Of a DNA stretch of 64,000 nucleotides, positions 1-64,000 are shown in pieces. A program made the translations under genes and the position numbers. How positions within the stretch are numbered: position 1 is the first letter of the stretch; the number at the start of each line of letters is the position of its first letter. The notes beneath the pieces were generated by a model. It was not told where the DNA came from. It searched no databases and was given only the letters and a program-made list of their open reading frames with translations. Source of the stretch: Bolinopsis microptera (Eukaryota > Ctenophora > Tentaculata > Lobata > Bolinopsidae); NCBI RefSeq assembly GCF_026151205.1, contig NC_087072.1:722875-786874 (forward strand). The letters are read 5' to 3'.

Positions 1-599
1 CGCAATGTCGGCGAATGAAGCAAGGCAGTTCTTAAGCATTTGGAGCTAGGCCTCGGAATTTTTTTTGCGTTTTTGCTTGGCCACACAAGAATCTACAATA
101 ACAAAATATCTGAAGCCCTTCAAAATAGTGTGTTACAAAATTTTACAAACAAATATTTTAAAGTGGCTTTCTCCTACAACCAACAAGTAAAACATGGCCA
201 GCTTGCACCATCTGTCGTAGATATCACAAATGATTATATGTGCCTTGCACATATATAATATATTCCAAATCTCAATGGTATTTAATTCATGATAAACGTT
301 GATAAATATTTAAATATTATAAACAGACAAACATGAATATTTGCTAACGCAAGGTACTCTCTTTCTCCGTCCTCACTAATATGTGTTGCCACTGACCTCC
401 TTTATAAGGAAACTCTGTCATTACCCGGCCCTTTACCCTCCTCGAGACTATAAGGGATTGTTCACATATAATATACATAACTACGAACACCAGCAGAAGG
501 GGTAAAGAGTTTGGAAAAGGTTGCGCTAGTGTACTTTCTACATAATTGCATTGTAAAAGTCATGATCTGGCTTACGTAAAATATGAACCATCCCTTACT
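1..599. other. no recognisable feature
   Basis: AT-rich intronic sequence before MED12 exon A. Short open frames here show no family resemblance. An earlier MED12 exon was looked for and not seen. Confidence 0.6.
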
Positions 600-656
600 G
601 TACCGAGTCAGTTACTATGGTTACCAGTCAGTTACTATAGGTATCAGTCAGTTAAC
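600..656. repeat. 20-bp repeat CAGTTACTATGGTTACCAGT, before exon A
   Basis: Three imperfect copies just upstream of the exon A acceptor. The same unit returns five times at 2,497-2,605, and single copies appear at 3,060-3,095 and 3,658-3,680. Confidence 0.85.
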
Positions 657-686
657 AACTCCTAACATCTCCTCCGCACTCCGCAG

Positions 687-847
687 GTCAATGATGACAC
701 TGTCCATGGACATGATGAACCGGTTCGCGGGACTGAAGAAGTTCGTGACAGTACCACTGGACATCTACCTGTGTATTACTGCAGTTCTGAAGAAGTACCA
801 GACCTGCCTGCTTATCTCAGAGCGAGATACTGAGTTCGTGTTTGACG
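687..847 (+). CDS. MED12: MED12 exon A
   Basis: Acceptor CTCCGCAG ends at 686. The exon has one leading base, 53 codons and one trailing base (phase 1 end), with donor GTGGGT at 848. It reads MMTLSMDMMNRFAGLKK through LCITAVLKKYQTCLL to the end EFVFD, matching the human MED12 helical segment that has LCIVAVLRHYHACLIL followed by QVFE. An alternative donor GTAACA six bases on would break phase with the next exon. The last 26 bases and the donor are the seed of the 62-bp array that follows. Confidence 0.87.
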
Positions 848-2236
848 GTGGGTAACAATCTAGCTATTATATATTATCTACTAGCGAGATACTGAGTTCG
901 TGTTTGACGGTGGGTAACAATCTAGCTATTATATATTATCTACTAGCGAGATACTGAGTTCGTGTTTGACGGTGGGTAACAATCTAGCTATTATATATTA
1001 TCTACTAGCGAGATACTGAGTTCGTGTTTGACGGTGGTTAACAATCTAGCTATTATATATTATCTACTAGCGAGATACTGAGTTCGTGTTTGACGGTGGG
1101 TAACAATCTAGCTATTATATATTATCTACTAGCGAGATACTGAGTTCGTGTTTGACGGTGGGTAACAATCTAGCTATTATATATTATCTACTAGCGAGAT
1201 ACTGAGTTCGTGTTTGACGGTGGGTAACAATCTAGCTATTATATATTATCTACTAGCGAGATACTGAGTTCGTGTTTGACGGTGGGTAACAATCTAGCTA
1301 TTATATATTATCTACTAGCGAGATACTGAGTTCGTGTTTGACGGTGGGTAACAATCTAGCTATTATATATTATCTACTAGCGAGATACTGAGTTCGTGTT
1401 TGACGGTGGGTAACAATCTAGCTATTATATATTATCTACTAGCGAGATACTGAGTTCGTGTTTGACGGTGGGTAACAATCTAGCTATTATATATTATCTA
1501 CTAGCGAGATACTGAGTTCGTGTTTGACGGTGGGTAACAATCTAGCTATTATATATTATCTACTAGCGAGATACTGAGTTCGTGTTTGACGGTGGGTAAC
1601 AATCTAGCTATTATATATTATCTACTAGCGAGATACTGAGTTCGTGTTTGACGGTGGGTAACAATCTAGCTATTATATATTATCTACTAGCGAGATACTG
1701 AGTTCGTGTTTGACGGTGGGTAACAATCTAGCTATTATATATTATCTACTAGCGAGATACTGAGTTCGTGTTTGACGGTGGGTAACAATCTAGCTATTAT
1801 ATATTATCTACTAGCGAGATACTGAGTTCGTGTTTGACGGTGGGTAACAATCTAGCTATTATATATTATCTACTAGCGAGATACTGAGTTCGTGTTTGAC
1901 GGTGGGTAACAATCTAGCTATTATATATTATCTACTAGCGAGATACTGAGTTCGTGTTTGACGGTGGGTAACAATCTAGCTATTATATATTATCTACTAG
2001 CGAGATACTGAGTTCGTGTTTGACGGTGGGTAACAATCTAGCTATTATATATTATCTACTAGCGAGATACTGAGTTCGTGTTTGACGGTGGGTAACAATC
2101 TAGCTATTATATATTATCTACTAGCGAGATACTGAGTTCGTGTTTGACGGTGGGTAACAATCTAGCTATTATATATTATCTACTAGCGAGATACTGAGTT
2201 CGTGTTTGACGGTGGGTAACAATCTAGCTATTATAT
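822..2236 (+). repeat. 62-bp array carrying the exon A end and splice donor (about 23 copies)
   Basis: Period exactly 62 bp, nearly identical units. Each holds the last 26 exon A bases (GCGAGATACTGAG..TTTGACG), the donor GTGGGTAAC, and an AT-rich linker. One unit (about 1,033) has GTGGTTAAC. Reading through the first donor in the exon frame gives GAC GGT GGG TAA. Confidence 0.97.
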
Positions 2237-4547
2237 CTCTATTTGCCTGAGGGTATCTTGAGTCAGTAAGGCCTTGAGTCATGCCTTACCATAATATCTG
2301 ATCACTTTGAAATTGTAGAATGATGCCGTTATTTTACCTTCACACACTCCAACATTATGCTGACCGTAGTGGTAGACTGTATAGTAGTAAACTGCGTCCG
2401 TTCACACGATATTTGGCAAATAAGTAAATCGTGATAATTACATCATTTCACTGAGTAGTCCCAGGTTTGACGGGCCACATCAGCTGTGATGTCACCTTAG
2501 TTACTATGGTTACCAGCCAGTTACTATGGTTACCAGTCAGTTACTATGGTTACATGCCAGTTACTATGGTTACCAGCCAGTTACTATGGTTATCAGCCAG
2601 CTCGCCTAAACTAGAAACTCTTTTTACGATAGTTCACTGGAAATAAAACTTGACGAGTACCGAGAAGGATATAAAATGGAATATTTATGTTGCGACAGTA
2701 GTTAGTAAACCTGTTCGCAGAAGCAGCTCATCCTATTTGTAAACCGCTGTTACATTTATTCTTAAATTGAGTAACGTCAGCATCTCTCAAGTTGAGTAAC
2801 GTCAGCATTTCTTTATGTTTGACAAGTTTATTTAAAGAGTTTTATAGGATCCCTCTCAAGCAAGCAACCATATTAGCAGTTCAGCAACCATATTAGCAGT
2901 TCAGCAACCATATTAGCAGTTCAGACACGATGTTTAATAATATTACTGGCTAGTCGTCTCTGGTCATTAGAATATTAGAATATTTCGAATAGAATAATAA
3001 AATCTCTCATTTTACGATATTATTGACATCAAACTACCCAATAATGGTTAAGAGGGTGTTACGCTATGTTACTATGGTTACAATAATGGTTAACCACGAG
3101 GGTTATATTTTGAGTATGAGGTTTGTTAGTATGACGTTAATTTCTTATTACAACCACTTGTTGCCACTTCCGCCCAGAATCTTTGACGTGCGTCAAATGT
3201 CACGTCAAACATCTGGAGCCCTAGTGCTCAGTAGGGCTAGACTGGTTAGATATTACTCTGAACCTAGTAACCTTAGTAACCTAGTAACCTGTTAACCTGG
3301 TAACCTGGTAACCTTGTTGCTTGCACAAGAGCAATTCTAATTGCAAATCATAATTTCAAACTCAGCTTAAACATTGATATTAGATATGTACATGGCATAT
3401 ACAATGAATATTCAATATGAATTACATTTCAGATATGTGAATGACTGAATCGCTTGTAAACATTTTAAATTGTTTGGACGTTGGACACTTTTAGATAATA
3501 ATCATGGTATGAGAACCTTTCGTGCTTCATCAACCCGCGTTAATACCTGCCCTAAACAGTAAACATGGTACCTGCCCTAAACATGGTACCTGCCCTAAAC
3601 AGAATAGTTTGGACTTCATGTATATACCACGAAGAGGGTGTTTCACGCTAAACCAGCCAGTTACTATGCATGTATGGTTACGCTAAAATCAATAGTTGGA
3701 AATCCCATACACCGACTAAATATCTATTTTAAGTCTACCTACCAACTAAGTAAATAAAATAAAGTACGCCAAAGCTCTTAAATAGTTTGTTTTGCTGGAA
3801 CCATTGTTAGTCGTGGTCCCGGCAGTGTTAGCAAGTCCTGGTCCATGCAAAAAATAAGTGCCGGTCAATATTTGCATGTGATGTCACATGTGATGGTATG
3901 TTTTGAGAGAGATGTCACATGTGGCATCTCTCAAAACACTTGTTCTTGAACGGAAGGAGCATTTTAATATTGAACCACCCGCGATGTTCTTCATGATTGT
4001 CATAGAACGGTTGAAATTTCTTTCACCGCTAGCAATTAGATAAACGTCACTGAATGGATTCTACAAAAATACCTGGAAATTGAAGTTTGATGAACTGTCA
4101 TATAAACATCACCAAAACATCAGGATCGTGATGAAATAAAGTGGTTTGATCAATGTTTGTAGACATATTAATTACCATGGTAACCATGTGACTTGATTTA
4201 TTTCCATCCTGTCGGTGTTTGTTAAATGTTACTAAAATAAGAAACTGTTTAATATACTCCGGTGACTGGTCCTGACTGAGGCAGTGTCAGTGCTGTGAGG
4301 TCCTGTAGGCTGGTCTGGAAAGGTCACGTTACATTAGTGCTTATTGATTTTCAAACAAATCAATGAGATAGGGGATGTTGTTTGAGATAACCTGTCGGAG
4401 CTTGATCGATTCTATTAAGTAGCCCTCCTGTTGAACCCGACAGAATTGCTCAATCTGTGGTGTGTCCCACAGATCTCATGTAAACGTCAACCCCCCCCCC
4501 CCCCCCCCCCCACGCATTAGAATCTGACAGCTTCATGTTCATTTCAG
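2237..4547. other. MED12 intron A-B, remainder
   Basis: Small repeats only: 20-bp GCAACCATATTAGCAGTTCA x3 (2,871-2,925), CCTAGTAAC-type 8-mers (3,258-3,312), ACCTGCCCTAAACA x3 (3,539-3,601), a hairpin GTTTTGAGAGA..TCTCTCAAAAC (3,900-3,937), and a C run at 4,489-4,511. No coding seen. Confidence 0.8.
2497..2605. repeat. 20-bp GTTACTATGGTTAC repeat, 5 copies
   Basis: Same family as the copies before exon A, now on the other side of the 62-bp array. GTTACYATGGTAAC-like words recur across the whole window, including the transporter gene. Confidence 0.9.
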
Positions 4548-4660
4548 CCCTGTCCCGTTTAACTGAGAAAGACAGTCCGGTGAGTGCAGCTGAGAAGTGT
4601 ATCCTGGTGTACAGACAGGAGCTACACAAGGCCAGCCCTAAACTATCCAACAATCGAGAG
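4548..4660 (+). CDS. MED12: MED12 exon B
   Basis: Acceptor TTCATTTCAG ends at 4547. Two bases complete the codon split from exon A, then 37 codons end in phase 0 at donor GAG|GTGAAC. The peptide contains AAEKCILVYRQELHKASPKL, matching human [20 protein letters not shown]. A C run of more than 20 bases lies about 35 bases upstream of the acceptor, so the polypyrimidine region is unusually C-rich. Confidence 0.88.
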
Positions 4661-4896
4661 GTGAACTTTAGATTAGGTTCTATACTTACAACTACTTATT
4701 AACTAAGTATTTACTTTTCATAGTTGAAGTAGCTGTTAGCAGCTATCATACTTCCCCAAGTAATAACTGCGTTATAATTTCTCTAATATCTACGCTGAAA
4801 CTTTTAATAACATCTATTTAGATCAGAGAGCAGGCACACGTTTAAAGAGCAGGCACACGTTTAAAATCGTGCAGACTAATTCTGTTCCACCTCCAG

Positions 4897-5037
4897 GAGC
4901 CCAACAGCCCGAAATACAGCAGTTCGAAGAAACAGAGACTGAAAGCGATTCCTAGCAACATCTCCCCTCACTCGGACACATTTAAAGACTCTATCAGTAA
5001 CCCGCGCCATGTCAATATCATGGAGATGTCCGACAAG
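4897..5037 (+). CDS. MED12: MED12 exon C
   Basis: Acceptor CACCTCCAG ends at 4896; 47 codons in phase 0; donor AAG|GTAATT. The peptide begins EPNSPKYSSSKKQRLK and ends HVNIMEMSDK. It falls where human MED12 has a poorly conserved linker between the AERCILAYL and ILCAELT blocks. Sequence similarity is weak here; the call rests on phase, splice sites and position. Confidence 0.75.
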
Positions 5038-5635
5038 GTAATTAGTAACCTGCCTGACTCCGGCTACCTTTTCATTAATTTGTCTCAGGGTCGTTCAACT
5101 GTAAGTTCTACTTCAGAGCCGGACTCGGATAGATATAATAACATAAACCCGCCACGCAAAGGGTTTATATAACAGATCATCCCGCGCTAGCGGGATGATC
5201 TGATAAACACATACGAGTGCGCGCAGCGCACGAGTTTTGTGTTAATATGTAATCCCGAAGCGCCAGCTGAGGGATTACATTTATTTAGCCCTGAGCGTGA
5301 AGTGTTTATGGATTATAATTATCTCCGGCGATTTCGACAAGGGATTTATACTTTAGAAGACTAACTGTACTGTCCGGAACACGATTGGAAAGCAGTTCAT
5401 CAATCTGAATGTCAAACCGATCTGTCATAGTGGAGCAATAGCTTGAACGTTAACAGGAACAAGAGCTGGAAGGAGAGCAAGCAAAACAATACTATTTTTA
5501 GGGCACGGACAAGGGTAGCTGGCTAGTCGCCAAATTCTCACGCCACGCGTTGGAGAAATTCCAAGAATTAGCTGCTTTGGCAACGTTCCCAGGAATTTGC
5601 GTGTAAAAGAAGTGGACGGTTACGATGTTTCATAT

Positions 5636-5719
5636 CACGTGGTGCGCTTTCGTGTCACGTGGTATAGACTCGGCGTATGCTATTGGTGGCACGTGGTACG
5701 CACGTGACGCGCCCACGTG
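5636..5719. promoter_or_regulatory. cluster of five CACGTG E-boxes
   Basis: CACGTG at 5,636, 5,656, 5,690, 5,701 and 5,714, five in 84 bases. CACGTG is the canonical site of bHLH-zip factors (MYC, USF, MITF types). Function as an intronic enhancer is inference. Confidence 0.55.
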
Positions 5720-6134
5720 ATCGCGCGTCTAACTGTTCTACTATTATCGAGTTCTAATCAGCAGTATCATTGATTATTGTAAGTCGGAGAATTGAATGAT
5801 AAACATCAGTTACGACTAAAAAGCGGGCCGGGTTTATACAAATTTCCGGGGCGGGATGATATCACCTTGAGATGTTTATCTAACAGCGGGCCGGGCTGAG
5901 TGATAATATGATCCCGCGTCGAAATCCCGGAGATATTTATATAGTCATAGAACTAGAAGCTGTCTTAAAAGACTAGAACAACTGTTTGTTTGTTTATAGA
6001 ACCCGTCCCCAATCACAGTGCTGGCAAGCACGAACGGTGTCTTTATTGGGGGTATACTATGTACCCCCTTTACTATTATAACCCCTTTGGTACTCGTCGG
6101 AAGCCTCTTTCGTGCATGCGAAGCGTGCACTCCG

Positions 6135-6169
6135 GCCGGAGGCGGCGGCCGAAGGCCGCCGCCTCCGGC
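6135..6169. other. perfect 16-bp GC hairpin with GAA loop
   Basis: GCCGGAGGCGGCGGCC, loop GAA, then its exact complement, followed by a short T run. It stands out in an AT-rich intron. Confidence 0.9.
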
Positions 6170-7571
6170 AGGAGTTTTTCAGGCATTAAGACTCATCGGA
6201 AGTCGTTCAGCAGATTTATTTTTAGTTCAAAACATTCTAATTTGATGTCAAAGATGACAGGAATAAAAAATAGTTATGTTGAGATTTTTAAGAAATTTGC
6301 ATAAAATACTCGCCAGCACTGTTATACGAAATTCGGTAAAAAACCCAAAATCGCCATATTCAGGTGCCTTAAAAACCATGTTAAAATTGAGTTAGAGATC
6401 TGAAATTTTTCAGGGCGTCTAGACGTTGACCAAATCGACTGCAAATTAAAGTTTCAGGTTTCAGGAACATCGGGAAGTGGGTTTTCTAGAACCCCTGTTT
6501 TATGACAGATTGTCGTGATATCTATATACATATATATATATACATATATTCAGGGATAGACGCTTTGCCAGTCAATTGTAGCCTGTATTTAAGTGTCCAT
6601 AGATTCAAAAGTATAAAAGATACAGCCATTCCCGACCACAGGTCTTGCAAATAATTGTTTATACTTTAGTTTACATTGTATAAAAAAATTATTTGACGTC
6701 ATAAACACCCCTTGATGACGTCATCAAGTTAACCGTTTTTAAAACTTGATTTTTGACAAAGTAATAACTTTTAAAATTAATTTTAAACCATTAAGGAGTA
6801 ATTTTATTCAAAATCTGAGTAAATTTTCATCTTAGATAATTGTTCAAGCATTCTGAAAATCTATCGGAAAGTTTTTCTAGCTTGCTCCTTCATAAAGATA
6901 TTCGTCATTGAAGTTTGTGCTTTTTTGAAGAATTATTTTATAAAAACGTCAATTTTGCGATTTAGTATTCTCTGGTGTTGGGCCATGCCTTGGGTTGTGG
7001 AGCTCAGTTCTGCTTCCTATAGGTATAAATTGTGCATTAGGCTAGTTTTAAAGTTGAAAATCGAAAAGTTGCACACGTGGGGACACGCCCAAATTGATAG
7101 AAAATCGCTAAAATCACTTAAAATTGCTGTTTTCGTCATTTTCTGTCAACTTTAGAGTGCCGTTGTGATTACAGTTCTTCTTGAAATACTTTGAAACTTT
7201 GCATGCTTATCAAGCTATATATAAAACAATTACATGCAAAAATTTACGGCGATTCAATATTGGATGCGCACGCAACGTCCGCTCAAAGTTTGCACGTGCG
7301 AAAGGTGAGAATTTTGCTCATTCGTGATTTCCAACAAATTCTGCTTTGCCACGACAGTTTAATGTCATTATATATGAATTTAATGCCAACTTGAATGAGT
7401 ATTAAGTGGCATATTCAGTCAGTGATCGACCGATATGCTTCCCTAAACACAAGGAAATGTTTTTAAAGGAAAAATTTCGAAATCGTTGAAACTTCCTCCT
7501 TATTAATGAAGATATCAGTTTATATTTCGACTTTATAAAGTACCCTGACATTATAATCAAAAAGAGATGAT

Positions 7572-8083
7572 ATTTTACCAAAACCCATAATCATGGGTAG
7601 AGTGGACCGCTGTCAGTGTCTCTCTTTCCCAAACAAAAGGAAATGATATTAATTTGATTGACCGTTCTCAAATGCAAAATGATACCGAGAATGAAATCGG
7701 TCGCTCGCTTTTCCCATTCATTTACAATTGTAATAGATTAAGAAGAACTACCCAAAGGCAGCTGTACTCGGCAATGAAGATTCAATAAACTTCAGCTTGT
7801 TCAATAAGTAATAACTACCACCCTTGTCCCTTACCCCGAAATACTATCGACCCGAACGCAACCCAAAGAGATTTTTACAGCATCTGATTGATGTAATCAA
7901 TCGAAACTTAATTATACAATTCGTAAGCCGTGAATGAATGGGAAAAGCGAGCGACCGATTTCATTCTCGGTATCATTTTGCATTTGAGAACGGTCAATCA
8001 AATTAATATCATTTCCTTTTGTTTGGGAAAGAGAGACACTGACAGCGGTCCACTCTACCCATGATTATGGGTTTTGGTAAAAT
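7572..8083. mobile_element. foldback/MITE-like inverted repeat
   Basis: Arms 7,572-7,721 and 7,933-8,083 are nearly perfect reverse complements (about 150 bp) around a loop of about 210 bp. Outer tips read ATTTTACCAAAACCCATAAT. About 110 bp of the same arm recurs at 62,212-62,322, showing a dispersed family. No coding capacity. Confidence 0.85.
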
Positions 8084-8325
8084 CTCGTATCGGAAAATGA
8101 CTAAACTCAGGTCTGAGTGTGAATACGGGTGGTACCTGCAAGAGTGTTCATTAAGCATTTAGAGTTCTGTAAAACTGCAGTTACAATTGTGCTAGAGTAT
8201 TTTTAGTATATACGATTGGTATCAGATATATATCCCTACATGCTTCCAAAATTTGTAAAGCCGTAGTAGACTAGAACAACTATTAATATCCTGAATTGAC
8301 CATGTCAAAATATATCAATCCTTGA

Positions 8326-8411
8326 ATTCTTACTGTCATCAAGATGCAGTTAGGCCTAACCAGTTAGCCCTAACCAGTTAGGCCTAACTGCATCTTGGTG
8401 ACAGTTAGAAT
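8326..8411. repeat. 35-bp-arm hairpin
   Basis: Arms 8,326-8,360 and 8,377-8,411 pair with two mismatches; loop 16 bases. The arms contain GATGCAGTTAGGCCTAAC. It may be a short nonautonomous element. Confidence 0.85.
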
Positions 8412-8677
8412 GGTTTCCGGAGTTTCCCAGTTTCACTGAAGTATTTCTCACTACCACTTGCCCGGTGACTGAAAGCTTCTGCCACCGTTTAAGTAATACT
8501 AATAGCGAGAAATCAGAAATGTTACTGTTAGCCAACAATACTTCGTTTGAGGAATAAACTGAAAATAGTTGCAAAAAGGATATTGCTGATTTTATAAGCT
8601 CTTAAAACAGAATTTAATCAAAAAAGAAACGGAGTTATAATTTTAATTTGCAAAAGTTTCACACGTGGAATTGAAGA

Positions 8678-9105
8678 TTGCCCCCTTTTTAAGATTGCCC
8701 CCTTTTTAAGATTGCCCCCTTTTTAAGATGCCCCTTTTTAAGATTGCCCCCTTTTTAAGATGCCCCCTTTTTAAGATGCCCCCTTTTTAAGATGCCCCCT
8801 TTTTAAGATGCCCCCCTTTTAAGATTGCCCCCTTTTTAAGATGCCCCCTTTTTAAGATTGCCCCCTTTTTAAGATGCCCCCTTTTTAAGATGCCCCTTTT
8901 TAAGATGCCCCCTTTTTAAGATGCCCCCTTTTTAAGATTGCCCCCTTTTTAAGATGCCCCCTTTTTAAGATGCCCCTTTTTAAGATTGCCCCCTTTTTAA
9001 GATGCCCCCTTTTTAAGATGCCCCTTTTTAAGATTGCCCCCTTTTTAAGATGCCCCCTTTTTAAGATGCCCCTTTTTAAGATTGCCCCCTTTTTAAGATG
9101 CCTCT
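8678..9105. repeat. 16-bp C/T-rich minisatellite, about 26 copies, before MED12 exon D
   Basis: Unit AAGATGCCCCCTTTTT (or AAGATTGCC...). It ends about 30 bases before the exon D acceptor, giving an abnormally long pyrimidine-rich approach to the splice site. Confidence 0.95.
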
Positions 9106-9135
9106 GAAATACAAAATCAAACGCTGTGTGTTCAG

Positions 9136-9314
9136 ATCGGTAAGGACGAGACAGCAGGGCAGAGTTTCGTTTCCACGGTGATTGTGGAGGTGTGTTCCGG
9201 CTACAATAAACACAAACTCCCGGACCTTGTGAAACTGTGTGCGGAGCTCACTACTCAACACAACTACCTGGAGGCTATCTGGATATCTGCCATCAACTGC
9301 CCTCAGCAGTGCGG
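9136..9314 (+). CDS. MED12: MED12 exon D
   Basis: Acceptor GTGTGTTCAG ends at 9135; 59 codons plus two bases; donor G|GTTAGA at 9315. It reads IGKDETAGQSFVSTVIVEVC, then LVKLCAELTTQHNYLEAIW, ending NCPQQC plus GG. It aligns with human [32 protein letters not shown] and NGTCG. The start lies about 35 bases after a C/T-rich 16-bp array that may act as an extended polypyrimidine region. The following intron is about 29 kb. Confidence 0.9.
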
Positions 9315-9420
9315 GTTAGAATTCATTTTTAAGTATTTCTCATAGGATTACTTACGGCGGTAGTTTCGCTAAAGTAACTCTGCTTTTATCTCTCGATTAA
9401 AAGATGAGTAACGACCACAT

Positions 9421-9497
9421 CATAATATGTCCCAGTGACCCCACCCTAATATGTCCCAGTGACCCCACCCTAATATGTCCCAGTGACCCCACCCTAA
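9421..9497. repeat. 24-bp tandem repeat, 3 copies
   Basis: AATATGTCCCAGTGACCCC plus ACCCT, about 100 bases after the exon D donor. No exon copy within. Confidence 0.9.
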
Positions 9498-10184
9498 TCT
9501 GTGCTATGCCAGTACCACGAAACAATGTTTGGATCTTGAAAATGGGATAATACTGTCGAATTAAGAACAATGTTATGGTTCGTATATAGCTAGCTGACTG
9601 GTAGTTGGGTCCGAGTAGGTTTGGTTAATCTGCGGCCAAACTGGATACGAATTACATAATTACATAATTACATAATTCAAACGACAGATTGTTGTTTTCA
9701 AAGCTCTCTAATAACATGTGCTAAGCTTTGTTCAACAAGCGAGATAACAATCTGCAGTCTGAAGTTGTACGAAAATTTAAAATTATGAATATACCATAGT
9801 TTTTAGGTTACAGCGACAAGAATTGAGTAAAAACTTAATTCTAGAAATTAGCTCATATGAGAAGCAAATAATAGCTGAACTCCGAAAAGCCACTGATTTC
9901 GTGAATTCGACACCTTTCAGCAGCTTCAGTATTGCTTTCTTGCATTGTGGTTTGAACATTTTCAAATATTGGCATGACACTGAGCTGAGTCTAAAAACAA
10001 CTTTGAGTGCTTGAAGAATATTAAATTTCTATGTGTGGCAGTGTTGCAACCGTTAATTGGATGAGGGCTGCGACTCCTTCATAAAACCATTCATAGTGGA
10101 AAAGAATAATAAATTGGACAATATTATGCCGTTTATAATTGTGGTTAAAATCGAATAAAATGTCTGTTAAACTTTACTGTTGAA
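9498..10184. other. intronic, nothing recognised
   Basis: AT-rich; TACATAAT x3 at 9,652-9,677. Overlapping short frames on both strands at 9,783-10,014 have no support. Confidence 0.6.
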
Positions 10185-10378
10185 GTTAAGAAAGATTTAC
10201 TGCCAGCAGTAAGTTTTCCATCTTTTTGTTACCGGATACGATTATATTGGCATCATCTGCGTATAAAATAAACTTTGCCAGTGTGCTTATGCCAGGTAAG
10301 TCATTAATGTATAGGACAATGAGTAGAGGACCCAGGATGCTGCCTTGCGGTACTCCGTACTTCATATCTCTACACGAG
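10185..10378 (-). mobile_element. non-LTR retrotransposon reverse transcriptase fragment
   Basis: Read on the - strand, this gives [20 protein letters not shown], then DLPG and [17 protein letters not shown], i.e. the GxPQG and YADD motifs of a LINE-type reverse transcriptase (jockey/CR1-like wording). About 60 codons are open, ending in a stop after [11 protein letters not shown]. No endonuclease or 3' end is attached, so this is a dead fragment. It lies in the MED12 intron about 0.5 kb below the GPCR stop. Confidence 0.9.
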
Positions 10379-10820
10379 GAATCAGCGCCATTATTTTACT
10401 GATATATTTGGCAATTTACCATATATTTATATTGCAGATCTCCTGTTGCAATGCTGTATCTTGTACAATGAATAGTTCATTTTGAGGGGAATAAATAAAT
10501 AAATAGCAACAACAATTACCCGCCAATGAAAGTAAAAATTAATAAACATGAACACGTTAATGATAATCGCATCAGCCAAAGCGTTTAAACAAAAATCTAG
10601 TTAAAATAAATATTTAAATCTCATAAAACCCCCGAAAATGGATCTTTAAAAGTAGGTTTGAAACTGCGGTCCTTATTATTTAAATGCACAAATGCACTTT
10701 CTCTATTATAATGCCACACAGCCATATCTTTCACTACCAATCAAAAACAACTAAAAATGAAATAGATCCGTTCCTTTGCTTTCGGTAACTTATTTAATCT
10801 TGTATTATGTATTATGTAAT
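10379..10820. other. between LINE fragment and GPCR stop
   Basis: AT-rich. Contains the receptor's presumed 3' UTR (- strand) with an ATTAAA signal close to the stop. Nothing else seen. Confidence 0.5.
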
Positions 10821-11963
10821 CTATAAAGATTGAATTGACCCATTATAATTTACCGATACGGATAAGTTTTGCTGCGAACATTTGTCAATGGATAGTCTCT
10901 GATTGATTCGACTCATAGCAAAGAACTCGGTAACAGTAGAATCCCTCTTGCTACATGATTTTCTGGGAGTTGCAATCTGCATGCTCTTCCTATGTATAAA
11001 TGTTTTGCAGCCAGGCATTCTCCAGAGGTAGAGGAGAGGGTTTATAGCCGCGTTCAGGGAGACGCTCATCAGGGACACAAAGTTGTCATAGTACAACATG
11101 TACTGACCGTTGTAGTCGAAGGAGTGGAAGTCAAACCTGTAGTCACAGTGATAGTCTATAGTCTGCAGGATCTCACTGACCACTAGGGGGACGTTGAGGA
11201 AGGTGTAGACCCCCGTGAAGAGGAGGATGGTCATGGTGGCTCTGTTGCGGGACTTCTGGAGCTCCTTCCTTCCTGAACCCTCTCGGACACACCCACTGTC
11301 CACTTTCTTTAATGTGATTCTGATGGAGAGGAGGACGCTGAAGAAGACAAAGAACATGGGCAGGACGAAGGTGAAGATGCGCACCACGTCACTCAGCAGC
11401 ATGATGTTCTTGTCAGTTATACTGGGGAAGAGTAAGACACATCTTGCCATGGGTCTCACAAAGTTCACATCTGCCCTCTGTTGGAATTGGAAGGCCACTG
11501 TTTGTCCTATCTGTAGGAGACAGTAGCCCAGGATAACGAGGAGTGAGGGGGCGACCCGCTGCTTGTTGAAGGGCTGCATGAGGTAGTAGGTCCGGGACCC
11601 GCAGAGCACCACCACTAGGAAGATGCTGAGGCGGGAGGTGAGGTGCCAAACATAGGTCCACACGTTACACATCACCTCGTTACCAAATATCAGACCAGGC
11701 TCGCGGGCGGACAGGAAGGAGACTCCTACTGCTAGAGACGCGATACTAGTCGCCATGTCCGTCAGAGATATTATCTTGTAGAGTGTGTTTGGGAGATCTT
11801 TATTCCGTGCCATGAAGTAACAGAGACTGAGGATGTTGCCGATAAGCCCGAAGAAGAAACAGAGACAGTAGACAACTCCGTAACCCATATCCAGAACGTT
11901 GGAATACTCGATCTCCTCCGTAGTGTAGAGTCCTGTCGGTGTCGGGCTGGTTGTCTGGTTCAT
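10821..11963 (-). CDS. orphan class A (rhodopsin-like) G protein-coupled receptor, intronless
   Basis: A 380-residue seven-helix receptor in one exon, antisense inside a MED12 intron. Start chosen at the ATG giving MNQTTSPTPTG; NQT at residues 2-4 is an N-glycosylation site. TM1 has GLIGNILSL (Asn43, position 1.50), TM2 has ISLTD (Asp69, 2.50), Cys99 is the 3.25 cysteine before TM3, and Arg124 sits exactly 25 residues later (3.50). The usual DRY is SRT here, so Asp3.49 is replaced by Ser. TM6 has TFLNVP, TM7 ends NPLLY, and the tail is Ser/Lys-rich. An ATTAAA-type poly(A) signal (- strand) lies about 25 bases after the stop at 10,793-10,798. The ligand cannot be named; family style recalls cnidarian orphan receptors. 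Length is normal and I see no frameshift. Confidence 0.9.
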   Translation of the reverse strand: MNQTTSPTPTGLYTTEEIEYSNVLDMGYGVVYCLCFFFGLIGNILSLCYFMARNKDLPNTLYKIISLTDMATSIASLAVGVSFLSAREPGLIFGNEVMCNVWTYVWHLTSRLSIFLVVVLCGSRTYYLMQPFNKQRVAPSLLVILGYCLLQIGQTVAFQFQQRADVNFVRPMARCVLLFPSITDKNIMLLSDVVRIFTFVLPMFFVFFSVLLSIRITLKKVDSGCVREGSGRKELQKSRNRATMTILLFTGVYTFLNVPLVVSEILQTIDYHCDYRFDFHSFDYNGQYMLYYDNFVSLMSVSLNAAINPLLYLWRMPGCKTFIHRKSMQIATPRKSCSKRDSTVTEFFAMSRINQRLSIDKCSQQNLSVSVNYNGSIQSL

Positions 11964-14900
11964 AACTAACAAATATGTGGAAGTTAGTTACTAGTTCTGC
12001 TAGTTTAATTTACAGCAAAGGTGATCTAATTAATAGGCTATTGTATGTTGAATACTGAATAGGGCAAAACGCTGGAGTTTGACCATTCCGGCAATGAATT
12101 GATCCAGGATAAACTGAACAAATTAAATCTCTGAAAATATTTGAACAGAATCGTAAGGTTGAAGAAGTTAAGATAGCCTTCGATTTACACAAGTTGATAG
12201 CAACATATTTACAACCCATGTTTAGATTAAAATAGAACTGTAAGGTTGAAGAAGTTAAGATAGCCTTCGATTTACACAAGTTGATAGCGACATATTTACG
12301 ACCCATATTTAAACAGAACCGATTTACACAAGTTGACAGTAAGACTCGCGAGAGGGCAGTAAACGCTTGCAGAGTAGAGCGCTTTATAGCTCTCTCCCTC
12401 TCTCTCTCTCTCTCTGGTTACAGCGCTGCAACCACGACCACCTGACTCACTGGTTAATTCTGGACCACCCGCCACTTCACCACCCGTCAAATTGCAAAAC
12501 GCAAAGTTTTATGATCAAAGTAAATTCTTGCTGCTTCTACTGCCACCTTGAGGGTTATCTCATAACTCCGCAAGCGTTCTACTGCCACATTAAGTGGCAA
12601 TCCGGTTAGTAACCTCCGCTTCAGAAACACTTTGGCTGGATAATATGTGCAACTACAAAAACTATTTCTGTTTTATGGCTTAGCCATCCAATCAAATGGG
12701 GAGAAACCAGCGATGTGAATTCTAAACATAGACTGGCAAAAGTGAATAGTCATCAGACTTCTATCTTATTGAAAAGCGTTGTGATCGTTAGCCACATCTT
12801 GAGGTGAGGGGGGGGGGCCGGGGGTAGGGGGTAGGGGGGAGGGGGGTAGATGGGGTAGGGGGGAGGGGGCCGTGGGTATGGAGAGGGGGTAAGGGGGTTA
12901 CAGTAACATCTGGTTACAGCATTCCTCCGCTTCTGTGATCATTTAATAAAAGTGGAGATTGACAGGAAAATTTACTGTGTTGAATGTGTAAAGAGCTTTA
13001 ATTTTACCAGAGTTTTCTCTATTTAAAAAAGTTAAAGCGATCATATTGACCTGCCTAAAAATCATTTTGTTTTCAAAGAAAATACCGATAACATTTAATT
13101 AAAGTTAAAAACATTCATCTGTGATATGACTCAAGGACTGGCGTGAAATGAATATATTATGCTCACAGATGGTAGATTAATTAGATATCGCGAAAACGTT
13201 AAAGTCACAGGTCACTTAACTACCGTTAAAAGCATGGGAAATACCGAACAATTTCACCGAGCGTGTCGATAACAACAAGAAATACAGATCTTAGCAGCTT
13301 AGTTACCACGGTAACTACTACTGTTGCCAAGGTAACAACTACTTTGTAATCTTAGCAGCTTACTATGTTAAACTTTTCTAAGTAGCTTTCCTAGTCGTCT
13401 AGTCTAGGGAGTAGCTAAGGATCCATTGGATCTATGCGATCTCCTCGGTCGACTCAGCCGAATGAAAGAAAACTTGATTGAGGGTTAAATGAGGAGGGGT
13501 ACCTGTTAAGAGTTCAAGAAACTTCCTAGGACACCCCTTCAGTACATACTGTAAACATAGTAATATTACTATATTACTATTCCCGCTGGAGCTACTCAGC
13601 TTTTTTAGTTAACAAGTCAAAAACTAGAATGTTTGGCTATTGAGAACCCTCAACACGCCTTTTTAACAAATAATCTGACATTTGAGGTAACACCCAAGTC
13701 GATGGCTTCTCTCGAGAACTAAATAATGGAGAATAAAATAAATAAAAGGTCGACACTGTTTTTCGTGCATTAAAGTTTATTAAAGTTATACATTGCTTAC
13801 TGAATACCTGGAGACATGGGCGTGAAATATAACACAACTGTTGCAAGATACAGTGACTAGTGAAAAGTGAACTCAGGTGTCATAAGTGACTCTAAACCTG
13901 CACATTAAACACTGTTTCGAATTTGTCATGCTATATATCAAACTAGGGGTTTTAGGACTCGAGAAACACGTTGCAACTATCTGTTTTAGGCCAATGTGCT
14001 CAGAAAATGAGTTCCCCGATAATATCTAGATTAGAATGATACAAATGTCCTAGACGAAAGGGAAATTCGTTAACTTTTCGTGTTAAAAGCGATTTCTCGA
14101 CGGTTATCACTTCTCTAGATGATGCTTAAAACATTTGAACTTCATGGCGTTTTTGGCCACACCCTTTTCTAGGATTTCGCGGTCACTCGAATTTTTGTAT
14201 TTTGGCCCATGAAGGTCGTAGAGACTATTACCAATTACCATACACCAAAATGTGCCTAATACCTATATTTATCTACAACTTATGAAGCAACACATACATT
14301 AAAATACTTCTATTCGGAAATATGGCCGAAAAACGGTTTTTGGCTTGACGCAGTTCATAATTTCCGTTATTTTTGGAATTTCCGGCGTAGGAAGGTCGTA
14401 GAAACTATTTTGATACACCAAAATATACCTAATGGCCACATTTATCCAATGCTGTTGAATACATAGCGTGTAAAGTTCCCAATCTCCAGAGACTGCCCAA
14501 ACGCTGGTAGTGTCATCATTGAAACTTAGTTGATCAAACCTTGACGATGGGCCAAGTATGGTAACGGCCTTTCCTTAGAGTGGTCGTAGAGGATTAGCTT
14601 TGGCGTTGCAGCAAAATCTCCTACTGCGAAGAGAGCAAGTAAAGTTGTGGCAGTCGTTACAAACATGTCTAAAGGGTTTGACTGTGAATGTCCAGATTAC
14701 CAGTTAAACTCACCTCTTGGAAATGAGGGAGTTAAAATTGATCTTGAAAGTTGTATTGTACTTCATCTAATGCGGTGTAGGTCTAAAATATACCGTACTC
14801 TGTAATCCAAATCTATAAACTGCAGCACTCAGCAATGCTGTTAAATACGTAGCGTTTCAAGCAAACGTATGCATACGCAAACGTATTTGTCGCCGAAAAT

Positions 14901-15334
14901 TCGCGTATTTCGATTTCCACTGTGGAGTAAGAACGATTTTAACGCTCAGAAAATTCAACGAATTCAAAAAGCGCGGCGTTAATTTGATCTGCGCGCGTAT
15001 TTCGGACAAATTTTAGACAGATTCCGGACTAAATTTAACAGGGTCTAAATTTAATTTTTCGGGCTTATTGATTGGAAACTTCACTTATTCTTACGTATTT
15101 CTGTCGAACATTGAACACGCCGTATTTTGAGCCGATTTTTTGACGTATTTAACAACGATGACTTAAAGTTATTGAAAAAGTCTTTTCTGCAAGACAAAGG
15201 GCATTCGCGCTGCAGATAGCCAATATCACCGCTAAAGATATTACAAATACTTGAACATATATAATATTATATTATAGCACCCTCCGCTCAAAGGGAATTT
15301 TGCAACTAACTCGGAGCACTTGTAATAACTAGCT
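11964..15334. other. GPCR upstream region and MED12 intron DNA
   Basis: A tandem duplication of about 88 bp (12,151-12,225 and 12,239-12,312, GGTTGAAGAAGTTAAGATAG) lies about 200 bases before the receptor start. A CT microsatellite is at 12,392-12,416 and a G-rich run at 12,804-12,895. Diverged repeats sharing GAAGGTCGTAGA and CACCAAAAT lie at about 14,210 and 14,392. No coding seen. Confidence 0.6.
12804..12895 (+). other. G-rich block with G-quadruplex potential
   Basis: Ten or more runs of four to ten Gs separated by TA, GA or CC within 92 bases on the + strand, about 0.8 kb upstream of the receptor start on the opposite strand. Confidence 0.75.
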
Positions 15335-18300
15335 TTATATAGCTAAATACCGAACTCTAGTAGCAGGGAGGGGTTTACCGAACTCTACTAGCAGGGAGGA
15401 GTTTACCGAACTCTAGTAGCAGGGAGGGGTTTACCGAACTCTAGTAGCAGGGAGGGGTTTACCGAACTCTAGTAGCAGGGAGGGGTTTACCGAACTCTAC
15501 TAGCAGGGAGGGGTTTACCGAACTCTACTAGCAGGGAGGGGTTTACCGAACTCTAGTAGCAGGGAGGGGTTTACCGAACTCTAGTAGCAGGGAGGGGTTT
15601 ACCGAACTCTAGTAGCAGGGAGGGGTTTATATAGCTAAATACCGAACTCTAGTAGCAGGGAGGGGTTTACCTAACTCTACTAGCAGTGAGGGGTTTACCG
15701 AACTCTAGTAGCAGGGAGGGGTTTACCGAACTCTAGTAGCAGGGAGGGGTTTACCGAACTCTACTAGCAGGGAGGGGTTTACCGAACTCTACTAGCAGTG
15801 AGGGGTTTACCGAACTTGATAGCAGGGAGGGGTTCACCGAACTCTACTAGCAGGGAGGCCGAGGGGTTTACCGAACTCTAGTAGCAGGGAGGGGTTTACC
15901 GAACTCTAGTAGCAGGGAGGAGTTTACCGAACTCTACTAGCAGGGAGGGGTTTACCGAACTCTACTAGCAGGGAGGAGTTTACCGAACTCTACTAGCAGT
16001 GAGGGGTTTACCGAACTTGATAGCAGGGAGGGGTTTACCGAACTCTAGTAGCAGGGAGGGGTTTACCGAACTCTACTAGCAGGGAGGAGTTTACCGAACT
16101 CTAGTAGCAGGGAGGGGTTTTACCGAACTCTAGAGTCTAGTAGCAGGGAGGGGTTTACCGAACTCTACTAGCAGGGAGGAGTTTACCGAACTCTACTAGC
16201 AGGGAGGAGTTTACCGAACTCTAGTAGCGGGGAGGGGTTTACCGAACTCTACTAGCAGTGAGGGGTTTACCGAACTCTACTAGCAGGGAGGAGTTTACCG
16301 AACTCTAGTAGCAGGGAGGGGTTTACCGAACTCTCCTAGCAGTGAGGGGTTTACCGAACTTGAAAGCAGGGAGGGGTTTACCGAACTCTACTAGCAGGGA
16401 GGATTTTACCGAACTCTACTAGCAGGGAGGGGTTTACCGAACTCTACTAGCAGGGAGGAGTTTACCGAACTCTAGTAGCAGGGAGGGGTTTACCGAACTC
16501 TACTAGCAGTGAGGGGTTTACCGAACTCTACTAGCAGGGAGGAGTTTACCGAACTCTAGTAGCAGGGAGGGGTTTACCGAACTCTACTAGCAGGGAGGGG
16601 TTTACCGAACTCTGACTAGCAGGGAGGGGTTTACCGAACTCTACTAGCAGGGAGGGGTTTACCGAACTATACTAGCAGGGAGGGGTTTACCGAACTCTAG
16701 TAGCAGGGAGGGGTTTACCGAACTCTACTAGCAGGGAGGGGTTTACCGAACTCTAGTAGCAGGGAGGGGTTTACCGAACTCTAGTAGCAGGGAGGGGTTT
16801 ACCGAACTCTAGTAGCAGGGAGGGGTTTACCGAACTCTAGTAGCAGGGAGGGGTTTAGCGAACTCTAGTAGCAGGGAGGGGTTTATATAGCTAAATACCG
16901 AACTCTACGTAGCAGGGAGGGGTTATATAGCTAAATACCGAACTCTACTAGCAGGGAGGGGTTTACCGAACTCTAGTAGCAGGGAGGGGTTTACCGAACT
17001 CTACTAGCAGGGAGGGGGTTACCGAACTCTACTAGCAGTGAGGGGTTTACCGAACTCTACTAGCAGTGAGGGGTTTACCGAACTTGATAGCAGGAGGGGT
17101 TCACCGAACTCTACTAGCAGGGAGGCCGAGGGGTTTACCGAACTCTAGTAGCAGGGAGGGGTTTACCGAACTCTAGTAGCAGGGAGGAGTTTACCGAACT
17201 CTACTAGCAGGGAGGGGTTTACCGAACTCTACTAGCAGGGAGGGGTTTACCGAACTCTACTAGCAGTGAGGGGTTTACCGAACTTGATAGCAGGGAGGGG
17301 TTTACCGAACTCTAGTAGCAGGGAGGGGTTTACCGAACTCTACTAGCAGGGAGGAGTTTACCGAACTCTAGTAGCAGGGAGGGGTTTACCGAACTCTAGA
17401 GTCTAGTAGCAGGGAGGGGTTTACCGAACTCTACTAGCAGGGAGGAGTTTACCGAACTCTACTAGCAGGGAGGGGTTTACCGAACTCTAGTAGCAGGGAG
17501 GAGTTTACCGAACTCTAGTAGCAGGGAGGGGTTTACCGAACTCTAGTAGCAGGGAGGGGTTTACCGAACTTGATAGCAGGGAGGGGTTTACCGAACTCTA
17601 GTAGCAGGGAGGGGTTTACCGAACTCTAGTAGCAGGGAGGGGTTTACCGAACTCTAGTAGCAGGGAGGGGTTTACCGAACTCTTGTAGCAGGGAGGGGTT
17701 TACCGAACTCTACTAGCAGGGAGGGGTTTACCGAACTCTACTAGCAGTGAGGGGTTTACCGAACTTGATAGCAGGGAGGGGTTTACCGAACTTGATAGCA
17801 GGGAGGGGTTTACCGAACTCTAGTAGCAGGGAGGGGTTTACCGAACTCTACTAGCAGGGAGGAGTTTACCGAACTCTAGTAGCAGGGAGGAGTTTACCGA
17901 ACTCTAGTAGCAGGGAGGGGTTTACCGAACTCTAGTAGCAGGGAGGGGTTTATATAGCTAAATATTGAACTCTAGTAGCAGGGAGGGGTTTACCGAACTC
18001 TACTAGCAGTGAGGGGTTTACCGAACTCTAGTAGCAGGGAGGGGTTTACCGAACTCTAGTAGCAGGGAGGGGTTTACCGAACTCTACTAGCAGGGAGGGG
18101 TTTACCGAACTCTACTAGCAGTGAGGGGTTTACCGAACTTGATAGCAGGGAGGGGTTTACCGAACTCTAGTAGCAGGGAGGGGTTTACCGAACTCTACTA
18201 GCAGGGAGGCCGAGGGGTTTACCGAACTCTAGTAGCAGGGAGGGGTTTACCGAACTCTAGTAGCAGGGAGGAGTTTACCGAACTCTACTAGCAGGGAGGG

Positions 18301-21300
18301 GTTTACCGAACTCTACTAGCAGGGAGGGGTTTACCGAACTCTACTAGCAGTGAGGGGTTTACCGAACTTGATAGCAGGGAGGAGTTTACCGAACTCTACT
18401 AGCAGGGAGGGGTTTACCGAACTCTACTAGCAGGGAGGAGTTTACCGAACTCTAGTAGCAGGGAGGGGTTTACCGAACTCTACTAGCAGTGAGGGGTTTA
18501 CCGAACTCTACTAGCAGGGAGGAGTTTACCGAACTCTACTAGCAGGGAGGGTTTATATAGCTAAATACCGAACTCTACTAGCAGTGAGGGGTTTACCGAA
18601 CTTGATAGCAGGGAGGGGTTTACCGAACTCTAGTAGCAGGGAGGGGTTTACCGAACTCTACTAGCAGGGAGGAGTTTACCGAACTCTAGTAGCAGGGAGG
18701 GGTTTACCGAACTCTAGTATTAGGGAGGGGTTTACCGAACTCTACTGGCAGGGAGGGGTTTACCGAACTCTACTAGCAGGGAGGGGTTTACCGAACTCTA
18801 CTAGCAGGGAGGGGTTTACCGAACTCTAGTAGCAGGGAGGGGTTTACCGAACTCTACTAGCAGGGAGGGGTTTACCGAACTCTACTAGCAGGGAGGGGTG
18901 TACCGAACTCTACTAGCAGGGAGGGGTTTACCGAACTATACTAGCAGGGAGGGGTTTACCGAACTCTAGTAGCAGGGAGGGGTTTACCGAACTCTACTAG
19001 CAGGGAGGGGTTTACCGAACTCTACTAGCAGGGAGGGGTTTACCGAACTTTAGTAGCAGGGAGGGGTTTACCGAACTCTAGTAGCAGGGAGGGGTTTACC
19101 GAACTCTAGTAGCAGGGAGGGGTTTAGCGAACTCTAGTAGCAGGGAGGGGTTTATATAGCTAAATACCGAACTCTACTAGCAGGGAGGGGTTTATATAGC
19201 TAAATACCGAACTCTACTAGCAGGGAGGGGTTTACCGAACTCTAGTAGCAGGGAGGGGTTTACCAAACTCTACTAGCAGGGAGGGGGCTACCGAACTCTA
19301 CTAGCAGGGAGGAGTTTACCGAACTCTACTAGCAGGGAGGGGTTTACCGAACTATAGTAGCAGGGAGGCGTTTACCGAACTCTACTAGCAGGGAGGGGTT
19401 TATATATCTAAATACCGAACTCTACTAGCGGGGAGGGGTTTATATAGCTAAATACCGAACTCTACTAGCAGGGAGGGGTTTATATAGCTAAATACCGAAC
19501 TCTACTAGCGGGGAGGGGTTTATATAGCTAAATACCGAACTCTACTAGCAGGGAGGGGTTTACCGAACTCTACTAGCAGGGAGGGGTTTACCGAACTCTA
19601 CTAGCAGGGAGGGGTTTACCGAACTCTACTAGCAGGGAGGGTTTTACCGAACTCTACTAGCAGGGAGGCGTTTACCGAACTCTACTAGCAGGGAGGGGTT
19701 TATATAGCTAAATACCGAACTCTACTAGCAGGGAGGGGTTTACCGAACTCAACTAGCAGGGAGGGGTTTACCGAACTCTAGTAGCAGGGAGGGGTTTACC
19801 GAACTCTAGTAGCAGGGAGGAGTTTACCGAACTCTAGTAGCAGGGAGGGGTTTACCGAACTCTAGTAGCAGGGAGGGGTTTACCGAACTTGATAGCAGGG
19901 AGGGGTTTACCGAACTCTAGTAGCAGGGAGGGGTTTACCGAACTCTAGTAGCAGGGAGGGGTTTACCGAACTCTAGTAGCAGGGAGGGGTTTACCGAACT
20001 CTTGTAGCAGGGAGGGGTTTACCGAACTCTACTAGCAGGGAGGGGTTTACCGAACTCTACTAGCAGTGAGGGGTTTACCGAACTTGATAGCAGGGAGGGG
20101 TTTACCGAACTTGATAGCAGGGAGGGGTTTACCGAACTCTAGTAGCAGGGAGGGGTTTACCGAACTCTACTAGCAGGGAGGAGTTTACCGAACTCTAGTA
20201 GCAGGGAGGAGTTTACCGAACTCTAGTAGCAGGGAGGGGTTTACCGAACTCTAGTAGCAGGGAGGGGTTTATATAGCTAAATATTGAACTCTAGTAGCAG
20301 GGAGGGGTTTACCGAACTCTACTAGCAGTGAGGGGTTTACCGAACTCTAGTAGCATGGAGGGGTTTACCGAACTCTAGTAGCAGGGAGGGGTTTACCGAA
20401 CTCTACTAGCAGGGAGGGGTTTACCGAACTCTACTAGCAGTGAGGGGTTTACCGAACTTGATAGCAGGGAGGGGTTTACCGAACTCTAGTAGCAGGGAGG
20501 GGTTTACCGAACTCTACTAGCAGGGAGGCCGAGGGGTTTACCGAACTCTAGTAGCAGGGAGGGGTTTACCGAACTCTAGTAGCAGGGAGGAGTTTACCGA
20601 ACTCTACTAGCAGGGAGGGGTTTACCGAACTCTACTAGCAGGGAGGGGTTTACCGAACTCTACTAGCAGTGAGGGGTTTACCGAACTTGATAGCAGGGAG
20701 GAGTTTACCGAACTCTACTAGCAGGGAGGGGTTTACCGAACTCTACTAGCAGGGAGGAGTTTACCGAACTCTAGTAGCAGGGAGGGGTTTACCGAACTCT
20801 ACTAGCAGTGAGGGGTTTACCGAACTCTACTAGCAGGGAGGAGTTTACCGAACTCTACTAGCAGGGAGGGTTTATATAGCTAAATACCGAACTCTACTAG
20901 CAGTGAGGGGTTTTCCGAACTTGATAGCAGGGAGGGGTTTACCGAACTCTAGTAGCAGGGAGGGGTTTACCGAACTCTACTAGCAGGGAGGAGTTTACCG
21001 AACTCTAGTAGCAGGGAGGGGTTTACCGAACTCTAGTAGCAGGGAGGGGTTTACCGAACTCTACTAGCAGGGAGGGGTTTACCGAACTCTAGTAGCAGGG
21101 AGGGGTTTACCGAACTCTAGTAGCAGGGAGGGGTTTACCGAACTCTAGTAGCAGGGAGGGGTTTACCGAACTCTACTAGCAGGGAGGGGTTTACCGAACT
21201 CTACTAGCAGTGAGGGGTTTACCGAACTTGATAGCAGGGAGGGGTTTACCGAACTCTAGTAGCAGGGAGGGGTTTACCGAACTCTACTAGCAGGGAGGAG

Positions 21301-24300
21301 TTTACCGAACTCTAGTAGCAGGGAGGGGTTTACCGAACTCTAGTAGCAGGGAGAGGTTTACCGAACTCTACTAGCAGGGAGGAGTTTACCGAACTCTACT
21401 AGCAGGGAGAGGTTTACCGAACTCTACTAGCAGGGAGGAGTTTACCGAACTCTACTAGCAGGGAGGGGTTTACCGAACTCTACTAGCAGGGAGGAGTTTA
21501 CCGAACTCTAGTAGCAGGGAGGGGTTTACCGAACTCTACTAGCAGTGAGGGGTTTACCGAACTCTACTAGCAGGGAGGAGTTTACCGAACTCTACTAGCA
21601 GGGAGGGTTTATATAGCTAAATACCGAACTCTACTAGCAGTGAGGGGTTTACCGAACTTGATAGCAGGGAGGGGTTTACCGAACTCTAGTAGCAGGGAGG
21701 GGTTTACCGAACTCTACTAGCAGGGAGGAGTTTACCGAACTCTAGTAGCAGGGAGGGGTTTACCGAACTCTAGTAGCAGGGAGGGGTTTACCGAACTCTA
21801 CTGGCAGGGAGGGGTTTACCGAACTCTACTAGCAGGGAGGGGTTTACCGAACTCTACTAGCAGGGAGGGGTTTACCGAACTCTAGTAGCAGGGAGGGGTT
21901 TACCGAACTCTACTAGCAGGGAGGGGTTTACCGAACTCTACTAGCAGGGAGGGGTGTACCGAACTCTACTAGCAGGGAGGGGTTTACCGAACTATACTAG
22001 CAGGGAGGGGTTTACCGAACTCTAGTAGCAGAGAGGGGTTTACCGAACTCTACTAGCAGGGAGGGGTTTACCGAACTCTACTAGCAGGGAGGGGTTTACC
22101 GAACTTTAGTAGCAGGGAGGGGTTTACCGAACTCTAGTAGCAGGGAGGGGTTTACCGAACTCTAGTAGCAGGGAGGGGTTTACCGAACTCTAGTAGCAGG
22201 GAGGGGTTTATATAGCTAAATACCGAACTCTACTAGCAGGGAGGGGTTTATATAGCTAAATACCGAACTCTACTAGCAGGGAGGGGTTTACCGAACTCTA
22301 GTAGCAGGGAGGGGTTTACCAAACTCTACTAGCAGGGAGGGGGCTACCGAACTCTACTAGCAGGGAGGAGTTTACCGAACTCTACTAGCAGGGAGGGGTT
22401 TACCGAACTATAGTAGCAGGGAGGCGTTTACCGAACTCTACTAGCAGGGAGGGGTTTATATATCTAAATACCGAACTCTACTAGCGGGGAGGGGTTTATA
22501 TAGCTAAATACCGAACTCTACTAGCAGGGAGGGGTTTATATAGCTAAATACCGAACTCTACTAGCGGGGAGGGGTTTATATAGCTAAATACCGAACTCTA
22601 CTAGCAGGGAGGGGTTTACCGAACTCTACTAGCAGGGAGGGGTTTACCGAACTCTACTAGCAGGGAGGGGTTTACCGAACTCTACTAGCAGGGAGGGTTT
22701 TACCGAACTCTACTAGCAGGGAGGCGTTTACCGAACTCTACTAGCAGGGAGGGGTTTATATAGCTAAATACCGAACTCTACTAGCAGGGAGGGGTTTACC
22801 GAACTCAACTAGCAGGGAGGGGTTTACCGAACTCTAGTAGCAGGGAGGAGTTTACCGAACTCTACTAGCAGGGAGGGTTTATATAGCTAAATACCGAACT
22901 CTACTAGCAGTGAGGGGTTTACCGAACTTGATAGCAGGGAGGGGTTTACCGAACTCTAGTAGCAGGGAGGGGTGTACCGAACTCTACTAGCAGGGAGGAG
23001 TTTACCGAACTCTAGTAGCAGGGAGGGGTTTACCGAACTCTAGTAGCAGGGAGGGGTTTACCGAACTCTACTGGCAGGGAGGGGTTTACCGAACTCTACT
23101 AGCAGGGAGGGGTTTACCGAACTCTACTAGCAGGGAGGGGTTTACCGAACTCTAGTAGCAGGGAGGGGTTTACCGAACTCTACTAGCAGGGAGGGGTTTA
23201 CCGAACTCTACTAGCAGGGAGGGGTGTACCGAACTCTACTAGCAGGGAGGGGTTTACCGAACTATACTAGCAGGGAGGGGTTTACCGAACTCTAGTAGCA
23301 GGGAGGGGTTTACCGAACTCTACTAGCAGGGAGGGGTTTACCGAACTCTACTAGCAGGGAGGGGTTTACCGAACTTTAGTAGCAGGGAGGGGTTTACCGA
23401 ACTCTAGTAGCAGGGAGGGGTTTACCGAACTCTAGTAGCAGGGAGGGGTTTACCGAACTCTAGTAGCAGGGAGGGGTTTATATAGCTAAATACCGAACTC
23501 TACTAGCAGGGAGGGGTTTATATAGCTAAATACCGAACTCTACTAGCAGGGAGGGGTTTACCGAACTCTAGTAGCAGGGAGGGGTTTACCAAACTCTACT
23601 AGCAGGGAGGGGGCTACCGAACTCTACTAGCAGGGAGGAGTTTACCGAACTCTACTAGCAGGGAGGGGTTTACCGAACTATAGTAGCAGGGAGGCGTTTA
23701 CCGAACTCTACTAGCAGGGAGGGGTTTATATATCTAAATACCGAACTCTACTAGCGGGGAGGGGTTTATATAGCTAAATACCGAACTCTACTAGCAGGGA
23801 GGGGTTTATATAGCTAAATACCGAACTCTACTAGCGGGGAGGGGTTTATATAGCTAAATACCGAACTCTACTAGCAGGGAGGGGTTTACCGAACTCTACT
23901 AGCAGGGAGGGGTTTACCGAACTCTACTAGCAGGGAGGGGTTTACCGAACTCTACTAGCAGGGAGGGTTTTACCGAACTCTACTAGCAGGGAGGCGTTTA
24001 CCGAACTCTACTAGCAGGGAGGGGTTTATATAGCTAAATACCGAACTCTACTAGCAGGGAGGGGTTTACCGAACTCAACTAGCAGGGAGGGGTTTACCGA
24101 ACTCTAGTAGCAGGGAGGGGTTTACCGAACTCTAGTAGCAGGGAGGAGTTTACCGAACTCTAGTAGCAGGGAGGGGTTTACCGAACTCTAGTAGCAGGGA
24201 GGGGTTTACCGAACTTGATAGCAGGGAGGGGTTTACCGAACTCTAGTAGCAGGGAGGGGTTTACCGAACTCTAGTAGCAGGGAGGGGTTTACCGAACTCT

Positions 24301-27300
24301 AGTAGCAGGGAGGGGTTTACCGAACTCTTGTAGCAGGGAGGGGTTTACCGAACTCTACTAGCAGGGAGGGGTTTACCGAACTCTACTAGCAGTGAGGGGT
24401 TTACCGAACTTGATAGCAGGGAGGGGTTTACCGAACTTGATAGCAGGGAGGGGTTTACCGAACTCTAGTAGCAGGGAGGGGTTTACCGAACTCTACTAGC
24501 AGGGAGGAGTTTACCGAACTCTAGTAGCAGGGAGGAGTTTACCGAACTCTAGTAGCAGGGAGGGGTTTACCGAACTCTAGTAGCAGGGAGGGGTTTATAT
24601 AGCTAAATATTGAACTCTAGTAGCAGGGAGGGGTTTACCGAACTCTACTAGCAGTGAGGGGTTTACCGAACTCTAGTAGCAGGGAGGGGTTTACCGAACT
24701 CTAGTAGCAGGGAGGGGTTTACCGAACTCTACTAGCAGGGAGGGGTTTACCGAACTCTACTAGCAGTGAGGGGTTTACCGAACTTGATAGCAGGGAGGGG
24801 TTTACCGAACTCTAGTAGCAGGGAGGGGTTTACCGAACTCTACTAGCAGGGAGGCCGAGGGGTTTACCGAACTCTAGTAGCAGGGAGGGGTTTACCGAAC
24901 TCTAGTAGCAGGGAGGAGTTTACCGAACTCTACTAGCAGGGAGGGGTTTACCGAACTCTACTAGCAGGGAGGGGTTTACCGAACTCTACTAGCAGTGAGG
25001 GGTTTACCGAACTTGATAGCAGGGAGGAGTTTACCGAACTCTACTAGCAGGGAGGGGTTTACCGAACTCTACTAGCAGGGAGGAGTTTACCGAACTCTAG
25101 TAGCAGGGAGGGGTTTACCGAACTCTACTAGCAGTGAGGGGTTTACCGAACTCTACTAGCAGGGAGGAGTTTACCGAACTCTACTAGCAGGGAGGGTTTA
25201 TATAGCTAAATACCGAACTCTACTAGCAGTGAGGGGTTTTCCGAACTTGATAGCAGGGAGGGGTTTACCGAACTCTAGTAGCAGGGAGGGGTTTACCGAA
25301 CTCTACTAGCAGGGAGGAGTTTACCGAACTCTAGTAGCAGGGAGGGGTTTACCGAACTCTAGTAGCAGGGAGGGGTTTACCGAACTCTACTAGCAGGGAG
25401 GGGTTTACCGAACTCTAGTAGCAGGGAGGGGTTTACCGAACTCTAGTAGCAGGGAGGGGTTTACCGAACTCTAGTAGCAGGGAGGGGTTTACCGAACTCT
25501 ACTAGCAGGGAGGGGTTTACCGAACTCTACTAGCAGGGATGGGTTTACCGAACTATACTAGCAGGGAGGGGTTTACCGAACTCTAGTAGCAGGGAGGGGT
25601 TTACCGAACTCTACTAGCAGGGAGGGGTTTACCGAACTCTACTAGCAGGGAGGGGTTTACCGAACTTTAGTAGCAGGGAGGGGTTTACCGAACTCTACTA
25701 GCAGGGAGGGGTTTACCGAACTCTAGTAGCAGGGAGGGGTTTACCAAACTCTACTAGCAGGGAGGGGTTTACCGAACTCTAGTAGCAGGGAGGGGTTTAC
25801 CGAACTCTAGTAGCAGGGAGGGGTTTATATAGCTAAATACCGAACTCTAGTAGCATGGAGGGGTTTACCGAACTCTACTAGCAGGGAGGGGTTTACTAAA
25901 CTCTAGTAGCAGGGAGGGGTTTACCGAACTCTAGTAGCAGGGAGGGGTTTACCGAACTCTAGTAGCAGGGAGGGGTTTACCGAACTCTAGTAGCAGGGAG
26001 GGGTTTACCAAACTCTACTAGCAGGGAGGAGTTTATATAGCTAAATACCGAACTCTAGTAGCAGGGAGGGGTTTACCGAACTCTAGTAGCAGGGAAGAGT
26101 TTACCGAACTCTACTAGCAGGGAGGGGTTTATATAGCTAAATACTGAACTCTAGTAGCAGGGAGGGGTTTACCGAACTCTAGTAGCAGGGAGGGGTTTAC
26201 CGAACTCTAGTAGCAGGGAGGGGTTTACCGAACTCTACTAGCAGGGAGGGGTTTACCGAACTCTACTAGCAGGGAGGGGTTTACCGAACTCTAGTAGCAG
26301 GGAGGGGTTTACCGAACTCTACTAGCAGGGAGGGGTTTACCGAACTCTACTAGCAGGGATGGGTTTACCGAACTATACTAGCAGGGAGGGGTTTACCGAA
26401 CTCTAGTAGCAGGGAGGGGTTTACCGAACTCTACTAGCAGGGAGGGGTTTACCGAACTCTACTAGCAGGGAGGGGTTTACCGAACTTTAGTAGCAGGGAG
26501 GGGTTTACCGAACTCTAGTAGCAGGGAGGGGTTTACCGAACTCTAGTAGCAGGGAGGGGTTTACCGAAGTCTAGTAGCAGGGAGGGGTTTATATAGCTAA
26601 ATACCGAACTCTACTAGCAGGGAGGGGTTTATATAGCTAAATACCGAACTCTAGTCGCAGGGAGGGGTTTACCGAACTCTAGTAGCAGGGAGGGTTTACC
26701 GAACTCTAGTAGCAGGGAGGGGTTTACTGAACTCTAGTAGCAGGGAGGGGTTTACCGAACTCTAGTAGCAGGGAGGGGTTTATATAGCTAAATACCGAAC
26801 TCTAGTAGCATGGAGGGGTTTACCGAACTCTACTAGCAGGGAGGGGTTTACTAAACTCTAGTAGCAGGGAGGGGTTTACCGAACTCTAGTAGCAGGGAGG
26901 GGTTTACCGAACTCTAGTAGCAGGGAGGGGTTTACCAAACTCTACTAGCAGGGAGAAGTTTATATAGCTAAATACCGAACTCTAGTAGCAGGGAGGGGTT
27001 TACCGAACTCTAGTAGCAGGGAAGAGTTTACCGAACTCTACTAGCAGGGAGGGGTTTATATAGCTAAATACCGAACTCTAGTAGCAGGGAGGGGTTTACC
27101 GAACTCTAGTAGCAGGGAGGGGTTTACCGAACTCTAGTAGCAGGGAGGGGTTTACCGAACTCTACTAGCAGGGAGGGGTTTACCGAACTCTACTAGCAGG
27201 GAGGGGTTTACCGAACTCTACTAGCAGGGAGGGGTTTACCGAACTCTAGTAGCAGGGAGGGGTTTACCGAACTCTACTAGCAGGGAGGGGTTTACCGAAC

Positions 27301-27812
27301 TCTACTAGCAGGGAGGGTTTACCGAACTCTACTAGCAGGGAGGGGTTTACCGAACTCTACTAGCAGGGAGGGGTTTACCGAACTCTAGTAGCAGGGAGGG
27401 GTTTACCGAACTCTAGTAGCAGGGAGGGTTTACCGAACTCTAGTAGCAGGGAGGGGTTTACTGAACTCTAGTAGCAGGGAGGGGTTTACTGAACTCTACT
27501 AGCAGGGAGGGGTTTACCGAACTCTACTAGCAGTGAGGGGTTTACCGAACTCTAGTAGCAGGGAGGGGTTTACTGAACTCTAGTAGCAGGGAGGGGTTTA
27601 CTGAACTCTACTAGCAGGGAGGGGTTTACCGAACTCTAGTAGCAGGGAGGGGTTTACCGAACTTGATAGCAGGGAGGGGTTTACCGAACTCTACTAGCAG
27701 GGAGGGGTTTACCGAACTCTAGTAGCAGGGAGGCGTTTACCGAACTCTAGTAGCAGGGAGGGGTTTACCGAACTCTAGTAGCAGGGAGGGGTTTACCGAA
27801 CTTGATAGCTAA
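15335..27812. repeat. 12.5-kb 28-bp satellite with higher-order blocks
   Basis: About 445 units around ACCGAACTCTAGTAGCAGGG then AGGGGTTT. Variants: CTACTAGC, AACTTGATAGC, GTGAGGGG, GGAGGCCGAGGGG, and a longer unit with TATATAGCTAAAT. Variant order is duplicated in blocks: the marker ATATAGCTAAATATTG recurs at 17,952, 20,271 and 24,597 (steps 2,319 and 4,326), and a paired long-unit marker at 19,151, 22,207 and 23,467 (steps 3,056 and 1,260). It lies inside a MED12 intron. No genes are inside. Confidence 0.98.
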
Positions 27813-28462
27813 ATGCATTTTATACTTAAGGAACGAAGTCTAATACTGCACCACCAAATATGCCGTGTTATATAATACCATTAAAATGTTCGCTGTTTCA
27901 AACTTAAACGTACCTAGACTAGAACCTTAGTTCTTTGGAATACCATTCAACCGTTTATGTAACTCAGACAAACGCATTTCTTACATTGGCCCAAAGCTAT
28001 ATAACTAAATAACAAAACGGTCAATATTGTAAACAAGGATACAAAATACCCGCGCCGGGTTATAAGACATATGTTACTCTCTATCAAAACTGTCTTTGAC
28101 TGCGCTGTGACAGAGACTGTAAAATAATTTGAAGGTTGCAGTACTTCGACAAATGTAATACAAATTGCTTCGTGAATGGTTAAATAACGACTTGGACGAT
28201 CCCGCCTCCATCGAAGAAAAAAAAATTAAAGAAGAATTTAAAGCTGCAACCTTTAAAGAGGTCTCTGCAGCAAATCGTTTAAAAATTCAAACTTTCTCAT
28301 CGTCTGTTTACTTGAAGAGCCAATAGAAATGCGAGGTTTCTAACATGGCCACGGAGTCAGTGATTTATACGATCTTGTAACTAAGTTACAATATCTTATA
28401 AATCTAAACAGTTCAGTAAAACAATGCTGCTCTGTTTTTAGCCTATAAAGTGCTTAATGAGT
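27813..28462. other. unique intronic DNA between arrays
   Basis: No repeat or coding signal recognised. Confidence 0.6.
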
Positions 28463-29368
28463 GGACAAAGAGAGACGGGAGTAGTAACAGAGACAGCGAG
28501 AGAGTGGTAACAGAGACAGCGAGAGAGTGGTAACAGAGACAGCGAGAGAGTGGTAACAGAGACAACGAGAGAGTGGTAACAGAGACAGCGAGAGAGTGGT
28601 AACAGAGACAGCGAGAGAGTGGTAACAGAGACAGCGAGAGAGTGGTAACAGAGACAGCGAGAGAGTGGTAACAGAGACAGCGAGAGAGTGATAACAGAGA
28701 CAGCGAGAGAGTGGTAACAGAGACAGCGAGAGAGTGGTAACAGAGACAGCGAGAGAGTGGTAACAGAGACAGCGAGAGAGTGGTAACAGAGACAGCGAGA
28801 GAGTGGTAACAGAGACAGCGAGAGAGTGGTAACAGAGACAGCGAGAGAGTGGTAACAGAGACAGTGAGAGAGTGGTAACAGAGACAGCGAGAGAGTGGTA
28901 ACAGAGACAGCGAGAGAGTGGTAACAGAGACAGCGAGAGAGTGGTAACAGAGACAGCGAGAGAGTGGTAACAGAGACAGCGAGAGAGTGGTAACAGAGAC
29001 AGCGAGAGAGTGGTAACAAAGACAGCGAGAGAGTGGTAACAGAGACAGCGAGAGAGTAGTAACAGAGACAACGAGAGAGTGGTAACAGAGACAGCGAGAG
29101 AGTGGTAACAGAGACAGCGAGAGAGTGGTAACAGAGACAGCGAGAGAGTGGTAACAGAGACAGCGAGAGAGTGGTAACAGAGACAGCGAGAGAGTGGTAA
29201 CAGAGACAGCGAGAGAGTGGTAACAGAGACAGCGAGAGAGTGGTAACAGAGACAGCGAGAGAGTGGTAACAGAGACAGCGAGAGAGTGGTAACAGAGACA
29301 GCGAGAGAGTGGTAACAGAGACAGCGAGAGAGTGGTAACAGAGACAGCGAGAGAGTGGTAACAGAGAT
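28463..29368. repeat. 23-bp minisatellite, about 38 copies
   Basis: Unit GAGACAGCGAGAGAGTGGTA plus ACA, very homogeneous. On the - strand it is open in several frames (LSRCLCYHS-like), purely because 23 is not a multiple of 3 and the unit lacks stops there. Confidence 0.98.
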
Positions 29369-29511
29369 TAAGTTACCCAGGCTTAATAAACACTGTGAAT
29401 GAAGATATGGCGGAGTGACAGGCTGGGCGCCATCCAGTAAAGAGTAAGCTTAAAAGTGGGAAGAGAAATTACGCTCACAGCAATGTAGGGTTCCTTTGTG
29501 ATAGTCTAAAC

Positions 29512-29776
29512 GCACTAACTAGCGCTTAATAGCGCTAGTTAGCGATGGTTATCGAATATCTGAGGCTCCACAAGCGCTGGTTAGCGCTAGCTATCGCTAA
29601 ATGAGCGCTAGTTAGTGCTAGCTATCGTTAAATGAGCGCTAGTTAGCGCTAGCTATCGTTAAATGAGCGCTAGCTATCGTTAAATGAGCGCTAGTAAGCG
29701 CTAGCTATCGCTTAATGAGCGCTAGTAAGCGCTAGCTATCGCTAAATGAGCGCTAGTAAGCGCTAGCTATCGCGTT
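29512..29776. repeat. palindromic AGCGCTAGTTAGCGCTAGCT minisatellite
   Basis: Units of about 31 bp built from AGCGCT, GCTAGC, TAGCTATCGCTAAATGA; units are self-complementary, so single strands can fold into many small hairpins. Confidence 0.9.
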
Positions 29777-30565
29777 TAGACTATCGCAAAAGAACCCAAT
29801 GTAGTAATAATTATGATTGAAGAAACATAACTAGTATAGCCTTTGTAATGAGTAGCAGTATTGTGGTGTTACCTATTGTAATGAGCAGTCTACTTTGTAA
29901 TAGTTAACTTGTGGTCCTAAATGTTTGTACCCTGAACACGTAGCCTGGCGCCTGGCCTCATCACATGGTTACTAGTGGTAACCATTAGTTACTAGTGGTT
30001 ACTAATGGTTACAGTGAACACGTAGCCTCATCACATGCCAACACATCAGAGAAATAATAATTTTATAAACTTATAAATATTACGCATTGTCACCAGACAA
30101 CGGTACCAAATGGTAAAAGGCATAAAAGGCACAAACTTTAATTCAAATTGTGGTCTCTCATAATTTGATAGAGCGCTAATAATATAAGTTAATATAAGAA
30201 AACATTTTAAGTTTTAGTCTAGACTATTTATATTATTTAAAATTTTTTCTTAACAAGTTAACATATAGGTTGGATAAAAAGGAGAGGAAACGCAATCAGA
30301 GTACTATTAACTCTGACTTTTTCAAATTGGTTAATTAGCAGAGAGTAGTTGCTTTTTAAAATTTGTACCGTTTTATTTAATTAATTTATATATTTATATA
30401 TATCTGACCTTGAATAATATCCATCGCTGAAATTATATATATTGTTTGAATGACCTATCAGAACACTTTTAACTCTTAAGTCGAAGTAATACAACTAGAA
30501 GCAATATAATAAGTAATAACGCCTGTGTTCGAATCTTGTGAAAAAGCCATAAAGAGAGTGGGACA
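29777..30565. other. intronic, nothing recognised
   Basis: AT-rich, with a few GTTACTAGTGGTTAC copies at 29,965-30,012. Confidence 0.6.
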
Positions 30566-30845
30566 GTGTCACTCCGTTCCTGGAAAAGACCAATTTTCTT
30601 CCAATAAGAGAACGAATAGAGAATAAAATTGCTCTAACCGTGTTCAAATGTGTCAACAACATAGCTTCAGACTATATAATCAAATGTATTAACATCAAGA
30701 GCCAACCTGTAACTGTTTTACGCAGAGTAATACTAGTTCATCCTTTATGTTCCTCCTGTCTCAAAATATTGTTAGACTGAGTTTCAGTTACTGTGAACAA
30801 TATTGTTTAAAAGGAGACTGAAGACTTATCTTTTTAAAAAAGTAT
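30566..30845 (+). mobile_element. non-LTR retrotransposon ORF2 C-terminal fragment, decayed
   Basis: Translates to LEKTNFLPIRERIENKIALT, then VFKCVNNIASDYI, and after a frame change FKRRLKTYLFKKV. LPIRERIxxKIALxxFKC and FKRRLKTYLF are typical of the region after reverse transcriptase in many animal LINEs. A stop and frameshift separate the two parts. Confidence 0.85.
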
Positions 30846-31215
30846 CCAGAAGACATTAACTGTTGACACAGCTAATGATTAATGACTCGCCATTGCTGCC
30901 AAGAACTTGGCAACTACAAATGAATGCTGCTAAGTGCGAATAGATAATGGATAATAGATAATAAAGTTAGCTTTCTTGAAACAGGCTGTTAGCGAAATGG
31001 CCGTTAGACTTTTTAAAGACTAAATTGTAATTTATTGGTAACGGGGGTTACCCTAACGGCGACCAAAACTTTGCTGTTCCGGCGACTCATACGAGACAGG
31101 GCAGTATTAGATTTATTAGTTTTACTCAGTGAACTATGACAAGACTTCAAGAAATGGTGCAAGACAACTTCCTCGCACCAACCGCACAATCCAGCGTGGC
31201 GAAGAGCGCTGCTCA
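30846..31215. other. intronic, nothing recognised
   Basis: Follows the LINE 3' fragment; contains GATAATGGATAATAGATAATAA, possibly its simple-repeat tail. Confidence 0.5.
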
Positions 31216-31327
31216 CGTGGGCGCTGGGATCACGTGGGCGCTGCGATCCAGCGATCACGTGGGCGCTGGGATCACGTGGGCGCTGGTATCACGTGGGCGC
31301 TGGTATCACGTGGGCGCTGCGATCACG
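31216..31327. repeat. CACGTGGGCGCTG tandem repeat with E-box in each unit
   Basis: Six or so units of GATCACGTGGGCGCTGG (16-17 bp, some shorter); every unit carries CACGTG. Second E-box cluster in this MED12 region. Confidence 0.92.
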
Positions 31328-31632
31328 GAGTAACTGTTTGATTGTCTAGCAGGGAACTGTCATACTTAAAGTGCATTTGAGAGATTTGAGAGGAACAAAT
31401 AGATTGAATATATTGAGCCCAGTTGCCCTGATAGCCCGGGGAAATATAATTATTCTACCTGACTGTGAGAACCTGAGCATTACCATGACGACGCATTAAG
31501 CACTAGAGCAGTATAAAGTAAGCAGTAAACCAAATTAAGGCTACAATACAACTAATTATTATTTAAATTGAAAACATCTATTTAAAGGTTACTCTAGGTC
31601 AGGTATGTAATGTCAGTTTAAAGTAGCATTAA

Positions 31633-32720
31633 CAATAAGTGAAAACGTGACGAAAAAAAAACTAAATTACAAATTGTTGCTTGTATCAGTTTGCCGTTAC
31701 GTGAAAAGTAAATAAGTTATAACGGAAAGAAGCCTTCAAAGTGTGGCCTCTCTTTCATCTCTCAATGGCTCTTCAAAAATACGGAGAAAACCGTATAACA
31801 AAACACCCTAAAATGCTTCCCTTTGAAGTTATGGGAGAAAATGTGATTTTTTGGCTTTGCAGATTAAAAATGACTTTGTTTACAATAACTTCAAAGGGAA
31901 GCATTCTAGGGTGTTTTGTTGTTTATAACTCATTTATAAATATGCTAGTTGCGGTTATTTTGCACCCTTCAAAAAGTCACTAGCACATTCCGATCAAAAT
32001 TTTAGAAAAATCAGTAAATATGATAAACGAAAAATGTGCCTAAATTTGTTGTTTGGCTTTGAGGTCCAATAGATCTGAAGGAAAATGAGTAAACACATTT
32101 TTGAGGTCATCAAAAACTGCGCCAGAATTCAGAGAATAATTTCATGTCAAGCATCAAAACAATCCGATTTTCCATGACTGACTTTTTGGTTAAAATAAGC
32201 CTGAAAAGGACAATTTCAGCTTTTTGACTTTAAAAATTTATAACACAACAGCCTTTTTAAATACGATATCAAGATTTTACACACACCTTGAAATAGATGT
32301 GAATAGACGGCGAGCAAAATTTCAACCCGATACCGCAAGAAATGATTAACTTACAGCCTCTCCATGAAACAAATTGTGTTTTTACGAAAATTCCACTCTA
32401 ACCAAGAAATGCTCGATTACAAAAATGGGTATTCTCAAAATATTTTTTTTGGTGTGGAAACGGTGCGCTAGAAGGTCACTGAACTGCCTATGAGGTCATT
32501 TGGGTTGGACGGCACTAACCACTGATTTGGTGTATGCCCCCTTAAAAATAAGTGAAAACGTGACGACACGCACAGTGTTTTAAAACTAAATTACAAATTG
32601 TTGCTTGTATCAGTTTGCCGTTACGTGAAAAGTAAATAAGTTATAACGGAAACAAGGCTTCAAAGTGTGGCCTCTCTTTCATCTCTCAATGGCTCTTCAA
32701 AAATACGGAGAAAACCTTGC
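31633..32720. repeat. direct repeat pair flanking a hairpin-bearing segment
   Basis: About 160 bp at 31,633-31,793 recurs at 32,548-32,720 (shared GTGAAAACGTGACGA, TTGCCGTTACGTGAAAAG and CTCAATGGCTCTTC). Just inside the left copy is a 36-bp-arm hairpin (31,797-31,832 / 31,885-31,920, one mismatch seen). The 755-bp middle has no coding I recognise. It may be a nonautonomous element or a segmental duplication. Confidence 0.8.
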
Positions 32721-33924
32721 AAAATACGGAGAAAACCTTGCAAAATCTGTCCAAACAAATTATCCAATATCCATGCTAAAAATTGTATGATAGATCTAGG
32801 AGCACTACACAGATGCAGCAGGCACGTAGCCCCCCCCCCGGCCCCCCTGGCTTCGTGCCCAGATGCAGCAGGCACGTAGCCCCCCCTGGCTACCTACCCA
32901 GATGCAGCAGGCACGTAGCCTGAATACATAACTGCAACTTTCTGACATATAAATAGCAAATACAACTCGAATAGTCCTCGAATAAGTAGTTACAGTCTCC
33001 AATTTATAAATATGTCTGAGAGTTGCAGTGTGAGTTATGTGGGGGGGGGGGGGTCCAAGGGGAACTTTGGGAAAGTCCCCCAAGATTTCTGAAGTTCCCC
33101 AAAAAAAAGTTCCCCAAAACTCCCCAAAGTTCCCCAAAATTATTAAAAATTTACATTAATACCCAAAATATACATTAATACCCATTAATGTTAACATGTA
33201 TGTTATTATAAGGTATAATCTTAACTGACTTGTTGATACTTGCACTTTGCAGCATGATAATTTTTTGGCATGACAATGATTTTGGGGAACTTTTGGGGAA
33301 TTTTGGGTAACTTTCTGAAGTTCCCCAAAAAAAAGTTCCCCAAAAAGTACCTTGAGACTCAAACGACTGAAAGCGATTTCAAACAGATAACAGTCGTTGA
33401 TATATTGAGAACCTAAACCAGTAAATGTGTCAACAACTGGTTAGGTTTAGATGTTTTAATTAATGTGCAATTCTGTGGATTATTAAACCCTAAAATATCT
33501 GAATATCGTTCTAGCCCAATTTATAAATTGGGCAAGAAAATTGACAGAGATCTCCGAATAGGTGTAAAATTTTGGTAATGACCATACTTGTATAAAACTT
33601 ATGAAGCAATATATTGATATACGGTACCTTAATATAATATAACCGGCCAATAAATTTTGTTACAAAAATTGTGGTACCATAATATGTATTAGTCACAAAT
33701 TTCGCAAATTTTTAGTCTTCAACATTTTTAGTCTCATTTTCGACTTTTCAAGACCATTTTTCATTCCATTTATTTGATTTTTCCATTATTTAGCTAGTTT
33801 TTTTCCCGATTTCGCACATAAAGTCATACTTTAAAGTTTAACGTCAAGCAAAAACACATTCCTGACTATATATATATATGGTTGATAATGTGTCCCCGCA
33901 ATAAATTAGTAAACCAGCAAAATC
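32721..33924. other. low-complexity intronic DNA
   Basis: GATGCAGCAGGCACGTAGCC x3 (32,812-32,921), a G run (about 33,041-33,052), GTTCCCCAAA repeats (33,060-33,140, and again near 33,320-33,345 facing TTTTGGGGAA). 33,648-33,790 is a dispersed repeat also found inverted at about 53,930-54,075. Confidence 0.7.
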
Positions 33925-36900
33925 CAGTGAAGGGGGTGGCTATGAGGTTGATGAGTTGTTGCAGTGAAGGGGGTGGCTATAAGGTTGATGAGTTGTTGCA
34001 GTGAAGGGGGTGGCTATGAGGTTGATGAGTTGTTGCAGTGAAGGGGGTGGCTATGAGGTTGATGAGTTGTTGGAGTGAATGAGGTGGCTATGAGGTTGAT
34101 GAGTTGTTGCAGTGAAGGGGGTGGCTATGAGGTTGATGAGTTGTTGCAGTGAAGGGGGTGGCTATGAGGTTGATGAGTTGTTGCAGTGAAGGGGGTGGCT
34201 ATGAGGTTGATGAGGTGTTGCAGTGAAGGGGGTGGCTATGAGGTTGATGAGTTGTTGCAGTGAATGAGGTGGCTATGAGGTTGATGAGTTGTTGCAGTGA
34301 AGGGGGTGGCTATGAGGTTGATGAGTTGTTGCAGTGAATGAGGTGGCTATAAGGTTGATGAGGTGTTGCAGTGAAGGGGGTGGCTATGAGGTTGATGAGT
34401 TGTTGCAGTGAATGAGGTGGCTATGAGGTTGATGAGTTGTTGCAGTGAAGGGGGTGGCTATGAGGTTGATGAGTTGTTGCAGTGAAGGGGGTGGCTATGA
34501 GGTTGATGAGTTGTTGCAGTGAAGGGGGTGGCTATAAGGTTGATGAGTTGTTGCAGTGAAGGGGGTGGCTATGAGGTTGATGAGTTGTTGCAGTGAAGGA
34601 GGTGGCTATGAGGTTGATGAGTTGTTGCAGTGAAGGAGGTGGCTATGAGGTTTATGAGGTGTTGCAGTGAATGAGGTGGCTATAAGGTTGATGAGTTGTT
34701 GCAGTGAAGGGGGTGGCTATAAGGTTGATGAGTTGTTGCAGTGAAGGGGGTGGCTATAAGGTTGATGAGGTGTTGCAGTGAAGGGGGTGGCTATGAGGTT
34801 GATGAGTTGTTGCAGTGAAGGGGGTGGCTATGAGGTTGATGAGTTGTTGCAGTGAAGGAGGTGGCTATGAGGTTGATGAGTTGTTGCAGTGAATGAGGTG
34901 GCTATGAGGTTGATGAGTTGTTGCAGTGAAGGGGGTGGCTATGAGGTTGATGAGTTGTTGCAGTGAAGGGGGTGGCTATGAGGTTGATGAGTTGTTGCAG
35001 TGAAGGGGGTGGCTATAAGGTTGATGAGTTGTTGCAGTGAAGGGGGTGGCTATGAGGTTGATGAGTTGTTGCAGTGAAGGAGGTGGCTATGAGGTTGATG
35101 AGTTGTTGCAGTGAAGGAGGTGGCTATGAGGTTGATGAGTTGTTGCAGTGAATGAGGTGGCTATGAGGTTGATGAGTTGTTGCAGTGAAGGGGGTGGCTA
35201 TAAGGTTGATGAGGTGTTGCAGTGAAGGGGGTGGCTATGAGGTTGATGAGTTGTTGCAGTGAAGGGGGTGGCTATGAGGTTGATGAGTTGTTGCAGTGAA
35301 TGAGGTGGCTATGAGGTTGATGAGTTGTTGCAGTGAAGGGGGTGGCTATGAGGTTGATGAGTTGTTGCAGTGAAGGAGGTGGCTATGAGGTTGATGAGGT
35401 GTTGCAGTGAAGGGGGTGGCTATGAGGTTGATGAGGTGTTGTAGTGAAGGGGGTGGCTATGAGGTTGATGAGTTGTTGTAGTGAAGGAGGTGGCTATGAG
35501 GTTGATGAGTTGTTGCAGTGAAGGAGGTGGCTATGAGGTTGATGAGTTGTTGCAGTGAAGGGGGTGGCTATAAGGTTGATGAGTTGTTGTAGTGAAGGAG
35601 GTGGCTATGAGGTTGATGAGGTGTTGCAGTGAAGGGGGTGGCTATGAGGTTGATGAGTTGTTGCAGTGAAGGGGGTGGCTATGAGGTTGATGAGTTGTTG
35701 CAGTGAAGGGGGTGGCTATAAGGTTGATGAGTTGTTGCAGTGAAGGAGGTGGCTATAAGGTTGATGAGTTGTTGCAGTGAAGGGGGTGGCTATGAGGTTT
35801 ATGAGTTGTTGCAGTGAAGGGGGTGGCTATGAGGTTGATGAGTTGTTGCAGTGAAGGAGGTGGCTATGAGGTTGATGAGTTGTTGCAGTGAAGGGGGTGG
35901 CTATGAGGTTGATGAGTTGTTGCAGTGAAGGGGGTGGCTATAAGGTTGATGAGTTGTTGCAGTGAAGGGGGTGGCTATGAGGTTGATGAGTTGTTGCAGT
36001 GAAGGGGGTGGCTATAAGGTTGATGAGTTGTTGCAGTGAAGGAGGTGGCTATGAGGTTGATGAGTTGTTGCAGTGAAGGGGGTGGCTATGAGGTTGATGA
36101 GTTGTTGCAGTGAAGAGGGTGGCTATGAGGTTGATGAGTCGCAGTGAAGGAGGTGGCTATGAGGTTGATGAGTTGTTGCAGTGAAGGGGGTGGCTATAAG
36201 GTTGATGAGTTGTTGCAGTGAAGGGGGTGGCTATAAGGTTGATGAGTTGTTGCAGTGAAGGAGGTGGCTATAAGGTTGATGAGTTGTTGCAGTGAAGGGG
36301 GTGGCTATGAGGTTGATGAGTTGTTGCAGTGAAGGAGGTGGCTATGAGGTTGATGAGGTGTTGCAGTGAAGGGGGTGGCTATGAGGTTGATGAGTTGTTG
36401 CAGTGAAGGAGGTGGCTATGAGGTTGATGAGTTGTTGCAGTGAAGGGGGTGGCTATGAGGTTGATGAGGTGTTGCAGTGAAGGGGGTGGCTATGAGGTTG
36501 ATGAGTTGTTGCAGTGAAGGGGGTGGCTATGAGGTTGATGAGTTGTTGCAGTGAAGGAGGTGGCTATAAGGTTGATGAGTTGTTGCAGTGAAGGGGGTGG
36601 CTATGAGGTTGATGAGTTGTTGCAGTGAAGGGGGTGGCTATGAGGTTGATGAGTTGTTGCAGTGAAGGGGGTGGCTATGAGGTTGATGAGTTGTTGCAGT
36701 GAAGGGAGTGATTATAAGGTTGATGAGTTGTTGCAGTGAAGGAGGTGGCTATAAGGTTGATGAGTTGTTGCATTGAAGGGGGTGGCTATGAGGTTGATGA
36801 GTTGTTGCATTGAAGGGGGTGGCTATGAGGTTGATGAGTTGTTGCAGTGAAGGGGGTGGCTATGAGGTTGATGAGTTGTTGCAGTGAAGGGGGTGGCTAT

Positions 36901-37175
36901 GAGGTTGATGAGTTGTTGCAGTGAAGGGGGTGGCTATAAGGTTGATGGATTGTTGCAGTGAAGGGGGTGGCTATGAGGTTGATGAGTTGTTGCAGTGAAG
37001 GGGGTGGCTATGAGGTTGATGAGTTGTTGTAGTGAAGGGGGTGGCTATGAGGTTGATGAGTTGTTGCAGTGAAGGGGGTGGCTATGAGGTTGATGAGTTG
37101 TTGCATTGAAGGGGGTGGCTATAAGGTTGATGAGTTGTTGCAGTGAAGGGGGTGGCTATGAGGTTGATGAGTTGT
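33925..37175. repeat. 37-bp minisatellite, about 88 copies
   Basis: Unit CAGTGAAGGGGGTGGCTATG then AGGTTGATGAGTTGTTG. Variants GAATGAGG, GAAGGAGG, CTATAAGG and GAGGTGTT are scattered. It lies in the same MED12 intron about 1.1 kb before exon E. No exon sequence is seen in the unit. Confidence 0.98.
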
Positions 37176-38308
37176 ATCTTACAGAGCCGGAGACCTAAAG
37201 AGCAGTCAATGAACGCGAAATTTAACGTATGAGCAGCACTTCCACACCTCTAAATCACAAGCTAAATCTCTGGTAAAGCTTTTAAATGTAGTTACAAGAG
37301 CGGGGGGGGGGCACACTCCTCTGGTAAATCACAAGCTTTTAAATGTAGTTACAAGAGCGGGAAGGGGGGGGGGGCACAAGAGCGATATAGTCAGATTTTA
37401 ATGGTCTTTTAGCAAACACTGTTCTGAACTAGAGTTGTTGAATGCTGTGCCACAACTTGATTAAAAACCCTACGATTTTCGGAGATAAAAATGAACTCTT
37501 GGAAAGAACTGTGACCGTGAATGCAAGTTTAACTGCAAGTTAAACAGTTAACAATAATATTTACTGAGCTTCGCAATCAACAGAGTCTGGCTAAATGAAC
37601 AATTGTCAAGTTAATACCATTAACCGCATGACCGCTAGTGCCCATTATATATCGTCAAATTGAAACACTAAAAGAGATTCGATATTGGAAGCCACTATTA
37701 ATTAAGTTTACGACTCATTCGGCGGCGAATGTCTCATCAACATTTTCAAGTGATGAGTTTCGAACTAATTTCGAGGGGCCCTTAATTAGCTGATATTTTG
37801 TTATGAACCAACAAAACTGTAACCGTAAATGCAAGTTTAACAGCAAGTTTAACAGTTGGTATATACCGTGCTTCGCATTGAACCTCCCCGTGGCTTAGTG
37901 AACAATTGTCAAGTTAATTATCAAGTTTAATCTCAGATAGCAGAAACTTAGCCTCCTCGCACGGGTCAGGATAGTGTGTTGATAAGTGTTGCTATAGAGT
38001 GTGTTGCTATGTGTTGCTATGTGTTGCTAAGGGCAACTGTAGAAACTAACCCGGTTGTCCTTATAGAATGCCAAAAGATTCCTCAAAATTTGGACTGCTT
38101 AATTACAAGATTGTCTCATTACTTTGAGCGACCTACGTCAAGGGAAATTATTAGTGGTGCAAAATGATCCCTCACGCTGCCTACCCTTCCTCCCCCTCCC
38201 TCCCGCTGCCTACCCTTCCTCCCCTCCCTCCCCCTTCCCACCCTTCCTCCCTCTACCTATTTTTACCGTCCTTACAACTTTACAATAAACTGATGCATAT
38301 ATTTTCAG
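37176..38308. other. intronic DNA before MED12 exon E
   Basis: Tandem pair with poly-G (37,256-37,380); a diverged direct duplication sharing AAATGCAAGTTTAAC and GAACAATTGTCAAGTTAAT (about 37,508-37,618 and 37,815-37,920); a CT-rich stretch (38,170-38,262) upstream of the acceptor. No coding seen. Confidence 0.65.
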
Positions 38309-38498
38309 GGAACTGCCGGACGGGACGGACTGGTGGAGAATGTTGTCTCTGTTCGTGATCCAGCTGCTCAGATACCAGTGTTTCAGTCTCTGGTGGCTGA
38401 TCTACTACGTCATCCTGCCTTACCTCTACAAGTACTCCGAGTACAAGTGGCCCACCAACTGTCACGTGGCTTACCTCATGATAGCGCTCTTTACTCAG
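38309..38498 (+). CDS. MED12: MED12 exon E
   Basis: Acceptor ATATTTTCAG ends at 38308. One base completes the split glycine codon of exon D, then 63 codons end in phase 0 at TTTACTCAG|GTACTT. The frame reading DWWRMLSLFVIQLLRYQCF is correct: it aligns with human [21 protein letters not shown] and ends VAYLMIALFTQ against human ILLHLFKTP. The +1 frame is also open but has no such match. The donor belongs to the first of about 26 tandem copies of a 32-bp junction unit; reading past it gives GTA CTT ACC TCA TGA. Confidence 0.88.
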
Positions 38499-39302
38499 GT
38501 ACTTACCTCATGATAGCGCTCTTTACTCAGGTACTTACCTCATGATAGCGCTCTTTACTCAGGTACTTACCTCATGATAGCGCTCTTTACTCAGGTACTT
38601 ACCTCATGATAGCGCTCTTTACTCAGGTACTTACCTCATGATAGCGCTCTTTACTCAGGTACTTACCTCATGATAGCGCTCTTTACTCAGGTACTTACCT
38701 CATGATAGCGCTCTTTACTCAGGTACTTACCTCATGATAGCGCTCTTTACTCAGGTACTCACCTCATGATAGCGCTCTTTACTCAGGTACTTACTTCATG
38801 ATAGCGCTCTTTACTCAGGTACTTACCTCATGATAGCGCTCTTTACTCAGGTACTTAACTCATGATAGCGCTCTTTACTCAGGTACTTACCTCATGATAG
38901 CGCTCTTTACTCAGGTACTTACCTCATGATAGCGCTCTTTACTCAGGTACTTACCTCATGATAGCGCTCTTTACTCAGGTACTTACCTCATGATAGCGCT
39001 CTTTACTCAGGTACTTACCTCATGATAGCGCTCTTTACTCAGGTACTTACCTCATGATAGCGCTCTTTACTCAGGTACTTACCTCATGATAGCGCTCTTT
39101 ACTCAGGTACTTACCTCATGATAGCGCTCTTTACTCAGGTACTTACCTCATGATAGCGCTCTTTACTCAGGTACTTACCTCATGATAGCGCTCTTTACTC
39201 AGGTACTTACCTCATGATAGCGCTCTTTACTCAGGTACTTACCTCATGATAGCGCTCTTTACTCAGGTACTTACCTCATGATAGCGCTCTTTACTCAGGT
39301 AA
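38467..39302 (+). repeat. 32-bp array carrying the exon E end and splice donor (about 26 copies)
   Basis: Each unit holds the last 28 or so exon bases (TTACCTCATGATAGC..TTTACTCAG) and GTAC of the donor. Units are almost identical. Three variants (about 38,759, 38,789 and 38,851) would change the peptide, one to a stop. Confidence 0.97.
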
Positions 39303-41034
39303 TTATTATTATTTTTTCCTTCACTCAGGTAATTTGATTTGAAACTTTCATCAAATAATGCACAATTATACAACAAGGGAACCTGATTGAAATCAATGGC
39401 GACGAATAATGTTTAGGCTGGGAAAATGCTCGGACTAATGATATCACTGACATTAATTTAATCGTTTCGCACAAGTTAACGGATTTACGGACTTATCTGG
39501 AAGCTGATATTCAACAACAACAACACTTTTTCTATTGATATTCAAGACCAAATAGCAAAGAAAAATAGTAAAAAGTCCACAAATAAAATTTGGATGCTGC
39601 ATAATCAGGAGAGAGGTGACAACAATAAGAGATATGTCAGAACCTTGCAAACTAATTATATCAATTATATACTAATTATATATATCAATTATATACTAAT
39701 TATATCAAACACAATACCACACATCGGACAATTTTCACTTTGGATAGTGAAACAACAGTCTAGCCTAATCTCTTTGCTCCCCATATTATTATTATTTTTT
39801 AAATCTACCTTCCTATACTTTCAACATCATATCACACTTCCCCCACACACCTTCTCGCACATTAATGACCATATCAGACCTGTATCTGATGTATCTGGAA
39901 TTTTGACTCCATATCCACAGTTATTAACAAATAACAATGGATTTGTTTAAAATGTTGTATAAGCTAAATAGTGTAACCCGTGCCTACGGCCGGGTTTTCA
40001 CTATCGCAGTTGAAATGCAAAAGTATAAACCCGCCAATTATATTCGAAAATACGCATTACATTTTCGTAGTTAAAACGGCGCGAAAGTATGAACTCGCTC
40101 ATTCCAAACATACCACAATTTAATTCTGAATGCCCCTCACATATCAAATAGTAATACTTGATAGGCAATCTTGATTCTTGAGATCCCCTGCCAAATTATC
40201 CCAATTATATAGAAAATATGTTATGAGGGGAGAGAGAGCGAGAGTGGGAGAGTACACATGACACACACACACATACACACTTTAGTATCACATTTGGGAC
40301 ACAAAATGATCAATTAAACCACTTACCACCGACCGATTTAAAAAACCTTTATTATTTGGCTTTGTCAGAGTTTTCTCGGTATATACCGAAAAAACCAGCC
40401 CCGTAACTCTTACCGTTTTCTTGATTAAGCCGCTCGGAAATTACACGCGCACACACACAGCCAGACACACACTCTGAGATTATTGTTTAAGATACTTTTT
40501 GCAAAAATACCATTTTTGTCATAAAAAGCCTCTGATGTAAAACAACCTTATCGTGTCTGCCCAAACAGGCATCACAAGGCAACTGGGTCAATAAAGAATA
40601 ATAATGATATGATATTATATTATATTATAATATATAATAATAATGATAATTTAGTTGTTCTACTCTGTGGCATCTAGATTACGAGTTACTGCTGACTTCA
40701 TGCAATATTCTACTGACTAAATACTGATTACACAGAAAATTAAGGTTTAGTTTTCCGTTTAAATGATAGTAAATTGTCCCGATCTTAATTTTGATTTGAA
40801 ACTTTCATCAAATAATACAGAAATATGCAACATGGAAACTTAATTATACAACGAGGGAACCTGATTGAAAAACGACAAAGAATGTTTAGGCTGGGAAAAT
40901 GCTTGGAGTTGGACTGGTTAGAGCAGGCACAAGTAAAGCAGCATTTTACTGTAATATATAGTTAATTGATAGTTGATCTACTAGGTACTGTGAAGTAAGT
41001 GTGCCGAAGCATATAGGAGTTCTTAGAAAATTGA
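39303..41034. other. intronic DNA between exon E array and LINE fragment
   Basis: A direct duplication of about 100 bp (39,335-39,435 and 40,795-40,912, sharing GAATGTTTAGGCTGGGAAAA-type sequence), CA and GA microsatellites (40,222-40,282), AT microsatellites. No coding seen. Confidence 0.6.
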
Positions 41035-41450
41035 CAAATGAAACATAGGTTTGTTATGCTGGAGGACTATCAACCCCCTCCGGCCTCCAGTCACTATGCT
41101 ATCGTGAGTTCTAAGCGTCTTCAAGGACAGATCAGTATCACCATTTCTAATGCTTACCGTCTTCAAAACCATGGTGGGGCTAGAATTGAGCTAGAATTGC
41201 TCTGTAGCTAGTGGCTACACAGTACACACTATGATAACTCATTTGGAGTGAAAGCTAGAATTGTTCTGTGGTTAGTGGCTACACACCATGATAGCTCATC
41301 TGGAGTGAGCTAGAATTGCTCTGTAGCTAGTGGCTACACACTATGATAACTCATTTGGAGTGAAAGCGGCACAGTTGTGGAATCTTCTCCCCAAAGAAAT
41401 AAATCCCATATCTACTTTGGGCTCGTAAAGATCGCCACTGTTACTATGGT
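41035..41450 (+). mobile_element. non-LTR retrotransposon 3' fragment with internal triplication
   Basis: At 41,341-41,430 the + strand reads YDNSFGVKAAQLWNLLPKEI then NPISTLGS and a stop, matching the (Y)G.RSF...A..LWN.LP.EIR pattern of LINE ORF2 C-termini. The segment just before it (about 41,170-41,360) contains a roughly 70-80-bp stretch, with TAGAATTG..CTGTAGCTAGTGGCTACAC and a partial copy of the coding motif, in about three copies. Confidence 0.8.
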
Positions 41451-41937
41451 AACAATATCACTGGCTAAAAACAATTTCACGCTGCTACAGATAACATTTG
41501 GAATGGTACTTACAAAAAGACTACAGCGCGAGCGGAGTGATAGAATGACGTGCTTTATAATGCTGTTTTCTGGATCCCAGCCAAATATACTCTAAGTACT
41601 TTGAATAAGTTATTATCAAGAAGAACGCCCGTCACAATTAGTACTGAGAAAATACCTGTTATTTACGAATAAGTAAATATCACATACTCGTTATTTTATA
41701 TAATACACTTATTAAAGTTCTGCGACCCTATTTAATAGTAAATAGTAATTATAACCATTAATTTACCATCATGCTCCAAAACCGGCTCAGATTTCGCCAA
41801 AAAATCAGGAAAAAAGTGTCCATCAAATTTATGTTTAAGTCTAAACAAATCTTTACAATCCGACTATCACCAATTCCAAATTCACTAGATACCATATTAG
41901 TGTTGTCATGGTTACCACTAGATAACTACATTTTCAG

Positions 41938-42103
41938 ATCGAGTACCCGGAGACGGAGCACGTGGACGACTCAATCATCTCCCACTCCGCATTCCGGCAC
42001 CTTGATGCGGACAGGAGGGCTCTGAAGCCGCTCCGGTTCGCTACCATGCTGAAACTACTGATCAGAAACAGCACTGTGGACCAGGAAATACCGCCCTCAC
42101 ACA
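41938..42103 (+). CDS. MED12: MED12 exon F
   Basis: Acceptor CATTTTCAG ends at 41937; 55 codons plus one base; donor A|GTTAGT. It reads IEYPETEHVDD, then FRHLDADRRALKPLRF and MLKLLIRNSTVDQE. It lies where human MED12 has [20 protein letters not shown] followed by LKAVFVLGD. The trailing base matches the two-base start of the next exon. Confidence 0.82.
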
Positions 42104-42189
42104 GTTAGTCATACGCTTCCTCAAACTCTTCAAATAGCAGTCAATGACAGAGACGCTCCCCCACCCCCCCCCCCCCCCCCCCCCCCCCC

Positions 42190-42395
42190 AAAGTAACGCT
42201 TGTTTCCCCTCAGAGCACCTGAAATAACCCTTGTTTCCCCTCAGAACCCCCAATGTAACGCTTGTTTCCCCTCAGAACCCCCCAAAGTAACGCTTGTTTC
42301 CCCTCAGAGCACCTGAAATAACCCTTGTTTCCCCTCGGAACCCCCAATGTAACGCTTGTTTCCCCTCAGAACGCCTCAAATAACGCTTGTTTCAG
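42190..42395 (+). repeat. 31-bp acceptor-like array before MED12 exon G
   Basis: About six imperfect units of GCTTGTTTCCCCTCAG followed by AGCACCTGAAATAA or AACCCCC..., resembling the real acceptor and exon start (CTTGTTTCAG|AGCACCTGAAG). It lies just downstream of a 30-base C run (about 42,160-42,189). Confidence 0.9.
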
Positions 42396-42616
42396 AGCAC
42401 CTGAAGCCGATGGCAGTGTTAAAGAGGATCTGTTCCCAGACCTGGGTGCCGGAACTGTGTCTGTCCACCCCGGAGAAGTTAGTGTCTATCAACTACCTGG
42501 CAGATAAGGAGATTACACCCCACAACGCCCAGCTCCTGCTCCATCTCATTTGTAATCCTCAATCTACTGACATGCCTTCTACTGACCCTACCGAACTTGT
42601 CGGAAACATCATCAAG
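42396..42616 (+). CDS. MED12: MED12 exon G
   Basis: Acceptor GCTTGTTTCAG ends at 42395; two bases, then 73 codons in phase 0; donor ATCAAG|GTTTAT. It contains [30 protein letters not shown] and ends LVGNIIK, matching human VLRSICQQEWVGERCL, AQRLMQLICYPH and the IKRILQN region. Both ends of this exon are duplicated into flanking arrays: acceptor-like copies at 42,190-42,395, and about 15 copies of its last 72 or so bases plus donor at 42,703-44,998. Confidence 0.92.
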
Positions 42617-44998
42617 GTTTATACTTTAAACTTAGTAACCTAGTAACATAGTAACTCAGTAACCTAGTAACCTAGTAACCTAGTTACTATGAAGAAGTAG
42701 TAACATCTCATCTGTAATCCCCAATCTACTGACATGCCTTCTACTGACCCTACCGAACTTATCGGAAACATCATCAAGGTTTATACTTTAAACTTAGTAA
42801 CCTAGTAACCTAGTAACTCAGTAACCTAGTAACCTAGTAACCTAGTAACTATGAAGAAGTAGTAACATCTCATTTGTAATCCCCAATCTACTGACATGCC
42901 TTCTACTGACCCTACCGAACTTATCGGCAACATCATCAAGGTTTATACTTTAAACTTAGTAACCTAGTAACCTAGTAACTCAGTAACCTAGTAACCTAGT
43001 AACCTAGTAACTATGAAGAAGTAGTAACATCTCATTTGTAATCCCCAATCTACTGACATGCCTTCTACTGACCCTACCGAACTTATCGGAAACATCATCA
43101 AGGTTTATACTTTAAACTTAGTAACCTAGTAACTCAGTAACCTAGTAACCTAGTAACCTAGTTACTATGAAGAAGTAGTAACATCTCATTTGTAATCCTC
43201 AATCTACTGACATGCCTTCAACTGACCCTACCGAGCTTATCGGAAACATCATCAAGGTTTATACTTTAAACTTAGTAACCTAGTAACCTAGTAACTCAGT
43301 AACCTAGTAACCTAGTAACCTGGTAACTATGAAGAAGTAGTAACATCTCATCTGTAATCCCCAATCTACTGACATGCCTTCTACTGACCCTACCGAGCTT
43401 ATCGGAAACATCATCAAGGTTTGTACTTTAAACTTAGTAACCTAGTAACTCAGTAACCTAGTAACCTAGTAACCTAGTTACTATGAAGAAGTAGTAACAT
43501 CTCATTTGTAATCCCCAATCTACTGACATGCCTTCTACTGACCCTACCGAACTTATCGGCAACATCATCAAGGTTTATACTTTAAACTTAGTAACCTAGT
43601 AACTCAGTAACCTAGTAACCTAGTAACCTAGTAACCTAGTTACTATGAAGAAGTAGTAACATCTCATTTGTAATCCCCAATCTACTGACATGCCTTCTAC
43701 TGACCCTACCGAGCTTATCGGAAACATCATCAAGGTTTATACTTTAAACTTAGTAACCTAGTAACTCAGTAACCTAGTAACCTAGTAACCTAGTAACCTA
43801 GTTACTATGAAGAAGTAGTAACATCTCATCTGTAATCCCCAATCTACTGACATGCCTTCTACTGACCCTACCGAGCTTATCGGCAACATCATCAAGGTTT
43901 ATACTTTAAACTTAGTAACCTAGTAACCTAGTAACTCAGTAACCTAGTAACCTAGTAACCTAGTTACTATGAAGAAGTAGTAACATCTCATTTGTAATCC
44001 CCAATCTACTGACATGCCTTCTACTGACCCTACCGAACTTATCGGAAACATCATCAAGGTTTATACTTTAAACTTAGTAACCTAGTAACCTAGTAACCTA
44101 GTAACCTAGTAACCTAGTAACCTAGTAACTATGAAGAAGTAGTAACATCTCATTTGTAATCCCCAATCTACTGACATGCCTTCTACTGACCCTACCGAGC
44201 TTATCGGAAACATCATCAAGGTTTATACTTTAAACTTAGTAACCTAGTAACCTAGTAACTCAGTAACCTAGTAACCTAGTAACCTAGTTACTATGAAGAA
44301 GTAGTAACATCTCATTTGTAATCCCCAATCTACTGACATGCCTTCTACTGACCCTACCGAGCTTATCGGAAACATCATCAAGGTTTATACTTTAAACTTA
44401 GTAACCTAGTAACCTAGTAACTCAGTAACCTAGTAACCTAGTAACTATGAAGAAGTAGTAACATCTCATTTGTAATCCCCAATCTACTGACATGCCTTCT
44501 ACTGACCCTACCGAGCTTATCGGAAACATCATCAAGGTTTATACTTTAAACTTAGTAACCTAGTAACCTAGTAACTCAGTAACCTAGTAACCTAGTAACC
44601 TAGTTACTATGAAGAAGTAGTAACATCTCATCTGTAATCCTCAATCTACTGACATGCCTTCTACTGACCCTACCGAGCTTATCGGAAACATCATCAAGGT
44701 TTATACTTTAAACTTAGTAACCTAGTAACCTAGTAACTCAGTAACCTAGTAACTCAGTAACCTAGTAACCTAGTTACTATGAAGAAGTAGTAACATCTCA
44801 TTTGTAATCCCCAATCTACTGACATGCCTTCTACTGACCCTACCGAGCTTATCGGAAACATCATCAAGGTTTATACTTTAAACTTAGTAACCTAGTAACC
44901 TAGTAACTCAGTAACCTAGTAACCTGGTAACCTAGTTACTATGAAGAAGTAGTAACATCTCATTTGTAATCCCCAATCATCATCAAGGTTTATACTTT
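42541..44998 (+). repeat. about 160-bp array carrying the exon G end and donor (16 copies including the exon)
   Basis: Each unit has the last 72 or so exon G bases (CTCATTTGTAATCC ... AACATCATCAAG), the donor GTTTATAC, a variable run of CCTAGTAA 8-mers, and ACTATGAAGAAGTAG. Unit length varies with the number of 8-mers. The last copy is truncated. Six exon-part sites vary; five are synonymous and one is Val/Ile. Confidence 0.97.
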
Positions 44999-45394
44999 AT
45001 AATATCTTGTTTTAGGTTTGTCATATTGTGACCTCTACATCAAGATTCAAGAAGGTTACTGGGTCTATATATATATAAAGAAGACAACCAAAATGTTTGC
45101 AACGGCCTTATTAATATACAACTTATGAAGCGTTAGCAACACACGAAATTGCCAATAATTCGATATGTTTCTCGATAACTCATAATATTTCAATTTGTCA
45201 ATTATCGCGGTGGTTACGAGCTCGAAAAATGTCGACTAGCATACTAATAGTAGTGAATTACAAGGATATTTGAGTCTACATCATCTTTAATAAATGTATA
45301 ATATACTTATATAATATAGGTGCGGCCAACTAAGCTAAGTAAAGTAGTAATATCCCGTAACAAGCATAAGCTTGGTAATATCCTGTTAAAATCA
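44999..45394. other. unique intronic gap between two junction arrays
   Basis: AT-rich, with no repeat units of either neighbour and no exon. Confidence 0.6.
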
Positions 45395-48256
45395 CCTGTT
45401 GTACCCCCCACCCAACCTGTTGTACCCCTCAGAATATGGACATGTGTAACCTGTTGTACCCCTCAGAATATGGACATGTGTAACCTGTTGTACCCCTCAG
45501 AATATGGACATGTGTAACCTGTTGTACCCCTCAGAATATGGACAATGTGTAACCTGTTGTACCCCTCAGAATATGGACATGTGTAACCTGTTGTACCCCT
45601 CAGAATATGGACAATGTGTAACCTGTTGTACCCCTCAGAATATGGACATGTGTAACCTGTTGTACCCCTCAGAATATGGACATGTGTAACCTGTTGTACC
45701 CCTCAGAATATGGACATGTGTAACCTGTTGTACCCCTCAGAATATGGACAATGTGTAACCTGTTGTACCCCTCAGAATATGGACATGTGTAACCTGTTGT
45801 ACCCCTCAGAATATGGACATGTGTAACCTGTTGTACCCCTCAGAATATGGACATGTGTAACCTGTTGTACCCCTCAGAATATGGACATGTGTAACCTGTT
45901 GTACCCCTCAGAATATGGACATGTGTAACCTGTTGTACCCCTCAGAATATGGACATGTGTAACCTGTTGTACCCCTCAGAATATGGACATGTGTAACCTG
46001 TTGTACCCCTCAGAATATGGACATGTGTAACCTGTTGTACCCCTCAGAATATGGACATGTGTAACCTGTTGTACCCCTCAGAATATGGACATGTGTAACT
46101 TGTTGTACCCCTCAGAATATGGACATGTGTAACCTGTTGTACCCCTCAGAATATGGACATGTGTAACCTGTTGTACCCCTCAGAATATGGACAATGTGTA
46201 ACCTGTTGTACCCCTCAGAATATGGACAATGTGTAACCTGTTGTACCCCTCAGAATATGGACATGTGTAACCTGTTGTACCCCTCAGAATATGGACATGT
46301 GTAACCTGTTGTACCCCTCAGAATATGGACATGTGTAACCTGTTGTACCCCTCAGAATATGGACATGTGTAACCTGTTGTACCCCTCAGAATATGGACAT
46401 GTGTAACCTGTTGTACCCCTCAGAATATGGACATGTGTAACCTGTTGTACCCCTCAGAATATGGACATGTGTAACCTGTTGTACCCCTCAGAATATGGAC
46501 ATGTGTAACCTGTTGTACCCCTCAGAATATGGACATGTGTAACCTGTTGTACCCCTCAGAATATGGACATGTGTAACCTGTTGTACCCCTCAGAATATGG
46601 ACATGTGTAACCTGTTGTACCCCTCAGAATATGGACAATGTGTAACCTGTTGTACCCCTCAGAATATGGACATGTGTAACCTGTTGTACCCCTCAGAATA
46701 TGGACATGTGTAACCTGTTGCACCCCTCAGAATATGGACATGTGTAACCTGTTGTACCCCTCAGAATATGGACATGTGTAACCTGTTGTACCCCTCAGAA
46801 TATGGACATGTGTAACCTGTTGTACCCCTCAGAATATGGACATGTGTAACCTGTTGTACCCCTCAGAATATGGACATGTGTAACCTGTTGTACCCCTCAG
46901 AATATGGACATGTGTAACCTGTTGTACCCCTCAGAATATGGACATGTGTAACCTGTTGCACCCCTCAGAATATGGACATGTGTAACCTGTTGTACCCCTC
47001 AGAATATGGACATGTGTAACCTGTTGTACCCCTCAGAATATGGACAATGTGTAACCTGTTGTACCCCTCAGAATATGGACAATGTGTAACCTGTTGTACC
47101 CCTCAGAATATGGACATGTGTAACCTGTTGTACCCCTCAGAATATGGACATGTGTAACTTGTTGTACCCCTCAGAATATGGACATGTGTAACCTGTTGTA
47201 CCCCTCAGAATATGGACATGTGTAACCTGTTGTACCCCTCAGAATATGGACATGTGTAACCTGTTGTACCCCTCAGAATATGGACATGTGTAACCTGTTG
47301 TACCCCTCAGAATATGGACATGTGTAACCTGTTGTACCCCTCAGAATATGGACATGTGTAACCTGTTGTACCCCTCAGAATATGGAGTATGGACATGTGT
47401 AACCTGTTGTACCCCTCAGAATATGGACATGTGTAACCTGTTGTACCCCTCAGAATATGGACATGTGTAACCTGTTGTACCCCTCAGAATATGGACATGT
47501 GTAACCTGTTGTACCCCTCAGAATATGGACATGTGTAACCTGTTGTACCCCTCAGAATATGGACATGTGTAACCTGTTGTACCCCTCAGAATATGGACAT
47601 GTGTAACCTGTTGTATCCCTCAGAATATGGACATGTGTAACCTGTTGTACCTTTCAGAATATGGACAATGTGTAACCTGTTGTACCCCTCAGAATATGGA
47701 CAATGTGTAACCTGTTGTACCCCTCAGAATATGGACATGTGTAACCTGTTGTACCCCTCAGAATATGGACATGTGTAACCTGTTGTACCCCTCAGAATAT
47801 GGACCATGTGTAACCTGTTGTACCCCTCAGAATATGGATATGTGTAACCTGTTGTACCCCTCAGAATATGGACATGTGTAACCTGTTGTACCCCTCAGAA
47901 TATGGACATGTTTAACCTGTTGTACCCCTCAGAATATGGACATGTGTAACCTGTTGTACCCCTCAGAATATGGACAATGTGTAACCTGTTGTACCCCTCA
48001 GAATATGGACAATGTGTAACCTGTTGTACCCCTCAGAATATGGACATGTGTAACCTGTTGTACCCCTCAGAATATGGACAATGTGTAACCTGTTGTACCC
48101 CTCAGAATATGGACATGTGTAACCTGTTGTACCCCTCAGAATATGGACAATGTGTAACCTGTTGTACCCCTCAGAATATGGACATGTGTAACCTGTTGTA
48201 CCCCTCAGAATATGGACATGTGTAACCTGTTGTACCCCTCAGAATATGGACATGTG
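45395..48256 (+). repeat. 34/35-bp array carrying the acceptor and start of exon H (about 83 copies)
   Basis: Each unit holds GTTGTACCCCTCAG plus the first 14 exon bases AATATGGACATGTG and TAACCT. Units with an extra A (GGACAATGTG) are 35 bp. The last unit is the real acceptor and exon. Open reading frames seen across it are artefacts of the period. Confidence 0.97.
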
Positions 48257-48398
48257 GACCATGAGGTCGGCTCACCTGAAAGTAAGGCTGATAAGAGTAA
48301 GGAGTAAGGAGAATAACGAGGGGGAGGAGGAGGAGGCGGCCACCCTCAAACTCATCACTGACGCTGTCGTCTGTACTCTGGGACATCTCCTCACCGAG
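48243..48398 (+). CDS. MED12: MED12 exon H
   Basis: Acceptor TACCCCTCAG ends at 48242; 52 codons, phase 0 at both ends; donor GAG|GTAGGG. It begins NMDMWTMRSAHLKVRLIRVR, matching human LDQWTMRQSSLELQLMIKQ, then an acidic stretch NEGEEEEAA and LITDAVVCTLGHLLTE. Its first 14 bases and acceptor form the 34-bp unit repeated about 83 times upstream; this is the last and only fully coding copy. Confidence 0.92.
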
Positions 48399-48844
48399 GT
48401 AGGGTTTAAGGGAACAATAATAATTTTAATCTAGTTGCCTGGTAACCTAGTAACCTAGTAACCCAGCAACTCTATTAACCTAGTAACCCAATAACTAATA
48501 ATAGTAATCAGTAGTCAATGACTAGGGTTATTGCGATGAAAAGTTACATGGAATGATGGCGTCTGGGCTTGGGACCAGCTCACACTCATAGTACACTACA
48601 TTAATACATTAATGCCCTCTGAATACCATCAGCTAAAGAAATGAATATGTTAATAGTAGTAGTAGTAGTAGTAGTACAGCAGAGTGTCAGAATTATTGGC
48701 GTGTTTGAAATTTTATGTGTATTTTATGATGAAATCAATATTTTTCGACGGGTCATAACTTTACTTCTGAATATCGAAATTACTGGTCTGTAGACAAAAA
48801 TGTAGTAGTAAGTGTCACGTGACCTCTAACCTGGTTCCCCACAG
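48399..48844. other. MED12 intron H-I
   Basis: CCTAGTAAC-type 8-mers at 48,440-48,490 and a GTA microsatellite at 48,652-48,677; otherwise unique. Confidence 0.7.
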
Positions 48845-48944
48845 ATAGCACGCGGAGGGTGTAAGAACGCAACTCTCTGGCTGCTCCCCACATTCATCAA
48901 CAAGCTTCACGACCAGGTCAAGGAGCACCTCATCAAGTGGCTAG
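48845..48944 (+). CDS. MED12: MED12 exon I (last one recognised)
   Basis: Acceptor TTCCCCACAG ends at 48844; 33 codons plus one base; donor G|GTAAGT. It contains NATLWLLPTFINKLHDQV and HLIKWL, aligning with human [20 protein letters not shown]. Human MED12 runs on for several hundred residues; I could not find the next exon in either strand's flanks to the window end. Confidence 0.87.
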
Positions 48945-48974
48945 GTAAGTTCGTTAAAACGGGGCGTGGTCCGG

Positions 48975-49357
48975 ACTTTAATCCGGGACTCTAATCCGGG
49001 ACTCTGGTCCGGGACTCTGGTCCGGGACTCTGATCCGGGACTCTGGTCCGGGACTCTAGTCCGGGACTCTAGTCCGGGACTCTAGTCCGAGACTCTAGTC
49101 CGGGAATCAAGTCCGGGACTTTAATCCGAGACTCTTGTTCGGGACTCAAGTCCGGGACTTTAGTCCGGGACTCTAGTCCGGGAATCTAGTCCGGGAATCT
49201 AGTCCGGGACTCTAGTCCGGGAATCTAGTCCGGGACTCTAGTCCGGGACTCTAGTCCGGGACTCTAGTCCGGGACTCTAGTTCGGGACTCTAGTCCGGGA
49301 CTCTAGTCCGGGACTTTAATCCGGGACTCTAGTCCGGGACTCTAGTTCGGGACTCTA
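48975..49357. repeat. 13-bp minisatellite, about 29 copies, starting about 30 bases after the exon I donor
   Basis: Unit TCCGGGACTCTAG with variants TTAA, CTGG, TTCG. It starts close to the donor but carries no recognisable exon I bases. Confidence 0.95.
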
Positions 49358-50342
49358 ACGGAGCGGGGTCCGAATTATAACAGTATTACAAAATAAATGC
49401 AATAAATATTTATTGAGGTGAACTTCCGTAGAGAGCAAGTTTTCGGTTATTATTATTATTATATATATACTAGTGTATATATATATATATATATACAATA
49501 TATATATCTTAATATATCGTATATAAAGCGAGACGATATACATTATATGTAGGTATATATAATTATATATATATATATTTTATTTATTTATGTATATAAA
49601 TTGTGGGTGGCGTCGTCTGCTGACAGTGCTCAATCGGCAAGCTGAGAGCTAGATACAGTTGTCACTGATGATATCATGGTTTGGTATCATGATTGAAACA
49701 TTTGTCTGACTCTTGAACCGTTCGTTTCAATTTGTATTATATATATATCCATACCATTTTACTGACACCACGGCATCAACTTTAACACGACTTTCCGCAA
49801 AAACCGTAAAAGATATACAACTTAAAATAAAAAATTGGCCAAGGAATAAGAATTTTAGTGCCCAAAATTTGGACCCCCAAGTGGTGTCAAAAACGCGAAT
49901 TAAATAGGCAATAATTATTTTAGTTTCTTGAGTTTTGACATCATTTTAGGGTTGGACGGGTTCGTGCTAAATATAATGGAATTATTATAATAAATATAAT
50001 GGTATAATTATCTTAAATATAATAGTATTATAATAAATATAATAGTATTATTATTATAAATTTAATGGTATTTTTATAATAAATATAATGGTATTATTAT
50101 AATAAATATAATGGTATTTGGTTTCTTGGTGTGTTTTGAGGGATGTTGCTCAAATTAGGAATTTCCAAATTTAATACAAGCTACGGCAACAAATATTGAT
50201 ATTGCAGAATCATGCAAACTCCTCTCGAGAACATTTGTTCGGTAATTAAATAATAATATCAAATATATTCAATCCGCAGAAGTGTACAGTTAATCAAAAT
50301 GGCTGAGGAATGCACAGATCTATGATCATATCATCGATATAC
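49358..50342. other. AT microsatellites and repeats after MED12 exon I
   Basis: TA runs at 49,460-49,580 and TAATAAATATAATGGTATTA repeats at 49,975-50,120. No MED12 exon found. Confidence 0.7.
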
Positions 50343-53300
50343 TAGTAAGGGGAAAAGTGGTCGATTTAAGGGTTCCGTTGGATTTGAATGTTCACAAGGA
50401 TTTCTCAACGGAATATGGTAGTTAGGACCCCTACGAACATAATTAGACTTGTTGCCAATTTTGTATCTCAACAGAAACACCACTTTTACCACTTTTTACC
50501 ACCTTTGTACCACCTTTCTGGTTTGCCAAATATCTTTAGTTGTGAACGTCGTAGAAGGCTGCAAATTAACCTAGAATGTTTATCTTATCAAGGAGTAAAA
50601 CTTTTGTATGAAAAATTGTTACATTGGACAATCAGCTAATTGGATAATTACCAATTAGTTAATCACCAAAAAAAGTGAAAATTTTTTATTGGCTCAAAAT
50701 GATTGAAATCGTTTGAAACACGGAGAAATGTAGTTTTTAGAAAAACTTCAAAAATTTTTCACTTACAATTTTTTTTCGAGACTTGGAAAAAAGTTTGAAA
50801 ATTTGAAAATATATTATTCCGCCAAAAGTGATCGAATTGCATGAAACGTGGATAAAAATGCTTTGCAGAAAAACTTCGAAGATTTTTAGATTGGGGAATA
50901 CTAAAATCATCAATATTTGAAGTTGGAGTTCAGTAAATCTCGACATATTTTATTAATTAGGAATGGCTTAGCGGAAAGGGCTGAACCTGAAAAAGGTTAA
51001 CCACACAATATTAGAGTTTCATAACTAATTACAATACAGCTTTATCAAATTCCAAATAAAGAAACAGCACAAAAGGACCATTTAAGATCGAACCGATTTT
51101 ACCTGCTGTACTATCATTTTATTGATTTCAATGATCAAAACCTCTGTACCGTCAATCTTGCCAATCTATACCGGGTATCTGAATGTACCGGACCTCTTAT
51201 TTACTTCTATAATTAGACACAGTTGTGCAAGAAATGCGATTTCTCACAGGGGTTTCTTTTAACTGTGCACTTTTTGTCACTCTCGCAAGAGGCCCGGTAT
51301 TATAGGGGGGGTATAGGAAGCGAGTGTAAATCTACCTTTCATCATCCACTGTGGCTTTTTTGCCTTGTGAATGCGCATGCCGCTTCGTTTGCTATGCCAG
51401 AATCCAGATACCTCAAATAACCCTCATATCTCATTGCCAGGGTCGGGATAGAGCTGGAGATAGCATCGAGAGGTTGCTAGAAATAGCTAGATTTAGAGTA
51501 AACTGGTGGTAGCTAGGTGGTGCTAGCATGGATGTAGCAGAACGTAGCTACACGGGGTTTCATTGGAGTTGGTTATTTTAATGGCCAAAGAGTGCCGGAA
51601 CTAAAGTTACTTAAGATTGCAGTTGAGGGGCACTCCTGGGGCAGTGTAAACCACGGTGTAATCAGGGATACAGAGCTACAGTGCAGGAGTACTGCAAAAG
51701 AACAGTGCAAGTGATACAGTCTGCAACAGTAAAACGCCGAAGAAGGAGATTAGATTGCGGCTGCAGAGGAGGAGAGGAGCTGGAACCTGATTGTGTTTGT
51801 GTTGAAAGAAGAGGAGGAAGAAGAGTTTCCTGCTCTAGTAACTGCATTTTTTGGAAGAGGTGGGGTGAGAACTTATTTTCAAGCGACAAGGGTGGGCTGG
51901 AAGCAACCAGGTACAGCTATCCGACCTATTAAGATCACCGTCCTGAGCTTAACAGCCTTTCATCAGAATCTGATGAAAACAGAGAGACTGACCCACCCTT
52001 TTTAGATACAACGAAACCCTTTATATAAATCGACTTTTCCGCATGAATTACTTCATGGTATCTTCTTATCAAGGCTACAGACCTTGCCGTACCGGATTTA
52101 TTGATCAAAGTGAGTCTCTTTAGCCCTCTTCTTCATCATGTAGTACGTTCTGCTACCTCCATTTTAGCACCACCCAGCTTCCATCAGTTCACTCTAAGTC
52201 TAGCTTCTTCGGCGTTTTACTGTTGCAGACTGTATCACTTGCACTGTTCTTTTGCAGTACTCCTGCACTGTAGCTCTGTGTCCCTGACCACACCGTGGTT
52301 TACACTGCCCCTCAACTGCAATCTTAAGTAACTTTAGTTCCGGCACTCTTTGGCCATTAAAATAACCAACTCCAATGAAACCCCGTGTAGCTACGTTCTG
52401 CTACATCCATGCTAGCACCACCTAGCTACCACCAGTTTACTCTAAATCTAGCTATTTCTAGCAACCTCTCGATGCTATCTCCAGCTCTATCCCGACCCTG
52501 GCAATATGATATGAGGGTTATTTGAGGTATCTGGATTCTGGCATAGCAAACGAAGCGGCATGCGCATTCACAAGGCAAAAAAGCCACAGTGGATGATGAA
52601 AGGTAGATTTACACTCGCTTCCTATACCCCCCCTATAATACCGGGCCTCTTGCGAGAGTGACAAAAAGTGCACAGTTAAAAGAAACCCCTGTGAGAAATC
52701 GCATTTCTTGCACAACTGTGTCTAATTATAGAAGTAAATAAGAGGTCCGGTACATTCAGATACCCGGTATAGATTGGCAAGATTGACGGTACAGAGGTTT
52801 TGATCATTGAAATCAATAAAATGATAGTACAGCAGGTAAAATCGGTTCGATCTTAAATGGTCCTTTTGTGCTGTTTCTTTATTTGGAATTTGATAAAGCT
52901 GTATTGTAATTAGTTATGAAACTCTAATATTGTGTGGTTAACCTTTTTCAGGTTCAGCCCTTTCCGCTAAGCCATTCCTAATTAATAAAATATGTCGAGA
53001 TTTACTGAACTCCAACTTCAAATATTGATGATTTTAGTATTCCCCAATCTAAAAATCTTCGAAGTTTTTCTGCAAAGCATTTTTATCCACGTTTCATGCA
53101 ATTCGATCACTTTTGGCGGAATAATATATTTTCAAATTTTCAAACTTTTTTCCAAGTCTCGAAAAAAAATTGTAAGTGAAAAATTTTTGAAGTTTTTCTA
53201 AAAACTACATTTCTCCGTGTTTCAAACGATTTCAATCATTTTGAGCCAATAAAAAATTTTCACTTTTTTTGGTGATTAACTAATTGGTAATTATCCAATT

Positions 53301-53585
53301 AGCTGATTGTCCAATGTAACAATTTTTCATACAAAAGTTTTACTCCTTGATAAGATAAACATTCTAGGTTAATTTGCAGCCTTCTACGACGTTCACAACT
53401 AAAGATATTTGGCAAACCAGAAAGGTGGTACAAAGGTGGTAAAAAGTGGTAAAAGTGGTGTTTCTGTTGAGATACAAAATTGGCAACAAGTCTAATTATG
53501 TTCGTAGGGGTCCTAACTACCATATTCCGTTGAGAAATCCTTGTGAACATTCAAATCCAACGGAATGCCACTTTTCCCCTTACTA
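50343..53585. mobile_element. long-arm inverted repeat (foldback element candidate)
   Basis: Arms 50,343-51,749 and 52,207-53,585 (about 1.4 kb) are near-identical reverse complements around a roughly 457-bp spacer; peptides read in one arm recur exactly on the other strand. Small indels differ (about 10 bases near the left tip; 11 bases near 51,630). Tips read TAGTAAGGGGAAAAGTGG, and TAC flanks both sides, a possible 3-bp target-site duplication. A 65-bp piece of the right arm recurs diverged at its inner edge (52,140-52,206). I find no transposase. The spacer has an open 70-codon stretch of no recognised family. It could be a nonautonomous DNA element or an inverted duplication. Confidence 0.85.
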
Positions 53586-54165
53586 TACGTTTCTTCAAAC
53601 ATTTCAACCTTCATCGTAACTTTCTACGGTATGGTTCTGAAAACGATCCTTTAGGGTTAGACGAGTTCCTGCTAGTCTAATATAATACATAAAGTGATAC
53701 ATGATCCATAAATCTCCTAATTCTGTCTTCTTGGATCTCCCTTATAGAAATTGAGATCTGTATATTCTCTCACATCTTGTGAAATAAAACTATCTTCATT
53801 AGTGAAACAAAAATCAATTAATAACAACTCAAATTATGTACATAAATATGGATAGATCTTTATTCATTCCACACAAGCCCCTATTTCTGTTCATCCCGCA
53901 GAAAAAGGAGAATCCTCAAAAGTAGACTAAATTTGTCGTTCTTAAGGTAAATGGAATGGAAAATGGTCTCGAAAAGTCGAAAAATTTGACTAAAGTTGTT
54001 GTAGACTAACAATTTGCGAAATTTGTTACTAACATTATGGTAACCAAAATTATGGTAACCAAATTTATTGGCCCTAAGAGAAAGTATCAATTTTCTGCTC
54101 AAATTACGCGTGAAAATTCCCAGTACAATATGTGTAAATAATCAAACTAAAATGATTAACAAAGA
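53586..54165. other. 3' flank of the transporter gene
   Basis: Holds the presumed 3' UTR (- strand). 53,930-54,075 matches, in inverted orientation, the repeat at 33,648-33,790 (shared CGAAATTTG, AAATTTATTGG and TGGAATGAAAAATGG-like words), so a dispersed repeat overlaps the likely 3' UTR. Confidence 0.65.
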
Positions 54166-54726
54166 TTATCTGACAGAACTTTCGCCTGTGTCGTCCAACT
54201 TAATCTCCTTCAAACTCAACCGTTTCTGCTTCTCCGCGGTGATCTTGGAGAAGAAGATCCCGTACCCGAAGTAGATTATGAGCCCGACAATGCAGTAGAT
54301 AACCAGCTGTTTCAAGGCTACCACCTCCAGATGAAAGAGAAGCAGGAGGTTTACAAAGACTGAGAACCCCTGAACAAACGGTTTACCCGGACTTTTAAAA
54401 GACAGTGTCCCGTCCTCCTCTTGTGCCTTTAAAGGAATCTTGCATCTGATGAGAGTGAGACTGACTATCATGATGATAGCAAGGACCACCTCTGAAACAA
54501 TCACTGCAGTGGACTGTTCGAGGAATGCAGTGAGGAATGCCAACACGATGGTGGCCAGCAGGAAGACACACATGAAGATGATGAAGAGATGTTTTCTGGC
54601 GTGAGTCTTCTCTGCGGTCAGTGGAGTTTCCTCGGTTTCTTCCATATCTGGGTCCGTTAGGTCGTAGGAGAGGATCATTACTGCTAACGCTGTGATCACA
54701 AACACTGTCAGGGTTCCACCCGAGAT
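54166..54726 (-). CDS. CAT-type transporter exon 5 with stop
   Basis: Acceptor CCTCTCCAG; 186 codons then stop at 54,166-54,168. It begins ISGGTLTVFVITALAVMILS (human MSIGTLLAYSLVAACVLVL), has an acidic cytosolic loop DPDMEETEETPLTAEK, two helices, then the CAT C-terminal domain with LSFKSPGKPFVQGFSVFVNL and IVGLIIYFGYGIFFSKI, and a charged tail. Confidence 0.94.
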   Translation of the reverse strand: MSGGTLTVFVITALAVMILSYDLTDPDMEETEETPLTAEKTHARKHLFIIFMCVFLLATIVLAFLTAFLEQSTAVIVSEVVLAIIMIVSLTLIRCKIPLKAQEEDGTLSFKSPGKPFVQGFSVFVNLLLLFHLEVVALKQLVIYCIVGLIIYFGYGIFFSKITAEKQKRLSLKEIKLDDTGESSVR

Positions 54727-54911
54727 CTGGAGAGGTTTAGGTTAGTTTCAATATCTTAAAATATAGTGGCAATCAATAATCAATATCCATCATGTTTATA
54801 GAAATATGGATCATGGACGGAAATATTCTATGGTCAAAAATCAAGATTACAACTAAGATAAAATCATCTTATTATCTTTTAAACAACTCTAAAGTAACCT
54901 AAAGTAAACAA

Positions 54912-55362
54912 CTCACCATATGACTGAGGGTATCGAACTCGTACACGATACTGGACAGTATCCCCACCACGCTGCACACCACCACATTCCACATGGGCAC
55001 CAACCTAGTAACCTAGTAACCTAGTAACCTAGTAACCTAGTAACCTAGTAACCTAGTAACTCACCATATGACTGAGGGTATCGAACTCGTACACGATACT
55101 GGACAGTATCCCCACCACACTGCACACCACCACATTCCACATGGGTACCAACCTAGTAACCTAGTTACCTAGTAACCTAGTAACCTAGTAACCTAGTTAA
55201 CCTAGTAACTCACCATATGACTGAGTGTATCAAACTCGTACACGATACTGGACAGTATCCCCACCACGCTGCACACCACCACGTTCCACATGGGCACCAA
55301 CCTAGTAACCTAGTTACCTAGTAACCTAGTAACCTAGTAACCTAGTTAACCTAGTAACTCAC
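54912..55362 (-). repeat. three intronic copies of the transporter exon 4 end plus donor
   Basis: Copies at about 54,912-55,000, 55,059-55,148 and 55,208-55,297 hold the last 80 or so exon 4 bases and GTGAG, separated by runs of GGTTACTA(GG) (- strand). Six exon-part sites differ from the exon in one or more copies: CAC/CAT, AAC/AAT, AGC/AGT, GTG/GTA, TTC/TTT and ACC/ACA, all synonymous. Confidence 0.96.
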
Positions 55363-55604
55363 CATGTGACTGAGGGTATCGAACTCGTACACGATACTGG
55401 ACAGTATCCCCACCACGCTGCACACCACCACGTTCCACATGGGCACCTGAGTCCTCTTGTAGACACTGTTCAGGAAGGGGAACAGCAGGCCGTCCTCCGC
55501 CACGGAGTACACTACGCGGACTACTGTAGTTACAGTGCAGAGTCCGCACGAGAATACTGTGAAGATCAGCCCCGCTGTTACTACGTACTGTGGTAGTGTC
55601 AGTC
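55363..55604 (-). CDS. CAT-type transporter exon 4
   Basis: Acceptor GTCTCCCCCAG, donor CACATG|GTGAGT; two bases plus 80 codons. It reads LTLPQYVVTAGLIFTVFSCG, RVVYSVAEDGLLFPFL and ends EFDTLSHM. Both junctions are copied: the acceptor in a 53-bp array (55,605-56,052) and the last 80 or so bases plus donor three times in the downstream intron (54,912-55,297). Confidence 0.93.
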
Positions 55605-56052
55605 CTGGGGGAGACAGGTTCAGTTACCATGGTAACTCTGTAAGTCACATGTCAGTCCTGAGGGAGACAGGTTCAGTTACCATGGTAACTCTGAGGGAGA
55701 CAGGTTCAGTTACCATGGTTACTCTGTAAGTCACATGTCAGTCCTGGGGGAGACAGGTTCAGTTACCATGGTTACTCTGTAATTCACATGTCAGTCCTGG
55801 GGGAGACAGGTTCAGTTACCATGGTTACTCTGTAATTCACATGTCAGTCCTGGGGGAGACAGGTTCAGTTACCATGGTTACTCTGTAATTCACATGTCAG
55901 TCCTGGGGGAGACAGGTTCAGTTACCATGGTTACTCTGTAATTCACATGTCAGTCCTGGGGGAGACAGGTTCAGTTACCATGGTTACTCTGTAATTCACA
56001 TGTCAGTCCTGAGGGAGACAGGTCCAGTTACCATGGTTACTCTGTAATTCAC
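55605..56052 (-). repeat. 53-bp array carrying the acceptor of transporter exon 4 (about 8 copies)
   Basis: On the - strand each unit ends GTCTCCCCCAG|GACTGACA, i.e. acceptor plus the first 8 exon bases, preceded by GTAACCATGGTAACTGAAC. Some copies have CTCAG instead of CCCAG. Using an outer copy would read GGA CTG ACA and then hit TGA within one unit. Confidence 0.94.
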
Positions 56053-56162
56053 ATATTGGGACAGTGTTTCCAATGGAATATTTGAGTCTGCAGGTTCAAG
56101 GTTGGTGATGTATTTCTAGTGTGTAATGTGTATACTTATTACTTATATAGAGATAAGCTTAC

Positions 56163-56821
56163 CTTTACGTTTGAGAGATCCAATAAGACCTGTGTTTCCC
56201 CCGACCTCATACCACGGTTCAATGAAAGCGATGGAGAAAGCTGTTACCACGTACAGAACCAGCACTATCAGGAAGGAGCCCATGGTAGCCCGAGGGAGAT
56301 CCCGTTTAGGGTCCACGGACTCCTCCGCTAGAGTCACAACTGACTCCAACCCCACGAATGCGAAGAAAGCAGTCCCCGCTCCCGTCATGATGCCGCTGAA
56401 CCCGAACGGAGCGAACCCCGTCCTGCCGTCCGCTGGATTAACCACTCTGGAGAGGTTAGCAACATCTCCGTTCACCAGCGCCACTATGTTGAAGGTTAGC
56501 AGAGATATCGCAGAGACCCCAGCTATGGCAATGTTGAGATAGGACACTGTCTTTATTCCTGCCATGTTGATAGCCATGAAGAGGAGCATGATACCAATAG
56601 CGATCAGATCTGTGTGTAGCAACCAGTCAGGAAAGTTTGAGCTCTGCCATTCTTGGACAGTCCCATTAATGAGGAACTTGTCGATGTTGTCAGACAGTCC
56701 CAGGGTTAACATTGGGGCCTGAATGATCAGCTCTCCGATCAGGAAGAAACCGGAGATGGCAGCTGCGAGTTCTCCCATTGAGAAGTAAGTGTAAACGTAG
56801 GAGGAACCAGTGCAGGAGTAC
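56163..56821 (-). CDS. CAT-type transporter exon 3
   Basis: Acceptor TAACATCAG (upper end), donor CGTAAAG|GTAAGC (lower end); one base, 219 codons, one base. It begins YSCTGSSYVYTYFSMGELAA (human [20 protein letters not shown]), includes an extracellular loop with sequon NGT, and FAPFGFSGIMTGAGTAFFAF, FVGLESVVTLAEESVDPKRD and PRATMGSFLIVLVLYVVTAF. Its acceptor and first 44 or so bases recur three times in the upstream intron. Confidence 0.95.
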
Positions 56822-57436
56822 CTGATGTTAAAATATTGTGAGGATTCATGTGACCTAGTAACCTGGTAACTTAGCAACCTAGTAACCTAGTATTTAGTAA
56901 CCTAGTAACTTAGTAACCTAGTAACTCAGTAACCTAGTAACCTAGTAACTATGAAGAAGTAAGTATAAACGTATGAGGAACCAGTACACATGCAGGAGTA
57001 CCTGATGTTAAAATATTGTGAGGAGTCATGTGACCTAGTAACCTAGTAACCTAGTAACTTAGCAACCTAGTAACCTAGTATTTAGTAACCTAGTAACTTA
57101 GCAACCTAGTAACCTAGTATTTAGTAACCTAGTAACTTAGTAACCTAGTAACTCAGTAACCTAGTAACCTAGTAACTATGAAGAAGTAAGTATAAACGTA
57201 GGAGGACCCAGTGCAGGAGTACCTGATGTTAAAATATTGTGAGGAGTCATGTGACCTAGTAACCTAGTTACTCAGTAACCTAGTAACTTAGTAACCTAGT
57301 AACCTAGTAACCTAGTAACCTAGTAACCTAGTAACCTAGTAACTATGAAAGTATGAAGAAGTAAGTATAAACGTAGGAGGACCCAGTGCACATGCAGGAG
57401 TACCTGATGTTAAAATATTGTGAGGAGTCATGTGAC
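56776..57436 (-). repeat. intronic copies of the transporter exon 3 acceptor and start (three plus the exon)
   Basis: Copies near 56,956-57,006, 57,184-57,230 and 57,358-57,410 hold AACATCAG|GTACTCCTGC and about 44 exon bases, with CCTAGTAA runs between. Exon-part differences: TCC/TCA, GGT/GGG and TAC/TAT (all synonymous) and an in-frame 6-base insertion in two copies. Confidence 0.95.
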
Positions 57437-57596
57437 CTGCTCGAACAGCTTTAGTCAAGTTTAAAATATAGTACAGAATGGGACAGAATATAATAGATAA
57501 ATATACTGTACTAGCATATGATAAAAAGTTTCGCCGATTTCATTATAATTTCAAGTTAAATGTAAGATCTGAGTTGTTGTTTCTTCAAACGCTTAC

Positions 57597-57720
57597 CTGG
57601 CAGCAAGATCACTGTAGCATAACACGGACAAGGCAGCAGCTAGACCGGATATCAGATAGCTGATACACGTGGCAGGTCCTGCCATTGACTGCACAATCGC
57701 CGGGGTTATCACAAATATCC
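57597..57720 (-). CDS. CAT-type transporter exon 2
   Basis: Acceptor CATTTTGCAG, donor GCCAG|GTAAGC; two bases, 40 codons, two bases. It encodes the rest of TM1 (IFVITPAIVQSMAGPA) through TM3 (LAAALSVLCYSDLAA). Residue 85 is Asp where characterised CATs have a conserved Glu important for cationic substrate transport. Confidence 0.92.
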
Positions 57721-57885
57721 CTGCAAAATGATTTGAATCACTCAATTGAGCAACACCTTTAGTAACCTAGTAACTCAGTAACCTAGCAACACCTTGTTCA
57801 TGAGCAGGAAACATTTATTTTACATTTCACGGATCACCTTTTATTTATTTACATATCACTTCCTGTTTAAGTAAGTGGTAAGTAC

Positions 57886-58027
57886 CTGCTCCAAGCATGT
57901 GGGCAATGCCCTGAACAATAAGTGGGAACAGAGTCAGACATCTCTTGAGCTCTGTCTTTCCTCCTGTGTCTAACTTCACTTGGAACAGTCTCTCTAGTAT
58001 ACCAGGTGCTCTGAAGTTGTAACCCAT
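57886..58027 (-). CDS. CAT-type transporter exon 1
   Basis: Starts MGYNFRAPGILERLFQVKLD and ends IAHMLGA plus one base at donor GCAG|GTACTT. It covers the cytosolic N-terminus and the start of TM1; ELKRCLTLFPLIVQGI matches RLSRCLNTFDLVALGV of human CAT1. An in-frame TGA lies three codons before the ATG. An AG at TCTGATCAG just upstream could be an acceptor for a noncoding 5' exon. Confidence 0.88.
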
Positions 58028-58798
58028 TCCTGATCAGAAGGATCGTTAAACCTTCATTGCAAACGCTTATATATAACTATGTCGCAATAAATATTTGTTC
58101 ATTTGTACGGAAGTTGCCGTTCAGATGATGAGGAGTTGAGGGTCATGGGGATTGTCTCATCCCCCCCCCTCCCCCCCCCCCCCCCCCCCCCTCCGCACTG
58201 TTTGAACATGGAGCTTGTCTCGACTTTCTCGACAAGAGTTAAGTAGCTTGTCAGTTTCATGTTTCATGTCTCTTGGTATCATGCAGTATTTAAGAGATCA
58301 GGAAATAATCGTCGACGTAACCAAAATTTCACAAATTCTCGTATTGCTAGATTTCAATCCTGAAAGCAAATTTCCCGAAAATTTCCCAAGGGCCCACAAT
58401 CTACATGCCTTTCTGGAACCACACTTATTTCGCAGAAGCTGCTGGCAGGCCTTTATATATGCATCAAAACTCATATTGTTTGAATCGTTCTTTTAATTGA
58501 TCTCTATTCTTCGCCTGCCGAGTGCAGATAGATTCATGAAAGAAAAGCGACGGTAAGAAAAATCTGGGGAATGTAAAGAGCCAAACTTTCAACGTTATTT
58601 TCACCTATGATTTTATAATGGAGTGAAACCACAATACAACTTGAAAGACGACCTGACGCCACAAGCTGTATCAATAGATCGAAACAAAACCAGCCAGCTT
58701 GAAGATGAAATGTCAAAACTCAAAACACAGATTAATAAAGATTTTATTGTTCTGCACTAACTGGAACACAATGAGAGTGAGCAGCTGGTTGCGCAAGC
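58028..58798. other. transporter 5' flank
   Basis: A C run at 58,160-58,192 and unique sequence. A 93-codon + frame at 58,215-58,496 resembles nothing I know. No promoter motif can be called. Confidence 0.5.
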
Positions 58799-59022
58799 TA
58801 ACAACACGCCTCACAACACGCCTAACAACACGCCTAACAACACGCCTCACAACACGCCTAGCAACACGCCTACCAACACGCCTAACAACACGCCTAACAA
58901 CACGCCTAACAACACGCCTAACAACACGCCTAACAACACGCCTAACAACACGCCTAACAACACGCCTAACAACACGCCTAACAACACGCCTAACAACACG
59001 CCTAACAACACGCTTCAAACCG
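58799..59022. repeat. 12-bp minisatellite, about 18 copies
   Basis: Unit AACAACACGCCT. As 12 is a multiple of 3 it gives an open TTRL or RRVV repeat on either strand; no other sign of coding. Confidence 0.97.
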
Positions 59023-59100
59023 AGTACTGAGGTTCACACAATGTAAAGATATTATAACAAGAGAATAAAACAAAGGGTTACGCGCCATGAAGGGAACACG

Positions 59101-60327
59101 GTAGCGCTGTAAGATTAAGTGTGGCGCTTTAAGATTGAGTGTAGCGCTTTAAGATAGAGTGTAGCGCTGTAAGATAGAGAGTAGCGCTTTAAGATTGAGT
59201 GTAGCGCTTTAAGATAGAGTGTAGCGCATTAAGATTGAGTGTACCGCTTTAAGATTGAGTGTAGCGCTGTAAGATTGAGTGTAGCGCTTTAAGATAGAGT
59301 GTAGCGCTGTAAGATAGAGAGTAGCGCTTTAAGATTGAGTGTAGCCCTTTAAGATAGAGTGTAGCGCTGTAAGATAGAGAGTAGCGCTTTAAGATTGAGT
59401 GTAGCCCTTTAAGATAGAGTGTAGCGCTGTAAGATAGAGTGTAGCGCTTTAGGATTGAGTGTAGCGCTGTAAGATTGAGTGTAGCGCTGTAAGATTGAGT
59501 GTAGCGCTTTAAGATTGAGTGTAGCGCTTTAAGATTGAGTGTAGCGCTTTAAGATTGAGTGTAGCGCTTTAAGATTGAGTGTAGCGCTGTAAGATAGAGT
59601 GTAGCGCTTTAAGATCGAGTGTAGCGCTTTAAGATCGAGTGTAGCGCTTTAAGATTGAGTGTACCGCTTTAAGATTGAGTGTAGCGCTGTAAGATTGAGT
59701 GTAGCGCTTTAAGATTGGGTGTAGCGCTGTAAGATTGAGTGTAGCGCTTTAAGATTGAGTGTAGCGCATTAAGATTGAGTGTAGCGCTTTAAGATTGAGT
59801 GTAGCGCTGTAAGATTGAGTGTAGCGCTGTAAGATAGAGTGTAGCGCTTTAGGATCGAGTGTAGCGCTTTAAGATTGAGTGTACCGCTTTAAGATTGGGT
59901 GTAGCGCTTTAAGATTGAGTGTAGTGCATTAAGATTGAGTGTAGCACTTTAGGATCGAGTGTAGCGCTTTAAGATTGAGTGTAGCGCTTTAAGATTGAGT
60001 GTAGCGCTTTAAGATTGAGTGTAGCGCTTTAAGATTGAGTGTAGCGCTTTAAGATAGAGTGTAGCGCTTTAAGATTGAGTGTAGCGCTTTAAGATTGAGT
60101 GTAGCGCTTTAAGATTGAGTGTAGCGCTTTAAGATTGAGTGTAGCGCTTTAAGATTGAGTGTATCGCTGTAAGATTGAGTGCTAAGATTGAGTGTAGCGC
60201 ATTAAGATAGAATGTAGCGCATTGAGTTTAAGATAGTGTAGGTAGCGCTTTAAGATAGATTGAGTGTAGCGCTTTAAGATTTAGTGTAGCGCTTTAAGAT
60301 AGAGTGTAGCGCTTTAAGATAGATTGT
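59101..60327. repeat. 20-bp minisatellite, about 60 copies
   Basis: Unit GTAGCGCTTTAAGATTGAGT; common variants GCTGT, GATAGAGT, GATCGAGT and GCATT. The last units (60,180 on) break down. It lies upstream of the transporter's 5' end. Confidence 0.98.
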
Positions 60328-61654
60328 TAAGAGTGACGTAATTTATGAAAACAAGCTTACATAAACGTAATTAACGGGTCGCCTCGAGGTTTCCACAAGC
60401 ACATGACTACATCAATCTTTGTTTGTTTACAATACCCTATATCGTATCGGTAAATGATCCAAATCAAGGGTATTCCGGTATTTATTAGAAACTACAGAGC
60501 GTGTCGAACTAGTACCACATTTAAATTATACCACACCAAACCGGGGTTACCGGGGTTACCGGGGTTACCGGGGTTACCGGGGTTACCGGGGTTACCGGGG
60601 TTACATAAGTCTACTGTAATATTACTGTTAAAAGGTATTACAATATCCCCGTCTACATGGGGCCAAAAGCATAACTAAACTAAAGTAGTAGTAGTAGTAG
60701 TTAATACCATGTATAGTGTATACAGTGCATAACCATGTATAGTGTATACAGTGCATAACCATGTATAGTGTATACAGTGTATAACAGTGTACTGTATAGC
60801 ACTGTGTTATAACAACTACTACAACTCAGAATCGGACACACCTGCTGAGAGAGAAGACAACAAGGCCACGTAATATACAGAATACAATAGATGTGGATTC
60901 TGTGGATTCTGTGGATTCTGTGGATTCTGTGGATTTTGTGGATTCTGTGGTATTTGTACAGCAATACTAAGGAAATAGGACTTTAGAACACTGTAAGAAG
61001 ATGACAATCAGACCTCATCAATATACAATAGATGTGGGTTCTGGCGGAGAGGCGTATATTTCTATAGCAAATAACAATAAAATAAAATAGCTCCTAACAC
61101 GTTCACTAGCTTTTATCCGGGCCGGCCTTGTAACCATGGTTACAATAGCCGTGCTCAATAACTGAGAATTTAACAACAAGTTTAGTTACACGTGTTACTC
61201 TAGTATAGTATAGCTCTTGCATAATGCATGTCCCTTTTAGTTTTGAACACCCTGGCTGGCTGGCGCGGGCTTTGCGCGCGAAAAGGGAAACGCAGCATCA
61301 AACAACGAGAGAGTTCAATAACTGAGAGAGAGCTCAATAATAATAATATAACTGAGAATTAGGAAACGAGAGAGGCAGTAATTGATTTGTATACAGATCA
61401 ACACGCACCTGTTGTTCTTTATTAGCGATTAACTGCTATCTATGAGGGACCACTAATACATAATAATAATATAATATAATCTCCGCCTACTGAGATGATA
61501 ACAGTGGAATGTACTCCTCAAGTCCTCATTATGTAGCTCAACTTGTTAAAGGTTGAGGAATGAACTGTATACACTGTGTATACTGTGATAACTAATATAA
61601 TGCTGTACCGTGTTAACTACAGCTGGTGAGGCAGCTGCTGGCATTACAATATCG
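60328..61654. other. short tandem repeats and unique DNA
   Basis: TTACCGGGG x7 (60,538-60,604), 26-bp ACCATGTATAGTGTATACAG unit x3 (60,707-60,785), TGTGGATTC x7 (60,889-60,953), GTA/AAT microsatellites. No coding seen. Confidence 0.8.
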
Positions 61655-61992
61655 ATAAAGTAGGCTTAACGTACTTAACTTAGGCTTAACAACTTAGGCT
61701 TAACAACTTAGGCTTAACAACTTAGGCTTAACAACATACTTAACTTAGGCTTAACAACTTAGGCTTAACAACTTAGGCTTAACAACATACTTAACTTAGG
61801 CTTAACAACTTAGGCTTAACAACTTAGGCTTAACAACTTAGGCTTAACAACATACTTAACTTAGGCTTAACAACTTAGGCTTAACAACTTAGGCTTAACA
61901 ACATACTTAACTTAGGCTTAACAACTTAGGCTTAACAACATACTTAACTTAGGCTTAACAACTTAGGCTTAACAACATACTTAACTTAGCAT
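61655..61992. repeat. AACTTAGGCTTA 12-bp array with 21-bp spacer units
   Basis: Two to four AACTTAGGCTTA units alternate with AACATACTTAACTTAGGCTT, giving a small higher-order pattern over about 340 bp. Confidence 0.93.
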
Positions 61993-62816
61993 AGGCTGTA
62001 TAATTATAACAAAGATGATTAGTCAGACCTAACAATAAGGCTGTGTCCCGATCAGTTATATTGGAAATGCAACATGGAAAGTGTGGTTACTGTAGCAACC
62101 ACTGTGTAGGCGCCGCAAGTTTGAAATGCAAAATGAGCATTAAAACAAAGGAATAAGAATTAGTACGTATGTGATTTTTATTTCATACAAGAAAACGTAC
62201 CTATGATATATTTGACCAAAACCCATAATTATGGGTAGAGTGGACCGCTGCCAGTGTCTCTCTTTCCCAAACAAAAGGAAATTATATTGATTTGAATAAC
62301 CGTCCGCAAATGCAAAATGATAGGGTGTGGCCCCCAAAAATCGAATTTTCAAATTTTGGTGACGAAATCCTCGAACAAGTAGGTACAGACTACAGTATGC
62401 CATCTGTAAAGCAACAACTCTCAAATATAAAACACGGCGGTGGTATAAGACCCAACGTAGATACTGTCACAACTGAAGATACAGCCAATTAAAATAAAGC
62501 TCGCACTGGACCAAACGTAATTACCACAAAACCGATCAAAATGTCGCTCGCAAATCTTTGCACGTGCATGTGCGCGTTTCAACACCATTACCATGGTTAC
62601 TATGCAACTTCCTATTTCTCATATTATTTGCACGTGGGCGGTCGTGCAAACAAAGGGAATTCTCTGAATTATAAGTAAGATATATATATTGTGTATGTTT
62701 GACCTCGCAGAGTCCGTTTATAAAAAGATGTGTAACATTGCTTCACCGAGCAAGAATAAAGCTTTCCAGCTATAAGAACACCATCATAATGGCATTTACA
62801 AGATTATCAATTATCC
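61993..62816. other. unique DNA near the right end
   Basis: Contains the foldback arm copy (62,212-62,322). A frame entering from it reads KIEFSNFGDEILEQVGTD and stops after 66 codons; no family recognised. A CACGTGCATG and a GCACGTGGGCGG motif lie at 62,560-62,640. Confidence 0.5.
62212..62322. repeat. solo copy of the foldback arm at 7,572-7,721
   Basis: Shares ACCAAAACCCATAAT, GTAGAGTGGACCGCTG and CAAATGCAAAATGAT with the arms at 7.6 and 8.0 kb, with scattered substitutions, then diverges. It proves the element is present in more than one place. Confidence 0.85.
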
Positions 62817-63447
62817 ATAAAAAAGGTTTTTTTAAAAAAAAAAAAATTTTTAAAAAAAGGAAAAAACCTTTAAAAAAATTTAATTTTTTAAAATTTTAAA
62901 AAAAAAAGGGAAAAAAAAATTTTGGGGGGTTTTTTAAAAATTTTTTAAAAAAAATTTAAAAAAAACTTTTTTTTAAAAAATTTAAAACCTTTTTTTTCAA
63001 AGGAAAAATTTAAATTTTTAAAAAAAAGGGGGGTTAAAATTAAAGGCCCAAATTTAAAAAAAAAAAAAAAAAATTGGGAAATTTTTTTGCCCCGAAAAAA
63101 AAAAAAAAAAAAGGGGGGGGAAAAAAAATTTTAAACCCCGGGGGGGGGGAAAAAAAAAATTTTAAAAAAGGGGGGGGGCCCCCCGTTTTTTTTTTTAAAA
63201 AAAAAAATTTGGGAAAAAATTTTTTAAAAAAAACCCCCTTTTTTTTTAAAAAAAAAATTTTTAATTTTTAAAACCCCCCTTTTTAAAAAGGGGGGTTTTT
63301 TAAAAAAAAAATTTTTTTAAAAAAAAAAAGGGGGTTTTTTTGGGGGGAAAAAAAACCCTTTAAAAAAAAAAGGGGGGTTTTTTTTTTGGGGGGGGGGGTT
63401 AATTTGGGGGGGGTTTTTTTTTGGGGGGGGGGGGGGGGGGGGGGGGG

Positions 63448-63478
<31 letters not shown>

Positions 63479-64000
63479 TAAAAAAAAAAATTTTTTTAAA
63501 AAAAACCGCCCCCCCAAAAAAAAAAAAAAACCCCCCCCCCTTTTTTTTTTTTTAAAAAAAAAACCCCCGGCCCCGGAATTTTTTTTTTTTAAAAAAAAGG
63601 GGGGTTTTTTTTGGGGAAATTCTCTAAAAAAAAAATTTTTTTTAAAAAGGCCCCCTTTTTTTTTAAAAAGGAAAATTTTAAAAAAAAAAAAAACCCCCCC
63701 TTTTAAAGGTTTTTTTTTTAAAATTTAAAAAAAAAAACCCCCTTTTTTTTAAAACCCCCCTTTTAAATTTTTTTAAAAAAAAAAGGTTCCAAGGGTTTAA
63801 TTTTTTTTTAAAACCGGTTTCTTTTTTTTTAAAAAAAAAAAAAAAACCCTTTTTAAAAAAACCGGGTTTAAAGGAAAAAATTTTTAAAAAAAAAAAAAAA
63901 TTTTAAACCTTTTTTAAAAAAAGGAAAAAAAAGGTTTTTAAAAAAAAACCCAAAACCAAAATTTTAAGGTTTTTTTTTCCCCCCCCCCCCCCCTTTTTTT
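62817..64000. other. homopolymer mosaic, probable sequencing/assembly artefact
   Basis: From about 62,817 the text becomes almost only runs of A, T, G or C, 3 to 28 bases long, with hardly any mixed sequence. This is unlike any other part of the window and resembles failed long-read consensus at a contig end. Frames here are meaningless. Confidence 0.85.

Follow-up and report, generated by a model that had tools for sequence, protein, structure and literature searches.

Minisatellites that carry exon-intron junctions in two genes of Bolinopsis microptera

A minisatellite with multiple splice donors was reportedly found in 1995 in an interferon-induced transcript. We take it to be that of the human 6-16/IFI6 gene, with a donor in each unit. 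Repeats that touch or cross splice junctions, and processes able to produce them, are also described in several published accounts. In human genes lying in segmental duplications, internal tandem repeats with units of about 30 bp are reported at exon-intron boundaries, in a survey where manual checks left 27 intron modifications from 162 alignments (PMC2812944). In the potato RdRp gene, a tandem duplication across an intron-exon boundary is described as spanning the acceptor and adding a second splice site (PMC4974935). Novel introns of Drosophila are attributed to sliding or tandem duplication (PMC2891723, PMC2809761), and the second of these accounts ties the tandem copies or direct repeats at introns to break repair. 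Fill-in by Pol alpha-primase at staggered breaks is likewise said to make small tandem duplications (PMC8355091). The first-pass annotation of the DNA studied here stated that no described mechanism seeds minisatellites at splice sites; given the published staggered-break duplications (PMC8355091) and junction-crossing repeats (PMC4974935, PMC2812944), this was too strong.

Host genes and arrays

The window (the whole 64,000-nt stretch analysed) contains two genes. A MED12 fragment on the plus strand (687..48944) was modelled from reading frame, splice motifs and homology, with exons at 687-847, 4548-4660, 4897-5037, 9136-9314, 38309-38498, 41938-42103, 42396-42616, 48243-48398 and 48845-48944. 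A CAT/SLC7A1-like transporter of 575 aa on the minus strand (54166..58027), identified by homology to CAT1, has exons at 58027-57886, 57720-57597, 56821-56163, 55604-55363 and 54726-54166. Reading frames agree over all exons of both models. The MED12 fragment aligned to solved MED12 (8tq2_C, E 3e-21) and gave zero Pfam matches, while the transporter aligned to solved CAT1 (E 5e-65). These alignments cross the junctions at arrays 1, 4, 5, 6, 7 and 8 described below; for arrays 2 and 3, reading frame and splice motifs alone place the exon ends.

Eight tandem arrays in these genes have a unit that comprises the splice site of the adjoining exon plus 8-83 exon bases. They duplicate 8 of the 26 exon-intron junctions, four donors (arrays 1, 2, 4 and 6) and four acceptors (arrays 3, 5, 7 and 8), as unit dissection bore out. 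Tandem Repeats Finder (TRF) recovered all eight within a few bases of the earlier coordinates. Its boundaries alone cover 6 of the 26 junctions, arrays 3 and 7 being counted only through unit dissection. Self-BLAST with 60 nt on either side of each of the 26 junctions (E cutoff 0.05, 4 nt or more required to both sides) returned a junction-crossing second copy at the same eight and none at the other 18. The observation is confirmed: the arrays are built on real junctions of two unrelated genes.

In MED12, array 1 (821..2236, plus strand; TRF and unit dissection) repeats the donor of exon 687-847 in a 62-nt unit of 27 exon bases, 25 intron bases and a 10-nt filler, with 22 whole units and a partial one. 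Array 2 (38470..39305, plus strand) holds 26 copies of a 32-nt unit, 29 exon and 3 intron bases without filler, from the donor of exon 38309-38498. Exon 42396-42616 is flanked on both sides: its acceptor is repeated in array 3 (42185..42405, plus strand; 31-nt unit with 10 exon bases, 94-nt higher order) and its donor in array 4 (42542..44999, plus strand), where a unit of about 162 nt, made of 75 exon bases, 12 intron bases and a filler bearing (AACCTAGT)n, occurs in 15 copies followed by a last, shortened one. Array 5 (45414..48256, plus strand) has 83 copies of a 34-nt unit (19 intron bases, 14 exon bases and a 1-nt filler) at the acceptor of exon 48243-48398. In the transporter, array 6 (54910..55447, minus strand) repeats the donor of exon 4 (55604-55363) in a 149-nt unit of 83 exon bases, about 7 intron bases and a (AACCTAGT)n filler, the exon part being present four times. 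The acceptor of the same exon lies in array 7 (55597..56054, minus strand), a 53-nt unit of 45 intron and 8 exon bases without filler, with nine acceptor copies. Array 8 (56781..57436, minus strand) carries the acceptor of exon 3 (56821-56163) in units of 180-221 nt, comprising 32 intron bases, 41 exon bases, again present four times, and a (AACCTAGT)n filler with the 14 bases ACTATGAAGAAGTA.

The arrays are minisatellites, with many copies of head-to-tail units of about 10-100 bp, larger in arrays 4, 6 and 8 because of their long microsatellite fillers. Copy number is low in arrays 6 and 8. By unit dissection, no whole unit of arrays 1, 2, 4, 5, 6 and 8 lacks the junction, and 8 of the 9 acceptor copies of array 7 have the exon bases. 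Array 3 is the weakest case: the exact 10-base exon start occurs in 2 of 7 units, the others having diverged, so that it is a junction-spanning internal tandem repeat, with splice site and exon bases in its unit, in part only. The original segments, read by eye from the dissection, measure about 52, 32, 31, 88, 33, 92, 53 and 78 nt for arrays 1-8, all below 100. In each affected intron, the opposite end lies outside the array. The productive site had been placed in the edge copy touching the exon; frame and homology agree in predicting an intact site at that exon-side edge.

Junction counts under different null models

Whether the junction arrays exceed chance depends on the null used. Arrays occupy 49.7% of 62.8 kb, the last 1.2 kb of the window being left out of the counts, and by array coverage there is no excess: 8 of 26 junctions compared to 12.9 expected, or 9.7 without the 12.5-kb array. 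This is what ordinary chance would give if junctions were nothing special: with half of the window in tandem repeats, short collapsed introns and exon-internal duplications purged, some straddling is inevitable. Six of the eight arrays indeed lie in introns of collapsed length 112-631 nt, which supply about 2.0 of the 2.2 expected when units are placed within their own introns. Against chance, that same own-intron placement yields 8 of 16 compared to 2.2-2.9 expected (P 4e-5 to 8e-6), and random placement of one unit yields 8 of 20 minisatellites spanning a junction compared to 0.65-0.84; under uniform one-unit placement (expected 0.65-0.82), none of 20,000 simulations reached 8. With the six strict cases only, P is 0.003 for own-intron and 6e-5 to 4e-3 for uniform placement. 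With a GC preference of the units, given a weight of 1.7 by hand calculation, about 1.45 would be expected (P 1e-4), too small a shift to be the source of the excess. Three choices were made by hand before these counts: the merging of TRF rows into 54 clusters, the omission of the last 1.2 kb and the seed lengths of the eight arrays, taken from the dissection. The number of duplicated junctions, called striking in the first-pass annotation, is thus so under unit placement within the window and not under array coverage. The excess concerns one window, selected after the fact for this pattern, which favours chance; it may hold genome-wide and could, given that choice of window, shrink there. On balance we regard chance as a possible but rather unlikely account.

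Minisatellites are not in excess 1-60 nt from junctions (1 compared to 0.98 expected), which again argues against chance and led us to reject proximity to exons, instead of the junctions themselves, as the relevant feature; all 54 TRF clusters show a weak excess over the same distance (6 compared to 2.8, P 0.06). Duplications could also be seeded more often in exonic DNA generally, for instance where methylated CpG of gene bodies is repaired, the junction arrays being the surviving edge. Donors and acceptors are equally affected, and the CpG observed/expected ratio is 0.63 in exons compared to 0.86 in unique noncoding DNA, as gene-body methylation would leave. However, the ratio is low in array sequence too (0.49), no exon-internal arrays remain as a trace and methylation is putative here, which makes such exon-wide seeding improbable.

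Variation within the copied junctions

The exon-derived parts of arrays 4, 6 and 8 vary almost only at silent positions: 14 of their 15 variable sites are synonymous, where about 25% would be expected (P 9e-9 to 2e-5). The bias survives ten mutation models (P ≤2e-5), so that mutation bias was rejected as its cause. Taking all five arrays in which variation could be scored, 15 of 19 variable sites are synonymous. Array 2 does not share the pattern, its three changes all being nonsynonymous and one a stop, nor does array 5, with one scorable change (synonymous) and one in a partial codon. Arrays 3 and 7, the shortened last copy of array 4 and, in array 5, 17 of the 83 copies, 16 of which carry insertions, were omitted from the test; in array 8 a 6-nt insertion (2 of 4 copies) was removed, leaving one C/T difference inside it uncounted. 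Because variants in arrays 4, 6 and 8 are almost only silent, we suggest that their copied coding pieces still exchange sequence with the working exon. Within array 4 itself variants have been reshuffled, with 5 four-gamete violations among 15 site pairs.

An assembly artefact, with allelic copies or reads joined in tandem, would produce silent-only variation as well, and from about 62.8 kb to the contig end the sequence is noise of low complexity. Yet the 15 copies of array 4 have nine distinct exon parts, too many for one diploid, 21 of the 22 whole units of array 1 are identical and the window has many arrays that lack exon bases. We consider such an artefact very improbable.

Two controls disagree on how the copies stay silent-only. 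Nonsynonymous sites vary as rarely as 69 hand-picked noncoding columns, which exclude the microsatellite part of the array 4 filler and all filler of arrays 6 and 8 (1/152 compared to 2/69, P 0.23); this points to supply from exon alleles, which would require a high silent diversity (Watterson theta 0.08-0.17). When the whole array 4 filler is added, in which 11 of 75 columns vary, partly through 8-nt shifts, 13 of 126 noncoding columns are variable and nonsynonymous sites vary less (P 4e-4), suggesting that the copies are constrained. Both controls call for exchange with the exon, and our confidence in the explanation is therefore unaffected by the choice between them.

The extra splice sites may have been retained by selection as decoys or spares, as the first-pass annotation had envisaged. 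Donor columns of array 4 do vary little (rate 0.0074 compared to 0.0167 in exon and 0.0412 in intron/filler). In the other two arrays compared in this way, however, splice columns of array 5 vary like the rest (0.0047 compared to 0.0044 and 0.0035) and the sole change of array 1 falls in the donor. Moreover, use of any of the 164 decoys examined (65 donors and 99 acceptors) would give a premature stop, within retained sequence for 163 and in the frame-shifted exon for one, which rules out translation of decoy-extended exons. With splice columns not consistently better conserved, selection for decoys did not hold up and appears most implausible; the decoys are probably neutral.

Origin of the arrays and relation to known repeats

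We propose, at slightly better than even odds (about 0.55), that tandem duplications made by break repair across junctions were tolerated, expanded by unequal exchange and still exchange sequence with functional exons. The starting events would be short tandem duplications in which some 31-92 nt of original sequence straddled an exon-intron junction. Their probable source is staggered double-strand breaks mended in an error-prone way, with extra DNA sometimes copied in between, as may be the case for the (AACCTAGT)n fillers in arrays 4, 6 and 8. They would be tolerated because one intact splice site remains beside the exon body and the surplus exon pieces end up intronic; duplications entirely within an exon would change the protein and be lost. 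Slippage or unequal exchange would then have enlarged the duplicates. Exchange between the exon-derived pieces of arrays 4, 6 and 8 and functional exon copies, either the edge copy or other alleles, would have continued, which would be why the variants in these pieces are almost only silent.

Break repair we infer from the anatomy: judged by eye, the segments are below about 100 bp, the joins blunt or with short overlaps and fillers occasional, those of arrays 4, 6 and 8 being long. Fillers measure 10 nt in array 1 and 1 nt in array 5, and arrays 2 and 7 have none. ACTATGAAGAAGTA, beside (AACCTAGT)n, is common to arrays 4 and 8, which sit in different genes; its 18 matches with at most one mismatch all fall within these two arrays (0.06 expected), which looks like copying from a single kind of template. 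The exon bases in the units are coding sequence homologous to and continuous with MED12 and CAT1. Since they align with known proteins, an array arising first with the exon recruited later was rejected for arrays 1, 4, 5, 6, 7 and 8, and in these six the direction is from exon to array. A lariat contains no exon bases. Intron-lariat templating, raised in the first-pass annotation, is accordingly excluded by the 8-83 contiguous exon bases of the units; slippage, also raised there, is compatible with array growth and leaves the fillers and the synonymous-only variation unexplained.

More speculatively, exon ends might be a preferred birthplace of minisatellites in this lineage, with intronic copies that co-evolve with the exon as a bank of silent alleles able to write back; we hold this doubtful. 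If junction arrays are common genome-wide, they would offer a direct view of exon edges seeding intron growth and of how a gene can put up with dozens of near-identical splice sites in competition. With the silent-only copies one could test whether coding exons undergo gene conversion with the noncoding DNA beside them, which may be a hidden source of variation in exons; these copies would also caution against calling intronic sequence neutral.

Within the window, the arrays do not behave as an introner-type intron-generating element, that is, dispersed near-identical introns with their own splice sites: only the (AACCTAGT)n fillers of arrays 4, 6 and 8 recur between arrays, and the splice sites come from each local exon. 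Pol alpha-primase fill-in resembles the proposed origin in giving tandem duplications below 100 bp, and differs in being described, in the account at hand, without a link to splice sites (PMC8355091). The Drosophila cases likewise have exonic sequence repeated at introns, as tandem copies or direct repeats, but as reported they are new introns and not arrays within introns (PMC2891723, PMC2809761). The potato RdRp duplication is described as one extra copy forming a new intron (PMC4974935), whereas here copies are many and none is usable in frame. The human segmental-duplication repeats are likewise minisatellites at exon-intron boundaries; in the published description they belong to recently duplicated paralogs, average about four repeats and in some cases are in transcripts or form new introns (PMC2812944). 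The arrays studied here involve eight junctions, donors and acceptors, in two genes and with up to 83 copies, unlike the minisatellite of the interferon-induced transcript, whose units reportedly carry splice donors as our donor arrays do. The almost exclusively silent variation of exon-derived parts in three of them, arrays 4, 6 and 8, also sets them apart from that minisatellite and is new here. Repeats across junctions as such have precedents.

Tandem arrays at the exon junctions of two genes

Gene models were built by hand and their reading frames were then tested, in a sequence without any N. MED12, on the + strand, comprises nine exons with consistent phases and GT-AG ends; its 475-aa product matched solved MED12 (8tq2_C) with E 3e-21, and a Pfam search of this product returned no family at cut-off. 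The CAT/SLC7A1-like transporter, on the - strand, comprises five exons encoding 575 aa, and its product matched both CAT1 (E 5e-65) and amino-acid permease families. The two genes provide 26 junctions (18 + 8). With MED12, a CAT-type transporter and a rhodopsin-family receptor, the gene content points to an animal.

The first-pass annotation had described eight arrays built from real exon junctions. TRF recovered all of them at the reported positions, five in MED12 (array 1, 821..2236; array 2, 38470..39305; array 3, 42185..42405; array 4, 42542..44999; array 5, 45414..48256) and three in the transporter (array 6, 54910..55447; array 7, 55597..56054; array 8, 56781..57436). Unit dissection showed that arrays 1, 2, 4 and 6 copy donors and arrays 3, 5, 7 and 8 acceptors, with 27, 29, 10, 75, 14, 83, 8 and 41 exon bases per unit in arrays 1 to 8, respectively. 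A self-BLAST of all 26 junctions detected junction-crossing copies at only eight, those of the arrays. The core observation is confirmed. Array 3 is the weakest case (exact exon start in 2/7 units); in array 7, 8/9 acceptor copies carry exon bases. Two exons, MED12 42396-42616 and transporter exon 4, bear arrays at both ends. Protein alignments cross the junctions of arrays 1, 4, 5, 6, 7 and 8, so the coding sequence is older there and the arrays are the copies.

The CpG observed/expected ratio (exons, 0.63; unique noncoding sequence, 0.86; arrays, 0.49) is compatible with gene-body methylation. Short repeats based on GTTACCATGGTAAC-like palindromes, recognised by eye, recur across the window (600-654, 2499-2600, 13302-13343, 29965-30016 and 55605-56054) and resemble RFX/X-box sites. 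A 29-kb MED12 intron contains a rhodopsin-family receptor frame (7tm_1, E 4e-10; 10821-11987, - strand), and a 12.5-kb satellite of about 438 copies of 28-nt units, with 40-nt variants, lies inside a MED12 intron (15348-27802). Beyond the final MED12 exon identified, on its downstream side, lies a perfect inverted repeat of 1260 nt whose arms are 673 nt apart (50373-53565); it probably represents a young transposon or a fold-back element. A likely transposon end of 50 bases occurs three times, at 7595 and 8060 facing each other (7595-8060) and at 62233-62282, with zero mismatches to a pattern having one free position. Low-complexity noise made up of homopolymer runs at 62800-64000 probably reflects a poor contig end.

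Junction hits under alternative placement models

Whether eight junctions exceed chance depends on which thing is randomly placed. Arrays cover 49.7% of 62.8 kb, and a coverage null predicts hits at 12.9 of the 26 junctions, or at 9.7 once the 12.5-kb array is set aside; the eight observed are therefore no excess. Since an array with a junction in its units must have begun as one unit over that junction, we also placed one unit per array at random in the collapsed sequence, refusing wholly exonic placements. Eight of 20 minisatellites (units of at least 20 nt, at least 3 copies) cross a junction, against 0.65-0.84 expected in two runs with slightly different array bounds; the value of 8 was never attained in 20,000 simulations (0.65-0.82 expected), and 1.2-1.3 are expected when all 54 clusters are placed. 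Confining each unit to its own intron gave 8/16 against 2.2-2.9 expected (P 4e-5 to 8e-6; 3e-4 to 1e-3 for all 41 intronic clusters). When arrays 3 and 7 were dropped, P was 0.003 within own introns and 6e-5 to 4e-3 under uniform placement, the last figure allowing for GC preference. Minisatellites 1-60 nt from junctions showed no excess (1 against 0.98 expected), indicating that proximity by itself is not the cause. All these placement P-values are weakened because the window was picked after the fact. The number of junctions, initially called striking, is thus unremarkable in terms of array coverage and stands out under one-unit placement; under this more apt null the excess is real within the window.

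Decoy splice sites and silent variation

Every decoy, that is every extra splice-site copy in an array, was joined in frame to the neighbouring exon and scanned for stops. All 65 decoy donors (22, 25, 15 and 3 in arrays 1, 2, 4 and 6) reach a stop in the retained sequence, 5, 12, 24 and 9 nt past the true donor, respectively. There are 99 decoy acceptors (6, 82, 8 and 3 in arrays 3, 5, 7 and 8). For 98 of them a stop lies within the added sequence; for the remaining one, the nearest in array 5, it lies within the frame-shifted exon. Premature stops from all decoys imply that only the edge copy, the intact site touching the exon body, can be productive, as had been proposed; this follows from selection on the protein, with no need for a special mechanism. 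Splice columns were not consistently better conserved than the rest of the unit in arrays 1, 4 and 5: change rates per site and copy were 0.0047 (splice), 0.0044 (exon) and 0.0035 (intron) in array 5 and 0.0074, 0.0167 and 0.0412 (intron/filler) in array 4, and the sole change in array 1 sits in the donor.

The exon-derived pieces of arrays 4, 6 and 8 contain 15 variable sites; read in the frame of their gene, 14 of these are synonymous (5/6, 6/6 and 3/3), where about 25% would be expected (P 4e-8; 9e-9 to 2e-5 across ten mutation models), and a 6-nt insertion in 2/4 copies of array 8 keeps the frame. When arrays 2, 4, 5, 6 and 8, the five whose variation could be scored, are pooled, 15/19 variable sites are synonymous (P 5e-7); the exon part of array 1 does not vary. 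Contrary to this pattern, the three changes in array 2 are all nonsynonymous, one a stop and each in a single copy, and some copies of array 5 carry frame-shifting insertions. The silent-only copies of arrays 4, 6 and 8 are the part most deserving follow-up.

Variation affects 14/49 synonymous and 1/152 nonsynonymous sites; the noncoding yardstick for these rates is small and the outcome depends on the columns chosen. With 69 hand-picked columns outside the microsatellite (2/69 vary), synonymous sites are more variable than noncoding ones (P 7e-5, or 0.005 once splice columns are removed), and nonsynonymous and noncoding sites are not distinguishable (P 0.23), as if young arrays had received silent variants carried by functional alleles of the exon. 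When the entire array 4 filler is added (13/126 vary), synonymous sites still vary more (P 0.005) and nonsynonymous sites less (P 4e-4), as if the copies were under constraint, for instance by writing back into the exon. Neither set is consistent with dead copies that decay neutrally and independently of one another; for both, the simplest link would be exchange with functional copies of the exon. Array 4 shows reshuffling of its variants, with 5 four-gamete violations in 15 pairs of sites and nine distinct exon parts among 15 copies, and at offset 53, the one site tested, the exon's base is commoner in exon-near copies (P 0.012). Supply from alleles would require a high silent diversity (Watterson 0.08-0.17), to our knowledge encountered only in hyperdiverse animals.

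Origin of the units and known systems

If the incomplete final copy in each array is treated as the original sequence, the duplicated segments, with lengths read by eye, measure about 31-92 nt. Filler is absent from arrays 2 and 7 (0- and 1-base overlap), amounts to one base in array 5 and ten in array 1, and contains (AACCTAGT)n in arrays 4, 6 and 8. Array 4 in MED12 and array 8 in the transporter also have ACTATGAAGAAGTA in common in their fillers; this sequence occurs nowhere else in the window and, in our dissection of the array 8 unit, meets the exon across a 7-base overlap. Segment sizes, overlaps and fillers fit tandem duplication through repair of staggered breaks, in some arrays with insertion of copied DNA, a pathway that we infer. 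The slippage, intron-lariat templating and decoy selection initially proposed are mostly unsupported.

A minisatellite with multiple donors has reportedly been described in an interferon-induced transcript. Among the matches listed from the open-licence literature, titles and abstract openings mention neither a single region with arrays at many of its junctions nor silent-only variation in intronic exon copies. Junction-crossing tandem repeats are themselves already in print: earlier work describes a tandem duplication across an acceptor in potato (PMC4974935), human minisatellites located at exon-intron boundaries (PMC2812944), and novel Drosophila introns tied to tandem duplication and direct repeats (PMC2891723, PMC2809761).
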